A stretch of DNA of 42,626 nucleotides from Phycisphaerae bacterium (GTDB lineage: Bacteria; Planctomycetota; Phycisphaerae; UBA1845), in contig JAJDDY010000014.1 in assembly GCA_029260075.1 (NCBI GenBank), positions 1 to 42,626 on the forward strand, written 5' to 3'. Position numbers and translations under genes: made by a program. The notes under the pieces were generated by a model. That model had not been told where the DNA came from. It saw nothing but the letters and a program-made list of their open reading frames with translations, and searched no databases. Of the stretch, positions 1 through 42,626 are shown one piece after another. Within the stretch, counting starts at the first letter, position 1; every line of letters starts with the position of its first letter.

Positions 1-127
1 CAGCAAACTGGAAGGGGTCAACAACAAGATCAAAGTCATCAAACGCATCGCCTACGGCTTTCACGATCTCGACTACTTCGCCCTCAAAGTCAAACAGGCC
101 CTACCGGGGCGTACTTCCAACAACTAA
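1..127 (+). CDS. ISL3-family transposase, C-terminal end (partial at window edge)
   Basis: The open frame enters the window already in progress and ends at TAA 125-127. The visible 41 residues include KLEGVNNKIKVIKRIAYG followed by a HDLDYFALKVK stretch. This is the characteristic C-terminal end of the DDE domain of ISL3-type transposases, which carries the last acidic residue of the catalytic triad (the E in KLEG). Only this tail is seen, so it cannot be told whether the gene is intact. No terminal inverted repeat is recognisable in the roughly 60 bases after the stop; instead a strong ribosome binding site for the next reading frame starts 4 bases downstream. It is either the 3' end of a resident insertion sequence or a remnant. 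Confidence 0.75.
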   Translation, partial: SKLEGVNNKIKVIKRIAYGFHDLDYFALKVKQALPGRTSNN

Positions 128-144
128 TTTGGAGGAGAACCTCA

Positions 145-189
145 ATGTTAAAGAGTCGTACCGCCCGCGACACGAGTTCGCATCCATGA
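145..189 (+). CDS. Short leader ORF coupled to the MOSC gene (putative)
   Basis: A GGAGGAG Shine-Dalgarno at 131-137 lies 7 bases before ATG 145. This is the best ribosome binding site near here, yet the frame it opens is only 14 codons (MLKSRTARDTSSHP). Its TGA (187-189) overlaps the ATG at 186 of the MOSC gene in an ATGA junction, the classic geometry of translational coupling. The peptide resembles nothing known. It could be a leader that delivers ribosomes to the weakly initiated downstream gene, or the truncated head of a former gene. Seen: the SD, the frame and the overlap. Inferred: the coupling. Confidence 0.4.
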   Translation: MLKSRTARDTSSHP

Positions 190-677
190 ACGAGGAAGGA
201 AGCCGAGTAGTGGCCAATGATTCCGCAAGCGCGACCGTCGGCGTCATCAAGGGTATCGCACAGCGCGCCGAAAAGGGCGACCCGATGGTCGAGGTCGATC
301 ATGGTCACGTTTCTCTCAACGTCGGACTCGACGCCGAACACAGGCCACCGGGCAAGCGCTCGGTCACGCTGCTTTCCGATTCTCGTTGGTCGCAAGCATG
401 CACCGAACTCGGCGTGACCCTGCCATGGACAACACGCCGAGCCAACTTTCTCATCTCCGGGCTCGACCTTTCAACCCTCATAGGACGAGCGATTCTGATC
501 GGAACCGTTCGCGTCTGGATTCACGCCGAAACCAAACCCTGCGCCCTGATGGATGAGCAACACTCAGGACTTCGCGCAGCGCTCAAGCCCAATTTCCGCG
601 GCGGGGTCTATGGGCAGGTGCTTACCGAAGGCACCATCAGCATTTCGGACCGCGTCGTGTTCGCCCCGGACAAGTAG
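186..677 (+). CDS. MOSC domain-containing protein
   Basis: A 163-residue protein matching a stand-alone MOSC (molybdenum cofactor sulfurase C-terminal) domain. Seen: LPWTTRRANFLISG around residues 78-91, then IGRAILIGTVRVWIH, then ETKPCALMDE with the invariant Cys at residue 119, and FRGGVYGQVL near the end. In characterised members this Cys handles persulfide sulfur or the molybdenum ligand. Small stand-alone MOSC proteins are often detoxifiers of hydroxylamino compounds or sulfur carriers; which applies here cannot be told. ATG 186 was chosen because it overlaps the stop of the leader ORF. A TTG at 129 in the same frame lacks a ribosome binding site at the right spacing. No molybdenum cofactor genes are nearby. 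Confidence 0.82.
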   Translation: MNEEGSRVVANDSASATVGVIKGIAQRAEKGDPMVEVDHGHVSLNVGLDAEHRPPGKRSVTLLSDSRWSQACTELGVTLPWTTRRANFLISGLDLSTLIGRAILIGTVRVWIHAETKPCALMDEQHSGLRAALKPNFRGGVYGQVLTEGTISISDRVVFAPDK

Positions 678-977
678 TCTCGGACAAGGCGTCGACCTTG
701 ACCCGCCCGCGAGTCTGGAGCCTAGGTGACTTGCAAGGGCAACCGCATTCTAACTACTTGGATGGCTGGAGTCCCACTCGGGCCTTTCGGAATGCGCTCC
801 GCGTGGCTGAAAACGAGGATGGGGCGAACCGCAAGAGCCGACAATGCACGAGAATTCCCAGAATGCGGTTGCCTGAGGTAACTTGCGGTGCTTCTAACGC
901 TGCCGTTGGCATAGCTAACGGTTTTTCGTATGATGAATTGACACGATCCTGTCGTTTTTCTTTTGTGGAGAGAAGAA
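678..977. other. Intergenic region upstream of the giant subtilase
   Basis: No supported gene. A TTGACA at 938-943 could be a -35 box for the subtilase gene, but the hexamer 17 bases downstream (TTTTGT, 961-966) is a poor -10 and would place the transcript start close to or past the ATG. The promoter is therefore not assigned. GGAGAG at 968-973 is the ribosome binding site of the next gene. Confidence 0.4.
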
Positions 978-3900
978 ATGCGTTGTCAATTCCTTGCCGT
1001 GCTTCGTCGATGTGTGCTAGCCGTCTTGGTGGCGGCCCTTCCCGTAGCTGCGTCGGATCCTGAGAACATATTGGAAGTGGCGAAGGCTGTCTCTGCGACC
1101 GCGCCGAGGAATCTGAATCCAAAGGCGGCTGGCGAGGCGCACCCGTCACGGATTATTGTCCGTTACCGGGCGGGGTCGGCTAAAGGTGCACGCGAAAACG
1201 CCCGTAACGCTGCGCGCGCCGTACGCGTGGCTCATGACTTTCGCATTGTTCCAGACTTGCAACTCGTTGAAGTACCCGTGGGCGACGTCGCTATTGCGCT
1301 CGATGCCTTGCGTAAAGACGCCAACGTGCTCTACGCCGAGCCGGACTATACGGTATACGCAACGGCCATCCCCAACGATACGGACTTCCCCACGCTATGG
1401 GGAATGAACAACGTAGGTCAGACTGTTAATAGCGATCCAGGTGTCGCGGGGGCAGATGTTCGGGCACCCCAAGCGTGGGACTTCTTCACCGGTGATCCGA
1501 ACATGCTGGTCGGTGTCCTCGATACCGGTGTCGATTACCTCCATCCTGATCTTGTTGGCAACATATGGACGAATACGGCCGAGCTGAACGGGCTACCCGA
1601 CGTGGACGACGACGGTAACGGTTACGTGGATGACATTCACGGGTACGACACGCTGTGGGACGACGGTGATCCGATGGATGACCACGGGCACGGTACACAC
1701 GTAGCCGGTACGATTGGAGCTGTCGCCAACAACGGGATGGGTGTGGCTGGCGTCAATTGGCGATGCAAAATCGTGGCCGTCAAGTTCCTCAATGCTGCGG
1801 GGTCAGGACTCGTGTCCGACGCCATCGAAGGAATCCAGTACTTGGTTGACAATGGGGTTCGAGTGTCGAATCACAGTTGGGGCGGCGTCACGTATTCACA
1901 AGCACTCTTCGACGCCTTCGCTGCTGCCCAAGCAGCCGGACACCTTGCCGTGGCGGCCGCAGGAAACGGCACGCCTTTCTTTGGAAATCCCGCCGACACT
2001 GATATCTTTCCTTTCTATCCGTCCGGCTACGACTTACCGAACATTGTCAGCGTAGGCGCGACAAACAACGACGAGGTTCGTGCGTCTTTCACAAACTATG
2101 GGAGAAGTTCCGTCGATGTCGGAGCCCCCGGCGTATTTGTGTACAGCACGTTTCTTGGCGGGGATTACGCGTTTCTCAGTGGCACGTCGATGGCCACGCC
2201 GCACGTCGTCGGCGCGGTGGCCATGCTCATGGGCCGGCGACCAGAGCTGAGTTGGCAGTCGGTGCGTGACCACATCGTTCGCACGGCGCGTGCGGAACCG
2301 TCGTATGATGGGCTCTGGTCAACAAGCGGTGTTCTCAACTTGGTGGCTGCTGTCGCTGATTGCAACGGAAACGGCATCCGCGACGAATTCGACAGTGGGT
2401 CCGACTGCAACGCGAACGGTGTGCTTGATGAGTGTGAGGTCTTCGACTGCAACAGCAATGGGATTCCGGATGATTGCGACATCGCCGGGGCAAGTACGGA
2501 TTGCAACGCCAACGCCATTCCCGACGAGTGCGAGCCGGATTGCAACAGCAACGGTGTCGCCGATGATTGTGATATTTCATCCGGAGGATGGAGCGATTGC
2601 AACGGCAATAAGATACCCGACGCGTGCGAACCGGAAGGAAACCTCGATTGCAACAATAATGGCACTATAGATCTTTGCGATATTGCCGGTACAAGTCGCG
2701 ACTGCAACGACAACGCCATTCCCGACGAATGTGATATTGCGACAGGCACGCTGACCGACGCCGACCTGAACGGCCTGGCGGATGAATGTCCGCCTAACTT
2801 TTCTTTGATTCCTGTCGGCGCAACCGGCGCGCACACGATAGTCGGTGACCGCATTTTCTTGCCGTCCGGTGGTCAAACCGTGACGCTCGAGATGCGCATG
2901 TATGACTGGAGCGCTGATACTACAAATCAGCGCCTGGTGGGATATCAGGGTACGCTCGATGCCTCGGGTTTCGACAACGGTCAAGGTAGTCCGTTGGCCT
3001 TCGCCGCCATGCCCTGCGATACATCCGACGATTGCCGCGCCAGTTTCACGCGCGGCGTTTGCCTTCCTACGGGGCTGTGTACGTTGCACACGGCAAGTTT
3101 CATAGATACGAATCGGCCTGACTATGTCTTCTTCGACCTCGCAGCGCTCGCGGGCACATTCGACTACACGGAGCAGCTTGGCACGGCCGGTACAGGAGCG
3201 CTGGTCTGGGAGGTGGTCTCAGAAGCGGTGACTGATGCGGGCGCATCCAAGTACGGCGCGACGATTAAGATCGATGTCCCGCCGGGTGCCGTCGGAGCCC
3301 ATAGACTGACATTCACCACAGAGAACGACCTATCATTTTGGATCGCGGAGAACGGGTCTAGCTCCGTTCCGTCTCGCTTCCTGCCGGCGTTCATCATTCT
3401 ACCGTCCGACTGTAACAATAATGGCACCGAGGATTATGACGACGTCGTGGGGGGCGACAGCATGGACTGCAATGGTAACTTCATTCCGGACGAATGCGAA
3501 ATGGATTGCAATCTGAACGCCATCCCAGATGACTGCGACATCACGGTCGGCACGAGCGCCGACTGCAACGGGAGTGGTATTCCGGACGAATGCGAAGTGC
3601 TCGACGGCTCTGCAGTAGATTGCAACGGCAATGGCAAGCCAGACGATTGTGATATTACCAGCGGAGCAAGCCTCGATTGTACAGTGAACGGTATACCCGA
3701 CGAGTGCGAGCGCGCGCCGGATTGCAATGGCAACGCCTCCGCCGATGCAAACGACATCTGCACTGGTGCAAGTGTGGACTGCAATGCGAACGACGTGCCG
3801 GACGAATGCGACATCGCCAGCTCCGTCAGCACCGATTGCAACACAAACGGCACGCCTGACGAGTGTGATCTGGCGAGTGGTACGAGCGGAGATTGCAATA

Positions 3901-6422
3901 CCAACTTGCTGCCGGACGAATGCGATATTGCCGACGGGACCAGTAACGATTGTGACGCGAACGGGGCGCCGGACGAATGCCAACCGGACTGCAACGGCAA
4001 CGTCATCGCCGACAGTTGCGACATTTCGTCCGGCACATCGTTGGATCTATTCCCTCCTGGCGGCGATGGGATTCCGGACGAGTGCCAGGTAGATTGCAAT
4101 GGAGACGGAATCCCCGACGCGATGCAACCTGATTGTAACGGTAACCAGGTTCCAGACGACTGCGATATCGCGGACGGCACGAGCGATGACTGCAACAGTA
4201 ACGGATTCCCAGACGAGTGCGAACCAGATTGCAACGCCAACGGTGTGGCTGATGGTTGCGATATATCATCGGGTGTCAGCCTTGACGACGCGGGCAACGG
4301 TGTTCCCGACGAATGCGAGATCATCATCTATGTTGACGCTTCCGCGTCTGGCAATAATGACGGGTCGAGTTGGGCGAATGCCTTCAACGAGCTGGTAGAC
4401 GCGTTCGATGCGGCGACCGTCGCATCCGACACAAGCATACTCGTTGCGTCTGGAACGTACACACCAAGTCGGGGGTTTGGGAATCGATCGTTATCGTTTG
4501 AGACGGTAGACGGCCTGTCCGTGTACGGCGCTTTTCCGCCGGGCGGCGGTCGGTTCTCCGATCGAGATACAGCAGTGTTCCAGACGACCCTGAGTGGTGA
4601 CCTGCTCGGCGATGATTCGTTGTCGGATGGTTCGAGCGCCGAGAACAGTTGGAGCATCGTTCACGTCGGACCAGACGTGTTATCAAGTCGGCTGGATGGG
4701 TTTCTAATCAGGGCTGCGCATAACGACAATTCAGTATCCCTAGGCGGCGGGGCCATTCGGTGCGACGGCCGTAGTACAATCACGAATTGCACAATCGAAG
4801 GCAATCACGCAAACAGTTCTGGGAGTGGTATTCTGATCAACGGAAACTGGCCCAACGCGCATGCGATTGCTGTCAATTGTATTTTTCGCGACAACTATGC
4901 TGGGTGGGGGACGATCCGTACGAATACGGGCAGCGCGACGCTCATCAACTGCCTGATTATTGGTAATCGAGGCGCGTTCCATGGCGGGATGGACGCAAGT
5001 TTGGCGGCGGGCGACAGACTCGTGGTTGTCAACAGCGCGTTTGTTGGGAATACTGCGACCTTCATTAACCGTGACGCTGGTTTGTATGTATCCAATGGAT
5101 ACAATGCGACCATCGTCAACAGTATCTTTTGGAACAACAGCTTGAATGGCCGGTTTGACGAAATTGTGCAGCTTCATATTGAATCTGGCGTTGCAGATAT
5201 TAGGAATTCGCGCGTCCAGGGGTGGACCGGCCAGCTCGGTGGCAGCGGAAATTCTGGTGATGATCCACTGTTTGTTGACATGATTGGACCAGATGGGCTG
5301 CCGGGAACCGCTGATGACAACCTGCGGCTCCAACCCCAGTCAACTTATATTGACGCCGGCGATAGCGCAGGCCTTGTGGAAGACTTCGCCGACCTCGACC
5401 TGGATGGGGTGTTTCTTGAGAATACGTCTCTCGACTTGGCCGGGCGGCCACGAGAAATCGATGGCCTGGCCAATGGCGCTCGCACGGTCGATATCGGCGC
5501 GTACGAATTCGGTCAGGATTGCAACGGCAACTTGATCGACGATCGCGCGGAGGTTGCCAGTGGGATCAGCCCGGATTGCAACCAAAACCAACTCCCGGAC
5601 GCCTGCGAACTTGACTGCAACGGCAACGCCGTTCCGGATGATTGCGACGTTTTGTCCGGTACGAGCTTCGACTGCAATGTGAACGGATCGCCCGATGAGT
5701 GCGATGTCGCAGGGGGAACGCTGCACGACGAGAATGGAAATGGGATCTTCGACGAATGCGAATGCTTTCCTTCACTAACACCAAGCATTGGAGCTGTGGG
5801 GGAGACCGCGCGTTATCTTTCAGTTGTGGCCGGTAGTCCGGGGCGTCGCCACGCTATTCGCGTGACCATGCTCGATGGTCCGCCGCCGTTCGATGTACTC
5901 GCCGGAACGCAGTGGTGGGTCGGCGGGCCTAGAGCGGTCAGCGAACTCAGCGCCTTGGACGATAACACGCTCCCGACTTTTCAGGTTGCCCCGCTGGTTT
6001 GTGACCCGCTAGTGTTTAACTTTGGCGATCTCGAAGCCATACACGTTTATTCCGAGGCCATCGTTCCCAGTGGGTTGTACCATATTGAGGCAATCGACAG
6101 CCAGTGTGATCCCTCAGTGGCCGCGAATTATTCGCAACCATTATTGTTGGGAACGAGTCGGTGGGGGGATGTGGTTGGGGTTTTTGCGCCGTTTGCGGGA
6201 AGCTGGTTTCCGCCGGATGGCGAGGTAAACATATCGAGCGATGCCCTGGCTGCGCTCGATAAGTTTTCAGGGGTCGGGACTGCGCCGGCGAAAGCGTCGT
6301 GTGATCTTGGTCCTGCGGTCCCAGACCACAAAATTAACATAACCGAGATCGTGCTCATCGTGGATGCGTTTCGCGGTCTTTCATACCCGTTTGTGGAGAT
6401 GCCCGCGCCTTGCATGCCGTAG
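978..6422 (+). CDS. Giant secreted subtilisin-like protease (S8) with DCN-type repeats, a beta-helix region and a dockerin-like tail
   Basis: 1814 residues, predicted extracellular. Start ATG 978 follows GGAGAGAAG and opens a signal peptide (about 1-25, cut after VAA). Order of parts: an I9-type propeptide (about 55-125, ending in AEPDYTVYA); an S8 catalytic domain with Asp182 (VLDTGVD), His238 (HGTHVAG), Asn330 (AAGNG) and Ser404 (GTSMATPH), so the triad is complete; repeat block 1 (about 461-600); a beta-sandwich-like region (about 605-810); repeat block 2 (about 812-1115); a pectate-lyase/polymorphic-outer-membrane-type beta-helix region (about 1118-1510); repeat block 3 (about 1514-1595); and a C-terminal module ending in a dockerin-like VNISSD...HKINITEI pair. 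Repeats follow DCNxNGxPDxCD, with about 32 copies counted by eye; the Asp/Asn pattern suggests Ca2+ binding. The last ~220 residues resemble the C-terminus of the convergent neighbour at 6857-9022. Substrate unknown. Confidence 0.93.
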   Translation: MRCQFLAVLRRCVLAVLVAALPVAASDPENILEVAKAVSATAPRNLNPKAAGEAHPSRIIVRYRAGSAKGARENARNAARAVRVAHDFRIVPDLQLVEVPVGDVAIALDALRKDANVLYAEPDYTVYATAIPNDTDFPTLWGMNNVGQTVNSDPGVAGADVRAPQAWDFFTGDPNMLVGVLDTGVDYLHPDLVGNIWTNTAELNGLPDVDDDGNGYVDDIHGYDTLWDDGDPMDDHGHGTHVAGTIGAVANNGMGVAGVNWRCKIVAVKFLNAAGSGLVSDAIEGIQYLVDNGVRVSNHSWGGVTYSQALFDAFAAAQAAGHLAVAAAGNGTPFFGNPADTDIFPFYPSGYDLPNIVSVGATNNDEVRASFTNYGRSSVDVGAPGVFVYSTFLGGDYAFLSGTSMATPHVVGAVAMLMGRRPELSWQSVRDHIVRTARAEPSYDGLWSTSGVLNLVAAVADCNGNGIRDEFDSGSDCNANGVLDECEVFDCNSNGIPDDCDIAGASTDCNANAIPDECEPDCNSNGVADDCDISSGGWSDCNGNKIPDACEPEGNLDCNNNGTIDLCDIAGTSRDCNDNAIPDECDIATGTLTDADLNGLADECPPNFSLIPVGATGAHTIVGDRIFLPSGGQTVTLEMRMYDWSADTTNQRLVGYQGTLDASGFDNGQGSPLAFAAMPCDTSDDCRASFTRGVCLPTGLCTLHTASFIDTNRPDYVFFDLAALAGTFDYTEQLGTAGTGALVWEVVSEAVTDAGASKYGATIKIDVPPGAVGAHRLTFTTENDLSFWIAENGSSSVPSRFLPAFIILPSDCNNNGTEDYDDVVGGDSMDCNGNFIPDECEMDCNLNAIPDDCDITVGTSADCNGSGIPDECEVLDGSAVDCNGNGKPDDCDITSGASLDCTVNGIPDECERAPDCNGNASADANDICTGASVDCNANDVPDECDIASSVSTDCNTNGTPDECDLASGTSGDCNTNLLPDECDIADGTSNDCDANGAPDECQPDCNGNVIADSCDISSGTSLDLFPPGGDGIPDECQVDCNGDGIPDAMQPDCNGNQVPDDCDIADGTSDDCNSNGFPDECEPDCNANGVADGCDISSGVSLDDAGNGVPDECEIIIYVDASASGNNDGSSWANAFNELVDAFDAATVASDTSILVASGTYTPSRGFGNRSLSFETVDGLSVYGAFPPGGGRFSDRDTAVFQTTLSGDLLGDDSLSDGSSAENSWSIVHVGPDVLSSRLDGFLIRAAHNDNSVSLGGGAIRCDGRSTITNCTIEGNHANSSGSGILINGNWPNAHAIAVNCIFRDNYAGWGTIRTNTGSATLINCLIIGNRGAFHGGMDASLAAGDRLVVVNSAFVGNTATFINRDAGLYVSNGYNATIVNSIFWNNSLNGRFDEIVQLHIESGVADIRNSRVQGWTGQLGGSGNSGDDPLFVDMIGPDGLPGTADDNLRLQPQSTYIDAGDSAGLVEDFADLDLDGVFLENTSLDLAGRPREIDGLANGARTVDIGAYEFGQDCNGNLIDDRAEVASGISPDCNQNQLPDACELDCNGNAVPDDCDVLSGTSFDCNVNGSPDECDVAGGTLHDENGNGIFDECECFPSLTPSIGAVGETARYLSVVAGSPGRRHAIRVTMLDGPPPFDVLAGTQWWVGGPRAVSELSALDDNTLPTFQVAPLVCDPLVFNFGDLEAIHVYSEAIVPSGLYHIEAIDSQCDPSVAANYSQPLLLGTSRWGDVVGVFAPFAGSWFPPDGEVNISSDALAALDKFSGVGTAPAKASCDLGPAVPDHKINITEIVLIVDAFRGLSYPFVEMPAPCMP

Positions 6423-6856
6423 GTTATCTCCATGCGACGCGAACGTACGCCGTTGCAGAATGGTTGTCCTAGTTGCGGCCCGCGTAACGAAGGGTGGTTC
6501 TTCGGTTTGGAAGTAACCTCTTCCGGCCCTCCGTATGAAGGAGGGGAGTCGCGTAGGCTGCCTCCCTGACGCACCTTGTCCGTGTTCCGTAGGCGATAAC
6601 CCATGAACGGGGTGGTTGTGGCCTGCTACCCAAAAGCTGATCCAGGTGTTATGAGAGTTCCAGCGACCCGCTGATCCGGCCGTATGCCGCGAAAGAAGAT
6701 GACCTCCCCCTTCGGCTAGAGCCGTGGGGTACGCAGTCCCTAAAGTCCTAGCCTTGGTCCACCCTGTCCGCCAAGGTCAGATCGATTGTGCACCCAGCCT
6801 ATCGATGCGTCGATTGTCTTGCCATGGACGGCCGAATTTTGCAACCAACTGGCCCA
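6423..6856. other. Convergent intergenic spacer
   Basis: This 434-base space lies between two convergent genes whose C-terminal modules are related. It holds a strong hairpin (6704-6729) and no credible gene. Confidence 0.5.
6704..6729. terminator. GC-rich hairpin between convergent genes, short-hairpin repeat family
   Basis: An inverted repeat pairs CCCC with GGGG around an inner CGGCT/AGCCG stem with a tiny loop, lying between two convergent 3' ends. There is no U-tract, so it is not a textbook intrinsic terminator. It shares the AGCCGTGGGG side with the hairpins at 13525-13555 and 32489-32519, which also lie 3' of genes. Confidence 0.4.
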
Positions 6857-9022
6857 TTACGGACATACGGTGGGTCCGGCAAACGGGTAGGGGTTTCCGC
6901 TGAAGGCGTTCTGGGTAGCGACAATGTCGCTGATGTTGACGAGGAAGTCCGGCACGTCCGGTTGGATGTCGGCGCGGAACTTGTTCACCGATCCCGGTAG
7001 ATCGCTGAAGCTGTCGAGTTGGGCGACTAAGTCCGTCGTAACGTTGACGGACCCGTCAGGTTGTGAACATGGTATCGACGTGCAGTCCCCGACCAAGTCG
7101 CCCCATTTTGGGGTGTCGAGCACGAACGGCGACGAGAATCGCGAGAGACCGGCGGTGACGCACGTTGAGATCACAGCCTGTACGACGTAGGACGCACCCG
7201 GCACTACTGCGTTGCCGAACACCTGTACCTCGCCGATCGCGCCCCAGTCTTGAAAAGACGGTTGACAACTAAGGCGGGCGACCAGGAAATTCGGCGCTTC
7301 CGGTCCGTCGCTCCCCGGAGAAGCGCTGACGGCGAACGGCTCGCCAACCCACATTTCCGTGCCGTTGAACGAAGCGAACTCAGGTGGCATGTCCGCCAGA
7401 ATGACACGAAGTGCGGTCGAAACGCCGGGGTTGCCGGGCACCATCGACAAGTACCTATTCTTGGCCGTTACGAACGCTGTGTTCATCGGGGTATCAGCGG
7501 TGACGCACGGCGCGCAACTGCAAAACCCGCCCGCGCCGTTGCAGATGCCAACGCCACAGACAGTGTTGTCGACGCAAGGTATGGTGTTGATGTCGGTCGA
7601 AACGCAGGTTCCGGCGCCGTCACAGGTGCCGTTAATGGAACACACGTTGCCGTCCTCGCAAGCAACTGCGGACGCCACGAACGAGGTCTGGCAAGCACCC
7701 GCCGCATCGCATGTATTCACCGTGCAGGGGTTGCGGTCGTTGCAATGGGCATCGGTGAGACATCGCACCGTGGGGAGAACATCCAAGACAAACAGGCCAT
7801 TCACTTCGTCGGAAATCAATACGATTCCGCTGGGCAGGCCGGTGTAGATTCCCCAGGCGCCGGAGAAATTGCGGCCGTTGTCGGGCGGCCACGTGTCAAA
7901 GAAACCGACGAATGTCGGTACGTTGGTGGCGCTGACGTTCGAGGCGTCAAAAATCGAAAGACCGCTCGTGTAATTGGCTTCAAGTACAAAGTCTCCGCGA
8001 ACCATGAGGTTGTGATCGATCGTATTCAGACCGGTCGTGAAGTCGGTCACGGCGAACGGATTAGCGAGATCTTCGATGTTGATGGCGTAGGTTCGGGCGG
8101 TGATCCCGAGATTGAGTTCATCGAGTTCGTCACCGAAAAACAGAATGCGTTTGTCGGCCGAGGGCCATCCCTGGTGGCAAAATCTGAGCGTCGGGTAGGT
8201 GTGGGAACCGATGGTTGTCATGGCCGACTTGTCCGTGACGTCTACGATTCTCACGCCGGCGCCGCCGCCAAAGACGAACACAATTTCACATGGGCCGCCC
8301 CGACCGGCATAGGGGCAATCGGCGTAGCTCGTTGCGTAGACGTCGTGAGCAGAGGTGTCCGTCCATGAACCGACCTCTACCGGATTCGACGGATCGCTCA
8401 GGTCGTATGCGATGAAGCCTTGAGTGAGGTTGGTGTCGCAGGCGTACGCGAAGCCGCTGTCCGCGTTCACCGCGATGTTGTGAGCGCTGGTGACGCTACC
8501 CTGTACGACTCCTGCGAGTGTCACAACACCGTTGTCAATGTTCGAGAGATCGATGATTTGAATGCCACCGCCGGACTCGTTGACGTTGTAGGCGAACGTG
8601 CCGAACGTGGCCATGTCACTCCACGTGGACGGTGCGTCCGCGATATTGGCGATGACAAGCGGCGCGGTTGGATCGCTCAGGTCGACAAAGCCCGTGCCGC
8701 TAATGAGTCCGAGGATGCCGTATTCGCGACCGGAGGGCGAGACGTAACCCCACACGTCGTTTGCGCCGGCACCGTCCCCTGGGAAGTCGCTGATTGGTAC
8801 CTGACTAAGCAGATTGACCCCCAACGACGGGAACACTCCGGACGAAGATGCCGCCAGGGCGTTCGATGGGGCTGCAAAGACTGCAGACGGAGCGAGCTGC
8901 ACTTGCTTCCCGGCGTTGCGACACGCCGGCCTTCCGCCGCCGGCTATCGCGGCCGCGCTACCAGACAGAACCAAAGCACTCCCGCACAGTGCCGCCAAGC
9001 TACTTACACGTCTTAATTGCAT
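6857..9022 (-). CDS. Choice-of-anchor-B family secreted protein (LVIVD-type propeller) with dockerin-like C-terminus
   Basis: 721 residues with an N-terminal signal peptide (MQLRRVSS then a hydrophobic run, cut near AIAGG). Residues about 50-400 form a propeller-like region typical of the choice-of-anchor-B family: NDVWGYVSPSGREYGILG, repeated IDLSNPxNP-like strands, SAHDVYATSY, FCHQGWPSADKRILFFGDE and DHNLMVRGDFVLEANY. A Cys-rich stretch with CNDRNPCTVNTCDAAGAC-type repeats follows (about 405-505), then a C-terminal module (about 515-721) shared with the subtilase encoded convergently at 978-6422, ending in PDGSVNVTTD and PDFLVNISDIV. The family is generally extracellular and of unknown biochemical role, its members differing in how they are anchored. 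Here the dockerin-like tail may be the anchor. ATG 9022 is preceded by a GGGTGAG-type site. Confidence 0.85.
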   Translation of the reverse strand: MQLRRVSSLAALCGSALVLSGSAAAIAGGGRPACRNAGKQVQLAPSAVFAAPSNALAASSSGVFPSLGVNLLSQVPISDFPGDGAGANDVWGYVSPSGREYGILGLISGTGFVDLSDPTAPLVIANIADAPSTWSDMATFGTFAYNVNESGGGIQIIDLSNIDNGVVTLAGVVQGSVTSAHNIAVNADSGFAYACDTNLTQGFIAYDLSDPSNPVEVGSWTDTSAHDVYATSYADCPYAGRGGPCEIVFVFGGGAGVRIVDVTDKSAMTTIGSHTYPTLRFCHQGWPSADKRILFFGDELDELNLGITARTYAINIEDLANPFAVTDFTTGLNTIDHNLMVRGDFVLEANYTSGLSIFDASNVSATNVPTFVGFFDTWPPDNGRNFSGAWGIYTGLPSGIVLISDEVNGLFVLDVLPTVRCLTDAHCNDRNPCTVNTCDAAGACQTSFVASAVACEDGNVCSINGTCDGAGTCVSTDINTIPCVDNTVCGVGICNGAGGFCSCAPCVTADTPMNTAFVTAKNRYLSMVPGNPGVSTALRVILADMPPEFASFNGTEMWVGEPFAVSASPGSDGPEAPNFLVARLSCQPSFQDWGAIGEVQVFGNAVVPGASYVVQAVISTCVTAGLSRFSSPFVLDTPKWGDLVGDCTSIPCSQPDGSVNVTTDLVAQLDSFSDLPGSVNKFRADIQPDVPDFLVNISDIVATQNAFSGNPYPFAGPTVCP

Positions 9023-9549
9023 TCGTTCTCACCCTTCCGAATTGAAGCGAATATTGCTTAGTCTTTCGATTGATCTAACGCTTTGTGCCGACAAGTCTTG
9101 CCCCTAGGGTCAAGAGAATCCAAGCGATTACAAGAAGACGCCCCGAGCGGCCCGAAGATTGCGCGGGCCGACTTGCGCTCAGTGTATCAAAAAGAGCGCA
9201 CGAACGGAAGCTGAACATCCGCGATGGTACGGTCGTGTTGTCTTTGCCCATTCGTTACGTCGAGCTGATTCCATGTCCCAGGTTCAGTTGTCGCGTGGCG
9301 CACTACACTGGCACGTGAATTCGTGCGTTCGTTCCGGCTTGATCTCCGGAGAAGGCATCGTGTGCCTTGCACGCTGGTGGTCGGCGTCCGTTTCGTAAGC
9401 AATTATCGGGCTAGACGCCGGGGAGCGAGGTTAAAGGTGTTCATGTCGCGCCGGTCGTTCAAACCCTCGAATGACTTCCGTACCGGTTCGAGTTCAGACG
9501 AAGTGGCGTATGTCGAGCCCATTCGCATACCGAGTTCGATCAGGCGATG
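9023..9549. other. Intergenic region upstream of the choice-of-anchor-B gene
   Basis: 527 bases without a credible gene on either strand. It must hold the promoter of the 6857-9022 gene and the 3' end region of the 9550-11011 pair. No repeat copy or convincing promoter hexamers were recognised. Confidence 0.4.
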
Positions 9550-10164
9550 TTATCGTCGCGTGTCTTCACTGAGTTGTTTCTTGGCCGCCAGGATTACGCG
9601 GCGCCAATTAGATGCCGGCGTGCGCTGCGGTTCTTCGGAGCAGAGCGGGACGGGGAGGGCCGCGCGAAGTCGCATCAACCGGTCCCTTGCGAACTGTTGG
9701 GGGGCGTCATGAAAACGTCGGCGCGTGGGTTCGAAGAAACGCGCCGCCGGTGGCGGTAGGTCGCTATCCGGGTCGTCGTAGAACTTTAGCGCTTCGGTTA
9801 CGCACTGCGCCGCGTGAATTTTCAACTCGCGTTTGAAAACCTTGTTCGATTGCGACTCGGCCGTGTCCATGATGATCTGATACAGCGTCATCCATTGACC
9901 CACGTCGATGAGGCGCGATGGTTCGTCAGCGCCGTTCAATTCCGATGGATTGGTATCGTCGGTGGGCGCGGTGACCATGCGAAACGATTTCGATGATTCA
10001 AACCCGCATGAGTCGCACTTGGTATCGATGCGTACGTCTTGGTCTTGAACGGTTGGCTGTTCGCATCCGATCACGGGTCCGCGACCGCACTCTGCACAGG
10101 GCGTGGCGGCAAGGCAGAGGTAGGCTTCGGCAAGACTGTGCGCCGCCAGCGCAGCGTTAGTCAT
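9550..10164 (-). CDS. Hypothetical protein with N-terminal zinc-ribbon-like Cys pairs
   Basis: 204 residues, no recognised family. Seen: a short N-terminal helix (AALAAHSLAEAYLCLA), then CAEC at 23-26 and CDSC at 50-53, a spacing compatible with a structural zinc ribbon. A charged helical middle and a basic C-terminus (RRVILAAKKQLSEDTRR) follow. No signal peptide or membrane segment, so probably cytoplasmic. The ATG at 10164 overlaps the stop of the upstream lipoprotein gene by 8 bases (ATGACTAA), so the two are almost certainly co-translated. The longer frame upstream (to 10269) lies inside the lipoprotein gene and is not needed. Its role may be tied to the lipoprotein; nothing more can be inferred. 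Confidence 0.65.
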   Translation of the reverse strand: MTNAALAAHSLAEAYLCLAATPCAECGRGPVIGCEQPTVQDQDVRIDTKCDSCGFESSKSFRMVTAPTDDTNPSELNGADEPSRLIDVGQWMTLYQIIMDTAESQSNKVFKRELKIHAAQCVTEALKFYDDPDSDLPPPAARFFEPTRRRFHDAPQQFARDRLMRLRAALPVPLCSEEPQRTPASNWRRVILAAKKQLSEDTRR

Positions 10165-11011
10165 TTTCGGCAGGTGCTTCCGTCGTACTTGGTTTTGTGT
10201 CGGCGTCTGCGCCTTGCGTCGGGAGATTGACGTTCTTGGCGGCTTCGACCGCCTGAATAAGTACAGCATCGGCGGTCAACTCGCCCGCGTCCAGACCGTC
10301 AGCCCAACCGCTGTACATGGTCAACCGTGCATCGCTTTCGGCTTTCGTAATCATCGGGGCGTTCCTGCTCATTTTGATGTACCAATCACTGTCCACGAGG
10401 ACGAAGTCATACGACGCGGCGAGGGAAGCGCCGGCCATCTTCGCGGTGATCAGCCCGTCCTTCATTGGCGCAAACGAATCGGCGGAGGGAGCGAGCAGAG
10501 TCGAGGCGTCGAGGGTTTCGAATGTGGCTGTGACGCTTGCTGACTTGTCAGGTAACTTCGCCGCAAGTTCTGATCGAACCGCGCGGAGTGCGTCGCCCAT
10601 GTCCAGGGCATTGGAGAGAATAGGTTCGAGCATCTCGTGTTGATCCGCTACGAAATAATCGAGAAGGTCGTCGACGGTTGGGTCGTCGGCGGCCACTTTG
10701 CCGAATTCGCTAAGCAAGTCGCGAATGGCGTTCTCATTGAGATCGCCGTCGGCATGGCCGTCGGGTGCTGTCTTCGCATCGTCGTCCATGCCGCCGACTT
10801 CGTCCGGTCCGCGAAACTCATGCCATTCGGCGCGACCACTGGCCAGCGCTTTGTTGTGCCACTGATCGGACGTCGGAAGAAGGATCGTATCGCCGGATCC
10901 AAGATCGTCATTGTACGCCACCGGCGGTTCCGCCTCGCGGCACGCTCCGCCGAGCACCACGGGAACGAGCACCACAATGGCAACGTTCCAGGTGAAGTAA
11001 GTTTTCCTCAT
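10157..11011 (-). CDS. Probable lipoprotein of unknown function
   Basis: 284 residues. The N-terminus MRKTYFTWNVAIVVLVPVV then LGGAC resembles a lipoprotein signal, although the box is imperfect (Gly rather than Leu at -3). The mature part is acidic and largely helical (NENAIRDLLSEFGKVAADD..., ALRAVRSELAAKLPDK), followed by an alpha/beta stretch with SYDFVLVDSDWYIKMS that looks like the core of a small exported domain. The C-terminus is low-complexity and acidic. ATG 11011 has a GAGGA site 8 bases upstream. It is the first gene of a two-gene unit with the zinc-ribbon protein at 9550-10164. No family recognised. Confidence 0.65.
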   Translation of the reverse strand: MRKTYFTWNVAIVVLVPVVLGGACREAEPPVAYNDDLGSGDTILLPTSDQWHNKALASGRAEWHEFRGPDEVGGMDDDAKTAPDGHADGDLNENAIRDLLSEFGKVAADDPTVDDLLDYFVADQHEMLEPILSNALDMGDALRAVRSELAAKLPDKSASVTATFETLDASTLLAPSADSFAPMKDGLITAKMAGASLAASYDFVLVDSDWYIKMSRNAPMITKAESDARLTMYSGWADGLDAGELTADAVLIQAVEAAKNVNLPTQGADADTKPSTTEAPAEND

Positions 11012-11594
11012 CGTGTGTTCCTCATGTCTGAAATCATCCGGTCGGCCGGTTTCTTACAACCAACCGATCCGCCGTTGCAGATTCGATGTGGTCGTTCGTA
11101 CGGCACGCGGACAGGCCGGTCCCGGGCGTGAGTCCGTCGCATTGTCTTCGGTCGTGACGACTGCGTTCGACCTTGATCGGCAGATTCCGCAACCGTCCAT
11201 CAGCCACGCTCTGCAGCGAGCCAAGCGTACCTGCGCCGGTTTGGTTGGTCAATCCAGCTTCGTCGTGTGAGCCGTGCGTAATGGAAACCGTGTAGCCGGG
11301 ACAAGTTGGATTATCCAAGCGCAGGACCACACGGTTACGACTCGATAACTAACCGTCTCGTCGGTTTGATGAGTCCGGTATTGCGTCGTTGTGCTTCCAT
11401 CGACATGATTGTACAACCTTCGTCTTTGGTGCCGCGAAAGTGTTGATAGGATTGAATAGGCGGACGTGTATGCGTGTCTTGGTGGCCCGTCCGCAGTTTC
11501 TGTTTTCGGCGGCTGTGGTGGCGGCTGGAATCGTGTTGGGGTCGCGGGTGTGATGATAGCGACCGATCCTGTTTGATGTGGATTTGGATATATC
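11012..11594. other. Divergent intergenic region
   Basis: 583 bases between the divergent lipoprotein and S9 peptidase genes. It should contain both promoters. The only coding signal seen is the short hydrophobic ORF at 11470-11553. No member of the repeat families found elsewhere in the window was recognised here. Confidence 0.4.
11470..11553 (+). CDS. Possible small hydrophobic protein (27 aa)
   Basis: ATG 11470 follows an AGGCGG-like site about 7 bases upstream and opens 27 codons beginning MRVLVARPQF, then an Ala/Val/Ile/Leu-rich segment, ending GSRV before TGA. Composition fits a single membrane helix or an orphaned signal peptide. It lies about 40 bases before the TTG start of the S9 peptidase on the same strand. 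It could be a micropeptide, a leader, or the decayed original N-terminus of the peptidase. Support is only the frame and the weak site. Confidence 0.25.
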   Translation: MRVLVARPQFLFSAAVVAAGIVLGSRV

Positions 11595-13499
11595 TTGTGT
11601 AGGCGGCGGCAAATCTTGGCTATCGCACTCGTCCTCACGGTCGCCGGGGTTGTTGCACGTGCAGGTCTTCCTCCCTTAATCCCGCGCGAAGTGCTTTTTG
11701 GGAATCCAGACAAAGCTAAGCCAAGAATCGCGCCCAACGGTCAATTGCTAGCCTATCTCGCTCCCGTCAACGGCGTGCTCAACGTCTGGGTTCGGACTGT
11801 TGGTACGGAGGACGACAAGCCTGTAACACGCGGCGCCGAGCGGGGCATCCAGAGATATTTTTGGGCGCCCAATAGTTCGCAGATTCTCTTCATCCAAGAC
11901 AAGGACGGCGATGAGAACTCGCACCTGTATAGTGTCGACGTGTCAACCCAAGCGGTGCGCGACCTGACACCGATCGAGGGTATTCGAGTCAAGATCGTGG
12001 CTGTCAGTCGACTCGTGCCCGACGCCATTCTCGTCGGCATTAACGATCGCGATCCGGCGTATCACGACGTTTACCGTTTGGACCTCGCGAGCGGTCGGCT
12101 CGACCTTGTGGAAAAAAACGAGGGCAACTTCTTGGCCTTCGAGGCTGATCCTAGTCTGAAACTTCGCGGCGCGCTGCGACTGCTTCCGGATGGCGGTATG
12201 GAGCACATGACGCGCGACGGCATAGGTTCGCCTTGGCGCCGCGTGATTCAGTGGCTCCCGGCGGACGTGCTTAACAGCGGTCCGTTGGGTTTCACCGCTG
12301 ACGGTAAGTCGTTGCACGTGCTGAGCAGTTCTGGAAGCAACACGAGCGAGCTTCGTCGTGTTGACCTTGCGACCGGCGTGGAAACCACGCTTGCGTCGGA
12401 TCAACACGTCGACGTCGTTGATTTTCTTATTGATCCGTTGACTATTGAAGTGCAGGCCGTGGCGCTCAACCGTGAGCGTTTGCACTGGCAGGTACTCGAT
12501 CGCTCGATCAAGACGGACTTTCGGGTTCTTGGTCGTCTTCGCCGTGGCGATTTTCGGGTCATTGACCGGGACTTTGCGGATCGTACGTGGATCGTATCGT
12601 ACACGGTCGATTCCGCCCCGACGTACTACTACGCGTACGATCGTTCCACGCGTGAGGCCAAGCTGCTGTTTTCGAACCGGGGGGCGCTTGAGGGGCTTCG
12701 GCTGGCGAAGATGTTTCCAATCAGCTATCGGGCACGCGACGGTTTGTTGATCCATGGATACCTGACCATGCCTCGTGGCGTCAAGGCGCGGCGTTTGCCC
12801 ATGGTGGTGGTTGTACACAACGGTCCATGGTCTCGCGATTCGTGGGGATATGACGGTGTCGCGCAGTGGCTTGCCAACCGTGGGTACGCTGTGTTGCAGG
12901 TGAACTATCGCGGCTCGACCGGATACGGAAAAGCTTTTCTGAACGCTGCGGATCGCGACTGGGGTGGCAAGATGCAGGACGATCTCGCCGACGGCGTGCG
13001 GTGGGCCATCGAGAAGGGAATTGCCGACCCGAAGCGCGTTGGGATTCTTGGCGACTCATACGGCGGATACGCTACGCTTGTTGCGTTGAGCAAGACTCCG
13101 GACCTGTACCGCTGCGGCGTGGATATGTACGGGATCACCAACCTCGTAACGTTCATGGAGAACATCCCGCCGACGCTAAAATTCGCCGAGTCGCTTCTTT
13201 GGGAACGCGTTGGGCATCCGGTTCGCGACGAGGTGATGCTCAAGGAACGTTCACCGATTAATCATGTCGATAAGATTATCAAACCGCTATTGATCGCGCA
13301 GGGGGCTAACGATTCGCGCGTGAAGAAGGCGGAATCCGTGAAAATGGTCGAGGCGCTGCGCCGGGCCGGCAAGACCGTCGAGTATGTCGAATATCCAGAC
13401 GAGGGTCACGGCTTCACTAAGCCCAAGAATCGCCTTGACTTTTTCGCCCGGGCGGAAAAGTTTTTGAGCAAACACCTCGGTGGCCGGTCTGAGGACTGA
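11595..13499 (+). CDS. Prolyl oligopeptidase family (S9) serine peptidase, exported
   Basis: 634 residues. An N-terminal signal peptide (RRRQILAIALVLTVAGVVARA) is followed by a beta-propeller (about 40-370: PRIAPNGQLLAYLAP, YFWAPNSSQILFIQDKDGDEN) and an alpha/beta-hydrolase domain (about 380-634). The triad is complete: Ser488 in GDSYGGYA, Asp573 in GANDSRV, His605 in DEGHGF; the oxyanion-region HNGPWSRDSW and the NYRGSTGYGK motif are also present. This is the S9C acyl-aminoacyl-peptidase/DPP-like architecture that cleaves short peptides, here probably in the periplasm. No ATG exists between the upstream in-frame TGA (11574) and the signal peptide; TTG 11595 is the only plausible start and its ribosome site is weak. 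Downstream lie a short hairpin and a long-hairpin repeat. Confidence 0.9.
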   Translation: MCRRRQILAIALVLTVAGVVARAGLPPLIPREVLFGNPDKAKPRIAPNGQLLAYLAPVNGVLNVWVRTVGTEDDKPVTRGAERGIQRYFWAPNSSQILFIQDKDGDENSHLYSVDVSTQAVRDLTPIEGIRVKIVAVSRLVPDAILVGINDRDPAYHDVYRLDLASGRLDLVEKNEGNFLAFEADPSLKLRGALRLLPDGGMEHMTRDGIGSPWRRVIQWLPADVLNSGPLGFTADGKSLHVLSSSGSNTSELRRVDLATGVETTLASDQHVDVVDFLIDPLTIEVQAVALNRERLHWQVLDRSIKTDFRVLGRLRRGDFRVIDRDFADRTWIVSYTVDSAPTYYYAYDRSTREAKLLFSNRGALEGLRLAKMFPISYRARDGLLIHGYLTMPRGVKARRLPMVVVVHNGPWSRDSWGYDGVAQWLANRGYAVLQVNYRGSTGYGKAFLNAADRDWGGKMQDDLADGVRWAIEKGIADPKRVGILGDSYGGYATLVALSKTPDLYRCGVDMYGITNLVTFMENIPPTLKFAESLLWERVGHPVRDEVMLKERSPINHVDKIIKPLLIAQGANDSRVKKAESVKMVEALRRAGKTVEYVEYPDEGHGFTKPKNRLDFFARAEKFLSKHLGGRSED

Positions 13500-13524
13500 C
13501 GCTGTATAAGCGGTCTCTTGACGG

Positions 13525-13555
13525 TTTGGGTGGCCCATGGCTTTAGCCGTGGGGG
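13525..13555. repeat. Short hairpin repeat (family A), copy near S9 peptidase 3' end
   Basis: A 31-base sequence with a near-perfect 9-bp inverted repeat (CCCATGGCT / AGCCGTGGG, 13534-13553) lies 26 bases after the peptidase stop. It matches 32489-32519 at 28 of 31 positions. It may act as a transcription terminator or RNA-stabilising structure, although no U-run follows. Confidence 0.6.
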
Positions 13556-13607
13556 ACACGAATCGACGCTGGATTCGCCTCCCCAACTACTGAAGACGTG
13601 GCCACTT

Positions 13608-13742
13608 AGAACGTGTATGAGAAGCCTCTTGCCGAGCCGCGCCGGTGAGGAAGCGATCTGGGCTTGCGCGTAAAAACCGCTTCCTCACGGGCGCGGCTCA
13701 GTTCATCGCAGACCCTCTAACGCATCTTCTCACACACGTTCT
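13608..13742. repeat. Long-hairpin MITE-like element (family B), copy 1, with terminal inverted repeats
   Basis: The 17-base ends 13608-13624 and 13726-13742 are inverted repeats of each other at 16 of 17 positions (AGAACGTGTATGAGAAG on the left). Inside, arms 13634-13655 and 13678-13699 pair at 21 of 22 positions around a 22-base loop. Related elements occur at 14784, 19360, 25630 and 32341, with a half copy at 23056. Non-coding, intergenic, nested palindromes: the structure of a MITE or REP-like element. Confidence 0.75.
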
Positions 13743-13892
13743 TAGGCCAATCGTAATTCCTCGACGCAACGCTGACAAAGCTCCAGAAAATCCGGCTTCT
13801 ATCATTCCCATATTGTTACTGCATCAAAGATAAGTCTGACGGCGCCGGTGTTGTCAGGCCCATCTTCCGGACAAGGGTCGTCTATGGAGGAT

Positions 13893-14759
13893 TCAGTTGG
13901 GAGAAACGTGCGAACCATACGTTGGCGTTGGCGAACGGTGGGGCATTTCTGTGGCGGCCTTATACGCGAGACGGGTTCCGGCGATGATGAGCAGCGCCAG
14001 GAATGCGGTCTTGACGATTCGCGTAGGCAATCGATGGGTGAAGTGGCTTCCTATCCAGCTGCCGACGATTGCAAGCGGGGCAAGTGTGGCTGCGAGCATC
14101 AGTGAGCCATAATCGCTGCCACGGTCGACAATCAAGGAATAGTTCTTGCTGATTGCTCCGATGAAGCTCGTCGCGATGATGATCGTCGCGGAGTTGGCGA
14201 TGGCCGTTCGGATGGGCAGACCAAGAAGCCGGCGCTGCAGTGGTACGGCCAAGATGCCACCGCCGACGCCCAACAGGCCGGCCACCAAGCCGACCGGAAT
14301 GGCCACGACGCCTTTGATCATCAGTGACGGGCCGCGCGTTGAGTTCGACTTGTTCGCACCATTCGTCGAGTCGCTTCGTCGCAAGCGATACAGTTCGATC
14401 ATTGCGCTGGTGAGTACGAACGCCGCGAATAGGGCACGGAGGTAGGCTTCGCCTTCGTTTTGGAAAATGCTGCGTTCACTGACAATCACGCCGATGACGA
14501 CCGCGACCGCCGCCATCGGCAGCATGGCCATCACCGATCGTAGATCGATGGCGCCGGCCCGGCGGTGGCGGATGACGGCGGGGACGACCACGAAGAAGTT
14601 GACGATCATCGCGGCGGCCTGGTAGAGGTGCTGATTGGGGCCGAGGAATTCCGTCAGCGCGGGGATCATAATAATGCTGCCGCCGATGCCCAGCATTCCA
14701 CCGACAAGTCCCGCGGAGAGGCCGATCAGCGTTACGGTAACGAATTCCAACAGTCCCAA
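13893..14759 (-). CDS. TauE/SafE family anion permease
   Basis: 288 residues, polytopic. The protein shows the duplicated signature of the TauE/SafE (sulfite/organosulfonate exporter-like) family: GLSAGLVGGMLGIGGSIIMIP near the N-terminus and GLVAGLLGVGGGILAVPL in the middle, each starting one half of an inverted-repeat fold with about seven to eight membrane helices in total. Members export sulfite, sulfoacetate or other small anions across the inner membrane; the substrate cannot be read from sequence. Start is TTG 14759, preceded by GGAGG 10 bases upstream; no ATG fits. The C-terminal 20 residues are hydrophilic. The gene is flanked by long-hairpin elements on both sides and has no sulfur-metabolism partner beside it. 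Confidence 0.87.
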   Translation of the reverse strand: MGLLEFVTVTLIGLSAGLVGGMLGIGGSIIMIPALTEFLGPNQHLYQAAAMIVNFFVVVPAVIRHRRAGAIDLRSVMAMLPMAAVAVVIGVIVSERSIFQNEGEAYLRALFAAFVLTSAMIELYRLRRSDSTNGANKSNSTRGPSLMIKGVVAIPVGLVAGLLGVGGGILAVPLQRRLLGLPIRTAIANSATIIIATSFIGAISKNYSLIVDRGSDYGSLMLAATLAPLAIVGSWIGSHFTHRLPTRIVKTAFLALLIIAGTRLAYKAATEMPHRSPTPTYGSHVSPN

Positions 14760-14783
14760 GTTCGGCTCGCCTCCTTAGATCGC

Positions 14784-14880
14784 GCTTGAGAAGCCTCTTT
14801 CCGTGCCGCGCCTGCGAGAATCGGTTCGGTTTCGTAGGCAAAAACCGCTCCGTTACGGTTGCGGTTTGTCATGGCCCTGT
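14784..14880. repeat. Long-hairpin repeat family B, copy 2 (degenerate)
   Basis: Begins GCTTGAGAAGCCTCTTTCCG, matching the outer part of copy 1, and has the paired GCCGCG / CGGTTGCGG arms with AAAAACCGCT in the loop region. The arms have diverged and the far terminal repeat is not recognisable. It lies between the TauE/SafE gene and queA. Confidence 0.55.
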
Positions 14881-14930
14881 TCATGCAAGCTCGTAGCGGC
14901 TTCGGTCGTCGCAATAGTCGATTGCGGAGG

Positions 14931-16034
14931 TTACAAGATCAGCATCGCGTCGCCATAGCTGAAGAACCGGTATCGCTTGGCTACGGCGTGGTCGTATGCA
15001 CGTCGGATCCTGTTCGTTCCACCCAGGGCCATCACCAGCGCCAGGAGCGTACTCTTCGGCAAGTGAAAGTTCGTAACAAGTCCGTCGACTACATTGAACT
15101 TGTACGGCGGGCGAATGAAGATACTCGTTGTGGCGTCGCCGGTCGACAGCGGCGCGGCGCCGTTGTCGGTGGCGGCGGATTCGAGCGCGCGTACGCTCGT
15201 TGTCCCGACTGCGATCACCCGGCCACCCGTTTCGCGGCAACGACGAATGGCGTCCACGACGTTGGGTTCGATATGGTACGACTCCATATGCATGGTGTGC
15301 TGAGCGAGCTCGTTTACGCGTATTGGCTGAAACGTCCCCGACCCCACGTGCAAGGTGAGCGTGACCGTCTCAACGCCGGATTTGCGAATTCGATCGAGCA
15401 GTTCGTTGGTGAGGTGCAGACCGGCGGTGGGGGCGGCGATGGCGCCAGCCGCGTGTGCGTAGACCGTTTGATACCGATCGCGATCGTCTGAGCTTCGGGC
15501 ATCGCCGTCACGATTCCGACGGATGTAGGGTGGAAGCGGGACGTGCCCCACGCGGTTGAGTATGGCTTCTGTCGAACCGTCGCCCGTCACCTGAACACGC
15601 CACCGGCCGTCACCTAGGGATTCGATCAACTGAAGGTGCTCCGGAGCATCGACGTCTAATGTCAACTGCTCACCGGGTCGTAGCCGCCTCGACCCGGTGA
15701 GCATGACGATCCACTCGCCGGGTTCGGTCTCCCGTTCAAACAGCCCGCCGACCCGACCACCGGTCTCGCGTCGCGCCAGTAGTTTCGCCGGCAGCACTTT
15801 CGTGTCGTTGAGTACGAGCAGATCGCCGAGCTTCAGACGGGTGGGCAGGTCGGTGATCTTGCCATCGATCAGGCTGTCTTGCTTACGATCTACGCATAGC
15901 ATTCGTGAGCCATCGCGCTGAGCGAGCGGGTGTTGTGCGATCAGTTCGTCCGGAAGATCGTAATCGAGATCGTCTACGGTCTGCGGCGGCTTGCCGTTCG
16001 TCGTGTCACTCGGTTGGATTGCCGTTTCATTCAT
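14931..16034 (-). CDS. queA: S-adenosylmethionine:tRNA ribosyltransferase-isomerase
   Basis: 367 residues. QueA transfers and isomerises the ribosyl part of S-adenosylmethionine onto 7-aminomethyl-7-deazaguanine in tRNA, giving epoxyqueuosine at the wobble position of GUN anticodons. Family landmarks are all present: DYDLPDELIAQHPLAQRDGSRML at the N-terminus, LVLNDTKVLPAKLLARRETGG, YQTVYAHAAGAIAAPTAGLHLT, LHVGSGTFQPIRV, HTMHMESYHI, GTTSVRALES and the C-terminal NFHLPKSTLLALV. Length is slightly above the usual ~345 because of a short N-terminal extension. ATG 16034 is the start. It is divergent from the acyltransferase gene; no other queuosine gene is in the window. Confidence 0.96.
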   Translation of the reverse strand: MNETAIQPSDTTNGKPPQTVDDLDYDLPDELIAQHPLAQRDGSRMLCVDRKQDSLIDGKITDLPTRLKLGDLLVLNDTKVLPAKLLARRETGGRVGGLFERETEPGEWIVMLTGSRRLRPGEQLTLDVDAPEHLQLIESLGDGRWRVQVTGDGSTEAILNRVGHVPLPPYIRRNRDGDARSSDDRDRYQTVYAHAAGAIAAPTAGLHLTNELLDRIRKSGVETVTLTLHVGSGTFQPIRVNELAQHTMHMESYHIEPNVVDAIRRCRETGGRVIAVGTTSVRALESAATDNGAAPLSTGDATTSIFIRPPYKFNVVDGLVTNFHLPKSTLLALVMALGGTNRIRRAYDHAVAKRYRFFSYGDAMLIL

Positions 16035-16128
16035 GCGTTACTTGGCCGCTGCAACGTCGGCTTATCGCCGTCTGTGCGCTGCACGTGAATCCTGCTCATC
16101 GTGGTCACCCGTCTCGGTGCATGTTACG

Positions 16129-17100
16129 ATGGCGCCCATGAAACGGGAATCCCCGCGTCAGACTTGGCTTCGGGCCATGACCAAATCCAAGACCGGCGTG
16201 GTCGCGTGGGTGCTGTATGCGCTGCTCCGCTCGGTCTTCGCCATCCTTCAGATTTTTCCGATCGATTGGAATCTTGCGACCGCCCGCCGTCTCGCCAAAG
16301 TATGGCCCCTGATCACGAAGCGTCATCGACGCCTTGCGGTTGAGCACCTTACGCGCTCCTTTGGTGACGAGCTATCCCGCGACGAGATCGACCGAATCGC
16401 CGATCGTAGCCTGGCGAGCGTGGCCATGTTCGCTGTCGACGTGATCTGCCTTCCACGATTGCTCAATGCATTGACGTGGACGCGATATATCGACTTGAAG
16501 AATCTTGGTGAGGGGCTCGAGTTGATGCTATCCGGTCGCGGCGCAATCCTCGTGACCGGTCACTACGGTTCGTTTGAATTGATGGGGCATGTATTGGCTG
16601 CGCTGGGGTTCGACGTCGTCGCGGTCATGCGGCCACTCGACAACGTTTACATCAACCGATTCGTCGTGCAGAGTAGGCTAACGCATGGCTTGACGTTGAT
16701 CGACAAGAAGGGGGCCATGGAACATGCCGAATCGGTGCTGCGCGAGGGGCGACTGTTGGCGTTCATCGGCGATCAGGACGCTGGTCGAAAAGGGGTCTTC
16801 GTCGACTTCTTCGGCCGCCCCGCGTCGACCTACAAGTCGATCGGCTTGCTGGCCATGGCCACGCGCTGTCCGATCATCGTCGGGTACGCACGCCGGCAAG
16901 GCGATAAGGCCAAGTTCACCGCCGGCGTGCAGCGCGTGATTTATCCGCACGAGTGGGAAGATCGTAAGGACGCATTGAAGTGGATCACGCAGACATACAC
17001 CAGCGCGCTCGAAGAAATCGTCCGCGAAGACCCCGATCAATATCTGTGGATCCACCGGCGATGGAAGTCCGCGCCGCGCACGAAGCGAGCTGGTGCGTGA
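16129..17100 (+). CDS. LpxL/HtrB-type lysophospholipid (lipid A) acyltransferase
   Basis: 323 residues from ATG 16129 (an in-frame ATG at 16138 is equally possible; neither has a clear ribosome site). An N-terminal membrane-anchor helix (VVAWVLYALLRSVFAILQ) is followed by the acyltransferase fold with the catalytic HX4E box HYGSFE at residues 145-150, the DQDAGRKGVFVDFFGRPAST motif, and the C-terminal DQYLWIHRRWKSAP typical of the LpxL/LpxM family. Known members add secondary acyl chains to Kdo2-lipid IV-A at the cytoplasmic face of the inner membrane, so the gene suggests a lipopolysaccharide-bearing outer membrane. Other members act on glycolipids. The last codons overlap the first copy of a duplicated 28-base sequence. 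Confidence 0.9.
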   Translation: MAPMKRESPRQTWLRAMTKSKTGVVAWVLYALLRSVFAILQIFPIDWNLATARRLAKVWPLITKRHRRLAVEHLTRSFGDELSRDEIDRIADRSLASVAMFAVDVICLPRLLNALTWTRYIDLKNLGEGLELMLSGRGAILVTGHYGSFELMGHVLAALGFDVVAVMRPLDNVYINRFVVQSRLTHGLTLIDKKGAMEHAESVLREGRLLAFIGDQDAGRKGVFVDFFGRPASTYKSIGLLAMATRCPIIVGYARRQGDKAKFTAGVQRVIYPHEWEDRKDALKWITQTYTSALEEIVREDPDQYLWIHRRWKSAPRTKRAGA

Positions 17101-17172
17101 ATCCTTCCTCGCACCGATCGAAATGTCGAAACCCTTGGATCCTTAGCTGGTGCGTGAATCCTTTCTCGCACC
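17088..17172 (+). repeat. Direct duplication of a 28-base hairpin sequence at the acyltransferase 3' end
   Basis: 17088-17115 and 17145-17172 are 28-base copies differing at one position, with a 57-base period. Each contains GGTGCG and CGCACC as an inverted pair. The first copy covers the acyltransferase stop codon. They might form tandem terminator-like hairpins, or reflect slippage duplication. Confidence 0.6.
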
Positions 17173-17216
17173 CACTGACGCGGGAATCTCGCTGAAGCGA
17201 TTTGAAGAGCCGCTGT

Positions 17217-19244
17217 CTAGAATCCGTCGTTTGGAACAGCGCTGAAACCGATGCAAGCACCAACACAAGGCGGAAGAGGTTGGGGTGCCGGATCTTCCGT
17301 GAACGCCGCCGCGAGACCGGCGAAGTCGCGCAGATCAATATCGCGATCGTCATCAAAATCGAACGTGCCGATGCAATAGTCGGTTGATCCGCCTACGCCG
17401 GGACCGCTCACTGTCAGGCAATTCTTGAATCGCCAGTAGTCGACGAGGTCCACGTAGCAATTTCCATTCGTGTCACCGAGCGGACCTCCGACGGTGTTCG
17501 CTCGCGACCCCAGCGGAGTGAAGGCGCACTTGTCCAGTCGATTGGGTGCGCCGTCACCGTCGACGTCAGGGTCGCATTCATCGATCAGTTCGTTCAGGTC
17601 GAAATCGGGATCGCACTCGTCTGGATTGTCGTTGCCGTCGCAATCTGCACTTGTACCGGCGTCAATATCGCATCCGTCTGGTATCCCGGTAGAATTGCAA
17701 TCGCGCTGGCATTTATCGGGTACATCATTGCCATCGCAATCTTGAAACCCGCCCGTCGCCACGTCGTCTTCGTCGGGAATTCCATTGTCGTTGCAATCTC
17801 GAATTCCTATCCGCAGATAGTAGACATCCTGCTCTCCGTTGAATGTCGCGGCGTATGCTACGTTGACGCCCGAGTCGTCAGAGATCATGTCGTAGTAGCT
17901 GCCGAGTGAGCGATTCCGGAAGGGCCATCCGACGTGGCTGTCGAATACCGGGCTTACCGGGATGTTCTTGGACCATGTTTCGCCGGCGTCCGTCGAGAAT
18001 GCGTAGTACAGTTCAGATAGATTTTCGACGCCGGTGTTACGCGTGTCGTTCCATATAGCGTCAATGCGACCGTTCGGTGCCACCGACATCGTCCCGAACC
18101 ATTGCCACGCATCGTTGTCGGTTGGGTCGTCATTCACACGAACAGGATCGCTCCAGGTCTCACCGCCATCGGTGCTGCGCGCGAACCTGACGTCAAGTGG
18201 ACTCTGCAGCGTCGATTCACGCACCGATCCCAGGACGTAGACGCTTCCTCGTGTGGCTGTGTGTGAATGATCTGTCGCGATCCACGGCATGCCGAGTGGC
18301 CCGTGCTGGTTTGGGCCGCCCCCCCCAGGTTCGCCAAGACCAACGGATGTGCTGTCGCCGATCGTCGGCGAAGCGTTGGGATCCTGTGCGTTGCTACTCC
18401 AGGCTACTTCAAAGCCGCTAAAGAAGCCCCATGATGAGAAGTGGCCGACTACATAAACTCGGCCTGCAGGCCCCACCGACATTGTGCCGGAGCGAAACCA
18501 GGAGACGATGGGTGAGGAATTCGTGACTCCTCCGTCTGTAGACCGCACGAAGGCGCCGGAACAGCACGAGGCGCGTGGGCGCCACAAGGTGTAGATATTA
18601 CCTGCGCCAATACCGTCTGTGCGATCGATGACCATCCAGGGTAAAGTAAAGATATCCGTAGCCATATCGATCGGAGGATTCCAGCTCATTCCTCCGTCGA
18701 ACGAACGAAAGATTTGCGACGTTCGCCCGTCTACACTCAAATAGTAGAAGATGCCGTTCGCGTCGGAATCCACTACGGAGTTGTGATGATACACATCGGA
18801 TGTCAACGAGCCCGGTAGCGTCCACATTCTTCCGCCATCGTGGCTGTAGGCGACGCCGGCCCGAGCCTGATCTAGGGACACGGTATCGAACTGGCGCCAG
18901 CCGATGACAATTCGGCTGGGGTCGCGGGGATCGATGGCGATGGAGGGTTCGTTGTCCGCGTCACCCTGTATGTTATTGCCGAACTGGTCGACGTTGACCT
19001 GGACGCTTTCGAAAGCACCAAGTGTCCAAGATCCGGAATGGGAGGTCGCGCCTGCGGGCGGTGTCGAAGACCGCGGCATCCAAGGATCGCCCGGCGATTC
19101 GTGGTAAGTGGCTTGGACGGTTGCCTTGGTGTCAGCGGGTTGACCGGCCGCAGTCGTCTCCGGTGGTCCGCCGTGGCCGAGTCGACTGCCAACGAGAACA
19201 CACGGCACCAGCCATACCAGTCTCCCCATACCGTGTTTGCTCAT
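17217..19244 (-). CDS. Secreted BNR/sialidase-fold protein with DCN-type repeats and dockerin-like C-terminus
   Basis: 675 residues. Start ATG 19244 was chosen because it has an AAAAGG site and opens a signal peptide (MGRLVWLVPCVLVGS); the frame stays open further upstream but would run through the repeat at 19360-19470. Residues about 90-475 form a BNR/Asp-box propeller with five S-x-D-(G/A)-G boxes (SHDGGRMW, SFDGGMSW, STDGGVTN, STDGGETW, STDAGETW). At least one (STDGGVTN) lacks the Trp. The arginine triad of true sialidases was not identified, so sialidase activity is not claimed. DCNxNGxPDxCD-type repeats (about 480-545) and a dockerin-type pair (GDTNGNCYVDLVDYWRF; FDFDDDRDIDLRDFAGL, about 588-655) follow. 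Probably surface-exposed. Confidence 0.85.
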   Translation of the reverse strand: MSKHGMGRLVWLVPCVLVGSRLGHGGPPETTAAGQPADTKATVQATYHESPGDPWMPRSSTPPAGATSHSGSWTLGAFESVQVNVDQFGNNIQGDADNEPSIAIDPRDPSRIVIGWRQFDTVSLDQARAGVAYSHDGGRMWTLPGSLTSDVYHHNSVVDSDANGIFYYLSVDGRTSQIFRSFDGGMSWNPPIDMATDIFTLPWMVIDRTDGIGAGNIYTLWRPRASCCSGAFVRSTDGGVTNSSPIVSWFRSGTMSVGPAGRVYVVGHFSSWGFFSGFEVAWSSNAQDPNASPTIGDSTSVGLGEPGGGGPNQHGPLGMPWIATDHSHTATRGSVYVLGSVRESTLQSPLDVRFARSTDGGETWSDPVRVNDDPTDNDAWQWFGTMSVAPNGRIDAIWNDTRNTGVENLSELYYAFSTDAGETWSKNIPVSPVFDSHVGWPFRNRSLGSYYDMISDDSGVNVAYAATFNGEQDVYYLRIGIRDCNDNGIPDEDDVATGGFQDCDGNDVPDKCQRDCNSTGIPDGCDIDAGTSADCDGNDNPDECDPDFDLNELIDECDPDVDGDGAPNRLDKCAFTPLGSRANTVGGPLGDTNGNCYVDLVDYWRFKNCLTVSGPGVGGSTDYCIGTFDFDDDRDIDLRDFAGLAAAFTEDPAPQPLPPCVGACIGFSAVPNDGF

Positions 19245-19564
19245 TCTGCCTTTTCCAGGAAGATAACGCTGCTTTAAATTCCCGTCCTTTTCAAGGAGGG
19301 GTAAGGGGAGGTTCTCCTTAGACTGAAGAACCCCCGTCGGTCTCCCCTTGTCAAGAGGGTGTCCAGAAGGGTCTTTCCGAGCCGCGCTCATAGGGAAGCG
19401 GTCCACTTGTGAGGCTGAAGACCGCTCCCTCACGGTCGCGGCTCGGTTCATAATGTTCCGTCTTGTACATGCTTCAAGGGGGCAAGAGGACAAATCAGCC
19501 TTATCAGAAACTACAGTAGATGGGGTTGTCGTGCTCATCGTCGTTCTCGTCCTTCCCGTCGCTC
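19245..19564. other. Intergenic region with repeat-derived hairpins
   Basis: Contains a purine/pyrimidine-rich stretch (about 19275-19360) with the partly inverted segments AAGGAGGGG and CCCCTTGTCAAG, and then long-hairpin copy 3 (19360-19470). It should also hold the promoter of the BNR-fold gene. No gene supported. Confidence 0.45.
19360..19470. repeat. Long-hairpin repeat family B, copy 3
   Basis: Arms 19379-19403 and 19420-19444 are inverted repeats at about 19 of 25 positions, with the family core GAGCCGCG ... AGCGGTC. Outer sequence AGAAGGGTCTTTCCG resembles copy 1. It lies upstream of the BNR-fold gene and downstream of the Cys-rich protein gene. Confidence 0.65.
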
Positions 19565-22500
19565 TTACGGGCATTGCTTTCCGGTCACAGGTTGTGCGAC
19601 GCCGTCCCAGCCGGGGGCGAATGCGCCGGCTCCGTTGAGCAGGTCGATAGCCCGCAATATGTCGATCGGTGTGGCCAATCCGCTGCGGTCGATATCCTCG
19701 CTTTGGTCTCCCCAAGGCGATTTCGAATCGCCCTTGATGAAATTGATCAGCGCAACGATGTCGCTCGTTCCGGAAATGTCATCGCCGTCCGCATTCCCCG
19801 GATGCGAAACGAAGCATCCGTTCAAATGTACGCCTGAGTCGGATATGTAGGTGATCGTCGTCTGCTCCCCCGGCGTGATCGGGCGGGCGAGTTTGATTCT
19901 GAAAACTCCCGAGCCATCACTTTGAATTCCCACAATCGCGTTGGTCTCTAGTTCCGGTGCATAGGGTGGATGGTTGGGGAGGTTGTCGGTCGTTTCGGAC
20001 ATGCTCCAGCAACTTGTGGCTGCGCTCGCCGGACCCTCAACAACAACCAAGTCGACACCTTGGAGCATGGCTGCGTTCTCGACCCCGTGCGGCTGTCTTG
20101 CGTCGACCACGCCGCTCGGAGGATCAAGCCAGATGATTTCGCCGAATGGGCAATCGGACAAGACCGTGGGACACGGCGACTCAACATCCATTCGATACAC
20201 TCCACGGCTTTCATTCGTACGTGCCGCGAGTTGGATGTAGTAGGTCTCACCCGGCACCAGATCGCCGGCACACACGTCTGAACCAGCGCCGCCGGCGCAT
20301 GTGGGACTGTCATCGCCGCACGCGATTTCTTGTAGCGTGGCGCATGTGGTTTCCGGTGTCGAAGGATCGCCGACGCGGTAAACCGCGATCAGGGAGTCAT
20401 CCGCCGGCGGCGTGCTGTTGCAGGTCTGTATTCGTGCGGACGTGTGCGTAGCCACAAACTCCAACCATAGGGTACCCAACCCTTGGCCACCAGGGTCGAG
20501 CGCGTGACACGAGAAACCGGGATCGCCTTCATCTTCTGTTGCATTGAGGTTGCTGACCGCAGTGCTGCTGTTGGCGTCAACGAGCAGGACGCCTCGTTCT
20601 CGTCGCGTGTCAAAGCAGGTGTCATTCAAGGGGCCGCCAAAGCACGACGACAGTTCCTGGGCCTGCCTCACACAAATTTCGTCCCAGTGAATGTCACAAC
20701 AGAACGCATCAACGTTGCGGCAAACGTCGGTACAGCAAAAGACATTCCCGCACCCCCGCTCCGGGCGCTCGAGCATGCAATCTCCGTCTCGGCGTAGGCA
20801 CGCACCAACCGGGCATTTTTGTCCGTTGAGGCCGCAGAACAAACCGCGACTGTAGAACCTGGGGTCGGTGACGGGTTCGAGGCTGAAGCACTCGCGTTCC
20901 GTAATATCCAAACACTCATCGAAGAACGTGCAGCAGGCGGATTGGCCACACGACTTGTTGCTGTCCGGTCCAAACTCCCCCGGACACACACCGCCAGGGC
21001 AGTCTGCTTGGCGCGTGCATGGCTGACCATGATTGATACCGCGCACACAGGTCGATTCGCATTGGACGCCTTCCTTCCACAGCGTCGGGAAGGGGCAGTT
21101 CATTTGAGGGACATCGCGACAGACCGAGTCGCCGAGGCATACGCCATCCGTGCAGTCGGACGCATCGTCGGGGCATTTGCAATACAACGGAAGCAGGCAA
21201 GCGAGCCCATCCGCCGGACCGCCGATGCATCTGCGATTGTCCGTAATTACCATGTCGCAGCAGGCACCGATCGGAGGGGGCGCTTCACAATAGATTGCGA
21301 TGTCGAAGGCTGAGATGCAAGCGTTCCCGATGTCTTGAGATTCCCACCGCACACCGTCATGCACCGAGATTGAGTCCTGTGTGGACCCGATTTGGGCTGG
21401 GATACACGTATTGATGGGGCCGACGACGCCACTGGTCGTCTTGAACACCATCCAATAGTCTTGCCCGGTCAACCGAATGGGCTCGGGGAAGTCCTTGCGA
21501 ACAACCTGAACGGAATCGCCAAACATAAACAAGAGTTGCACAGTTTCTTCGATAAGACCACCCCCAAGCGGGTCGCTATCCACAAGGGCCTCGTGCATCT
21601 GGGCCCAAAGGCCGCCGGAGCTATTGAACCGTTGGCCACGCACACGCACTTCATACGCCACCATCCTGCACACACCTCCGGGGACGCTGAGCCGGATGTC
21701 GTCGGCAAACACTGTCCCGCCGCCAGTCAGGAAGGGACGCCCAATTTGCTTGGAATTCAGATATCCCGGATATGACGCAGCGCAGTCGCCGCGAACAAAA
21801 ACTTCTACGTTGAACGTCGCGTGCGGGACACGTGGATAGCCGCCGAAGCTGGAAGCGCAAGGGAATGACGGAAAGTCAAACCCGTCCGCCGAGAACCCGA
21901 CCTGCGCCGGTCCCCCGATGACGATGCCGGCGTATTCGCGGCTGAACGTGACCGCGAGGTATAGCTGCGGAGGGATCCTGAAGGTTACTGCGGGCGGAAT
22001 CTCAACGACGACGGTGAAGTTCTGATTGCCTCCCGGATCGGGGACGCCCGTGGAGTCAAACGTTCCTGACATTTCGATCGTTTCCGAGAGGTCCATGATT
22101 GGCGTCGAGGTAAAGCTTGACCCCGGACAAACAGAGTACAGGGCGTACTCAACCTGGAACGGTTCGGTGAACGGTACGTCGGGTGAGCCGTTCTGCCTCA
22201 CGTTGCCCGAAACCTGGAACGTGAACTTGTCAAGGGTACACTTCGAAGCGCCGATCGTGATGATGTCGTCCGCGATGCGGACGTTGGCAGGCGGGCCAAA
22301 TATGGCTTCCCCTAATGGGGCGCTATAGATCAATGTCGAGGCGCCGGCCGCTGAGCCGGCTCCGTCTTTGCCGATGACGTGTCGGGTGAACTTACTGTTC
22401 GGCGAAACCGAGGTTAATCGATCCGCGAGATTGTCGGCGATCGTATCCGGCGTCACTGGCTGCTGCGGCTGAGGGCCATCACTTCCAACGGCCGGTTTGA

Positions 22501-22615
22501 CGGCGTCGGCGGTTCGGGGCGCCGGTGGTTCCGGACCGTCTTCGGTAGCTTGGGTGACGGTCGCGAGCGCAAAGCATGCGAAGACGGCGCACGTTACGAC
22601 TGGTCTGGTCGGCAT
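19565..22615 (-). CDS. Large secreted Cys-rich multidomain protein with dockerin-like C-terminus
   Basis: 1016 residues with signal peptide (MPTRPVVTCAVFACFALATVTQA). Residues about 70-290 form a beta-rich domain (ADDIITIGASKCTLDKFTFQVSG..., PQLYLAVTFSREYAG), apparently followed by a second similar one (about 290-440: VFADDIRLSVPGGVCRMVAYEVRV). A Cys-rich middle (about 445-640) has runs such as CCDMVITDNRRC, CCTFFDEC and FCCDIHWDEICV, the last resembling a planctomycete motif. Then come a beta-sandwich (about 650-800: LGTLWLEFVATHTSARIQTCNS, YYIQLAA) and a C-terminal dockerin-like pair (GNADGDDISGTSDIVALINFI; EDIDRSGLATPIDILRAIDLL). No enzymatic motif seen. ATG 22615 opens the signal peptide directly. 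Likely extracellular and structural or binding. Confidence 0.8.
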   Translation of the reverse strand: MPTRPVVTCAVFACFALATVTQATEDGPEPPAPRTADAVKPAVGSDGPQPQQPVTPDTIADNLADRLTSVSPNSKFTRHVIGKDGAGSAAGASTLIYSAPLGEAIFGPPANVRIADDIITIGASKCTLDKFTFQVSGNVRQNGSPDVPFTEPFQVEYALYSVCPGSSFTSTPIMDLSETIEMSGTFDSTGVPDPGGNQNFTVVVEIPPAVTFRIPPQLYLAVTFSREYAGIVIGGPAQVGFSADGFDFPSFPCASSFGGYPRVPHATFNVEVFVRGDCAASYPGYLNSKQIGRPFLTGGGTVFADDIRLSVPGGVCRMVAYEVRVRGQRFNSSGGLWAQMHEALVDSDPLGGGLIEETVQLLFMFGDSVQVVRKDFPEPIRLTGQDYWMVFKTTSGVVGPINTCIPAQIGSTQDSISVHDGVRWESQDIGNACISAFDIAIYCEAPPPIGACCDMVITDNRRCIGGPADGLACLLPLYCKCPDDASDCTDGVCLGDSVCRDVPQMNCPFPTLWKEGVQCESTCVRGINHGQPCTRQADCPGGVCPGEFGPDSNKSCGQSACCTFFDECLDITERECFSLEPVTDPRFYSRGLFCGLNGQKCPVGACLRRDGDCMLERPERGCGNVFCCTDVCRNVDAFCCDIHWDEICVRQAQELSSCFGGPLNDTCFDTRRERGVLLVDANSSTAVSNLNATEDEGDPGFSCHALDPGGQGLGTLWLEFVATHTSARIQTCNSTPPADDSLIAVYRVGDPSTPETTCATLQEIACGDDSPTCAGGAGSDVCAGDLVPGETYYIQLAARTNESRGVYRMDVESPCPTVLSDCPFGEIIWLDPPSGVVDARQPHGVENAAMLQGVDLVVVEGPASAATSCWSMSETTDNLPNHPPYAPELETNAIVGIQSDGSGVFRIKLARPITPGEQTTITYISDSGVHLNGCFVSHPGNADGDDISGTSDIVALINFIKGDSKSPWGDQSEDIDRSGLATPIDILRAIDLLNGAGAFAPGWDGVAQPVTGKQCP

Positions 22616-23055
22616 TGATGTGCTCCGTTTCCAGCGGCGATTCCGCGTGACGGTAGCCGTGCGGCGCCCCCGGCCTGACGATCGTAGGCCCTACCCGGGT
22701 GGAAATCCAACAATTCTTGGACGTTCACGCAGGTCCGGTTCTACCTGTCGAGCGCACCTCGGGTGCGGATCGTCGCCAAAAGTTTCGTTGATTACGACGC
22801 ATTGGTGCGAAAGGCTTCCGCGGATAGCCACCGCAAGACAGACCAGACGCTCCAAGATGACGGACGCACCACAGACCAGTATCGCTGCTCAATCTATTCG
22901 ACACCGCTGCGTCTCATCAGGCGGAAGAAAACTAGATTTCTTTTTGCGGGACGGTCGGGTGTCGCGTTAGTGGGAGTCTCACAAGGCACGTCTGTCTCAG
23001 CAGTGCCGGTCCATCGCATCTGAGTCTGAGTTGGTGTTCGAGAGAGGGGTGCTTC
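22616..23055. other. Intergenic region between the Cys-rich protein gene and the IS5 element
   Basis: No supported gene. The short open frames here lack ribosome sites and recognisable sequence. It should contain the promoter of the 19565-22615 gene. A repeat-B half copy begins at 23056. Confidence 0.4.
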
Positions 23056-23084
23056 GAACCGGGCCGTGACTGTCAGGGAGCGGT
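23056..23084. repeat. Half copy of long-hairpin repeat family B abutting the IS5 element
   Basis: These 29 bases match one arm of copy 3 (the reverse complement of its right arm region) at about 25 of 29 positions, ending AGGGAGCGGT. The match stops within a few bases of the probable IS5 end. The other arm is not found on the far side of the IS. Confidence 0.55.
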
Positions 23085-23108
23085 TAGTGCGTGTTCAAAA
23101 AGGGTAGT

Positions 23109-23893
23109 TTACGCATAGCTGAGTCGTCGGGTCATGAGGTTGATCATCGCGAGATAGATCATTGACTCGCTGGTTTCGGTCAGTTCTTCATAGTCCTTGC
23201 TGAGACGACGATACCTGCCCAGCCATCCGAATGTCCGTTCGACGACCCAACGGTGCGGAAGCACGTTGAAGCCTCTCACGTCGTCACATCGTCTGACGAT
23301 TTCCAATAGCCACCCGCCGCAGTTGCGAACCCAGTCAATCAACATGCCCGAATATCCGCCGTCAGCCCAGATCAATTGCAGACGTTCGCACTTTCCCTTG
23401 AGCTTGGTCAATACCATTTTCGCACCGTCGCGGTCCTGAATGTCGGCCGGGTGAACGACCACCGCCAGAATCAAGCCCAGCGTGTCTACGACAATATGAC
23501 GCTTGCGACCCTTGATCTTCTTGCCAGCATCGTAACCGCGAACCCCTTTTTTTCCGTGGTTTTCACGCTTTGACTGTCAATGACGGCTGCGCTCGGACTG
23601 GCTTCACGACCCTCAGCCACACGCAACTCGTCTCGAAGCAAATCATGGATGTCCCGCCAAAGACCTTCGCGGCGGAATCGACAGAGGTAGTGATACACGA
23701 TGTTCCACTTCGGAAAGTCATGAGCCAAAAGCCGCCATGCACAACCGCTGCGCAGCAAATACATGATCGCATTCAGCACCTCGCGCATCGACACCTCGCG
23801 CGGACGCCCGCCCGGTTTGGCCGGCGGAATCAAGTCCTCGATCAGCTTCCATTGCGCATCCGTCAAATCACTCGGGTAAGGCTTCCGTGCCAT
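23109..23893 (-). CDS. IS5-family transposase made by programmed -1 frameshift
   Basis: Two overlapping frames. The first starts at ATG 23893 (AGGAGG 10 bases upstream) with [15 protein letters not shown], the DUF4096-like N-terminus, and reaches [11 protein letters not shown]; without a shift it ends at 23486. The second frame carries [17 protein letters not shown]..., [30 protein letters not shown] and [23 protein letters not shown] to the TAA at 23109. The junction contains the heptamer A AAA AAG (complement of 23536-23542), a classic -1 slippery site; shifting there joins the frames exactly as family alignment demands, giving about 261 residues. The DDE acids lie in VIDSQS, ADGGYSG and VVERTFG. 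Because the slip site is canonical, I read this as programmed recoding of an intact gene, not a pseudogene. Confidence 0.88.
23536..23542 (-). promoter_or_regulatory. A AAA AAG slippery heptamer for -1 frameshifting
   Basis: Seven A's followed by four G's on the minus strand. In the zero frame the codons are gAA AAA AAG; a -1 slip moves reading to GGG GTT CGC GGT TAC, the conserved G-V-R-G-Y of the transposase. A downstream stimulatory stem-loop was not searched in detail. Confidence 0.75.
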
Positions 23894-23917
23894 GACTCGA
23901 TCCTCCTGATCAACACG

Positions 23918-24239
23918 ATTGGATTCCCAAGGACGTTCGGCTCCGCCGAACACCGCCTACGCCATCCAGACGTCACAATGGATGACCGCGACAGTCGAAT
24001 CGGAAGAGGACCCTGGTCGGTTTTCCGCAATCGCCACAAATTCCACGGTTCGCGCTTCATGCCCTCGATTTGCATATTTCAAGTATTGCTGGCGCGCGAC
24101 GTGCCAGTGAGTACGGCAGCGTCCTAGCGCGATGTGATATCGGCTTCGACGAACGAGTGTCGTCGACGTGCAGCCGAAGACTTGGCTGGGCGCTGTGTAT
24201 TCGCTGCCTTCATCGGTCGATGTGCCTAAGGAGTGCATC
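23918..24239. other. Intergenic region upstream of the multihaem cytochrome
   Basis: No supported gene. A minus-strand frame (stop near 23957) encodes a vaguely protein-like THWHVARQQYLKYANRGHE stretch but has no start or recognisable family, so it could be a decayed gene. TAAGGAG at 24227-24233 is the ribosome binding site of the cytochrome gene. Confidence 0.4.
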
Positions 24240-25562
24240 ATGAACGCAAGAAACTCGTTGGTTCGTTCGGTTACCTTCCTCGCGACGTCTGTTGGGTTAG
24301 TAGTTGGCAGTTTGAGCTTCATCGCCGGGTGTTCCTCCGTGCCGCCGGCGCCGGGGGACGGAGGCGACGGTACGAATGGCGGGCCTACATCAACCAAATT
24401 CGCCGGGGCAGATACTTGCATGCCGTGTCATTCGGGTATGCACGCGAATTGGCAGGCGACCCCCCATGCGACCGCGTTGGGCACGCTGGAGGCGATCGGC
24501 CAAGGGGAAAACGCTGCATGTCTCGGCTGTCACACGGTCGGGTTCAACGACGATGGGTTCGTGAGTCGCGCTGAAACACCTGCACTTGCGGGCGTGCAAT
24601 GCGAGAACTGCCACGGCGCTTCGGCCGACCATGCCGCGAACCCCGGCGATCTGGCGATTCGTCCATTTGTCGATCTCTCAGCTGCGCTCTGCGGCACATG
24701 CCACACGGATGCGCATCATCCGACGTTTGACGAGTGGCAGCATTCAAAACACGCGACGGCCCTGGAGGGGCTACGGTCCAACCCGTTCGCGCAGGACACT
24801 TGCCTAAAGTGCCACTCGCAGGACTATCGCCACGCTGTCGAAGAACAGGAGGGGGAATCCGGCGTCGTAGTGCCCACCCTTGCGACGGCCCAACTCTCCA
24901 TCGAATGCGCTACGTGCCATGCGCCGCACGGCGGCGTTGCTCAGGATCATCAATTGCGCCAGCCGATCGCTAGCCTTTGTGGGGAATGTCACACACAAGA
25001 AGAGGCCGAACTGGGTGATACGCCGCACCATCCACAGCTTGAGATGCTAACCGGAATCGGCGCATTTGACGCTGACGGAAGCGGCTTGGAACTGACCCAC
25101 GTCCATAGCGGGCTTGCCGCGTCCGGCGGCGCCGCGTGCGCGCAGTGTCACGTTGTCGGGCACGAGGTGGAGGAACCCAACGAGGGTAACCCCAACGTCA
25201 CGGGCCATACGTTCAACCCGTTCGACTCGGAGATTACAGCTGCTTCCCCGGAGCATCAGGCCGAGCAATACACCGGGTGCCGAGGCTGCCACACCGATTC
25301 TGTTGCGAACGAGCTACGGGTTACGTTGCAGACGGATCTTGCGGCGCGACTTGACGCACTGGCTCCGTTTTTTGACGTATCCAGCACTTCGTTTATTGAT
25401 GCTGATACCCTGAGCGCGGTGGACCAGGCGAGGCTCGCGACCGCGAAATTTGACTTCCAGTTCGTTGCTGCCGACGGCAGCAATGGGGTTCACAACCCGG
25501 CGCTCTCGCGCGGGGCGCTCGATGTGGCCGAGCAGATCGTCAACGATCTCACCGGCCAATAG
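24240..25562 (+). CDS. Nine-haem c-type cytochrome lipoprotein
   Basis: 440 residues. ATG 24240 sits 6 bases after TAAGGAG. The N-terminus ends in the lipobox IAGC with Cys31, so the mature protein is probably lipid-anchored outside the inner membrane. Nine CXXCH motifs are present: CMPCH (60-64), CLGCH, CENCH, CGTCH, CLKCH, CATCH, CGECH, CAQCH and CRGCH (about 347-351). Several extra His-rich spots (HATALG, HSKHATALEG, HQLRQP) may supply distal ligands. The layout is that of the cytochrome c554-like multihaem superfamily used for periplasmic or outer-surface electron transfer; no catalytic haem motif (CXXCK) is seen. The C-terminal 90 residues lack haem sites. No partner oxidoreductase or maturation gene is adjacent, so donor and acceptor are unknown. 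Confidence 0.9.
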   Translation: MNARNSLVRSVTFLATSVGLVVGSLSFIAGCSSVPPAPGDGGDGTNGGPTSTKFAGADTCMPCHSGMHANWQATPHATALGTLEAIGQGENAACLGCHTVGFNDDGFVSRAETPALAGVQCENCHGASADHAANPGDLAIRPFVDLSAALCGTCHTDAHHPTFDEWQHSKHATALEGLRSNPFAQDTCLKCHSQDYRHAVEEQEGESGVVVPTLATAQLSIECATCHAPHGGVAQDHQLRQPIASLCGECHTQEEAELGDTPHHPQLEMLTGIGAFDADGSGLELTHVHSGLAASGGAACAQCHVVGHEVEEPNEGNPNVTGHTFNPFDSEITAASPEHQAEQYTGCRGCHTDSVANELRVTLQTDLAARLDALAPFFDVSSTSFIDADTLSAVDQARLATAKFDFQFVAADGSNGVHNPALSRGALDVAEQIVNDLTGQ

Positions 25563-25629
25563 GTTACTCGCGATGGGGACTGTTGCGGGAGCGGTAGGCC
25601 GCCTGTCAGCTGGTCACGCGGAAAGCTTA

Positions 25630-25706
25630 GAGCGTTTTCAAGAGGCTTCGTTCGGAGCCGTACGCGTTAGGAAGCGGTCCGTGTTCGCGGAATCCGTCCT
25701 CGCTTG
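25630..25706. repeat. Long-hairpin repeat family B, copy 4
   Basis: GAGCGTTTTCAAGAGGCTTC at the left resembles the IS5 end and the other copies; GGAGCCG, TTAGGAAGCGG and an inverted CGCTTGCTAA follow. The right terminal part is missing or runs into the 3' end of the radical SAM gene. It lies between two convergent genes. Confidence 0.6.
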
Positions 25707-27557
25707 CTAAGCGGACGCGCTCAATGTTGCACCCTTAGTAGCCGCACGCGGCACGTTGATCTTGGTGAATACGTCGTCGTACTGGCGGGCGAGGTAGTCG
25801 GTGGGGGCTCCGCCGTGGAGGTGGTTCCAGGGGAAGACTTCGTCCGGGTCGCGTTCGCGATGGGCGTACCATGCGGGGTCGATTCCGGTGTCTCCGAAAC
25901 TGCGTCGCCATCGTTCAGCGTCGAAGCACTCGTCCCAGCCGTCGAACCGTGCGCCGGAGCGGTAGGCGTGTTCGATCACGTCAGCCAAGCGGCGATCTCC
26001 GCGTGCGAAGACGCCTTCGAGAATGGATCGCTCGACGTTGTGCGTTTTGATGCGCACCGGGCCGCGTTTCTTCTTGCCCTTGCGCGAACGCTGGACCGAG
26101 TTGAGTAGCCCGTTGAGTCGAATTCGTGCTTCGTGGAAATAGCCGGCTTCGGGTTGCGCGGCCCATTGGAACGGTGTATAGGGTTTGGGCACCAGCCAAC
26201 CGACGGCGGCGTTGACGTTGGCTGGGCCGCCACTGATCTCGCGGCGGGCTTCGCTGACCTCGCGGGCCAGGCGGACGATGCCGTCGATGTCGTCCGGTCG
26301 TTCCCCGGGGAATCCGCACATGAAGTAGAGTTTGACCGAGCGCCACCCGGCTTTGTAGGCGGCGCGAACGCCGTCGAGAAGATCACCGTCGGTGACGTGC
26401 TTACGAATGGCGGCGCGCATGTCGTCGTTGGCCGCTTCGACGGCCATGGTGAGCCCGCTCTTGCGAACCGAGTTCACCATCCACGGAATGTTCTGGAGCA
26501 TCTTGTCGACGCGCAGCGAGGGTACGGAGATGTTGACGCGACGCTCGGCGAATTGTGCGTTGGCCCGCGTGGACAGCTCGCGAAGGTCGGGGTAGTCAGC
26601 CGTCGACAGTGAGAGCAAGCCGAACTCGTCCACACCCGTCGCAGCGTACATTTCTTCAGCCATGTCGAGAATGCGGTCGACGGATCGAAGGCCGAGCGGT
26701 CGCTTCGTATACCCGGCGTGGCAGAAGCGGCAGCGCTGGGGACAACCGCGCATGATCTCAATAGCGAAGCGATCGTGAACGACTTCGACGAATGGAACGA
26801 TGGGGCGCACGGGGAAGGGTGCGTTTTCAAAATCCATCGTCTTGCACCGCTCGATGGTGGTCGGCAGGCTCGCGTCCATCGGCGTCACGGAACGAATCGT
26901 GCCGTCGCCGTGGTAGCTCGCTTCATAGCGCGACGGGGCGTAGATCCATTCGAATCGCCGGGCCATCGCGTCGATCATTTCACGACGACGCATCCCGCCG
27001 TCTTGAAATTCCTTGTATGCAGCCACGATCGCCGCCATGGATTCCTCACCGTCACCAAGGACGACCAAGTCGAGAAACGGAGCCATAGGCTCGGGGTTGT
27101 CTGCTTGGGGTCCGCCGGCGATAACGAGCGGGTGGCTATCGTCACGGTCGGCGCTGCGCAGGGGGATTCCCGATAAATCGAGCAGTTGAAGCACGCAGGT
27201 GTAGGCCATCTCATATTGAAGCGAGACGGCGAGGATGTCGGCAGAGACCACAGGCTGTCGGGTGTCCCATGTGAACAGCGGAATCCTACGCTCGCGCATG
27301 ACGGACTCGGCGTCACCCCACGGACAAAACACGCGCTCGGCGCAGCAGCCGTCGGTGTGGTTGACGAGCCAGTACAAGATTTGGCACCCCAGATGGCTCA
27401 TCCCAATAGTGTACGTGTCGGGAAAAGCGATGGCGACGCGGACGTCGGCCTTGTTCCAGTCGCCGCGGGAAACGAGCTGGTTGACTTCCCCACCGATATA
27501 TTGCCCAGGTCGTACGACGTAGGGCAGCAATTCATTACTCACTCGTTCTTGTAGCAC
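25707..27557 (-). CDS. B12-binding-type radical SAM protein (TIGR03960-like)
   Basis: 616 residues. The N-terminal ~240 residues form the cobalamin-binding-like Rossmann region (VRVAIAFPDTYTIGMSHLGCQILYWLVN, VIAGGPQADNPEPMAPFLDLVVLGDGEE). The radical SAM core follows with the [4Fe-4S] cysteines Cys272, Cys276 and Cys279 (GCPQRCRFC), then AGYTKRPLGLRS and SLSTADYPDL, with a C-terminal region including WNHLHGGAPTDYLARQYDD. This matches the TIGR03960 family, whose members are often adjacent or fused to a TIGR03936/DUF2344 partner; no partner is present here. The exact reaction is unknown. Start is GTG 27557 or GTG 27542; neither has a good ribosome site. Confidence 0.87.
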   Translation of the reverse strand: MLQERVSNELLPYVVRPGQYIGGEVNQLVSRGDWNKADVRVAIAFPDTYTIGMSHLGCQILYWLVNHTDGCCAERVFCPWGDAESVMRERRIPLFTWDTRQPVVSADILAVSLQYEMAYTCVLQLLDLSGIPLRSADRDDSHPLVIAGGPQADNPEPMAPFLDLVVLGDGEESMAAIVAAYKEFQDGGMRRREMIDAMARRFEWIYAPSRYEASYHGDGTIRSVTPMDASLPTTIERCKTMDFENAPFPVRPIVPFVEVVHDRFAIEIMRGCPQRCRFCHAGYTKRPLGLRSVDRILDMAEEMYAATGVDEFGLLSLSTADYPDLRELSTRANAQFAERRVNISVPSLRVDKMLQNIPWMVNSVRKSGLTMAVEAANDDMRAAIRKHVTDGDLLDGVRAAYKAGWRSVKLYFMCGFPGERPDDIDGIVRLAREVSEARREISGGPANVNAAVGWLVPKPYTPFQWAAQPEAGYFHEARIRLNGLLNSVQRSRKGKKKRGPVRIKTHNVERSILEGVFARGDRRLADVIEHAYRSGARFDGWDECFDAERWRRSFGDTGIDPAWYAHRERDPDEVFPWNHLHGGAPTDYLARQYDDVFTKINVPRAATKGATLSASA

Positions 27558-27769
27558 TGGATTTATTCCGTGTTAGATTGCATATTGTCGAATGGACCCA
27601 GATTTCGGAAGTTATCGCACTATTGCTGCTAACTTTGCAGCATGATACGGTCCGACAGAGGAATAGTATAGCCGTTAGGCGGATTATTGGGCGATCGAGC
27701 GGGAGCGTAGTTTATCGGCCAGAAAACCGTTGCATTCGGTCAGACAATTGTTTACGATTGCTGGTGCAG

Positions 27770-28678
27770 ATGGTTCGTACTAAACACACATCCCGGGTTG
27801 CGGCTCGAGTTGGCGGGCTTGCAGGGCGTCGTCGCGGCGCCACGCTGATCGAATTGCTTGTGGTGATCGCGCTGATCACGCTGCTCATTTCGATCTTGAT
27901 ACCCGGTTTGCGCGGATCAATGAAGCTCGCTTCCGCAACGCTTTGCAAGCACCACCTCCGGGAGATCGGGCTCAGCCTGATGATGTACCGCATCGATAAC
28001 GATGGCTGGCTTCCGGTCGAAGATCCGCCGGATGGCACGATGCAGGCGGCGGACACCGTTGACCCGTGGTTCGAGAAGTTGTTCCCAACCTACCTGAGCG
28101 ATCCGAACATCTTGACGTGTCCTGATGATCCACATCGTTATCGTATGGCGAAGTTGAATTCGATTGATGACGATCCGAACGTGGGCAACTATGCAAGCTA
28201 CGGGATCAATGGTTTTCCGATGCAGGGTCTAGGCGGTGGGTTGGCCCATGTCGATCGGCTGCGTCCACATCGCCCGAGCAACACCATCCTGGTTGCAGAC
28301 TTGGGGCCCGACCGCGAGGCCCGAACGAGCAGCGCCGTACAGACCGTGACCGGCCCGACGAGGAATTCGAGCGTGCTCTCGTGGGACGATGGGTACGACC
28401 CGTTTGCCTCGAGTGTTTCCGCTCGGCCTTGGCTTACGACGCGACATGGCGCGGGCATCCACATGTTGACGCTAACCGGTGGTGTTCGAGCCGCTCAGAC
28501 GCAAAAAATCATGCGCGAACCGATCAAGCGTTATTATGCCGATTGCGCCGCTGGCGGCTGCACGATGTGTAATCAACTGCACCTTCCTCACTACTCGTTC
28601 GCCAAGGACCAGCTCTTCTGGTGGACGGGGTCGACGAGCGCGGATGGCGTGACGGCGTTCATCCGTCCGGGAGGGTAG
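27770..28678 (+). CDS. Prepilin-like protein with type IV N-terminal cleavage/methylation motif
   Basis: 302 residues from ATG 27770. A basic leader ends in RRRG and the motif G-ATLIELLVVIALITLLISIL follows, with the Glu at +5 needed for prepilin peptidase processing and methylation. The hydrophobic helix is followed by the usual long N-terminal helix and a globular C-terminal domain (HHLREIGLSLMMYRIDNDGWLP, YGINGFPMQ, NTILVADLG). It belongs to the large group of planctomycete pseudopilin-like proteins near the DUF1559/type II secretion G class. Its role in a pilus or secretion system is unproven. The longer frame (from 27578) would put 64 residues before the leader and is rejected. A zinc-ribbon membrane protein follows after 13 bases. 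Confidence 0.85.
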   Translation: MVRTKHTSRVAARVGGLAGRRRGATLIELLVVIALITLLISILIPGLRGSMKLASATLCKHHLREIGLSLMMYRIDNDGWLPVEDPPDGTMQAADTVDPWFEKLFPTYLSDPNILTCPDDPHRYRMAKLNSIDDDPNVGNYASYGINGFPMQGLGGGLAHVDRLRPHRPSNTILVADLGPDREARTSSAVQTVTGPTRNSSVLSWDDGYDPFASSVSARPWLTTRHGAGIHMLTLTGGVRAAQTQKIMREPIKRYYADCAAGGCTMCNQLHLPHYSFAKDQLFWWTGSTSADGVTAFIRPGG

Positions 28679-28691
28679 GGCGTCCCGGCTG

Positions 28692-29195
28692 ATGCGACCC
28701 GCCCCGACTCGCGCAACTCCTCCAAGACCATCCCCGCAGCACCGGCGCACGGTCCGAATTGTCCGGAAGCGCCGAATGTCCCGAGCCGCCGTTTTTTGCC
28801 TTGTCCTGGGTGGTTCCGTGATCGTTCTGCTGCCGTTTGTTTGGCATGCTTTGCAACGCGCCCCGTTGCCCTCAGTCGCTGAACGTACTTTGGAAAACGT
28901 GGTTCTTCAATGGAAATGTGACGCGGGCCATACGTTCGAGGCACCGGGACACGTTGATCCCGTGTTCTGCAAGACGTGCAACAACAATGCATATCCGGTG
29001 ACCGGTTACGCTTGTCCTCGGCATGGCAGGTTTCAGGTTCAGGTTAAGTTCGAGCGTGCGGACGACGGCTCGTTGAGGACGGCTGCGGTGCGTCTGATGG
29101 GTCGTGATTGGGCGAGCGAGGCTGAGGGCGTCCGTTGCCCGCGCTGCGAACGCAGGCTTAAGTACGAGCAGCGCGACCCGTTCGGAACACCGTAA
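28692..29195 (+). CDS. Membrane-anchored zinc-ribbon protein of unknown function
   Basis: 167 residues. A basic N-terminus is followed by a single membrane helix (AAVFCLVLGGSVIVLLPFVW) and a soluble domain with four Cys/His pairs (KCDAGHTFEAPG, CKTCNN, CPRHGRF, CPRCERR), which suggests zinc ribbons. An in-frame ATG at 28776 (MSRAAVF) could be the true start, just before the helix. It lies 13 bases after the prepilin-like gene on the same strand, so the two are probably co-transcribed, and the protein may assist or accompany the pseudopilin. No family recognised. Confidence 0.7.
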   Translation: MRPAPTRATPPRPSPQHRRTVRIVRKRRMSRAAVFCLVLGGSVIVLLPFVWHALQRAPLPSVAERTLENVVLQWKCDAGHTFEAPGHVDPVFCKTCNNNAYPVTGYACPRHGRFQVQVKFERADDGSLRTAAVRLMGRDWASEAEGVRCPRCERRLKYEQRDPFGTP

Positions 29196-29269
29196 CGGAG
29201 TGCCGACGAAGCCTTATTTCGCGTGTATCCCTTGGTTCGCACGGGCGGGCGTTACGCCTTGCGGTCCTG

Positions 29270-30298
29270 TTACGGGTCTTGCTTGGCGAACACCTCCGGC
29301 AGCCGAAAGTCCGCCAGGAACACCTGCGATTCGTCGAGTCCGCCGCGCTTGCTTGTCCACATCAGCCTCTTCCCATCGGCACTGAACACGGGAAGTCCGT
29401 CAAAGGCTTCGTCGAACGTGATACGCGTCGTGTATTTTCCGTCGAGGGTCATCATGTGTAGATCGTAGTTGGGTCGTCCGCGATGGTTTGCCTGCGTGAA
29501 GATGAAGCATTGACCCGAGGGATGGAAATAGGGGCACCAGTTGAACAGTGCATTGTCCGTGAGTGCGTGGTCGCCCTTGCCGTCGATTCCGACCACCCGA
29601 AGTTGTAGGTCCATTTCGCCGTCGTTGCGTCGATCGCCGCGGTAGAGAATCGTCTTGCCGTCGGGCGATATAAAGGGTCCGCCGTCGTAACCCTTGCCGT
29701 GGGTGATGCGGCGTTTGTTCTTGCCGTCCGCGTCCATGATATACACCTCGAGGTCGCCGTCCCGCTGTGACGTGAACACGATGTGACGTCCGTCCGGAGA
29801 GTAGGCGCCCTCGGCGTCATACCCCGGCGCGGTCGTGAGGCGGCGGCGTTTCGAGCCGTCGACGTTGGCTTCGAAAATGTCCATGTAGTTGTCGAATTCC
29901 CATGAGTATTCGTCAGAGTCAGCCGTCGGTTTGTGTTCAGCCGATTCCGGTCGAAGATGACTCGATGCGAAGATAATCTTCCGCCCGTCCGGCCTGAAGA
30001 AGCCGCACGTGCAAGCGCCCTTACCAGTGCTGACCATCTTCGGAGCCCGTGTGCGCAGGTCCATGGTGTAGATTTGGTATTCCGTTTTCCCAATCGGTGT
30101 GGCCTGGAAGATGATGGTCTTATGGTCCGGTGAAAAATAGGCCTCTCCGGCCTTGATGAAGCCCATACTACCGAACGTGATCTGTTCGATGTTCGTGATC
30201 GCGGTTTCTTTCGCGTTCGCGTTCGCGTTCGCGTTCGGATTCGGCTCGGCGCCGAGTGGAAGGGTCAGACAGATGAGTATTGGTACGCCTAGGATCAT
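29270..30298 (-). CDS. TolB-like (PD40) beta-propeller exported protein
   Basis: 342 residues with a short signal peptide. The propeller has at least six blades, each marked by a PD40-type sequence: FSPDHKTIIF, FRPDGRKIIF, YSPDGRHIVFTSQRDGDLEVYIMD, ISPDGKTILY, FHPSGQCFIF and FSADGKRLMWTSKRGG. Such proteins are periplasmic binding scaffolds related to TolB; without Tol-Pal genes nearby it is not called tolB. ATG 30298 was preferred over the adjoining GTG 30301 because GAGGA is better spaced from it. Just after the signal peptide lies an Asn-Ala dipeptide repeat encoded by a hexanucleotide tandem repeat. Confidence 0.85.
   Translation of the reverse strand: MILGVPILICLTLPLGAEPNPNANANANAKETAITNIEQITFGSMGFIKAGEAYFSPDHKTIIFQATPIGKTEYQIYTMDLRTRAPKMVSTGKGACTCGFFRPDGRKIIFASSHLRPESAEHKPTADSDEYSWEFDNYMDIFEANVDGSKRRRLTTAPGYDAEGAYSPDGRHIVFTSQRDGDLEVYIMDADGKNKRRITHGKGYDGGPFISPDGKTILYRGDRRNDGEMDLQLRVVGIDGKGDHALTDNALFNWCPYFHPSGQCFIFTQANHRGRPNYDLHMMTLDGKYTTRITFDEAFDGLPVFSADGKRLMWTSKRGGLDESQVFLADFRLPEVFAKQDP
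30210..30233. repeat. Hexanucleotide microsatellite TTCGCG x4
   Basis: Four perfect copies in the minus-strand propeller gene encode Asn-Ala repeats. A unit of six bases changes length without shifting the frame. Confidence 0.85.
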
Positions 30299-30520
30299 CA
30301 CAATTCCTCGTAGTAGTGGAAACTGCCCGTTGACTGCTGTTCATTGATCTACACGACGACGAATGCGAACCGGGCGAACGCACCGCCCGGGCAGGCTAGT
30401 GCATCAAAGGCGACGGTGCAAGATGGCGCGGGGCATACGGAATAATGCTTGCGCCCGCGCGTCGGCTCCGTCGCCACCGGAGGGTCGGATTGATCGTTCG
30501 GTGGGATCGGCGCACGCGAC

Positions 30521-31087
30521 TCAGCCCAAATCGTGTTCGTCCGCGCTTGGTTTGGAGGTCCATCGCCGGCCGGCAATCGGTACCACGCACTCGAGGGCTT
30601 GCTTGTCGCGGCGACGCACAGCCAGTTCGTTGATGGTCACATTCATATCCGGATGAACCACGTCGCCGGCGATTTCGGCAAGCGGTTCGAGCACGAAGCG
30701 ACGCTCGTGCAAACGCGGGTGTGGCAGAGTCAACGCGATGTCATGCGATTGAACGCCGCCGAAGAGCAGCAAATCCAGGTCGAGCGTGCGTGCGGCGAAT
30801 CGCTGGGTTCGCGTGCGTCCATGTGCTAGCTCGATGGCGAGCAAAATGTCGAGCAACTCTCGCGGCGACACCGTGCAACGCGCGGCGATGACGCTGTTCA
30901 GGAAATTCGGTTGATTCAGTGGGCCACCCACCGGACTCGTTTCGTACAGTGAGGCGATGCCGCCATCGAAGTCCACTGCGATGCGGTCGTGTTCGTCTAG
31001 GACGTACACGGCCGACTGAAGCGTGGTGCGTCGATCGCCAAGATTTGCACCAAGGCCGATGTACGCGACGATCGCGTTGTCATCCAT
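30521..31087 (-). CDS. folK: 2-amino-4-hydroxy-6-hydroxymethyldihydropteridine pyrophosphokinase
   Basis: 188 residues. HPPK transfers pyrophosphate from ATP to 6-hydroxymethyl-7,8-dihydropterin in folate synthesis. Family marks: YIGLGANLGDRRTTLQSAV at the N-terminus, SLYETSPVGGPLNQPNFLNSV, the catalytic signature TLDLDLLLFG whose two Asp residues bind Mg2+, and LPHPRLHERRFVLEPLAEIAGD. ATG 31087 is 12 bases after the dapL stop, so both are likely in one operon with dapL first. No other folate gene is in the window. Confidence 0.95.
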   Translation of the reverse strand: MDDNAIVAYIGLGANLGDRRTTLQSAVYVLDEHDRIAVDFDGGIASLYETSPVGGPLNQPNFLNSVIAARCTVSPRELLDILLAIELAHGRTRTQRFAARTLDLDLLLFGGVQSHDIALTLPHPRLHERRFVLEPLAEIAGDVVHPDMNVTINELAVRRRDKQALECVVPIAGRRWTSKPSADEHDLG

Positions 31088-31099
31088 CGGGTTCTCGTC

Positions 31100-32323
31100 C
31101 TACAACGACAATTTCGCTATGCGATCTACGGCTTCTTGCGTTCGCTCGTCGTCGACGGTCAGGGCGAATCGTACGAACCCCTCACCGTAGCGACCAAACC
31201 CTACGCCGGGAACGACGACGACGTCGGCTTCGGCGAGGATGCGCGTCGACAGTGTCATAGACTTGACACCCGGTGGACACTTGGCCCATACATATATCGT
31301 GGCGTCCGGGGCGTTGATTGACCAGCCAGCCGATCGCAAGCCGTTAATCAAGATGTCGCGCCGTGTGCGATACTTGGCGATCTGGTTTCGGATTTCCGGT
31401 TTCGACGCACCGCGCAACGCTTCGATACCGGCGTGTTGCAGCGGTAGGAAAACCCCGGAATCGAGATTGCTCTTGACGGTCGCTAGGGCGGCGAGGGCGT
31501 CGGCGTTGCCGACGGCGAACGCCACGCGCCATCCGGTCATGTTGAATGTCTTGGAGAGCGAATGGAATTCGATCGCGTGTTCTTTCGCACCGTCAACTTG
31601 AAGAATGCTCGCGGGTGGCTCGTCGAAGTAGACTTCGCTGTACGCAGCGTCCTGAGCGATGAGCAGGTCGTACTCACGTGCGAATTCCAAGGCCGTCTCG
31701 AAGAACGCGAGCGACGCCATCGCCGTGGTGGGGTTGTTCGGATAGTTCAGCCACATCAGTCGCGCGTTGCGCGCCACGTCGCTTGGTATCTCGTCAAAAT
31801 CCGGAAGCCAACAGGTGCTCTCACGAAGCGGCATGGCGTGGCAGCGCCCGCCGGCAAGAACCGTACCCGAGACGTACACGGGGTATCCGGGGTCGGGGAC
31901 GAGGACGGTATCGCCCGGGTTCAGTAGCGCCAACGGAAGGTGGCCAATGCCTTCTTTGGCGCCGAGAAGGACGATCACCTCCGAGTTCGGATCCAAGTTT
32001 GGGCAGGTTTCGTTTCCATCGGTTCCGTGAGATCGCTCGCCACAAAACTCGGCGAACGCGGTGCGAAGCTCGAGCGTGCCCACGCTGGAAGCGTAGCGGT
32101 GGTTGTCCGCGTCGCCGATTGTCTCGCGGACGCGGTCGATAATGAACGGGGCTGTAGGTTGATCCGGATCCCCGATACCGAAGTCGATGACGTCGCGTCC
32201 GGCTTCGATGGCGGCGCGTTTGTGTCGATCGATCTCGACGAAGAGGTAGGGCGGGAGCTGGTCGAGGCGGTCCGATCGCCAGTGGGTCATCGTAAGTTCG
32301 TCCATGATCGGTAATCGCTTCAT
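31100..32323 (-). CDS. dapL: LL-diaminopimelate aminotransferase
   Basis: 407 residues. This class I PLP aminotransferase converts tetrahydrodipicolinate directly to LL-diaminopimelate, bypassing the succinylated intermediates, for lysine and peptidoglycan. Seen: DFGIGDPDQPT, NHRYASSVGTLELRTAFAEF, the active-site lysine near residue 258 in HSLSKTFNMTGWR, WLNYPNNPT and GFGRYGEGFVRFALT. This route is typical of planctomycetes, chlamydiae and plants. ATG 32323 is chosen; 32305 and 32290 are alternatives. A longer frame reaches 32464 but runs through repeat-B copy 5. A related-fold alternative (other class I aminotransferase) is less likely because of the IGDPDQPT and length match. folK follows after 12 bases. 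Confidence 0.87.
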   Translation of the reverse strand: MKRLPIMDELTMTHWRSDRLDQLPPYLFVEIDRHKRAAIEAGRDVIDFGIGDPDQPTAPFIIDRVRETIGDADNHRYASSVGTLELRTAFAEFCGERSHGTDGNETCPNLDPNSEVIVLLGAKEGIGHLPLALLNPGDTVLVPDPGYPVYVSGTVLAGGRCHAMPLRESTCWLPDFDEIPSDVARNARLMWLNYPNNPTTAMASLAFFETALEFAREYDLLIAQDAAYSEVYFDEPPASILQVDGAKEHAIEFHSLSKTFNMTGWRVAFAVGNADALAALATVKSNLDSGVFLPLQHAGIEALRGASKPEIRNQIAKYRTRRDILINGLRSAGWSINAPDATIYVWAKCPPGVKSMTLSTRILAEADVVVVPGVGFGRYGEGFVRFALTVDDERTQEAVDRIAKLSL

Positions 32324-32340
32324 CTGGTCGCAAGTGTTAG

Positions 32341-32472
32341 CACACGTGCAAGAAGCGTCTTGCCGAGCCGCGCCCGTGAGGAGGCGATCCGGGCTCGCGC
32401 GAGAAAACCGCTTCCTCGCGGGCGCGGTTCGGTTCATCGCCGACCGTTCAATACGTCTTCTCAAACACGTTG
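32341..32472. repeat. Long-hairpin repeat family B, copy 5
   Basis: Arms 32365-32386 and 32409-32430 pair at about 19 of 22 positions around a 22-base loop. The right outer end CTTCTCAAACACGT (32457-32470) pairs imperfectly with ACGTGCAAGAAG (32344-32355). It is closest in sequence to copy 1 and lies just upstream of dapL, where the hairpin could sit in the 5' leader or promoter. Confidence 0.7.
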
Positions 32473-32488
32473 TATAGTCTATTCCATT

Positions 32489-32519
32489 TTTGGGTAGCTC
32501 ATGGCTTTCGCCGTGGGGG
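32489..32519. repeat. Short hairpin repeat (family A), second full copy
   Basis: Matches 13525-13555 at 28 of 31 positions. The inner stem CATGGC/GCCGTG remains. It lies just 3' of the minus-strand gene ending at 32537 and next to family-B copy 5. Confidence 0.6.
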
Positions 32520-32536
32520 CGTCGACTCGGCCACGG

Positions 32537-33226
32537 CTACTTGCGCTTGGCGGAGCCATCTTCTTCCGACTTCTTCTTATCCGTTGCGATATCATTCTGT
32601 TTACGGATTCTTCCAGCCAAGATGCCTCCGTAATTGTTTCCCTTTGAGTACCACACGCCGCTGTAAAACCCGTGGTGAAACATCACTCGCGCAGAGTACG
32701 TCCCGATCATCGGGATCGCCAGTTCGTTGATCGTAAGAATCGGCGTGTCTTCTGCCCACACGATGCGCACGAGTATCGGGACCGTGACGTCTTTGTCGCC
32801 GTATTGAATCCGCGATTTGATGATCCAGCTATCGTCCGCGACTTTCTCGGCGCTGGTGATGGCGTATCGCTCGGGCTTCGGTTTGGACAGCGGTTCAGTA
32901 CCGCTGAGTCCGCCCGCACCGGTGACTTGCCACAGCCCATCCAACACGGCGTTATTCATCAGTTTCTTGAACGCAGCCTCTTTCTTGACCTGAGCCATTT
33001 GCTTCGCGTCAAGCCGGCCCGTTTTCGCGACTCCCGTAGTCGAAGTCTGTGCCAATACATTGTTCGCGGACGCGAGCCAGCCGGCGACGGCCATGCATGC
33101 GAGTGTCAACCATCGCGCGGAGCTTCGTCGAACAACAGAGGTGACTCGTTCTTGAAGTCCGCGCGAGCACAGGCGACATCTCGGCGCGGAACGGTATTGG
33201 TCTAGTCGCTTAGTAATTCCTACCAT
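32537..33226 (-). CDS. Exported protein of unknown function
   Basis: 229 residues. ATG 33226 has GGAGAT about 8 bases upstream. The N-terminal 40 residues are basic, followed by a hydrophobic segment (WLTLACMAVAGWLASANNVLAQ) that looks like a signal sequence with a long n-region. The mature part has a Lys-rich helical stretch (AKQMAQVKKEAAFKKLMNNAV) and a beta-rich region (SWIIKSRIQYGDKDVTVPILVRIVWAED, HHGFYSGVWYSKGNNYGGILAGRI) that looks lipocalin-like in alternation. The C-terminus is charged (KKKSEEDGSAKRK). It may belong to a planctomycete-specific family. No catalytic motif was identified. Confidence 0.65.
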   Translation of the reverse strand: MVGITKRLDQYRSAPRCRLCSRGLQERVTSVVRRSSARWLTLACMAVAGWLASANNVLAQTSTTGVAKTGRLDAKQMAQVKKEAAFKKLMNNAVLDGLWQVTGAGGLSGTEPLSKPKPERYAITSAEKVADDSWIIKSRIQYGDKDVTVPILVRIVWAEDTPILTINELAIPMIGTYSARVMFHHGFYSGVWYSKGNNYGGILAGRIRKQNDIATDKKKSEEDGSAKRK

Positions 33227-33379
33227 TTTTCGATCTCCGTCGTGTCGGCTGTTCGGAATCGGAAAGAGCACGTTCTCACGTGGCGGATACTCCGGCCTCC
33301 TCCCGCGCCGGTCAGTATATCGAGAGATGCCCGCATCCGCGATACGATTTCAGGTTAACCGACTTTGTATTCCTTCGCG

Positions 33380-35506
33380 TCAGCGCTGCGCCTCGGGCGT
33401 TTGCCACAGTTTCTTGATGGTGCTGTACGGGTTCGTGGTTGCGGTGCCTGGCTCGGAAAGTTCGTCGGAAACTGTCCGTCCGACGGTTCGTTGTTCAAAC
33501 AGGGCGCACACCGCCTTGGGAAGGAATCGCGTCAGTTGAGCGTAGCCGTGGGCGTCACTCCTTCGTGCCCCGATGTGATAATACCGGAGCGGCCAATAGA
33601 CATAGAGCCAGTCCTTGGCCCGCGTTACCGCTACGTAGAACAAGCGCCGCTCTTCCTCGACGCCGTCGTCATCCACGACGGCCATGTCCGAGGGAATCAT
33701 GCCGTCTGCGGCGTGGATGATGTGTACGACCTTCCATTCACACCCCTTAGCCGAGTGGATCGTGCTCAGTGTCAGGTAATCTTCTTCGAGAAAGGGCGGC
33801 TGCGCGAGATCGGACGTCGATCGCGGTGGATCGAGCGTCAGGTCGGTGATGAATCGTTGTCGCGAGCGGTACCTCGCGGCAATTTTCGCCAACTGCTCCA
33901 AGTCGCGAACGCGAATGTGGGCGTTGTCGTATCGTTCCTCAAAGATCGGTTCGTAGAATTGCGTGATGCGTTCGATCTGAGCCGAGAGCGGCGGGGCGTC
34001 GTGCGCATCGCGCGGTTCCGATCCGTTGTCTTCGTCCTCTCGCATGCCGTTCGTTCCGAGGCAATCTCGAAGCGTGGCGCACAGGGCGGCGAATTGTTCG
34101 CGCGCTGCGGGCGGTACGTCAGGCGGGTTGGATAGCAAAAGTGCCAGGGGGTTGGCACGGTTGGACGGATCAGAGCTTTTCGTTGGTCCACTCTTGTGGA
34201 CGCCGAGCTGTTCCATCACACGTGCGGCTGTCTTAGGTCCGACTCCGGTGAGCAGTTGACATGAGCGAAACCAACTGAGCTCGTCGTATGGGTTTTCGAG
34301 GATGCGTAGAATCGCCAACATGTCTTTGATGTGTGCGGCTTCGACGAACTTGAGCCCGCCGAACTTGTGGAACGGAATGTTCCGCCGTGCCAGTTCGATC
34401 TCCAATTGGGCGCTGTGGTGGCTTGTGCGAAATAGCACCGCTTGCTCGGTGAGCGGGATACCCTGTTCCAGATGCGTGATGATCCTCCGACAGACCGCGT
34501 CGCATTGTTGGGCTTCGTCTTCGCAAGTGAGCAGTGTGGGGCGTTGTCCGGACGAGCGATCGGACCAGAGCTCTTTCGTGTATCGCTTCTTAGCTTGCCC
34601 CATAATGGCGTTGGCGGCGGCGAGTATCGGAACCGTAGATCGATAGTTGCAATCGAGCGTGACGACGTTGGTACCGGGGAAATCATTCGGAAAATCGAAA
34701 ATGTTTTGGATGGTGGCGGCGCGGAACGAATAGATGGCCTGGGCGTCGTCGCCGACGACCATGATGTTCGTCTTGGCTCGACACATGCCGCGAAGGATTC
34801 GGGCCTGTACGCTGTTCGTGTCCTGATATTCGTCGACGAGGATGTGATCGAACCGGTCCGCCACACGAGTCGCAGTGCCGACGTTCTGGCACAGTGCGTC
34901 CCAAAACAACAGCAGGTCGTCGTAGTCCAACAACACCTGACGCTGCTTGCGTTCGACGTAGGCGTCGAAAATCGCGCCGATCCCTTTGATGTCGTCAAGA
35001 CACCACGGGAAATGTCGTTGCAGGTTCTGTTCGAGTGGCTGCTGGGCGTTGACGGTGCGGGAGTAGATGCTAAGCAATGTTTCCTTACGCGGAAATCGTC
35101 GTCGGCCTCGGGCCACGCCGAGTTCGTTGCGAATCAGATGGATCAGGTCGGCCGCGTCGGATTGGTCCATGATCGTGAACGATTCCGGCAGGTTGATCGC
35201 CCGCCCGTGGATGCGCAGCAATCGGTTCGCCACGGCGTGGAACGTGCCACCCCATACGGAGCCAGCCACATCGCGTCCGACAAGTTGCCCGGCGCGGCGG
35301 ACCATCTCCCCAGCCGCTCGGCGCGTGAAGGTTAACAGCAATATGCGGTCGGGTTGGACGCCGCGATGGATCAGGTGGGCGACGCGGCTAGCGAGCGTGC
35401 GCGTCTTTCCCGTTCCGGCGCCAGCCACGACGAGCGCCGGACCGTCGCCGAGCGTGACGGCTTTGAGTTGGGCGTCGTTCAGTCGGTCAAGCCAAGGTGT
35501 GGACAT
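33380..35506 (-). CDS. UvrD/PcrA-type superfamily 1A DNA helicase
   Basis: 708 residues from ATG 35506 (upstream in-frame ATG 35536 is possible; no strong ribosome site at either). All helicase motifs are seen: Q-motif LNDAQLKAV, Walker A GAGTGKT (29-35), Ia LLTFTRRAAGEM, II VDEYQDTN, III VVGDDAQAIYSFR, IV LDCNYRST, V TIHSAKGCEWKVVHI and VI RLFYVAVTRAKDWL. Such 3'-5' helicases act in nucleotide excision and mismatch repair and in removing RecA or stalled complexes. Motif II has DEYQD, the UvrD/PcrA/Rep form; no RecB-like nuclease domain is present. The C-terminus is short compared with E. coli UvrD, as in PcrA relatives. It is divergent from the sensor kinase gene. Confidence 0.92.
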   Translation of the reverse strand: MSTPWLDRLNDAQLKAVTLGDGPALVVAGAGTGKTRTLASRVAHLIHRGVQPDRILLLTFTRRAAGEMVRRAGQLVGRDVAGSVWGGTFHAVANRLLRIHGRAINLPESFTIMDQSDAADLIHLIRNELGVARGRRRFPRKETLLSIYSRTVNAQQPLEQNLQRHFPWCLDDIKGIGAIFDAYVERKQRQVLLDYDDLLLFWDALCQNVGTATRVADRFDHILVDEYQDTNSVQARILRGMCRAKTNIMVVGDDAQAIYSFRAATIQNIFDFPNDFPGTNVVTLDCNYRSTVPILAAANAIMGQAKKRYTKELWSDRSSGQRPTLLTCEDEAQQCDAVCRRIITHLEQGIPLTEQAVLFRTSHHSAQLEIELARRNIPFHKFGGLKFVEAAHIKDMLAILRILENPYDELSWFRSCQLLTGVGPKTAARVMEQLGVHKSGPTKSSDPSNRANPLALLLSNPPDVPPAAREQFAALCATLRDCLGTNGMREDEDNGSEPRDAHDAPPLSAQIERITQFYEPIFEERYDNAHIRVRDLEQLAKIAARYRSRQRFITDLTLDPPRSTSDLAQPPFLEEDYLTLSTIHSAKGCEWKVVHIIHAADGMIPSDMAVVDDDGVEEERRLFYVAVTRAKDWLYVYWPLRYYHIGARRSDAHGYAQLTRFLPKAVCALFEQRTVGRTVSDELSEPGTATTNPYSTIKKLWQTPEAQR

Positions 35507-35782
35507 GATGTCAAGCGACTCCGCAACGGTGGTCATCCATGCTTTGGTCGTACCGCCCGGGTACGGCGAGCGCCAGAGGCGATGGCGACCGCGCGCGAGC
35601 ACGTCGTTCACGCTCGCTCAGGATATACGCTTTTGCTTCCTGATGTCGATTTTGCGATCGCAACGCGTGGCCGACCGGCGTCCGGTTGCGTCGTGCCGCA
35701 TGGTACCATAGGCTGAGCGGGCACGGTCGGTCCATAGGCGTCATGGGTCGGCCGTGGCACAGCACCTTTCTGGAGACAGACG

Positions 35783-38700
35783 ATGGAGCGTGCTCGTCTT
35801 TCGCCGGCGGACGGAGAGCGTCGTTCGTTGCTTGAGCGTATCGCCGAGCTTGAGAAGCTCCTCGGCGAGCAACGTTCGGTCGAGGCGAATCTTCGCGCCA
35901 GAGTTGACGATCTGGAATCCGAGCCCACCCCGGACAAGCTTGCGCCGAGCGACCAGCAGTTTCGCCGTGGCGTTCTTGATGCGCCCATGCCGATCATGAT
36001 CCACGCGGAGGACGGCGAGGTTGTGCAAATCAACCGGACATGGACCGAGATCACGGGCTATTCGGTCAAGGACATCCCGACGATCGCTGTGTGGACGCGT
36101 CGGGCATATGGCGAAGCGTGTGAAATCACCAAGAGTCGCATTGAAGTACTTTACGATATTGGTGAGCGCGTAGACGAGGGCGACTACGTCATTACCACCG
36201 CCGACGGTCGGGAGCGCACTTGGCATTTCTACTCTTCGCCGCTGGGCAAGCTCCCGGACGGTCGGCGTGCCGTCATCAGCATGGCAGCGGACGTAACCGA
36301 GGAGAGGTCGGCCGAACAGGCGCTTCGCAAGAGCGAGGCCCAGCTGCGCAGCGCTCAGAGACTGGCGCACCTGGGAAGCTGGACCTGGGACATCGGCAAG
36401 GATCAAATCTCGCGCACGGAGGAGTGCGGGCACGCCTTCGGTCTTGAACCCCACGAACTACCGTCCACCTACAAGGAGTTTCTTGCGCGGGTTCATCCGG
36501 ATGATCGTGCCAACGTGAATGATGGCATCAACGCCGTCTTGCAGTACCGTGCTTCCTACACGACCGAGCACCGAATCGTACAGCCGAGCGGCGCCGTCAG
36601 GTATGTAATGGCGCGGGGTGAACTTGAGCGGGACGTCCGAGGAAGACCGTTGCGGCTTCACGGTACGACACTTGATATTACAGAGCTCAAACGGGCGGAG
36701 TCAGCGCTGCGCGCGTCCCGCGACGAATTTGAGCAACGTGTGATGCAGCGCACGCATGAGCTCGCCCAATCCAACGAAGACCTAAAGGTGGAGATTGCAG
36801 AACGCCGCCGCGCGGAGACCGAGGCGCGACGGAGCGAGCAGGAGGTGCGGTTGATCACCGACAATCTTCCAGCGTATGTTTCTTACGTCGACAAGAATCG
36901 CCGCATCGGCTTCATGAACGGCTACCACGCGGATCTGTTCGGTCGTTCCAGAAGGAAGGTCGAGGGCAAGCATGTTCGCGACGTCATCGGCAAGGAAACC
37001 TATCGTGCCGTTGAGACGTACATGGACAGCGCACTGGGGGGTCAACAAACATCGTTCGACATTAGTATTGACGATGATGCGGGCGAGAAGCACTGGCTGC
37101 AAGGAACGTACGTTCCCCGGATTAGCGAGCAAGGCGACGTGGAGGGATTCTACGCCCTGGTTCGCGACGTTACGGACCGCAAGGTTGCCGAAGCTAAGGC
37201 GCACGCCGCCGAAAACCTGTACCGGACGCTGTTTCAACAATCGCCTGACGCTATCGTCCTCATCGACCGTGAGACGACGCGTCCGGTCGAGTTCAATGAG
37301 CTCGCGCCGAAGCTGTTGGGGTATACACCGGAAGAATTTGCCAAGCTACGAGTCAGTGACTTTGAGGCCGTTGAGACCGCCGAAGAAATCCGAGAACGTG
37401 TCGAGAAAGTTCTGCGGGAGGGGCACGACAAGTTTGAGACCAAGATGCGGTGCAAGAATGGCGATCTTCGCGACGTCCTTGTTAGCGCCCGTGTCTTGGA
37501 CATCGCTGGGCGCAAGGTGTTCCACAACATCTTCCGCGATATCACGGAGCGAAAGAAATCGGAGGCGTCGCTGCAACGAACGCAATACGCCATCGATCAT
37601 GGAACGGATCCGATCTACTGGGTGCGTGCCGATGGGCGCATAGCGTACGTCAACGAGGCTGCGACTCGTGCGCTGGGATACAGCAGCGAGGAACTACTGT
37701 CGATGGCCGTGTCTGACATTGATCCTGATTTTCCACAAGATGTTTGGCCGGATCATTGGGAGAACATGAAGCGCACGCGGTCCATGACGTTCGACGCCCA
37801 CCACAGGAAGAAAAGTGGTTTCGTGTTTCCTGTTGAAGTTCACATTGATTTTGTTGAATACGAAGGCGATGGCTACATTTGGGCGTACGTTCGGGACAAT
37901 ACCGAGCGGCACCGCAGCAGCGACGCATTGGAGGCTTCTGAGAATAAGATGCGGGCTGTCCTGCAATCTGCCGCAGACAGTATTATTGTCATCGACGACC
38001 GCGGGAGTATTGAATTGTTGAACGCCGCCGCGGAGTCTTTGTTCGGTTACGCGGCCGATGAAATTGTGGGGAAGAATATCAGGTACTTAATGCCCGAACC
38101 GTATCGGAGCGCCCACGATGGGTACCTGCGTCGGTTTCTCGAAACGGGCGTGTCCGGTGTGCTCGGCCAACGTCGCGAGTTGAAGGCGTTGCTGAAGGAC
38201 GGGACGTCCATCCCGATCGAACTCAATGCGAGTGAGGTCAGCATCGGAAGTACGCGCGTATTCGTCGGAATCGTGACCGATCTGCGTGAGCGCCGGAAAA
38301 CTGAAGAACTGTTGCGCCGAGCCGAGCGGCTCGCCTCGATCGGCACCTTGGCTGCGGGAATCGCGCACGAAATCAACAATCCGCTCGGAGCCATACTCAT
38401 CAGCGCGAACTATGCGCTGACGTCTCTTGGCGATAGGGCATCTGCTCGCGAAGCGATCGAAGATATTGTAAGTGACGTGGGACGTTGCACGCAGATCGTC
38501 AAGAGCGTCCTTACGATGGCGAGCGTATCGCCGGCGCCTGTGCGGAAGGCCATCGATGTGAATGGGCCCGTTCGAACCGCCAGCCGTCTTGCGAAGCACT
38601 ATGCGACGAGCGAAGACGTTGCTGTGGAGTTGAGTCTCGCGCCGAGTCTCCCGCAAGTGAGGGGGAGTTCGTTGGAAATTGAGCAAGTACTCGTCAATCT

Positions 38701-39046
38701 GATCACGAACGCAGTTCGGGCCAGCCAAGACGGAGGCAAGGTCATAGTGACCACGTCAGCGGACCGAGACCACGTGACGCTGTCCGTTTCGGACACCGGG
38801 GCCGGTATGTCACTGGAATCGGTACAGCACGCCTTCGACCCGTTCTTCACGACGAACGCCGCTGAAGGTGGATCGGGGCTTGGTCTAAGCCTTTCGCACA
38901 GCATCGTGGCTGCGCTCCAGGGCAAGATTTGGATTGACACCGAGCAGAAGGGCGGTACGAAGGTATGCGTGGAATTGCCTCGGGACGACCGTTGTGACGG
39001 AGTACGGGAAGCAGCTTCCGGCGAAACAGGTGACGCCACGACCTGA
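35783..39046 (+). CDS. Six-PAS cytoplasmic histidine kinase with FixL-like haem-PAS
   Basis: 1087 residues, no membrane segment. GGAG 7 bases before ATG 35783. A coiled-coil start (about 15-50) is followed by six PAS/PAC domains (about 58-175, 185-305, 355-465, 475-592, 595-715, 722-845), with a coiled coil between PAS2 and PAS3. The last PAS contains LMPEPYRSAHDGYLRRF with His778 and, 20 residues on, Arg798. These align with His200 (haem ligand) and Arg220 (O2-contact) of Bradyrhizobium FixL with identical spacing, so haem binding is inferred. The HisKA domain has phospho-His862 (AHEINNPLG); the HATPase domain has NLITNAVRAS, DTGAGM, DPFFTT and GGSGLGLSLS. It is likely to pair with the FixJ-type regulator at 39391. 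The other PAS domains have unknown ligands. Confidence 0.93.
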   Translation: MERARLSPADGERRSLLERIAELEKLLGEQRSVEANLRARVDDLESEPTPDKLAPSDQQFRRGVLDAPMPIMIHAEDGEVVQINRTWTEITGYSVKDIPTIAVWTRRAYGEACEITKSRIEVLYDIGERVDEGDYVITTADGRERTWHFYSSPLGKLPDGRRAVISMAADVTEERSAEQALRKSEAQLRSAQRLAHLGSWTWDIGKDQISRTEECGHAFGLEPHELPSTYKEFLARVHPDDRANVNDGINAVLQYRASYTTEHRIVQPSGAVRYVMARGELERDVRGRPLRLHGTTLDITELKRAESALRASRDEFEQRVMQRTHELAQSNEDLKVEIAERRRAETEARRSEQEVRLITDNLPAYVSYVDKNRRIGFMNGYHADLFGRSRRKVEGKHVRDVIGKETYRAVETYMDSALGGQQTSFDISIDDDAGEKHWLQGTYVPRISEQGDVEGFYALVRDVTDRKVAEAKAHAAENLYRTLFQQSPDAIVLIDRETTRPVEFNELAPKLLGYTPEEFAKLRVSDFEAVETAEEIRERVEKVLREGHDKFETKMRCKNGDLRDVLVSARVLDIAGRKVFHNIFRDITERKKSEASLQRTQYAIDHGTDPIYWVRADGRIAYVNEAATRALGYSSEELLSMAVSDIDPDFPQDVWPDHWENMKRTRSMTFDAHHRKKSGFVFPVEVHIDFVEYEGDGYIWAYVRDNTERHRSSDALEASENKMRAVLQSAADSIIVIDDRGSIELLNAAAESLFGYAADEIVGKNIRYLMPEPYRSAHDGYLRRFLETGVSGVLGQRRELKALLKDGTSIPIELNASEVSIGSTRVFVGIVTDLRERRKTEELLRRAERLASIGTLAAGIAHEINNPLGAILISANYALTSLGDRASAREAIEDIVSDVGRCTQIVKSVLTMASVSPAPVRKAIDVNGPVRTASRLAKHYATSEDVAVELSLAPSLPQVRGSSLEIEQVLVNLITNAVRASQDGGKVIVTTSADRDHVTLSVSDTGAGMSLESVQHAFDPFFTTNAAEGGSGLGLSLSHSIVAALQGKIWIDTEQKGGTKVCVELPRDDRCDGVREAASGETGDATT

Positions 39047-39390
39047 GTCCGCAGATTGAAGTCTTCTTCGACACTCTTCTGGGTTGTTGGTCGTGTTCGA
39101 ATTCGATTGATGAGCCGATACGCTCTTGCGATGTGGGGTAGAAGCGAGCCCCGGGTTTTGGTATCGTGTTGGTGTGTGGTCCCACGCGATACGTGCGGCG
39201 GAACATGTCGATTCGTTTCGCGGCCAGTGCGTAGATGCGTTCGGTGCCTCATGAATTACAGAATCCACTATAGGTGGGTCCTAGACATGTCGATCAAGGT
39301 TTTCGGACCCGTTGCGTTCGCTGACGAGATGGGTTCCGTCGGATTGCAGCAAGCGTCGCCGTACATCGTTAACAGGTTGGAGTTCCCGCA
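39047..39390. other. Space between kinase and response regulator genes
   Basis: 344 bases. It holds no convincing long gene; a small ORF overlapping the regulator start is listed separately. TTGGAG at 39377-39382 is the regulator ribosome site. Confidence 0.4.
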
Positions 39391-39394
39391 ATGA
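39287..39394 (+). CDS. Possible 35-residue ORF coupled to the response regulator
   Basis: ATG 39287 follows an AGGTGG-like site and encodes MSIKVFGPVAFADEMG then a further 19 residues, ending LEFPQ. Its TGA (39392-39394) overlaps the regulator ATG 39391 in an ATGA junction. No similarity recognised. The regulator has its own ribosome site, so coupling is optional. It could be chance. Confidence 0.25.
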   Translation: MSIKVFGPVAFADEMGSVGLQQASPYIVNRLEFPQ

Positions 39395-40056
39395 CATCAG
39401 ATCTGGTGGTTTATCTCGTTGAAGACGACGCCTCGATGCGACGGTCACTTCGTCGTGCTATCAACTCCATGGGCTGGCAGGTAGAAGAATTTGAGTCGGG
39501 AGACGATTTCCTGGCAGAGTTTGACCCTAACCGCCCCGGATGCATTGTCCTAGATGTTCGGATGACAGGCATTACAGGGTTGACGGTCCAGGATCGCCTT
39601 TGCGAAATGGGATCGTGTACACCCATCATATTCATCACCGGTTTCGCCGAGGTTCCCGCCGCCGTGAAGGCCATGAAAGCTGGCGCCGTCGACTTTATCG
39701 AGAAGCCCTTTCCGGAGCAGACGCTGCTCGCCGCGATCGAAATCGCCATGGCCCGTGACAAGGGAGACCGCCGTGCGTGGGTCGAGCGGCGGACGGTGGC
39801 CGAGCGCTACGATCGCCTGACACGTCGCGGTCACGAAGTCGTTCGACATGTCGTAGCCGGGCGGACCAACAAGCAAATCGCCGCACTACTCCAAGTGAGC
39901 CCCCAGACCATTGACGCCCACAGAGCCAAGGCGATGCAGACGCTCCACGTCGACAGTGTAGCCGAGCTCGTGCGCACGGTGGTCCAGATGCAAGATCACC
40001 GAGCGAAGAGTGGGTCGACTGGATTATCCAGCGCTTTGGCTGCGAATCACGCCTAG
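39391..40056 (+). CDS. FixJ-type response regulator (receiver plus LuxR-type HTH)
   Basis: 221 residues. The receiver domain (about 5-120) has the acidic pair Glu11/Asp12-Asp13, phosphoacceptor Asp55 in IVLDVRM, Thr in FITGFAEVP and Lys in FIEKPF. The linker leads to a C-terminal HTH (about 145-205) with YDRLTRRGHEVVRHVVAGRTNKQIAALLQVSPQTIDAHRAKAM, the FixJ/NarL signature. FixJ proteins bind DNA as phosphorylation-driven dimers and activate transcription. TTGGAG lies 8 bases before ATG 39391. Position directly after the FixL-like kinase makes it the obvious partner. Confidence 0.92.
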   Translation: MTSDLVVYLVEDDASMRRSLRRAINSMGWQVEEFESGDDFLAEFDPNRPGCIVLDVRMTGITGLTVQDRLCEMGSCTPIIFITGFAEVPAAVKAMKAGAVDFIEKPFPEQTLLAAIEIAMARDKGDRRAWVERRTVAERYDRLTRRGHEVVRHVVAGRTNKQIAALLQVSPQTIDAHRAKAMQTLHVDSVAELVRTVVQMQDHRAKSGSTGLSSALAANHA

Positions 40057-40265
40057 TTCCACCCCCAGTTTTTTCCGAATTTCAGTAGACGGCAAAGAGC
40101 GAGGCAGCGGCCTCTCTTTCTTGGCGTTCGATCGCGGGTCGGCGATTCTCGTGCGCCGGAATGTGTGCGCACGCGGGCTGATGCGCCGAGCACTCAATTC
40201 GATAGCTGTGAGCAAGGGCTTCTATTTCACTAACTGGGGCATTTCAGGAAAAACGGGGTGTACGA

Positions 40266-42626
40266 ATGACGACGAGAAAGAATGAATCGACTGTAGAGAA
40301 CCGCTTTTCCACATTCGCGAAAAGCAGCGGGAGCGCGGACGCCACGCTGGATCGACTGCAGTCGGTCCTCGACAAGCTCGGGACGAACGTGCTGATTGCC
40401 AACTCCGATCGTGAGCTTGTGTACATGAACAAGCGTTCCGAGGAGACGTTGCGCGCCGTAGAGGGCATCCTGCAAAAAGAACTAGGGCTCAGCGTCGACG
40501 AGCTGATTGGCGGCAGCCTGGACCGCTTCCATGGCTCGCGCACGAAGGAGATCGCCAAGATACTTTCCGACCCGAGAAACCTTCCGGTCAAGACCGATAT
40601 TCGGCTTGGTCCGCTAATGCTGGCGCTTGAGGTCAATTCGGTGTTCGACGAACAAGGCGAGTACGTCGGACAAGTCGTGAACTGGGAAGACGGTACTGAG
40701 CAGAAGCTTCAGAACGCCGACGTCCAGGGTCAGATCGCAGCGATCAACAAGGCTCAGGCCGTGATCGAGTTCAACATGGACGGTACGATCATCACCGCCA
40801 ACGACAACTTTCTTTCGACGCTTGGGTACACGTTGGGCGAGGTCCAGGGTCAGCATCACAGCATGTTTGTGGACGCAGCGTTCGCCGCCAGCCCGGATTA
40901 CAAGGCGTTTTGGGACAAGCTCAACCGTGGCGAATTTGAAGCCAAGGAATTCAAGCGCATCGGCAAGGGTGGCAAGGAGGTCTGGATCCAGGCGTCCTAC
41001 AACCCGATCATGGACCTCAACGGTAAGCCCTTCAAGGTCGTCAAGTATGCCACGGATGTGACCGAGCAGAAGCTTCAGAACGCCGACTTCCGGGGTCAGA
41101 TCGAAGCGGTCGGCAAGTCCCAGGCTGTCATCGAGTTCAACATGGACGGGACGATCATCACCGCCAACGACAACTTCCTGACCGTGCTGGGCTATACGCT
41201 TCAGGAAGTCCAGGGTAAGCACCACAGCATGTTTGTCGACGCGGCGTTCGCCGCCAGCCCGGATTACAAGGCGTTCTGGGACAAGCTCAACCGTGGTGAG
41301 TATGAAGCCAAAGAATTCAAGCGCATCGGCAAGGGTGGCAAGGAGGTCTGGATCCAGGCATCCTACAACCCGATCATGGACCTCAACGGCCAGCCCTTCA
41401 AGGTCGTCAAGTATGCCACGGACGTGACGGAGCAAAAGCTTCAGAACGCCGATTTCCGAGGCCAGATCGAAGCGGTTGGCAAGGCCCAGGCGGTCATTGA
41501 GTTCAACATGGACGGGACGATCATCACCGCCAACGACAACTTCCTGACCGTGCTGGGCTATACGCTTCAGGAAATCCAGGGTAAGCACCACAGCATGTTT
41601 GTGGACGCGGCGTTCGCCGCCAGCCCGGATTACAAGGCGTTCTGGGACAAGCTCAACCGTGGCGAATATGAGGCCAAGGAATTCAAGCGCATCGGCAAAG
41701 GTGGCAAGGAGGTCTGGATTCAGGCGTCCTACAACCCGATCATGGACCTCAACGGCAAGTCCTTCAAGGTCGTCAAGTATGCTACGGATGTGACGGAGCA
41801 GAAGACTGCTGCCGTAAGATTGCAGACAAGTGTTGATGAACTGCTCAACAACGTCCAAGCGGCGGCCGACGGCGATCTGCAGACCGTAGTGACCGTCAAA
41901 GGGAGCGACGCGATCGGGCGGCTCGGCGAAGGCGTCGAGAAAATGGTCGCGAGCTTGAGGACGGTCATTACGCAAATCGTCGAAACGGCCGAGCAGTTCA
42001 CCGAAGGGTCGCGTGTCGTGGCTGAGGGATCGACGTCGTTGTCCGACGGTGCGCAGTCGCAGTCAGCCAATGTCGAGGAAATGTCCGGGTCGATCCAGTC
42101 GCTGAACAAGATGATCGAGGGCGTGGCCGAAAATGCCAAGAAAGCCAACGAAGTCGCGACCGACACGAGTTCACGCGCGGAAGAGGGCGGCGCTGCGGTC
42201 GCAAAGAACATCGAAGCGATGAAGCTCATCGACAAATCGGCGGAGCAGATTGCAGAGATCATCGGCGTCATCTCCGAGATCGCTGCGCAGACGAACTTGC
42301 TCGCGCTCAACGCAGCGATCGAAGCCGCCCGCGCCGGCGAACACGGGCTCGGGTTCGCGGTTGTTGCGGACGAGGTTCGGAAGCTGGCGGAGCGGTCGAG
42401 TCAGGCGGCTAAGGAGATCAACGGATTGATCAAGGAGTCGACGCAGCGGGTCAAGGAAGGTGCGGAACTTAGCGAGCAGACCGGTGCGGCGTTGCAAACG
42501 ATTATCGAAGGCGTGGAGCAAACCGCTCAGGGCATCGCGCAAATTGCCGAAGCGACCAGCGAACAAGCTCAGACGGCCGGCGAGGTGAGCGTAGCCATCG
42601 AAAACGTGGCTTCGATTACCGAGAAC
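40266..42626 (+). CDS. Soluble PAS-repeat methyl-accepting chemotaxis protein (3' end outside window)
   Basis: The frame runs from ATG 40266 (GGGGTG nearby) past the window edge; at least 787 residues, no membrane segment. First comes a divergent PAS (about 35-140: [18 protein letters not shown]), then three near-identical 122-residue PAS units from 40701, 41067 and 41433 ([45 protein letters not shown]), a HAMP-like linker with [21 protein letters not shown], and the signalling hairpin tip ([38 protein letters not shown]). Such BdlA/Aer-like soluble receptors sense cytoplasmic redox or energy state and signal to CheA. No che genes are visible. Units 2 and 3 differ at about 21 of 366 bases by eye, 4 amino acids. 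The minus-strand open frame over the same repeats is only its shadow. Confidence 0.93.
40701..41798 (+). repeat. Three tandem 366-bp PAS-encoding units
   Basis: Unit starts at 40701, 41067 and 41433 give an exact 366-base period. Units 2 and 3 are about 94% identical by eye with mostly synonymous changes; unit 1 is more divergent. This indicates tandem duplication within the chemoreceptor gene, later held similar by selection and/or gene conversion. Confidence 0.9.

Follow-up and report, generated by a model that had tools for sequence, protein, structure and literature searches.

A dispersed planctomycete repeat as a probable composite of transposon ends and an inverted REP pair

What kind of element is the 135-bp hairpin that recurs in the genome of an uncultured Phycisphaerae bacterium? 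The original prediction, made on the window (the whole stretch of 42,626 nucleotides that was analysed), described five copies and a half copy, all intergenic, and left the choice between a non-autonomous MITE and a REP-like family. Our analysis makes it very probable that the repeat is both, i.e., a composite mobile element in which the MITE shell of an IS5-family insertion sequence (IS) surrounds an inverted pair of REP units, the same cargo being carried also in an IS630-like shell.

Copies of the repeat in the window

An iterated profile located copies at positions 13605, 14774, 19354, 25626, and 32337. The predicted repeat is real, and six copies or part copies of it are present in the window, although copy 2 is diverged, copy 4 is partial, and a half copy at 23026–23093 had been overlooked. 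Copy 1 (shell A1; 13605–13745, plus strand) is bounded by the target C-TTA-G at 13605–13609 and again at 13741–13745, with the element itself spanning 13609–13741. Its outer ends, AGAACGTGTATGAGAAG / AGAACGTGTGTGAGAAG, match as terminal inverted repeats at 16 of 17 positions and its inner arms are complementary at 21 of 22, both exactly as predicted. The arms (13634–13655 and 13678–13699) form the REP pair, a REPIN-like cargo at 13634–13699, plus strand. Copy 5, an A1 element with a REP pair (32337–32471, plus strand), is 82% identical to copy 1 (13606–13740), and the 87-nt core of copy 3, an A element with a REP pair (19354–19473, plus strand), is 74% identical to it. The diverged A element, copy 2 (14774–14896, plus strand), was matched by the profile at 14774–14866 on the plus strand (model positions 1–94) and at 14777–14896 on the minus strand, while the partial A element, copy 4 (25626–25719, plus strand), corresponds to model positions 1–91. 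The half copy (plus strand) comprises a single shell end with a single REP arm, and adjoins an IS5 remnant.

The copies are nearly all intergenic, as had been stated, except that copy 4 overlaps the stop end (25707) of a radical-SAM ORF by 13 bp. Elsewhere in the genome, the REP unit also occurs in frame within genes and is therefore not confined to intergenic DNA. Strong folding of the repeat is predicted: the fold of copy 1 (−78.9 kcal/mol, z −8.35) and that of copy 5 (z −6.2) were each equalled by 0 of 200 shuffles. The genome does hold the further copies by which the original prediction was to be judged, since with two mismatches allowed there are 476 + 464 = 940 matches to the arm and 0 + 0 to the reversed-pattern control. 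A blastn comparison with a plasmid collection returned no match.

One REP cargo in two transposon shells

The inner hairpin is built of a 23-nt unit with a GAG head and the mini-hairpin CCGC-GA-CC-GTNA-GG-GA-GCGG, a single arm of which is predicted to fold alone. This is a short headed palindrome, present in high copy and in inverted pairs with a spacer, and on these features qualifies as a REP and its pairs as REPINs; the tag of the GTAG and CGTC REP superfamilies is absent, the head being GAG after a variable base. In a 614-kb sample of the same genome, drawn around A1-like matches, we found 93 inverted REP pairs, with loops mostly of 20 or 31 nt. Both ends of one shell surround 70 of these 93 pairs (A1, 36; A2, 14; B, 20), and, in the same sample, a REP arm is found no more than 130 bp from 50/51 A1 ends and 22/25 B ends. 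The REP-like half of the original prediction is thus borne out by an inner hairpin that is a REP pair and by the REP-flanked Y1 transposase described below.

The REP unit was found in 24 of 392 genomes of the phylum, this one included, and the number of arms per genome ranges from 0 to 940 across one family. Counting against a composite, the arm is absent from the two relatives in which ISs of the A type (G033) and the B type (G464) are clearest. REP-free A shells were sought in 178 kb of two other relatives, G022 and G461 (contigs with element matches), where both of the two paired shells detected bear REPs. REP-free A shells hardly occur in the 614-kb sample, so one ancestral composite copied often, or exchange of the core between A and B, would also fit. 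At one locus (L036), a second hairpin seemed to split an A element; this reading was dropped, as the hairpin is flanked by a complete A element and by the right half of a different one.

The outer shell A, with ends GAACGTGTGTGAGAAG, can be assigned as a MITE to an insertion sequence of the IS5 family, with C-TNA-G as the target and TNA duplicated. When both ends were aligned across 49 shell A copies, the middle base of CTNAG was identical at the two ends in 28 copies and complementary in 8; 13.7 identical pairs were expected, and 0 of 20,000 permutations reached the observed number. TNA duplication marks the IS1031 group of IS5. Relatives carry several autonomous ISs that have both ends and target in common with the shell. 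In G033, an IS has GAGGGTGTGTGAGAAGC at both termini (52 end matches, 1 in the reversed control), and the flanks read T-N-A-G at 39/39 sites. Among the four ISs of relatives that have both ends on one contig (844–874 bp), the left and right TNA agree in three. These target duplications and like-ended ISs uphold the non-autonomous MITE half of the original prediction. About 16–18 terminal bases are all that shell A and the IS have in common, which counts against the composite.

The window itself contains an IS5-family remnant with a single recognisable end (23087–23104, plus strand, preceded by GTTA) and a transposase in two ORFs on the minus strand that lie in different frames. The N-terminal ORF (23486–23896; DUF4096) covers positions 1–114 of NCBIfam IS5_3 (NF033580) and the C-terminal ORF (23109–23474; DDE_Tnp_1) positions 140–257, with scores of 117 and 93.6 bits, respectively, at a cut-off of 110. 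This remnant is the only IS of this kind seen in the genome, so an intact mobiliser of the copies was not seen here, which again counts against the composite.

The same REP pair is found in a sister repeat inside a second shell, B, with IS630-like ends and a CTAG target. Its ends and target recur in an autonomous IS at one locus of a relative (L297 in G464), where CTAGTGCTTCGTCA / CTAGTGCTTTGTCAC, at locus positions 297 and 1528, enclose 1.2 kb of DNA containing a gene for an IS630-like transposase. The N-terminal ORF of this locus fits NCBIfam IS630 best, at 63.3 bits over 97 of 299 positions, which falls short of the cut-off of 100 for the whole protein. The duplication test gave the same base in 4 of 17 shell B copies (p 0.23), no signal, as is expected with a palindromic flanking CTAG; this outcome, too, counts against the composite. 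Shell B holds different cargos in relatives: among 10 B shells with paired ends less than 330 bp apart, 3 contain this REP, 6 another hairpin (by eye), and 1 is empty.

A REP-flanked transposase in the frame of alaS

The only alaS found in the genome contains, in its reading frame, a REP-associated Y1 transposase (RAYT); three tandem REPs precede it and one inverted REP follows, and these flanking units are read through as linker peptides. The assignment follows from a Y1 HUH domain with the catalytic tyrosine and from the inverted, genome-abundant REPs around the gene. Residues H89, H91, and Y149 are invariant (12/12 and 43/43), and catalytic residues are kept despite near-saturated synonymous sites. 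The structural model (mean pLDDT 82) matches the IS608 transposase with Z 15.7 and the REP-bound RAYT 4er8 with Z 10.3. Against NCBIfam REP_Tyr_transpos (NF047646), the protein scores 21.9 bits at a cut-off of 80, which counts against the composite; since the score is so far below the cut-off, we use “RAYT” in a functional sense and not as the name of that equivalog. The genome has six Y1 matches. REP arms are present in the locus in only two (L053 and L054) and directly flank the domain only in L054; the matches L049–L052 were dropped as cognate RAYTs, as those loci contain no REP arm.

A REP arm with up to four mismatches lies within 400 bp of a RAYT at 49 of 80 loci. Across 51 genomes of the family, at least two REP arms are present in 12/12 genomes with a close RAYT and in 26/39 others (Fisher one-sided p 0.017). 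That REP arms occur in 26 of the 39 genomes without a close RAYT counts against the composite.

In planctomycetes and allies, 26 RAYTs are in one open frame with a host gene confirmed by Pfam (alaS, 11; valS, 9; others, 6), and the host gene is visible on both sides of the RAYT in 22 of them. Open frame alone flagged 26 of 80 loci; L212, L219, L225, L241, L252, and L269 were left out by eye as chance frames. At L207, L211, and L221, little contig remains beyond the RAYT, so that the host is visible on its upstream side alone. Insertion points are two internal sites and one near the C-terminal part in alaS, and the interval between the SDQW and YPERYAK motifs in valS. Further hosts are purH, restriction/methylase genes, and possibly mutS. 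At L137, the mutS locus, a single open frame contains the RAYT ahead of MutS domain I, and the RAYT may be a separate upstream gene.

We lean, by a narrow margin, toward the view that in Phycisphaerae and allies REP-associated Y1 transposases are long-term in-frame guests of housekeeping enzymes, with REPs as translatable linkers, held by purifying selection in an intein-like refuge without splicing, from where REPs spread in IS5-type and IS630-type shells. If so, the guest would be safe, since a host frameshift or nonsense mutation directed against it would cost an essential enzyme, and from this refuge REPs would reach hundreds of copies by riding the two kinds of shell. In-frame RAYTs would also bear on the persistence of RAYTs as vertically inherited genes despite their transposase look, which becomes directly testable when an essential enzyme has the transposase tied to it. 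The papers searched on RAYTs with tRNA synthetases, in-frame RAYTs, and Phycisphaerae tyrosine transposases describe, in the passages covered, no RAYT inside a gene; REPs inside genes are already published, as seen in sections of PMC3733652.

Origin of the repeat and its relation to known systems

In the mechanism we propose, REP pairs would have been placed inside palindromic MITEs, possibly by RAYT action, and IS transposases, acting in trans, would then have amplified each composite as a whole, so that two kinds of system would have contributed to the spread of the cargo. In this genome, the cognate RAYT would not be free-standing: the one in frame inside alaS, between REP units, may have served these REPs. 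Some of the movement might be ongoing today. Carried by ends that belong to two unrelated transposon families, a REP pair would have a concrete route to the very high numbers of REPs seen in some genomes.

Could the repeat instead be a plain MITE family, with the inner hairpin as its interior and REPs elsewhere as broken MITEs? At a lenient cut, 92 of the 93 REP pairs in the sample have at least one recognised shell end, in keeping with such a view. However, the REP unit occurs single or paired without these ends in other planctomycetes (among the 24/392 genomes), it accompanies RAYTs at the 49/80 loci, and it is also the cargo of shell B, whose ends are unrelated to those of A; we consider this reading highly improbable. 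We give just as little credence to a plain REPIN moved only by a RAYT, for which the outer inverted repeats would be a preferred palindromic target. It can draw on the REP dimers in long palindromes of Anabaena variabilis and Halothiobacillus neapolitanus, which passages of PMC3733652 report, but it is at odds with the duplicated CTNAG around A ends, with the match of those ends to the ends and target of real ISs, and with the IS630-like gene between B ends in G464. A little less improbable, and still unlikely, is that the hairpins persist because they function in RNA or DNA, as terminators, stabilisers of mRNA, or supercoiling sites, their mobility being old history. The strong predicted folds of copies 1 and 5 and the location of the window copies between genes, 2/6 of them between convergent ORFs, would suit such a role, whereas the window matched no Rfam family at gathering thresholds and arm numbers vary from 0 to 940 within one family.

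The composite that we favour resembles several known systems. It has in common with REPINs and RAYTs, as described in excerpts of PMC3116915 and PMC2817692, inverted headed palindromic units at high copy with a spacer able to fold back, and a Y1 transposase between inverted REPs. Unlike in those accounts, the planctomycete pair is wrapped in IS5-type or IS630-type ends, its head is GAG and not GTAG/GTGG, and the cognate RAYT is in frame inside alaS and not a free-standing gene. Bacterial IS5- and IS630-type MITEs are likewise short and non-coding, with terminal inverted repeats, target duplication (as in A), and a like-ended partner IS; here, the interior is a REP pair and not an IS remnant. 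In-frame palindromic repeats in genes, including those for tRNA synthetases, are known from Rickettsia palindromic elements and intragenic REPs (parts of PMC3733652), whereas the planctomycete host frame holds a whole transposase domain and not a repeat alone.

Parts of the same source also describe GTAG-15 of A. variabilis and CGTC-1 of H. neapolitanus, in which a REP pair occupies the middle of a palindrome that is (almost) never REP-free. The composite would offer a reason for such embedding of REP dimers in a longer palindrome, a puzzle in the published work. Compared with those two families, the palindrome here is recognised as transposon ends from the target duplication and the full ISs of relatives, and one palindrome type holds different hairpins in different genera.

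The repeat and its composite anatomy

The dispersed hairpin repeat that the original prediction placed at positions 13608, 14784, 19360, 25630 and 32341 of the window is real: an iterated profile matched these five copies and a half copy at 23026–23093, and the inner arms and outer ends described for the first copy agree with the sequence. Over 614 kb, the window included, the profile gave 124 non-overlapping matches, 118 of them with E < 0.001. The source genome, whose close relatives are uncultured planctomycetes, comprises 4.92 Mb in 93 contigs, the window being one entire contig of 42,626 bp; the arm GAGCCGCGNCCGTNAGGNAGCGG has 476 + 464 matches in it at up to two mismatches (reversed control, 0). 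The fold of the element is far more stable than that of shuffled sequences. The final 13 bp of a radical-SAM ORF lie within a partial copy at 25626–25719, which may be the source of that end.

The same 614 kb contained 93 inverted arm pairs, with a loop of 20 nt in 53 and 31 nt in 26. To sort them by outer shell, 80 bp on each side were aligned to end consensuses with a cut-off of 0.2 (best shuffled flank, 0.30; 95th percentile, 0.06). Both ends of one shell were found around 70 pairs (A1, 36; A2, 14; B, 20; these proportions are biased, the sample having been chosen around A1-like matches), 22 pairs had one end or mixed ends, and one had none. The arms are common to shells A and B and the ends differ: CTNAG followed by AACGTGTGTGAGAAG for A1, CTAG followed by TGCTCTGTCAC for B. 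A single REP arm folds alone, as a three-base head GAG plus ((((..((....))..)))), and the REP unit occurs singly or paired without either shell in other phylum members. It was present in 24 of 392 phylum genomes, our own included (up to one mismatch), and an arm match was found in 39 of 51 family genomes (up to two mismatches; reversed control, 0 to 2 per genome). The REP pair is the cargo of the composite, which is well supported as a combination of known element kinds. A RAYT (REP-associated Y1 transposase) would insert the REP cargo into a shell, and the IS enzymes would then multiply the composite.

REPINs and RAYTs have already been described (PMC3116915, PMC2817692). A further report describes REPs from planctomycetes, REPs within genes, tRNA synthetases among them, inverted repeats flanking RAYT genes and, in two species, REP dimers inside longer palindromes (PMC3733652); neither intragenic REPs nor a REP within a palindrome is therefore new. 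In the available portions of the literature on REPs, RAYTs and MITEs, we found no REP pair enclosed by recognised IS ends and no RAYT gene embedded in the reading frame of a host.

Transposons related to the shells

Were CTNAG merely part of the inverted repeat, the two ends would carry complementary middle bases. Among the 49 copies in which both ends were aligned, the middle base was complementary in eight and identical in 28, against an expectation of 13.7 identical, and 28 was reached in none of 20,000 permutations. Shell A moved as a transposon. A C-TNA-G target with TNA duplication suits one group of IS5 elements. The genome's best DDE_Tnp_1 match lies in the window (23145–23564), in an IS5-family transposase broken over two frames, with DUF4096 in ORF 1 and DDE_Tnp_1 in ORF 2 (NCBIfam IS5_3). 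One end of this remnant is recognisable, at 23087, directly after the half copy of the repeat. The frame changes near a minus-strand A run at about 23486–23560, apparently as in elements with programmed frameshifting.

A fuller IS5-type form is present in relatives. One relative, G033, had 52 matches to the IS ends (reversed control, 1), and in 39 flanks read there (19 five-prime, 20 three-prime) the T, A and G of TNAG were always present and the leading C was found in 32. Four ISs whose two ends fall on the same contig measured 869, 844, 874 and 868 bp, with left and right TNA equal in three of them. One IS end, GAGCGTGTGTGAGAAG, matches the A1 shell end at all but one of 16 bases.

Shell B belongs to a different IS family. 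Matches to its ends occur in 15 of the 51 family genomes; in relative G464 (locus L297) the ends lie 1.2 kb apart, CTAGTGCTTCGTCA at 296 and CTAGTGCTTTGTCAC ending at 1529, around transposase ORFs. NCBIfam IS630 is the best fit for the first transposase piece (63.3 bits over 97 of 299 positions; the whole-protein cut-off is 100), and the region at about 296–1529 is an IS630-like element and likely the partner of this second MITE family. IS630 elements choose CTAG. The arm search of family genomes gave no REP arm in G464 or G033.

Ten of the 27 shell B loci read outside our own genome had paired ends within 330 bp. Three carried the same REP as our own genome (L290, L296, L308), six other hairpins, judged by eye (L288, L295, L300, L306, L310, L312), and one no hairpin cargo (L305). 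The L310 cargo (genome G021) is a GGCTTTAGCCGTGGGG hairpin present in the window too, and that of L295 is an apparent half of it. This variety gives the best indication that cargo and shell are separable.

Several other repeats were noted. The hairpin shared by L310 and the window is a second hairpin repeat (GGGTGGCCCATGGCTTTAGCCGTGGGGG...). It adjoins MITE copies in the window at 13529–13604 and about 32491–32536, and elsewhere in our own genome it sits immediately between a complete A element and a right half copy (L036, 3333–3625). A further dispersed palindrome, GGTGCGTGAATCCTTTCTCGCACC, occurs in the window at 17088–17115 and 17145–17172, as well as in L031, L036 and L020. Two more types, CTAGTGCATCACC... 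and GAGCCCCGAGCGCAAGCGAGCGG, have related arms in other surroundings (L010 about 6706–6830, L020 about 16002; L017 11296, L025 8631, L040 7599), and are perhaps further shells.

RAYT genes in host reading frames

The most surprising result is the presence of in-frame RAYTs in aminoacyl-tRNA synthetases, which merit separate study. One of six Y1_Tnp matches in our own genome (G000; contig C54, 129300–129491) has three tandem plus-strand arms and one minus-strand arm at its flanks, all within a single reading frame (C54:127635–131159; L122) that starts and continues as alanyl-tRNA synthetase. The Pfam alaS model was matched in three pieces, 1–263 before the insert and 263–374 and 370–539 after it. 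For each of seven genomes that bear the insert, the alaS matches are all on a single contig and in one frame; alaS is uninterrupted in G033. Since the assemblies are 63–97% complete, insert-bearing genomes may hold a second alaS. The arms in the alaS frame translate as PSRDRKEA and PLPYGRGS peptides, and inside 17 host ORFs 21 of 22 spacings between same-strand neighbour arms were divisible by three. In the alaS and valS fusions, REP units read as linker peptides.

Residence of a RAYT in a host gene is no isolated accident. The RAYT protein of our own genome was matched in 20 of 51 family genomes. Across the surveyed genomes, including the best 80 of 425 relatives in the named-genome scan, 26 RAYTs share an open frame with a host gene, each locus counted once. 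The hosts are alaS in 11 cases (L203–L209, L215, L216, L232, G000), valS in nine (L214, L220, L223, L224, L246, L248, L277, G019, G457), a type ISP restriction gene in two (L211, L221), and, once each, a DUF1156 gene (L226), an MmeI-type methylase gene (L134 of G016), purH (G000:C88, L053:475–2832) and mutS, which the RAYT precedes in the same open frame (L137 of G028). Pfam confirmed the host domain in all 26. Y1_Tnp was found alongside it in 19 of 21 ORFs scanned whole, and in L122 and L053 only by separate searches. Host sequence lies on both sides of the RAYT in 22 of 26; L207, L211 and L221 stop at a contig edge, and the mutS case has host on one side only. L209 has two Y1 stretches within one alaS frame. 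All 20 accepted loci of the 80-relative survey had at least two arms within 400 bp (up to four mismatches).

At alaS site 1, G015 and G029 are without RAYT, G029 retaining only REP-like coded residues, and at site 2 no RAYT was present in the site-1 carriers G000, G011, G013, G017 and G027. RAYT-free sites are thus reciprocal. The purH Y1 transposase (L053) is flanked by a different repeat, read as GTGFQPV and HRLEAGAT, and L137 and L134 contain arrays of other repeat-coded peptides beside their Y1 transposases.

Age and conservation of the guest proteins

A tree of 55 rows, with weak support at 20 of its 52 inner branches, groups six of the eight alaS site-1 RAYTs in one clade (99/84); six of the nine valS RAYTs cluster together with a single stand-alone row (92/82). 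The remaining site-1 and valS rows are placed elsewhere, including two valS RAYTs that belong to a distant lineage. Six labels require 12 changes on the tree versus 20.7 when shuffled. From this, residence seems to be inherited for the most part, with several independent entries. Among five alaS site-1 RAYTs (10 pairs), differences per site were 0.68–0.81 synonymous and 0.17–0.28 non-synonymous, compared with 0.59–0.70 and 0.08–0.18 in the host part before them. The guest thus evolves faster than its host, yet its protein is conserved, and the guests look old and maintained. In six of 16 carriers, neither the 45 codons preceding the guest nor its first 10 contain an in-frame ATG, GTG or TTG, which makes separate translation of the guest unlikely there.

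Every one of the 12 family genomes that have a close RAYT (E < 1e-30) contains at least two arms, compared with 26 of the remaining 39 (Fisher one-sided p 0.017; Mann-Whitney p 0.009; kinship and assembly gaps uncorrected). The protein scores 21.9 bits against NCBIfam REP_Tyr_transpos, whose cut-off is 80, and so is a RAYT by role rather than by this model. The two catalytic histidines and the tyrosine are unchanged in all 43 sequences compared. The predicted fold (mean pLDDT 82; below 50 at residues 17–31) matches the IS608 transposase (Z 15.7, 2.4 Å, 110 residues) and the REP-bound RAYT 4er8 (Z 10.3, 2.6 Å, 114 residues).
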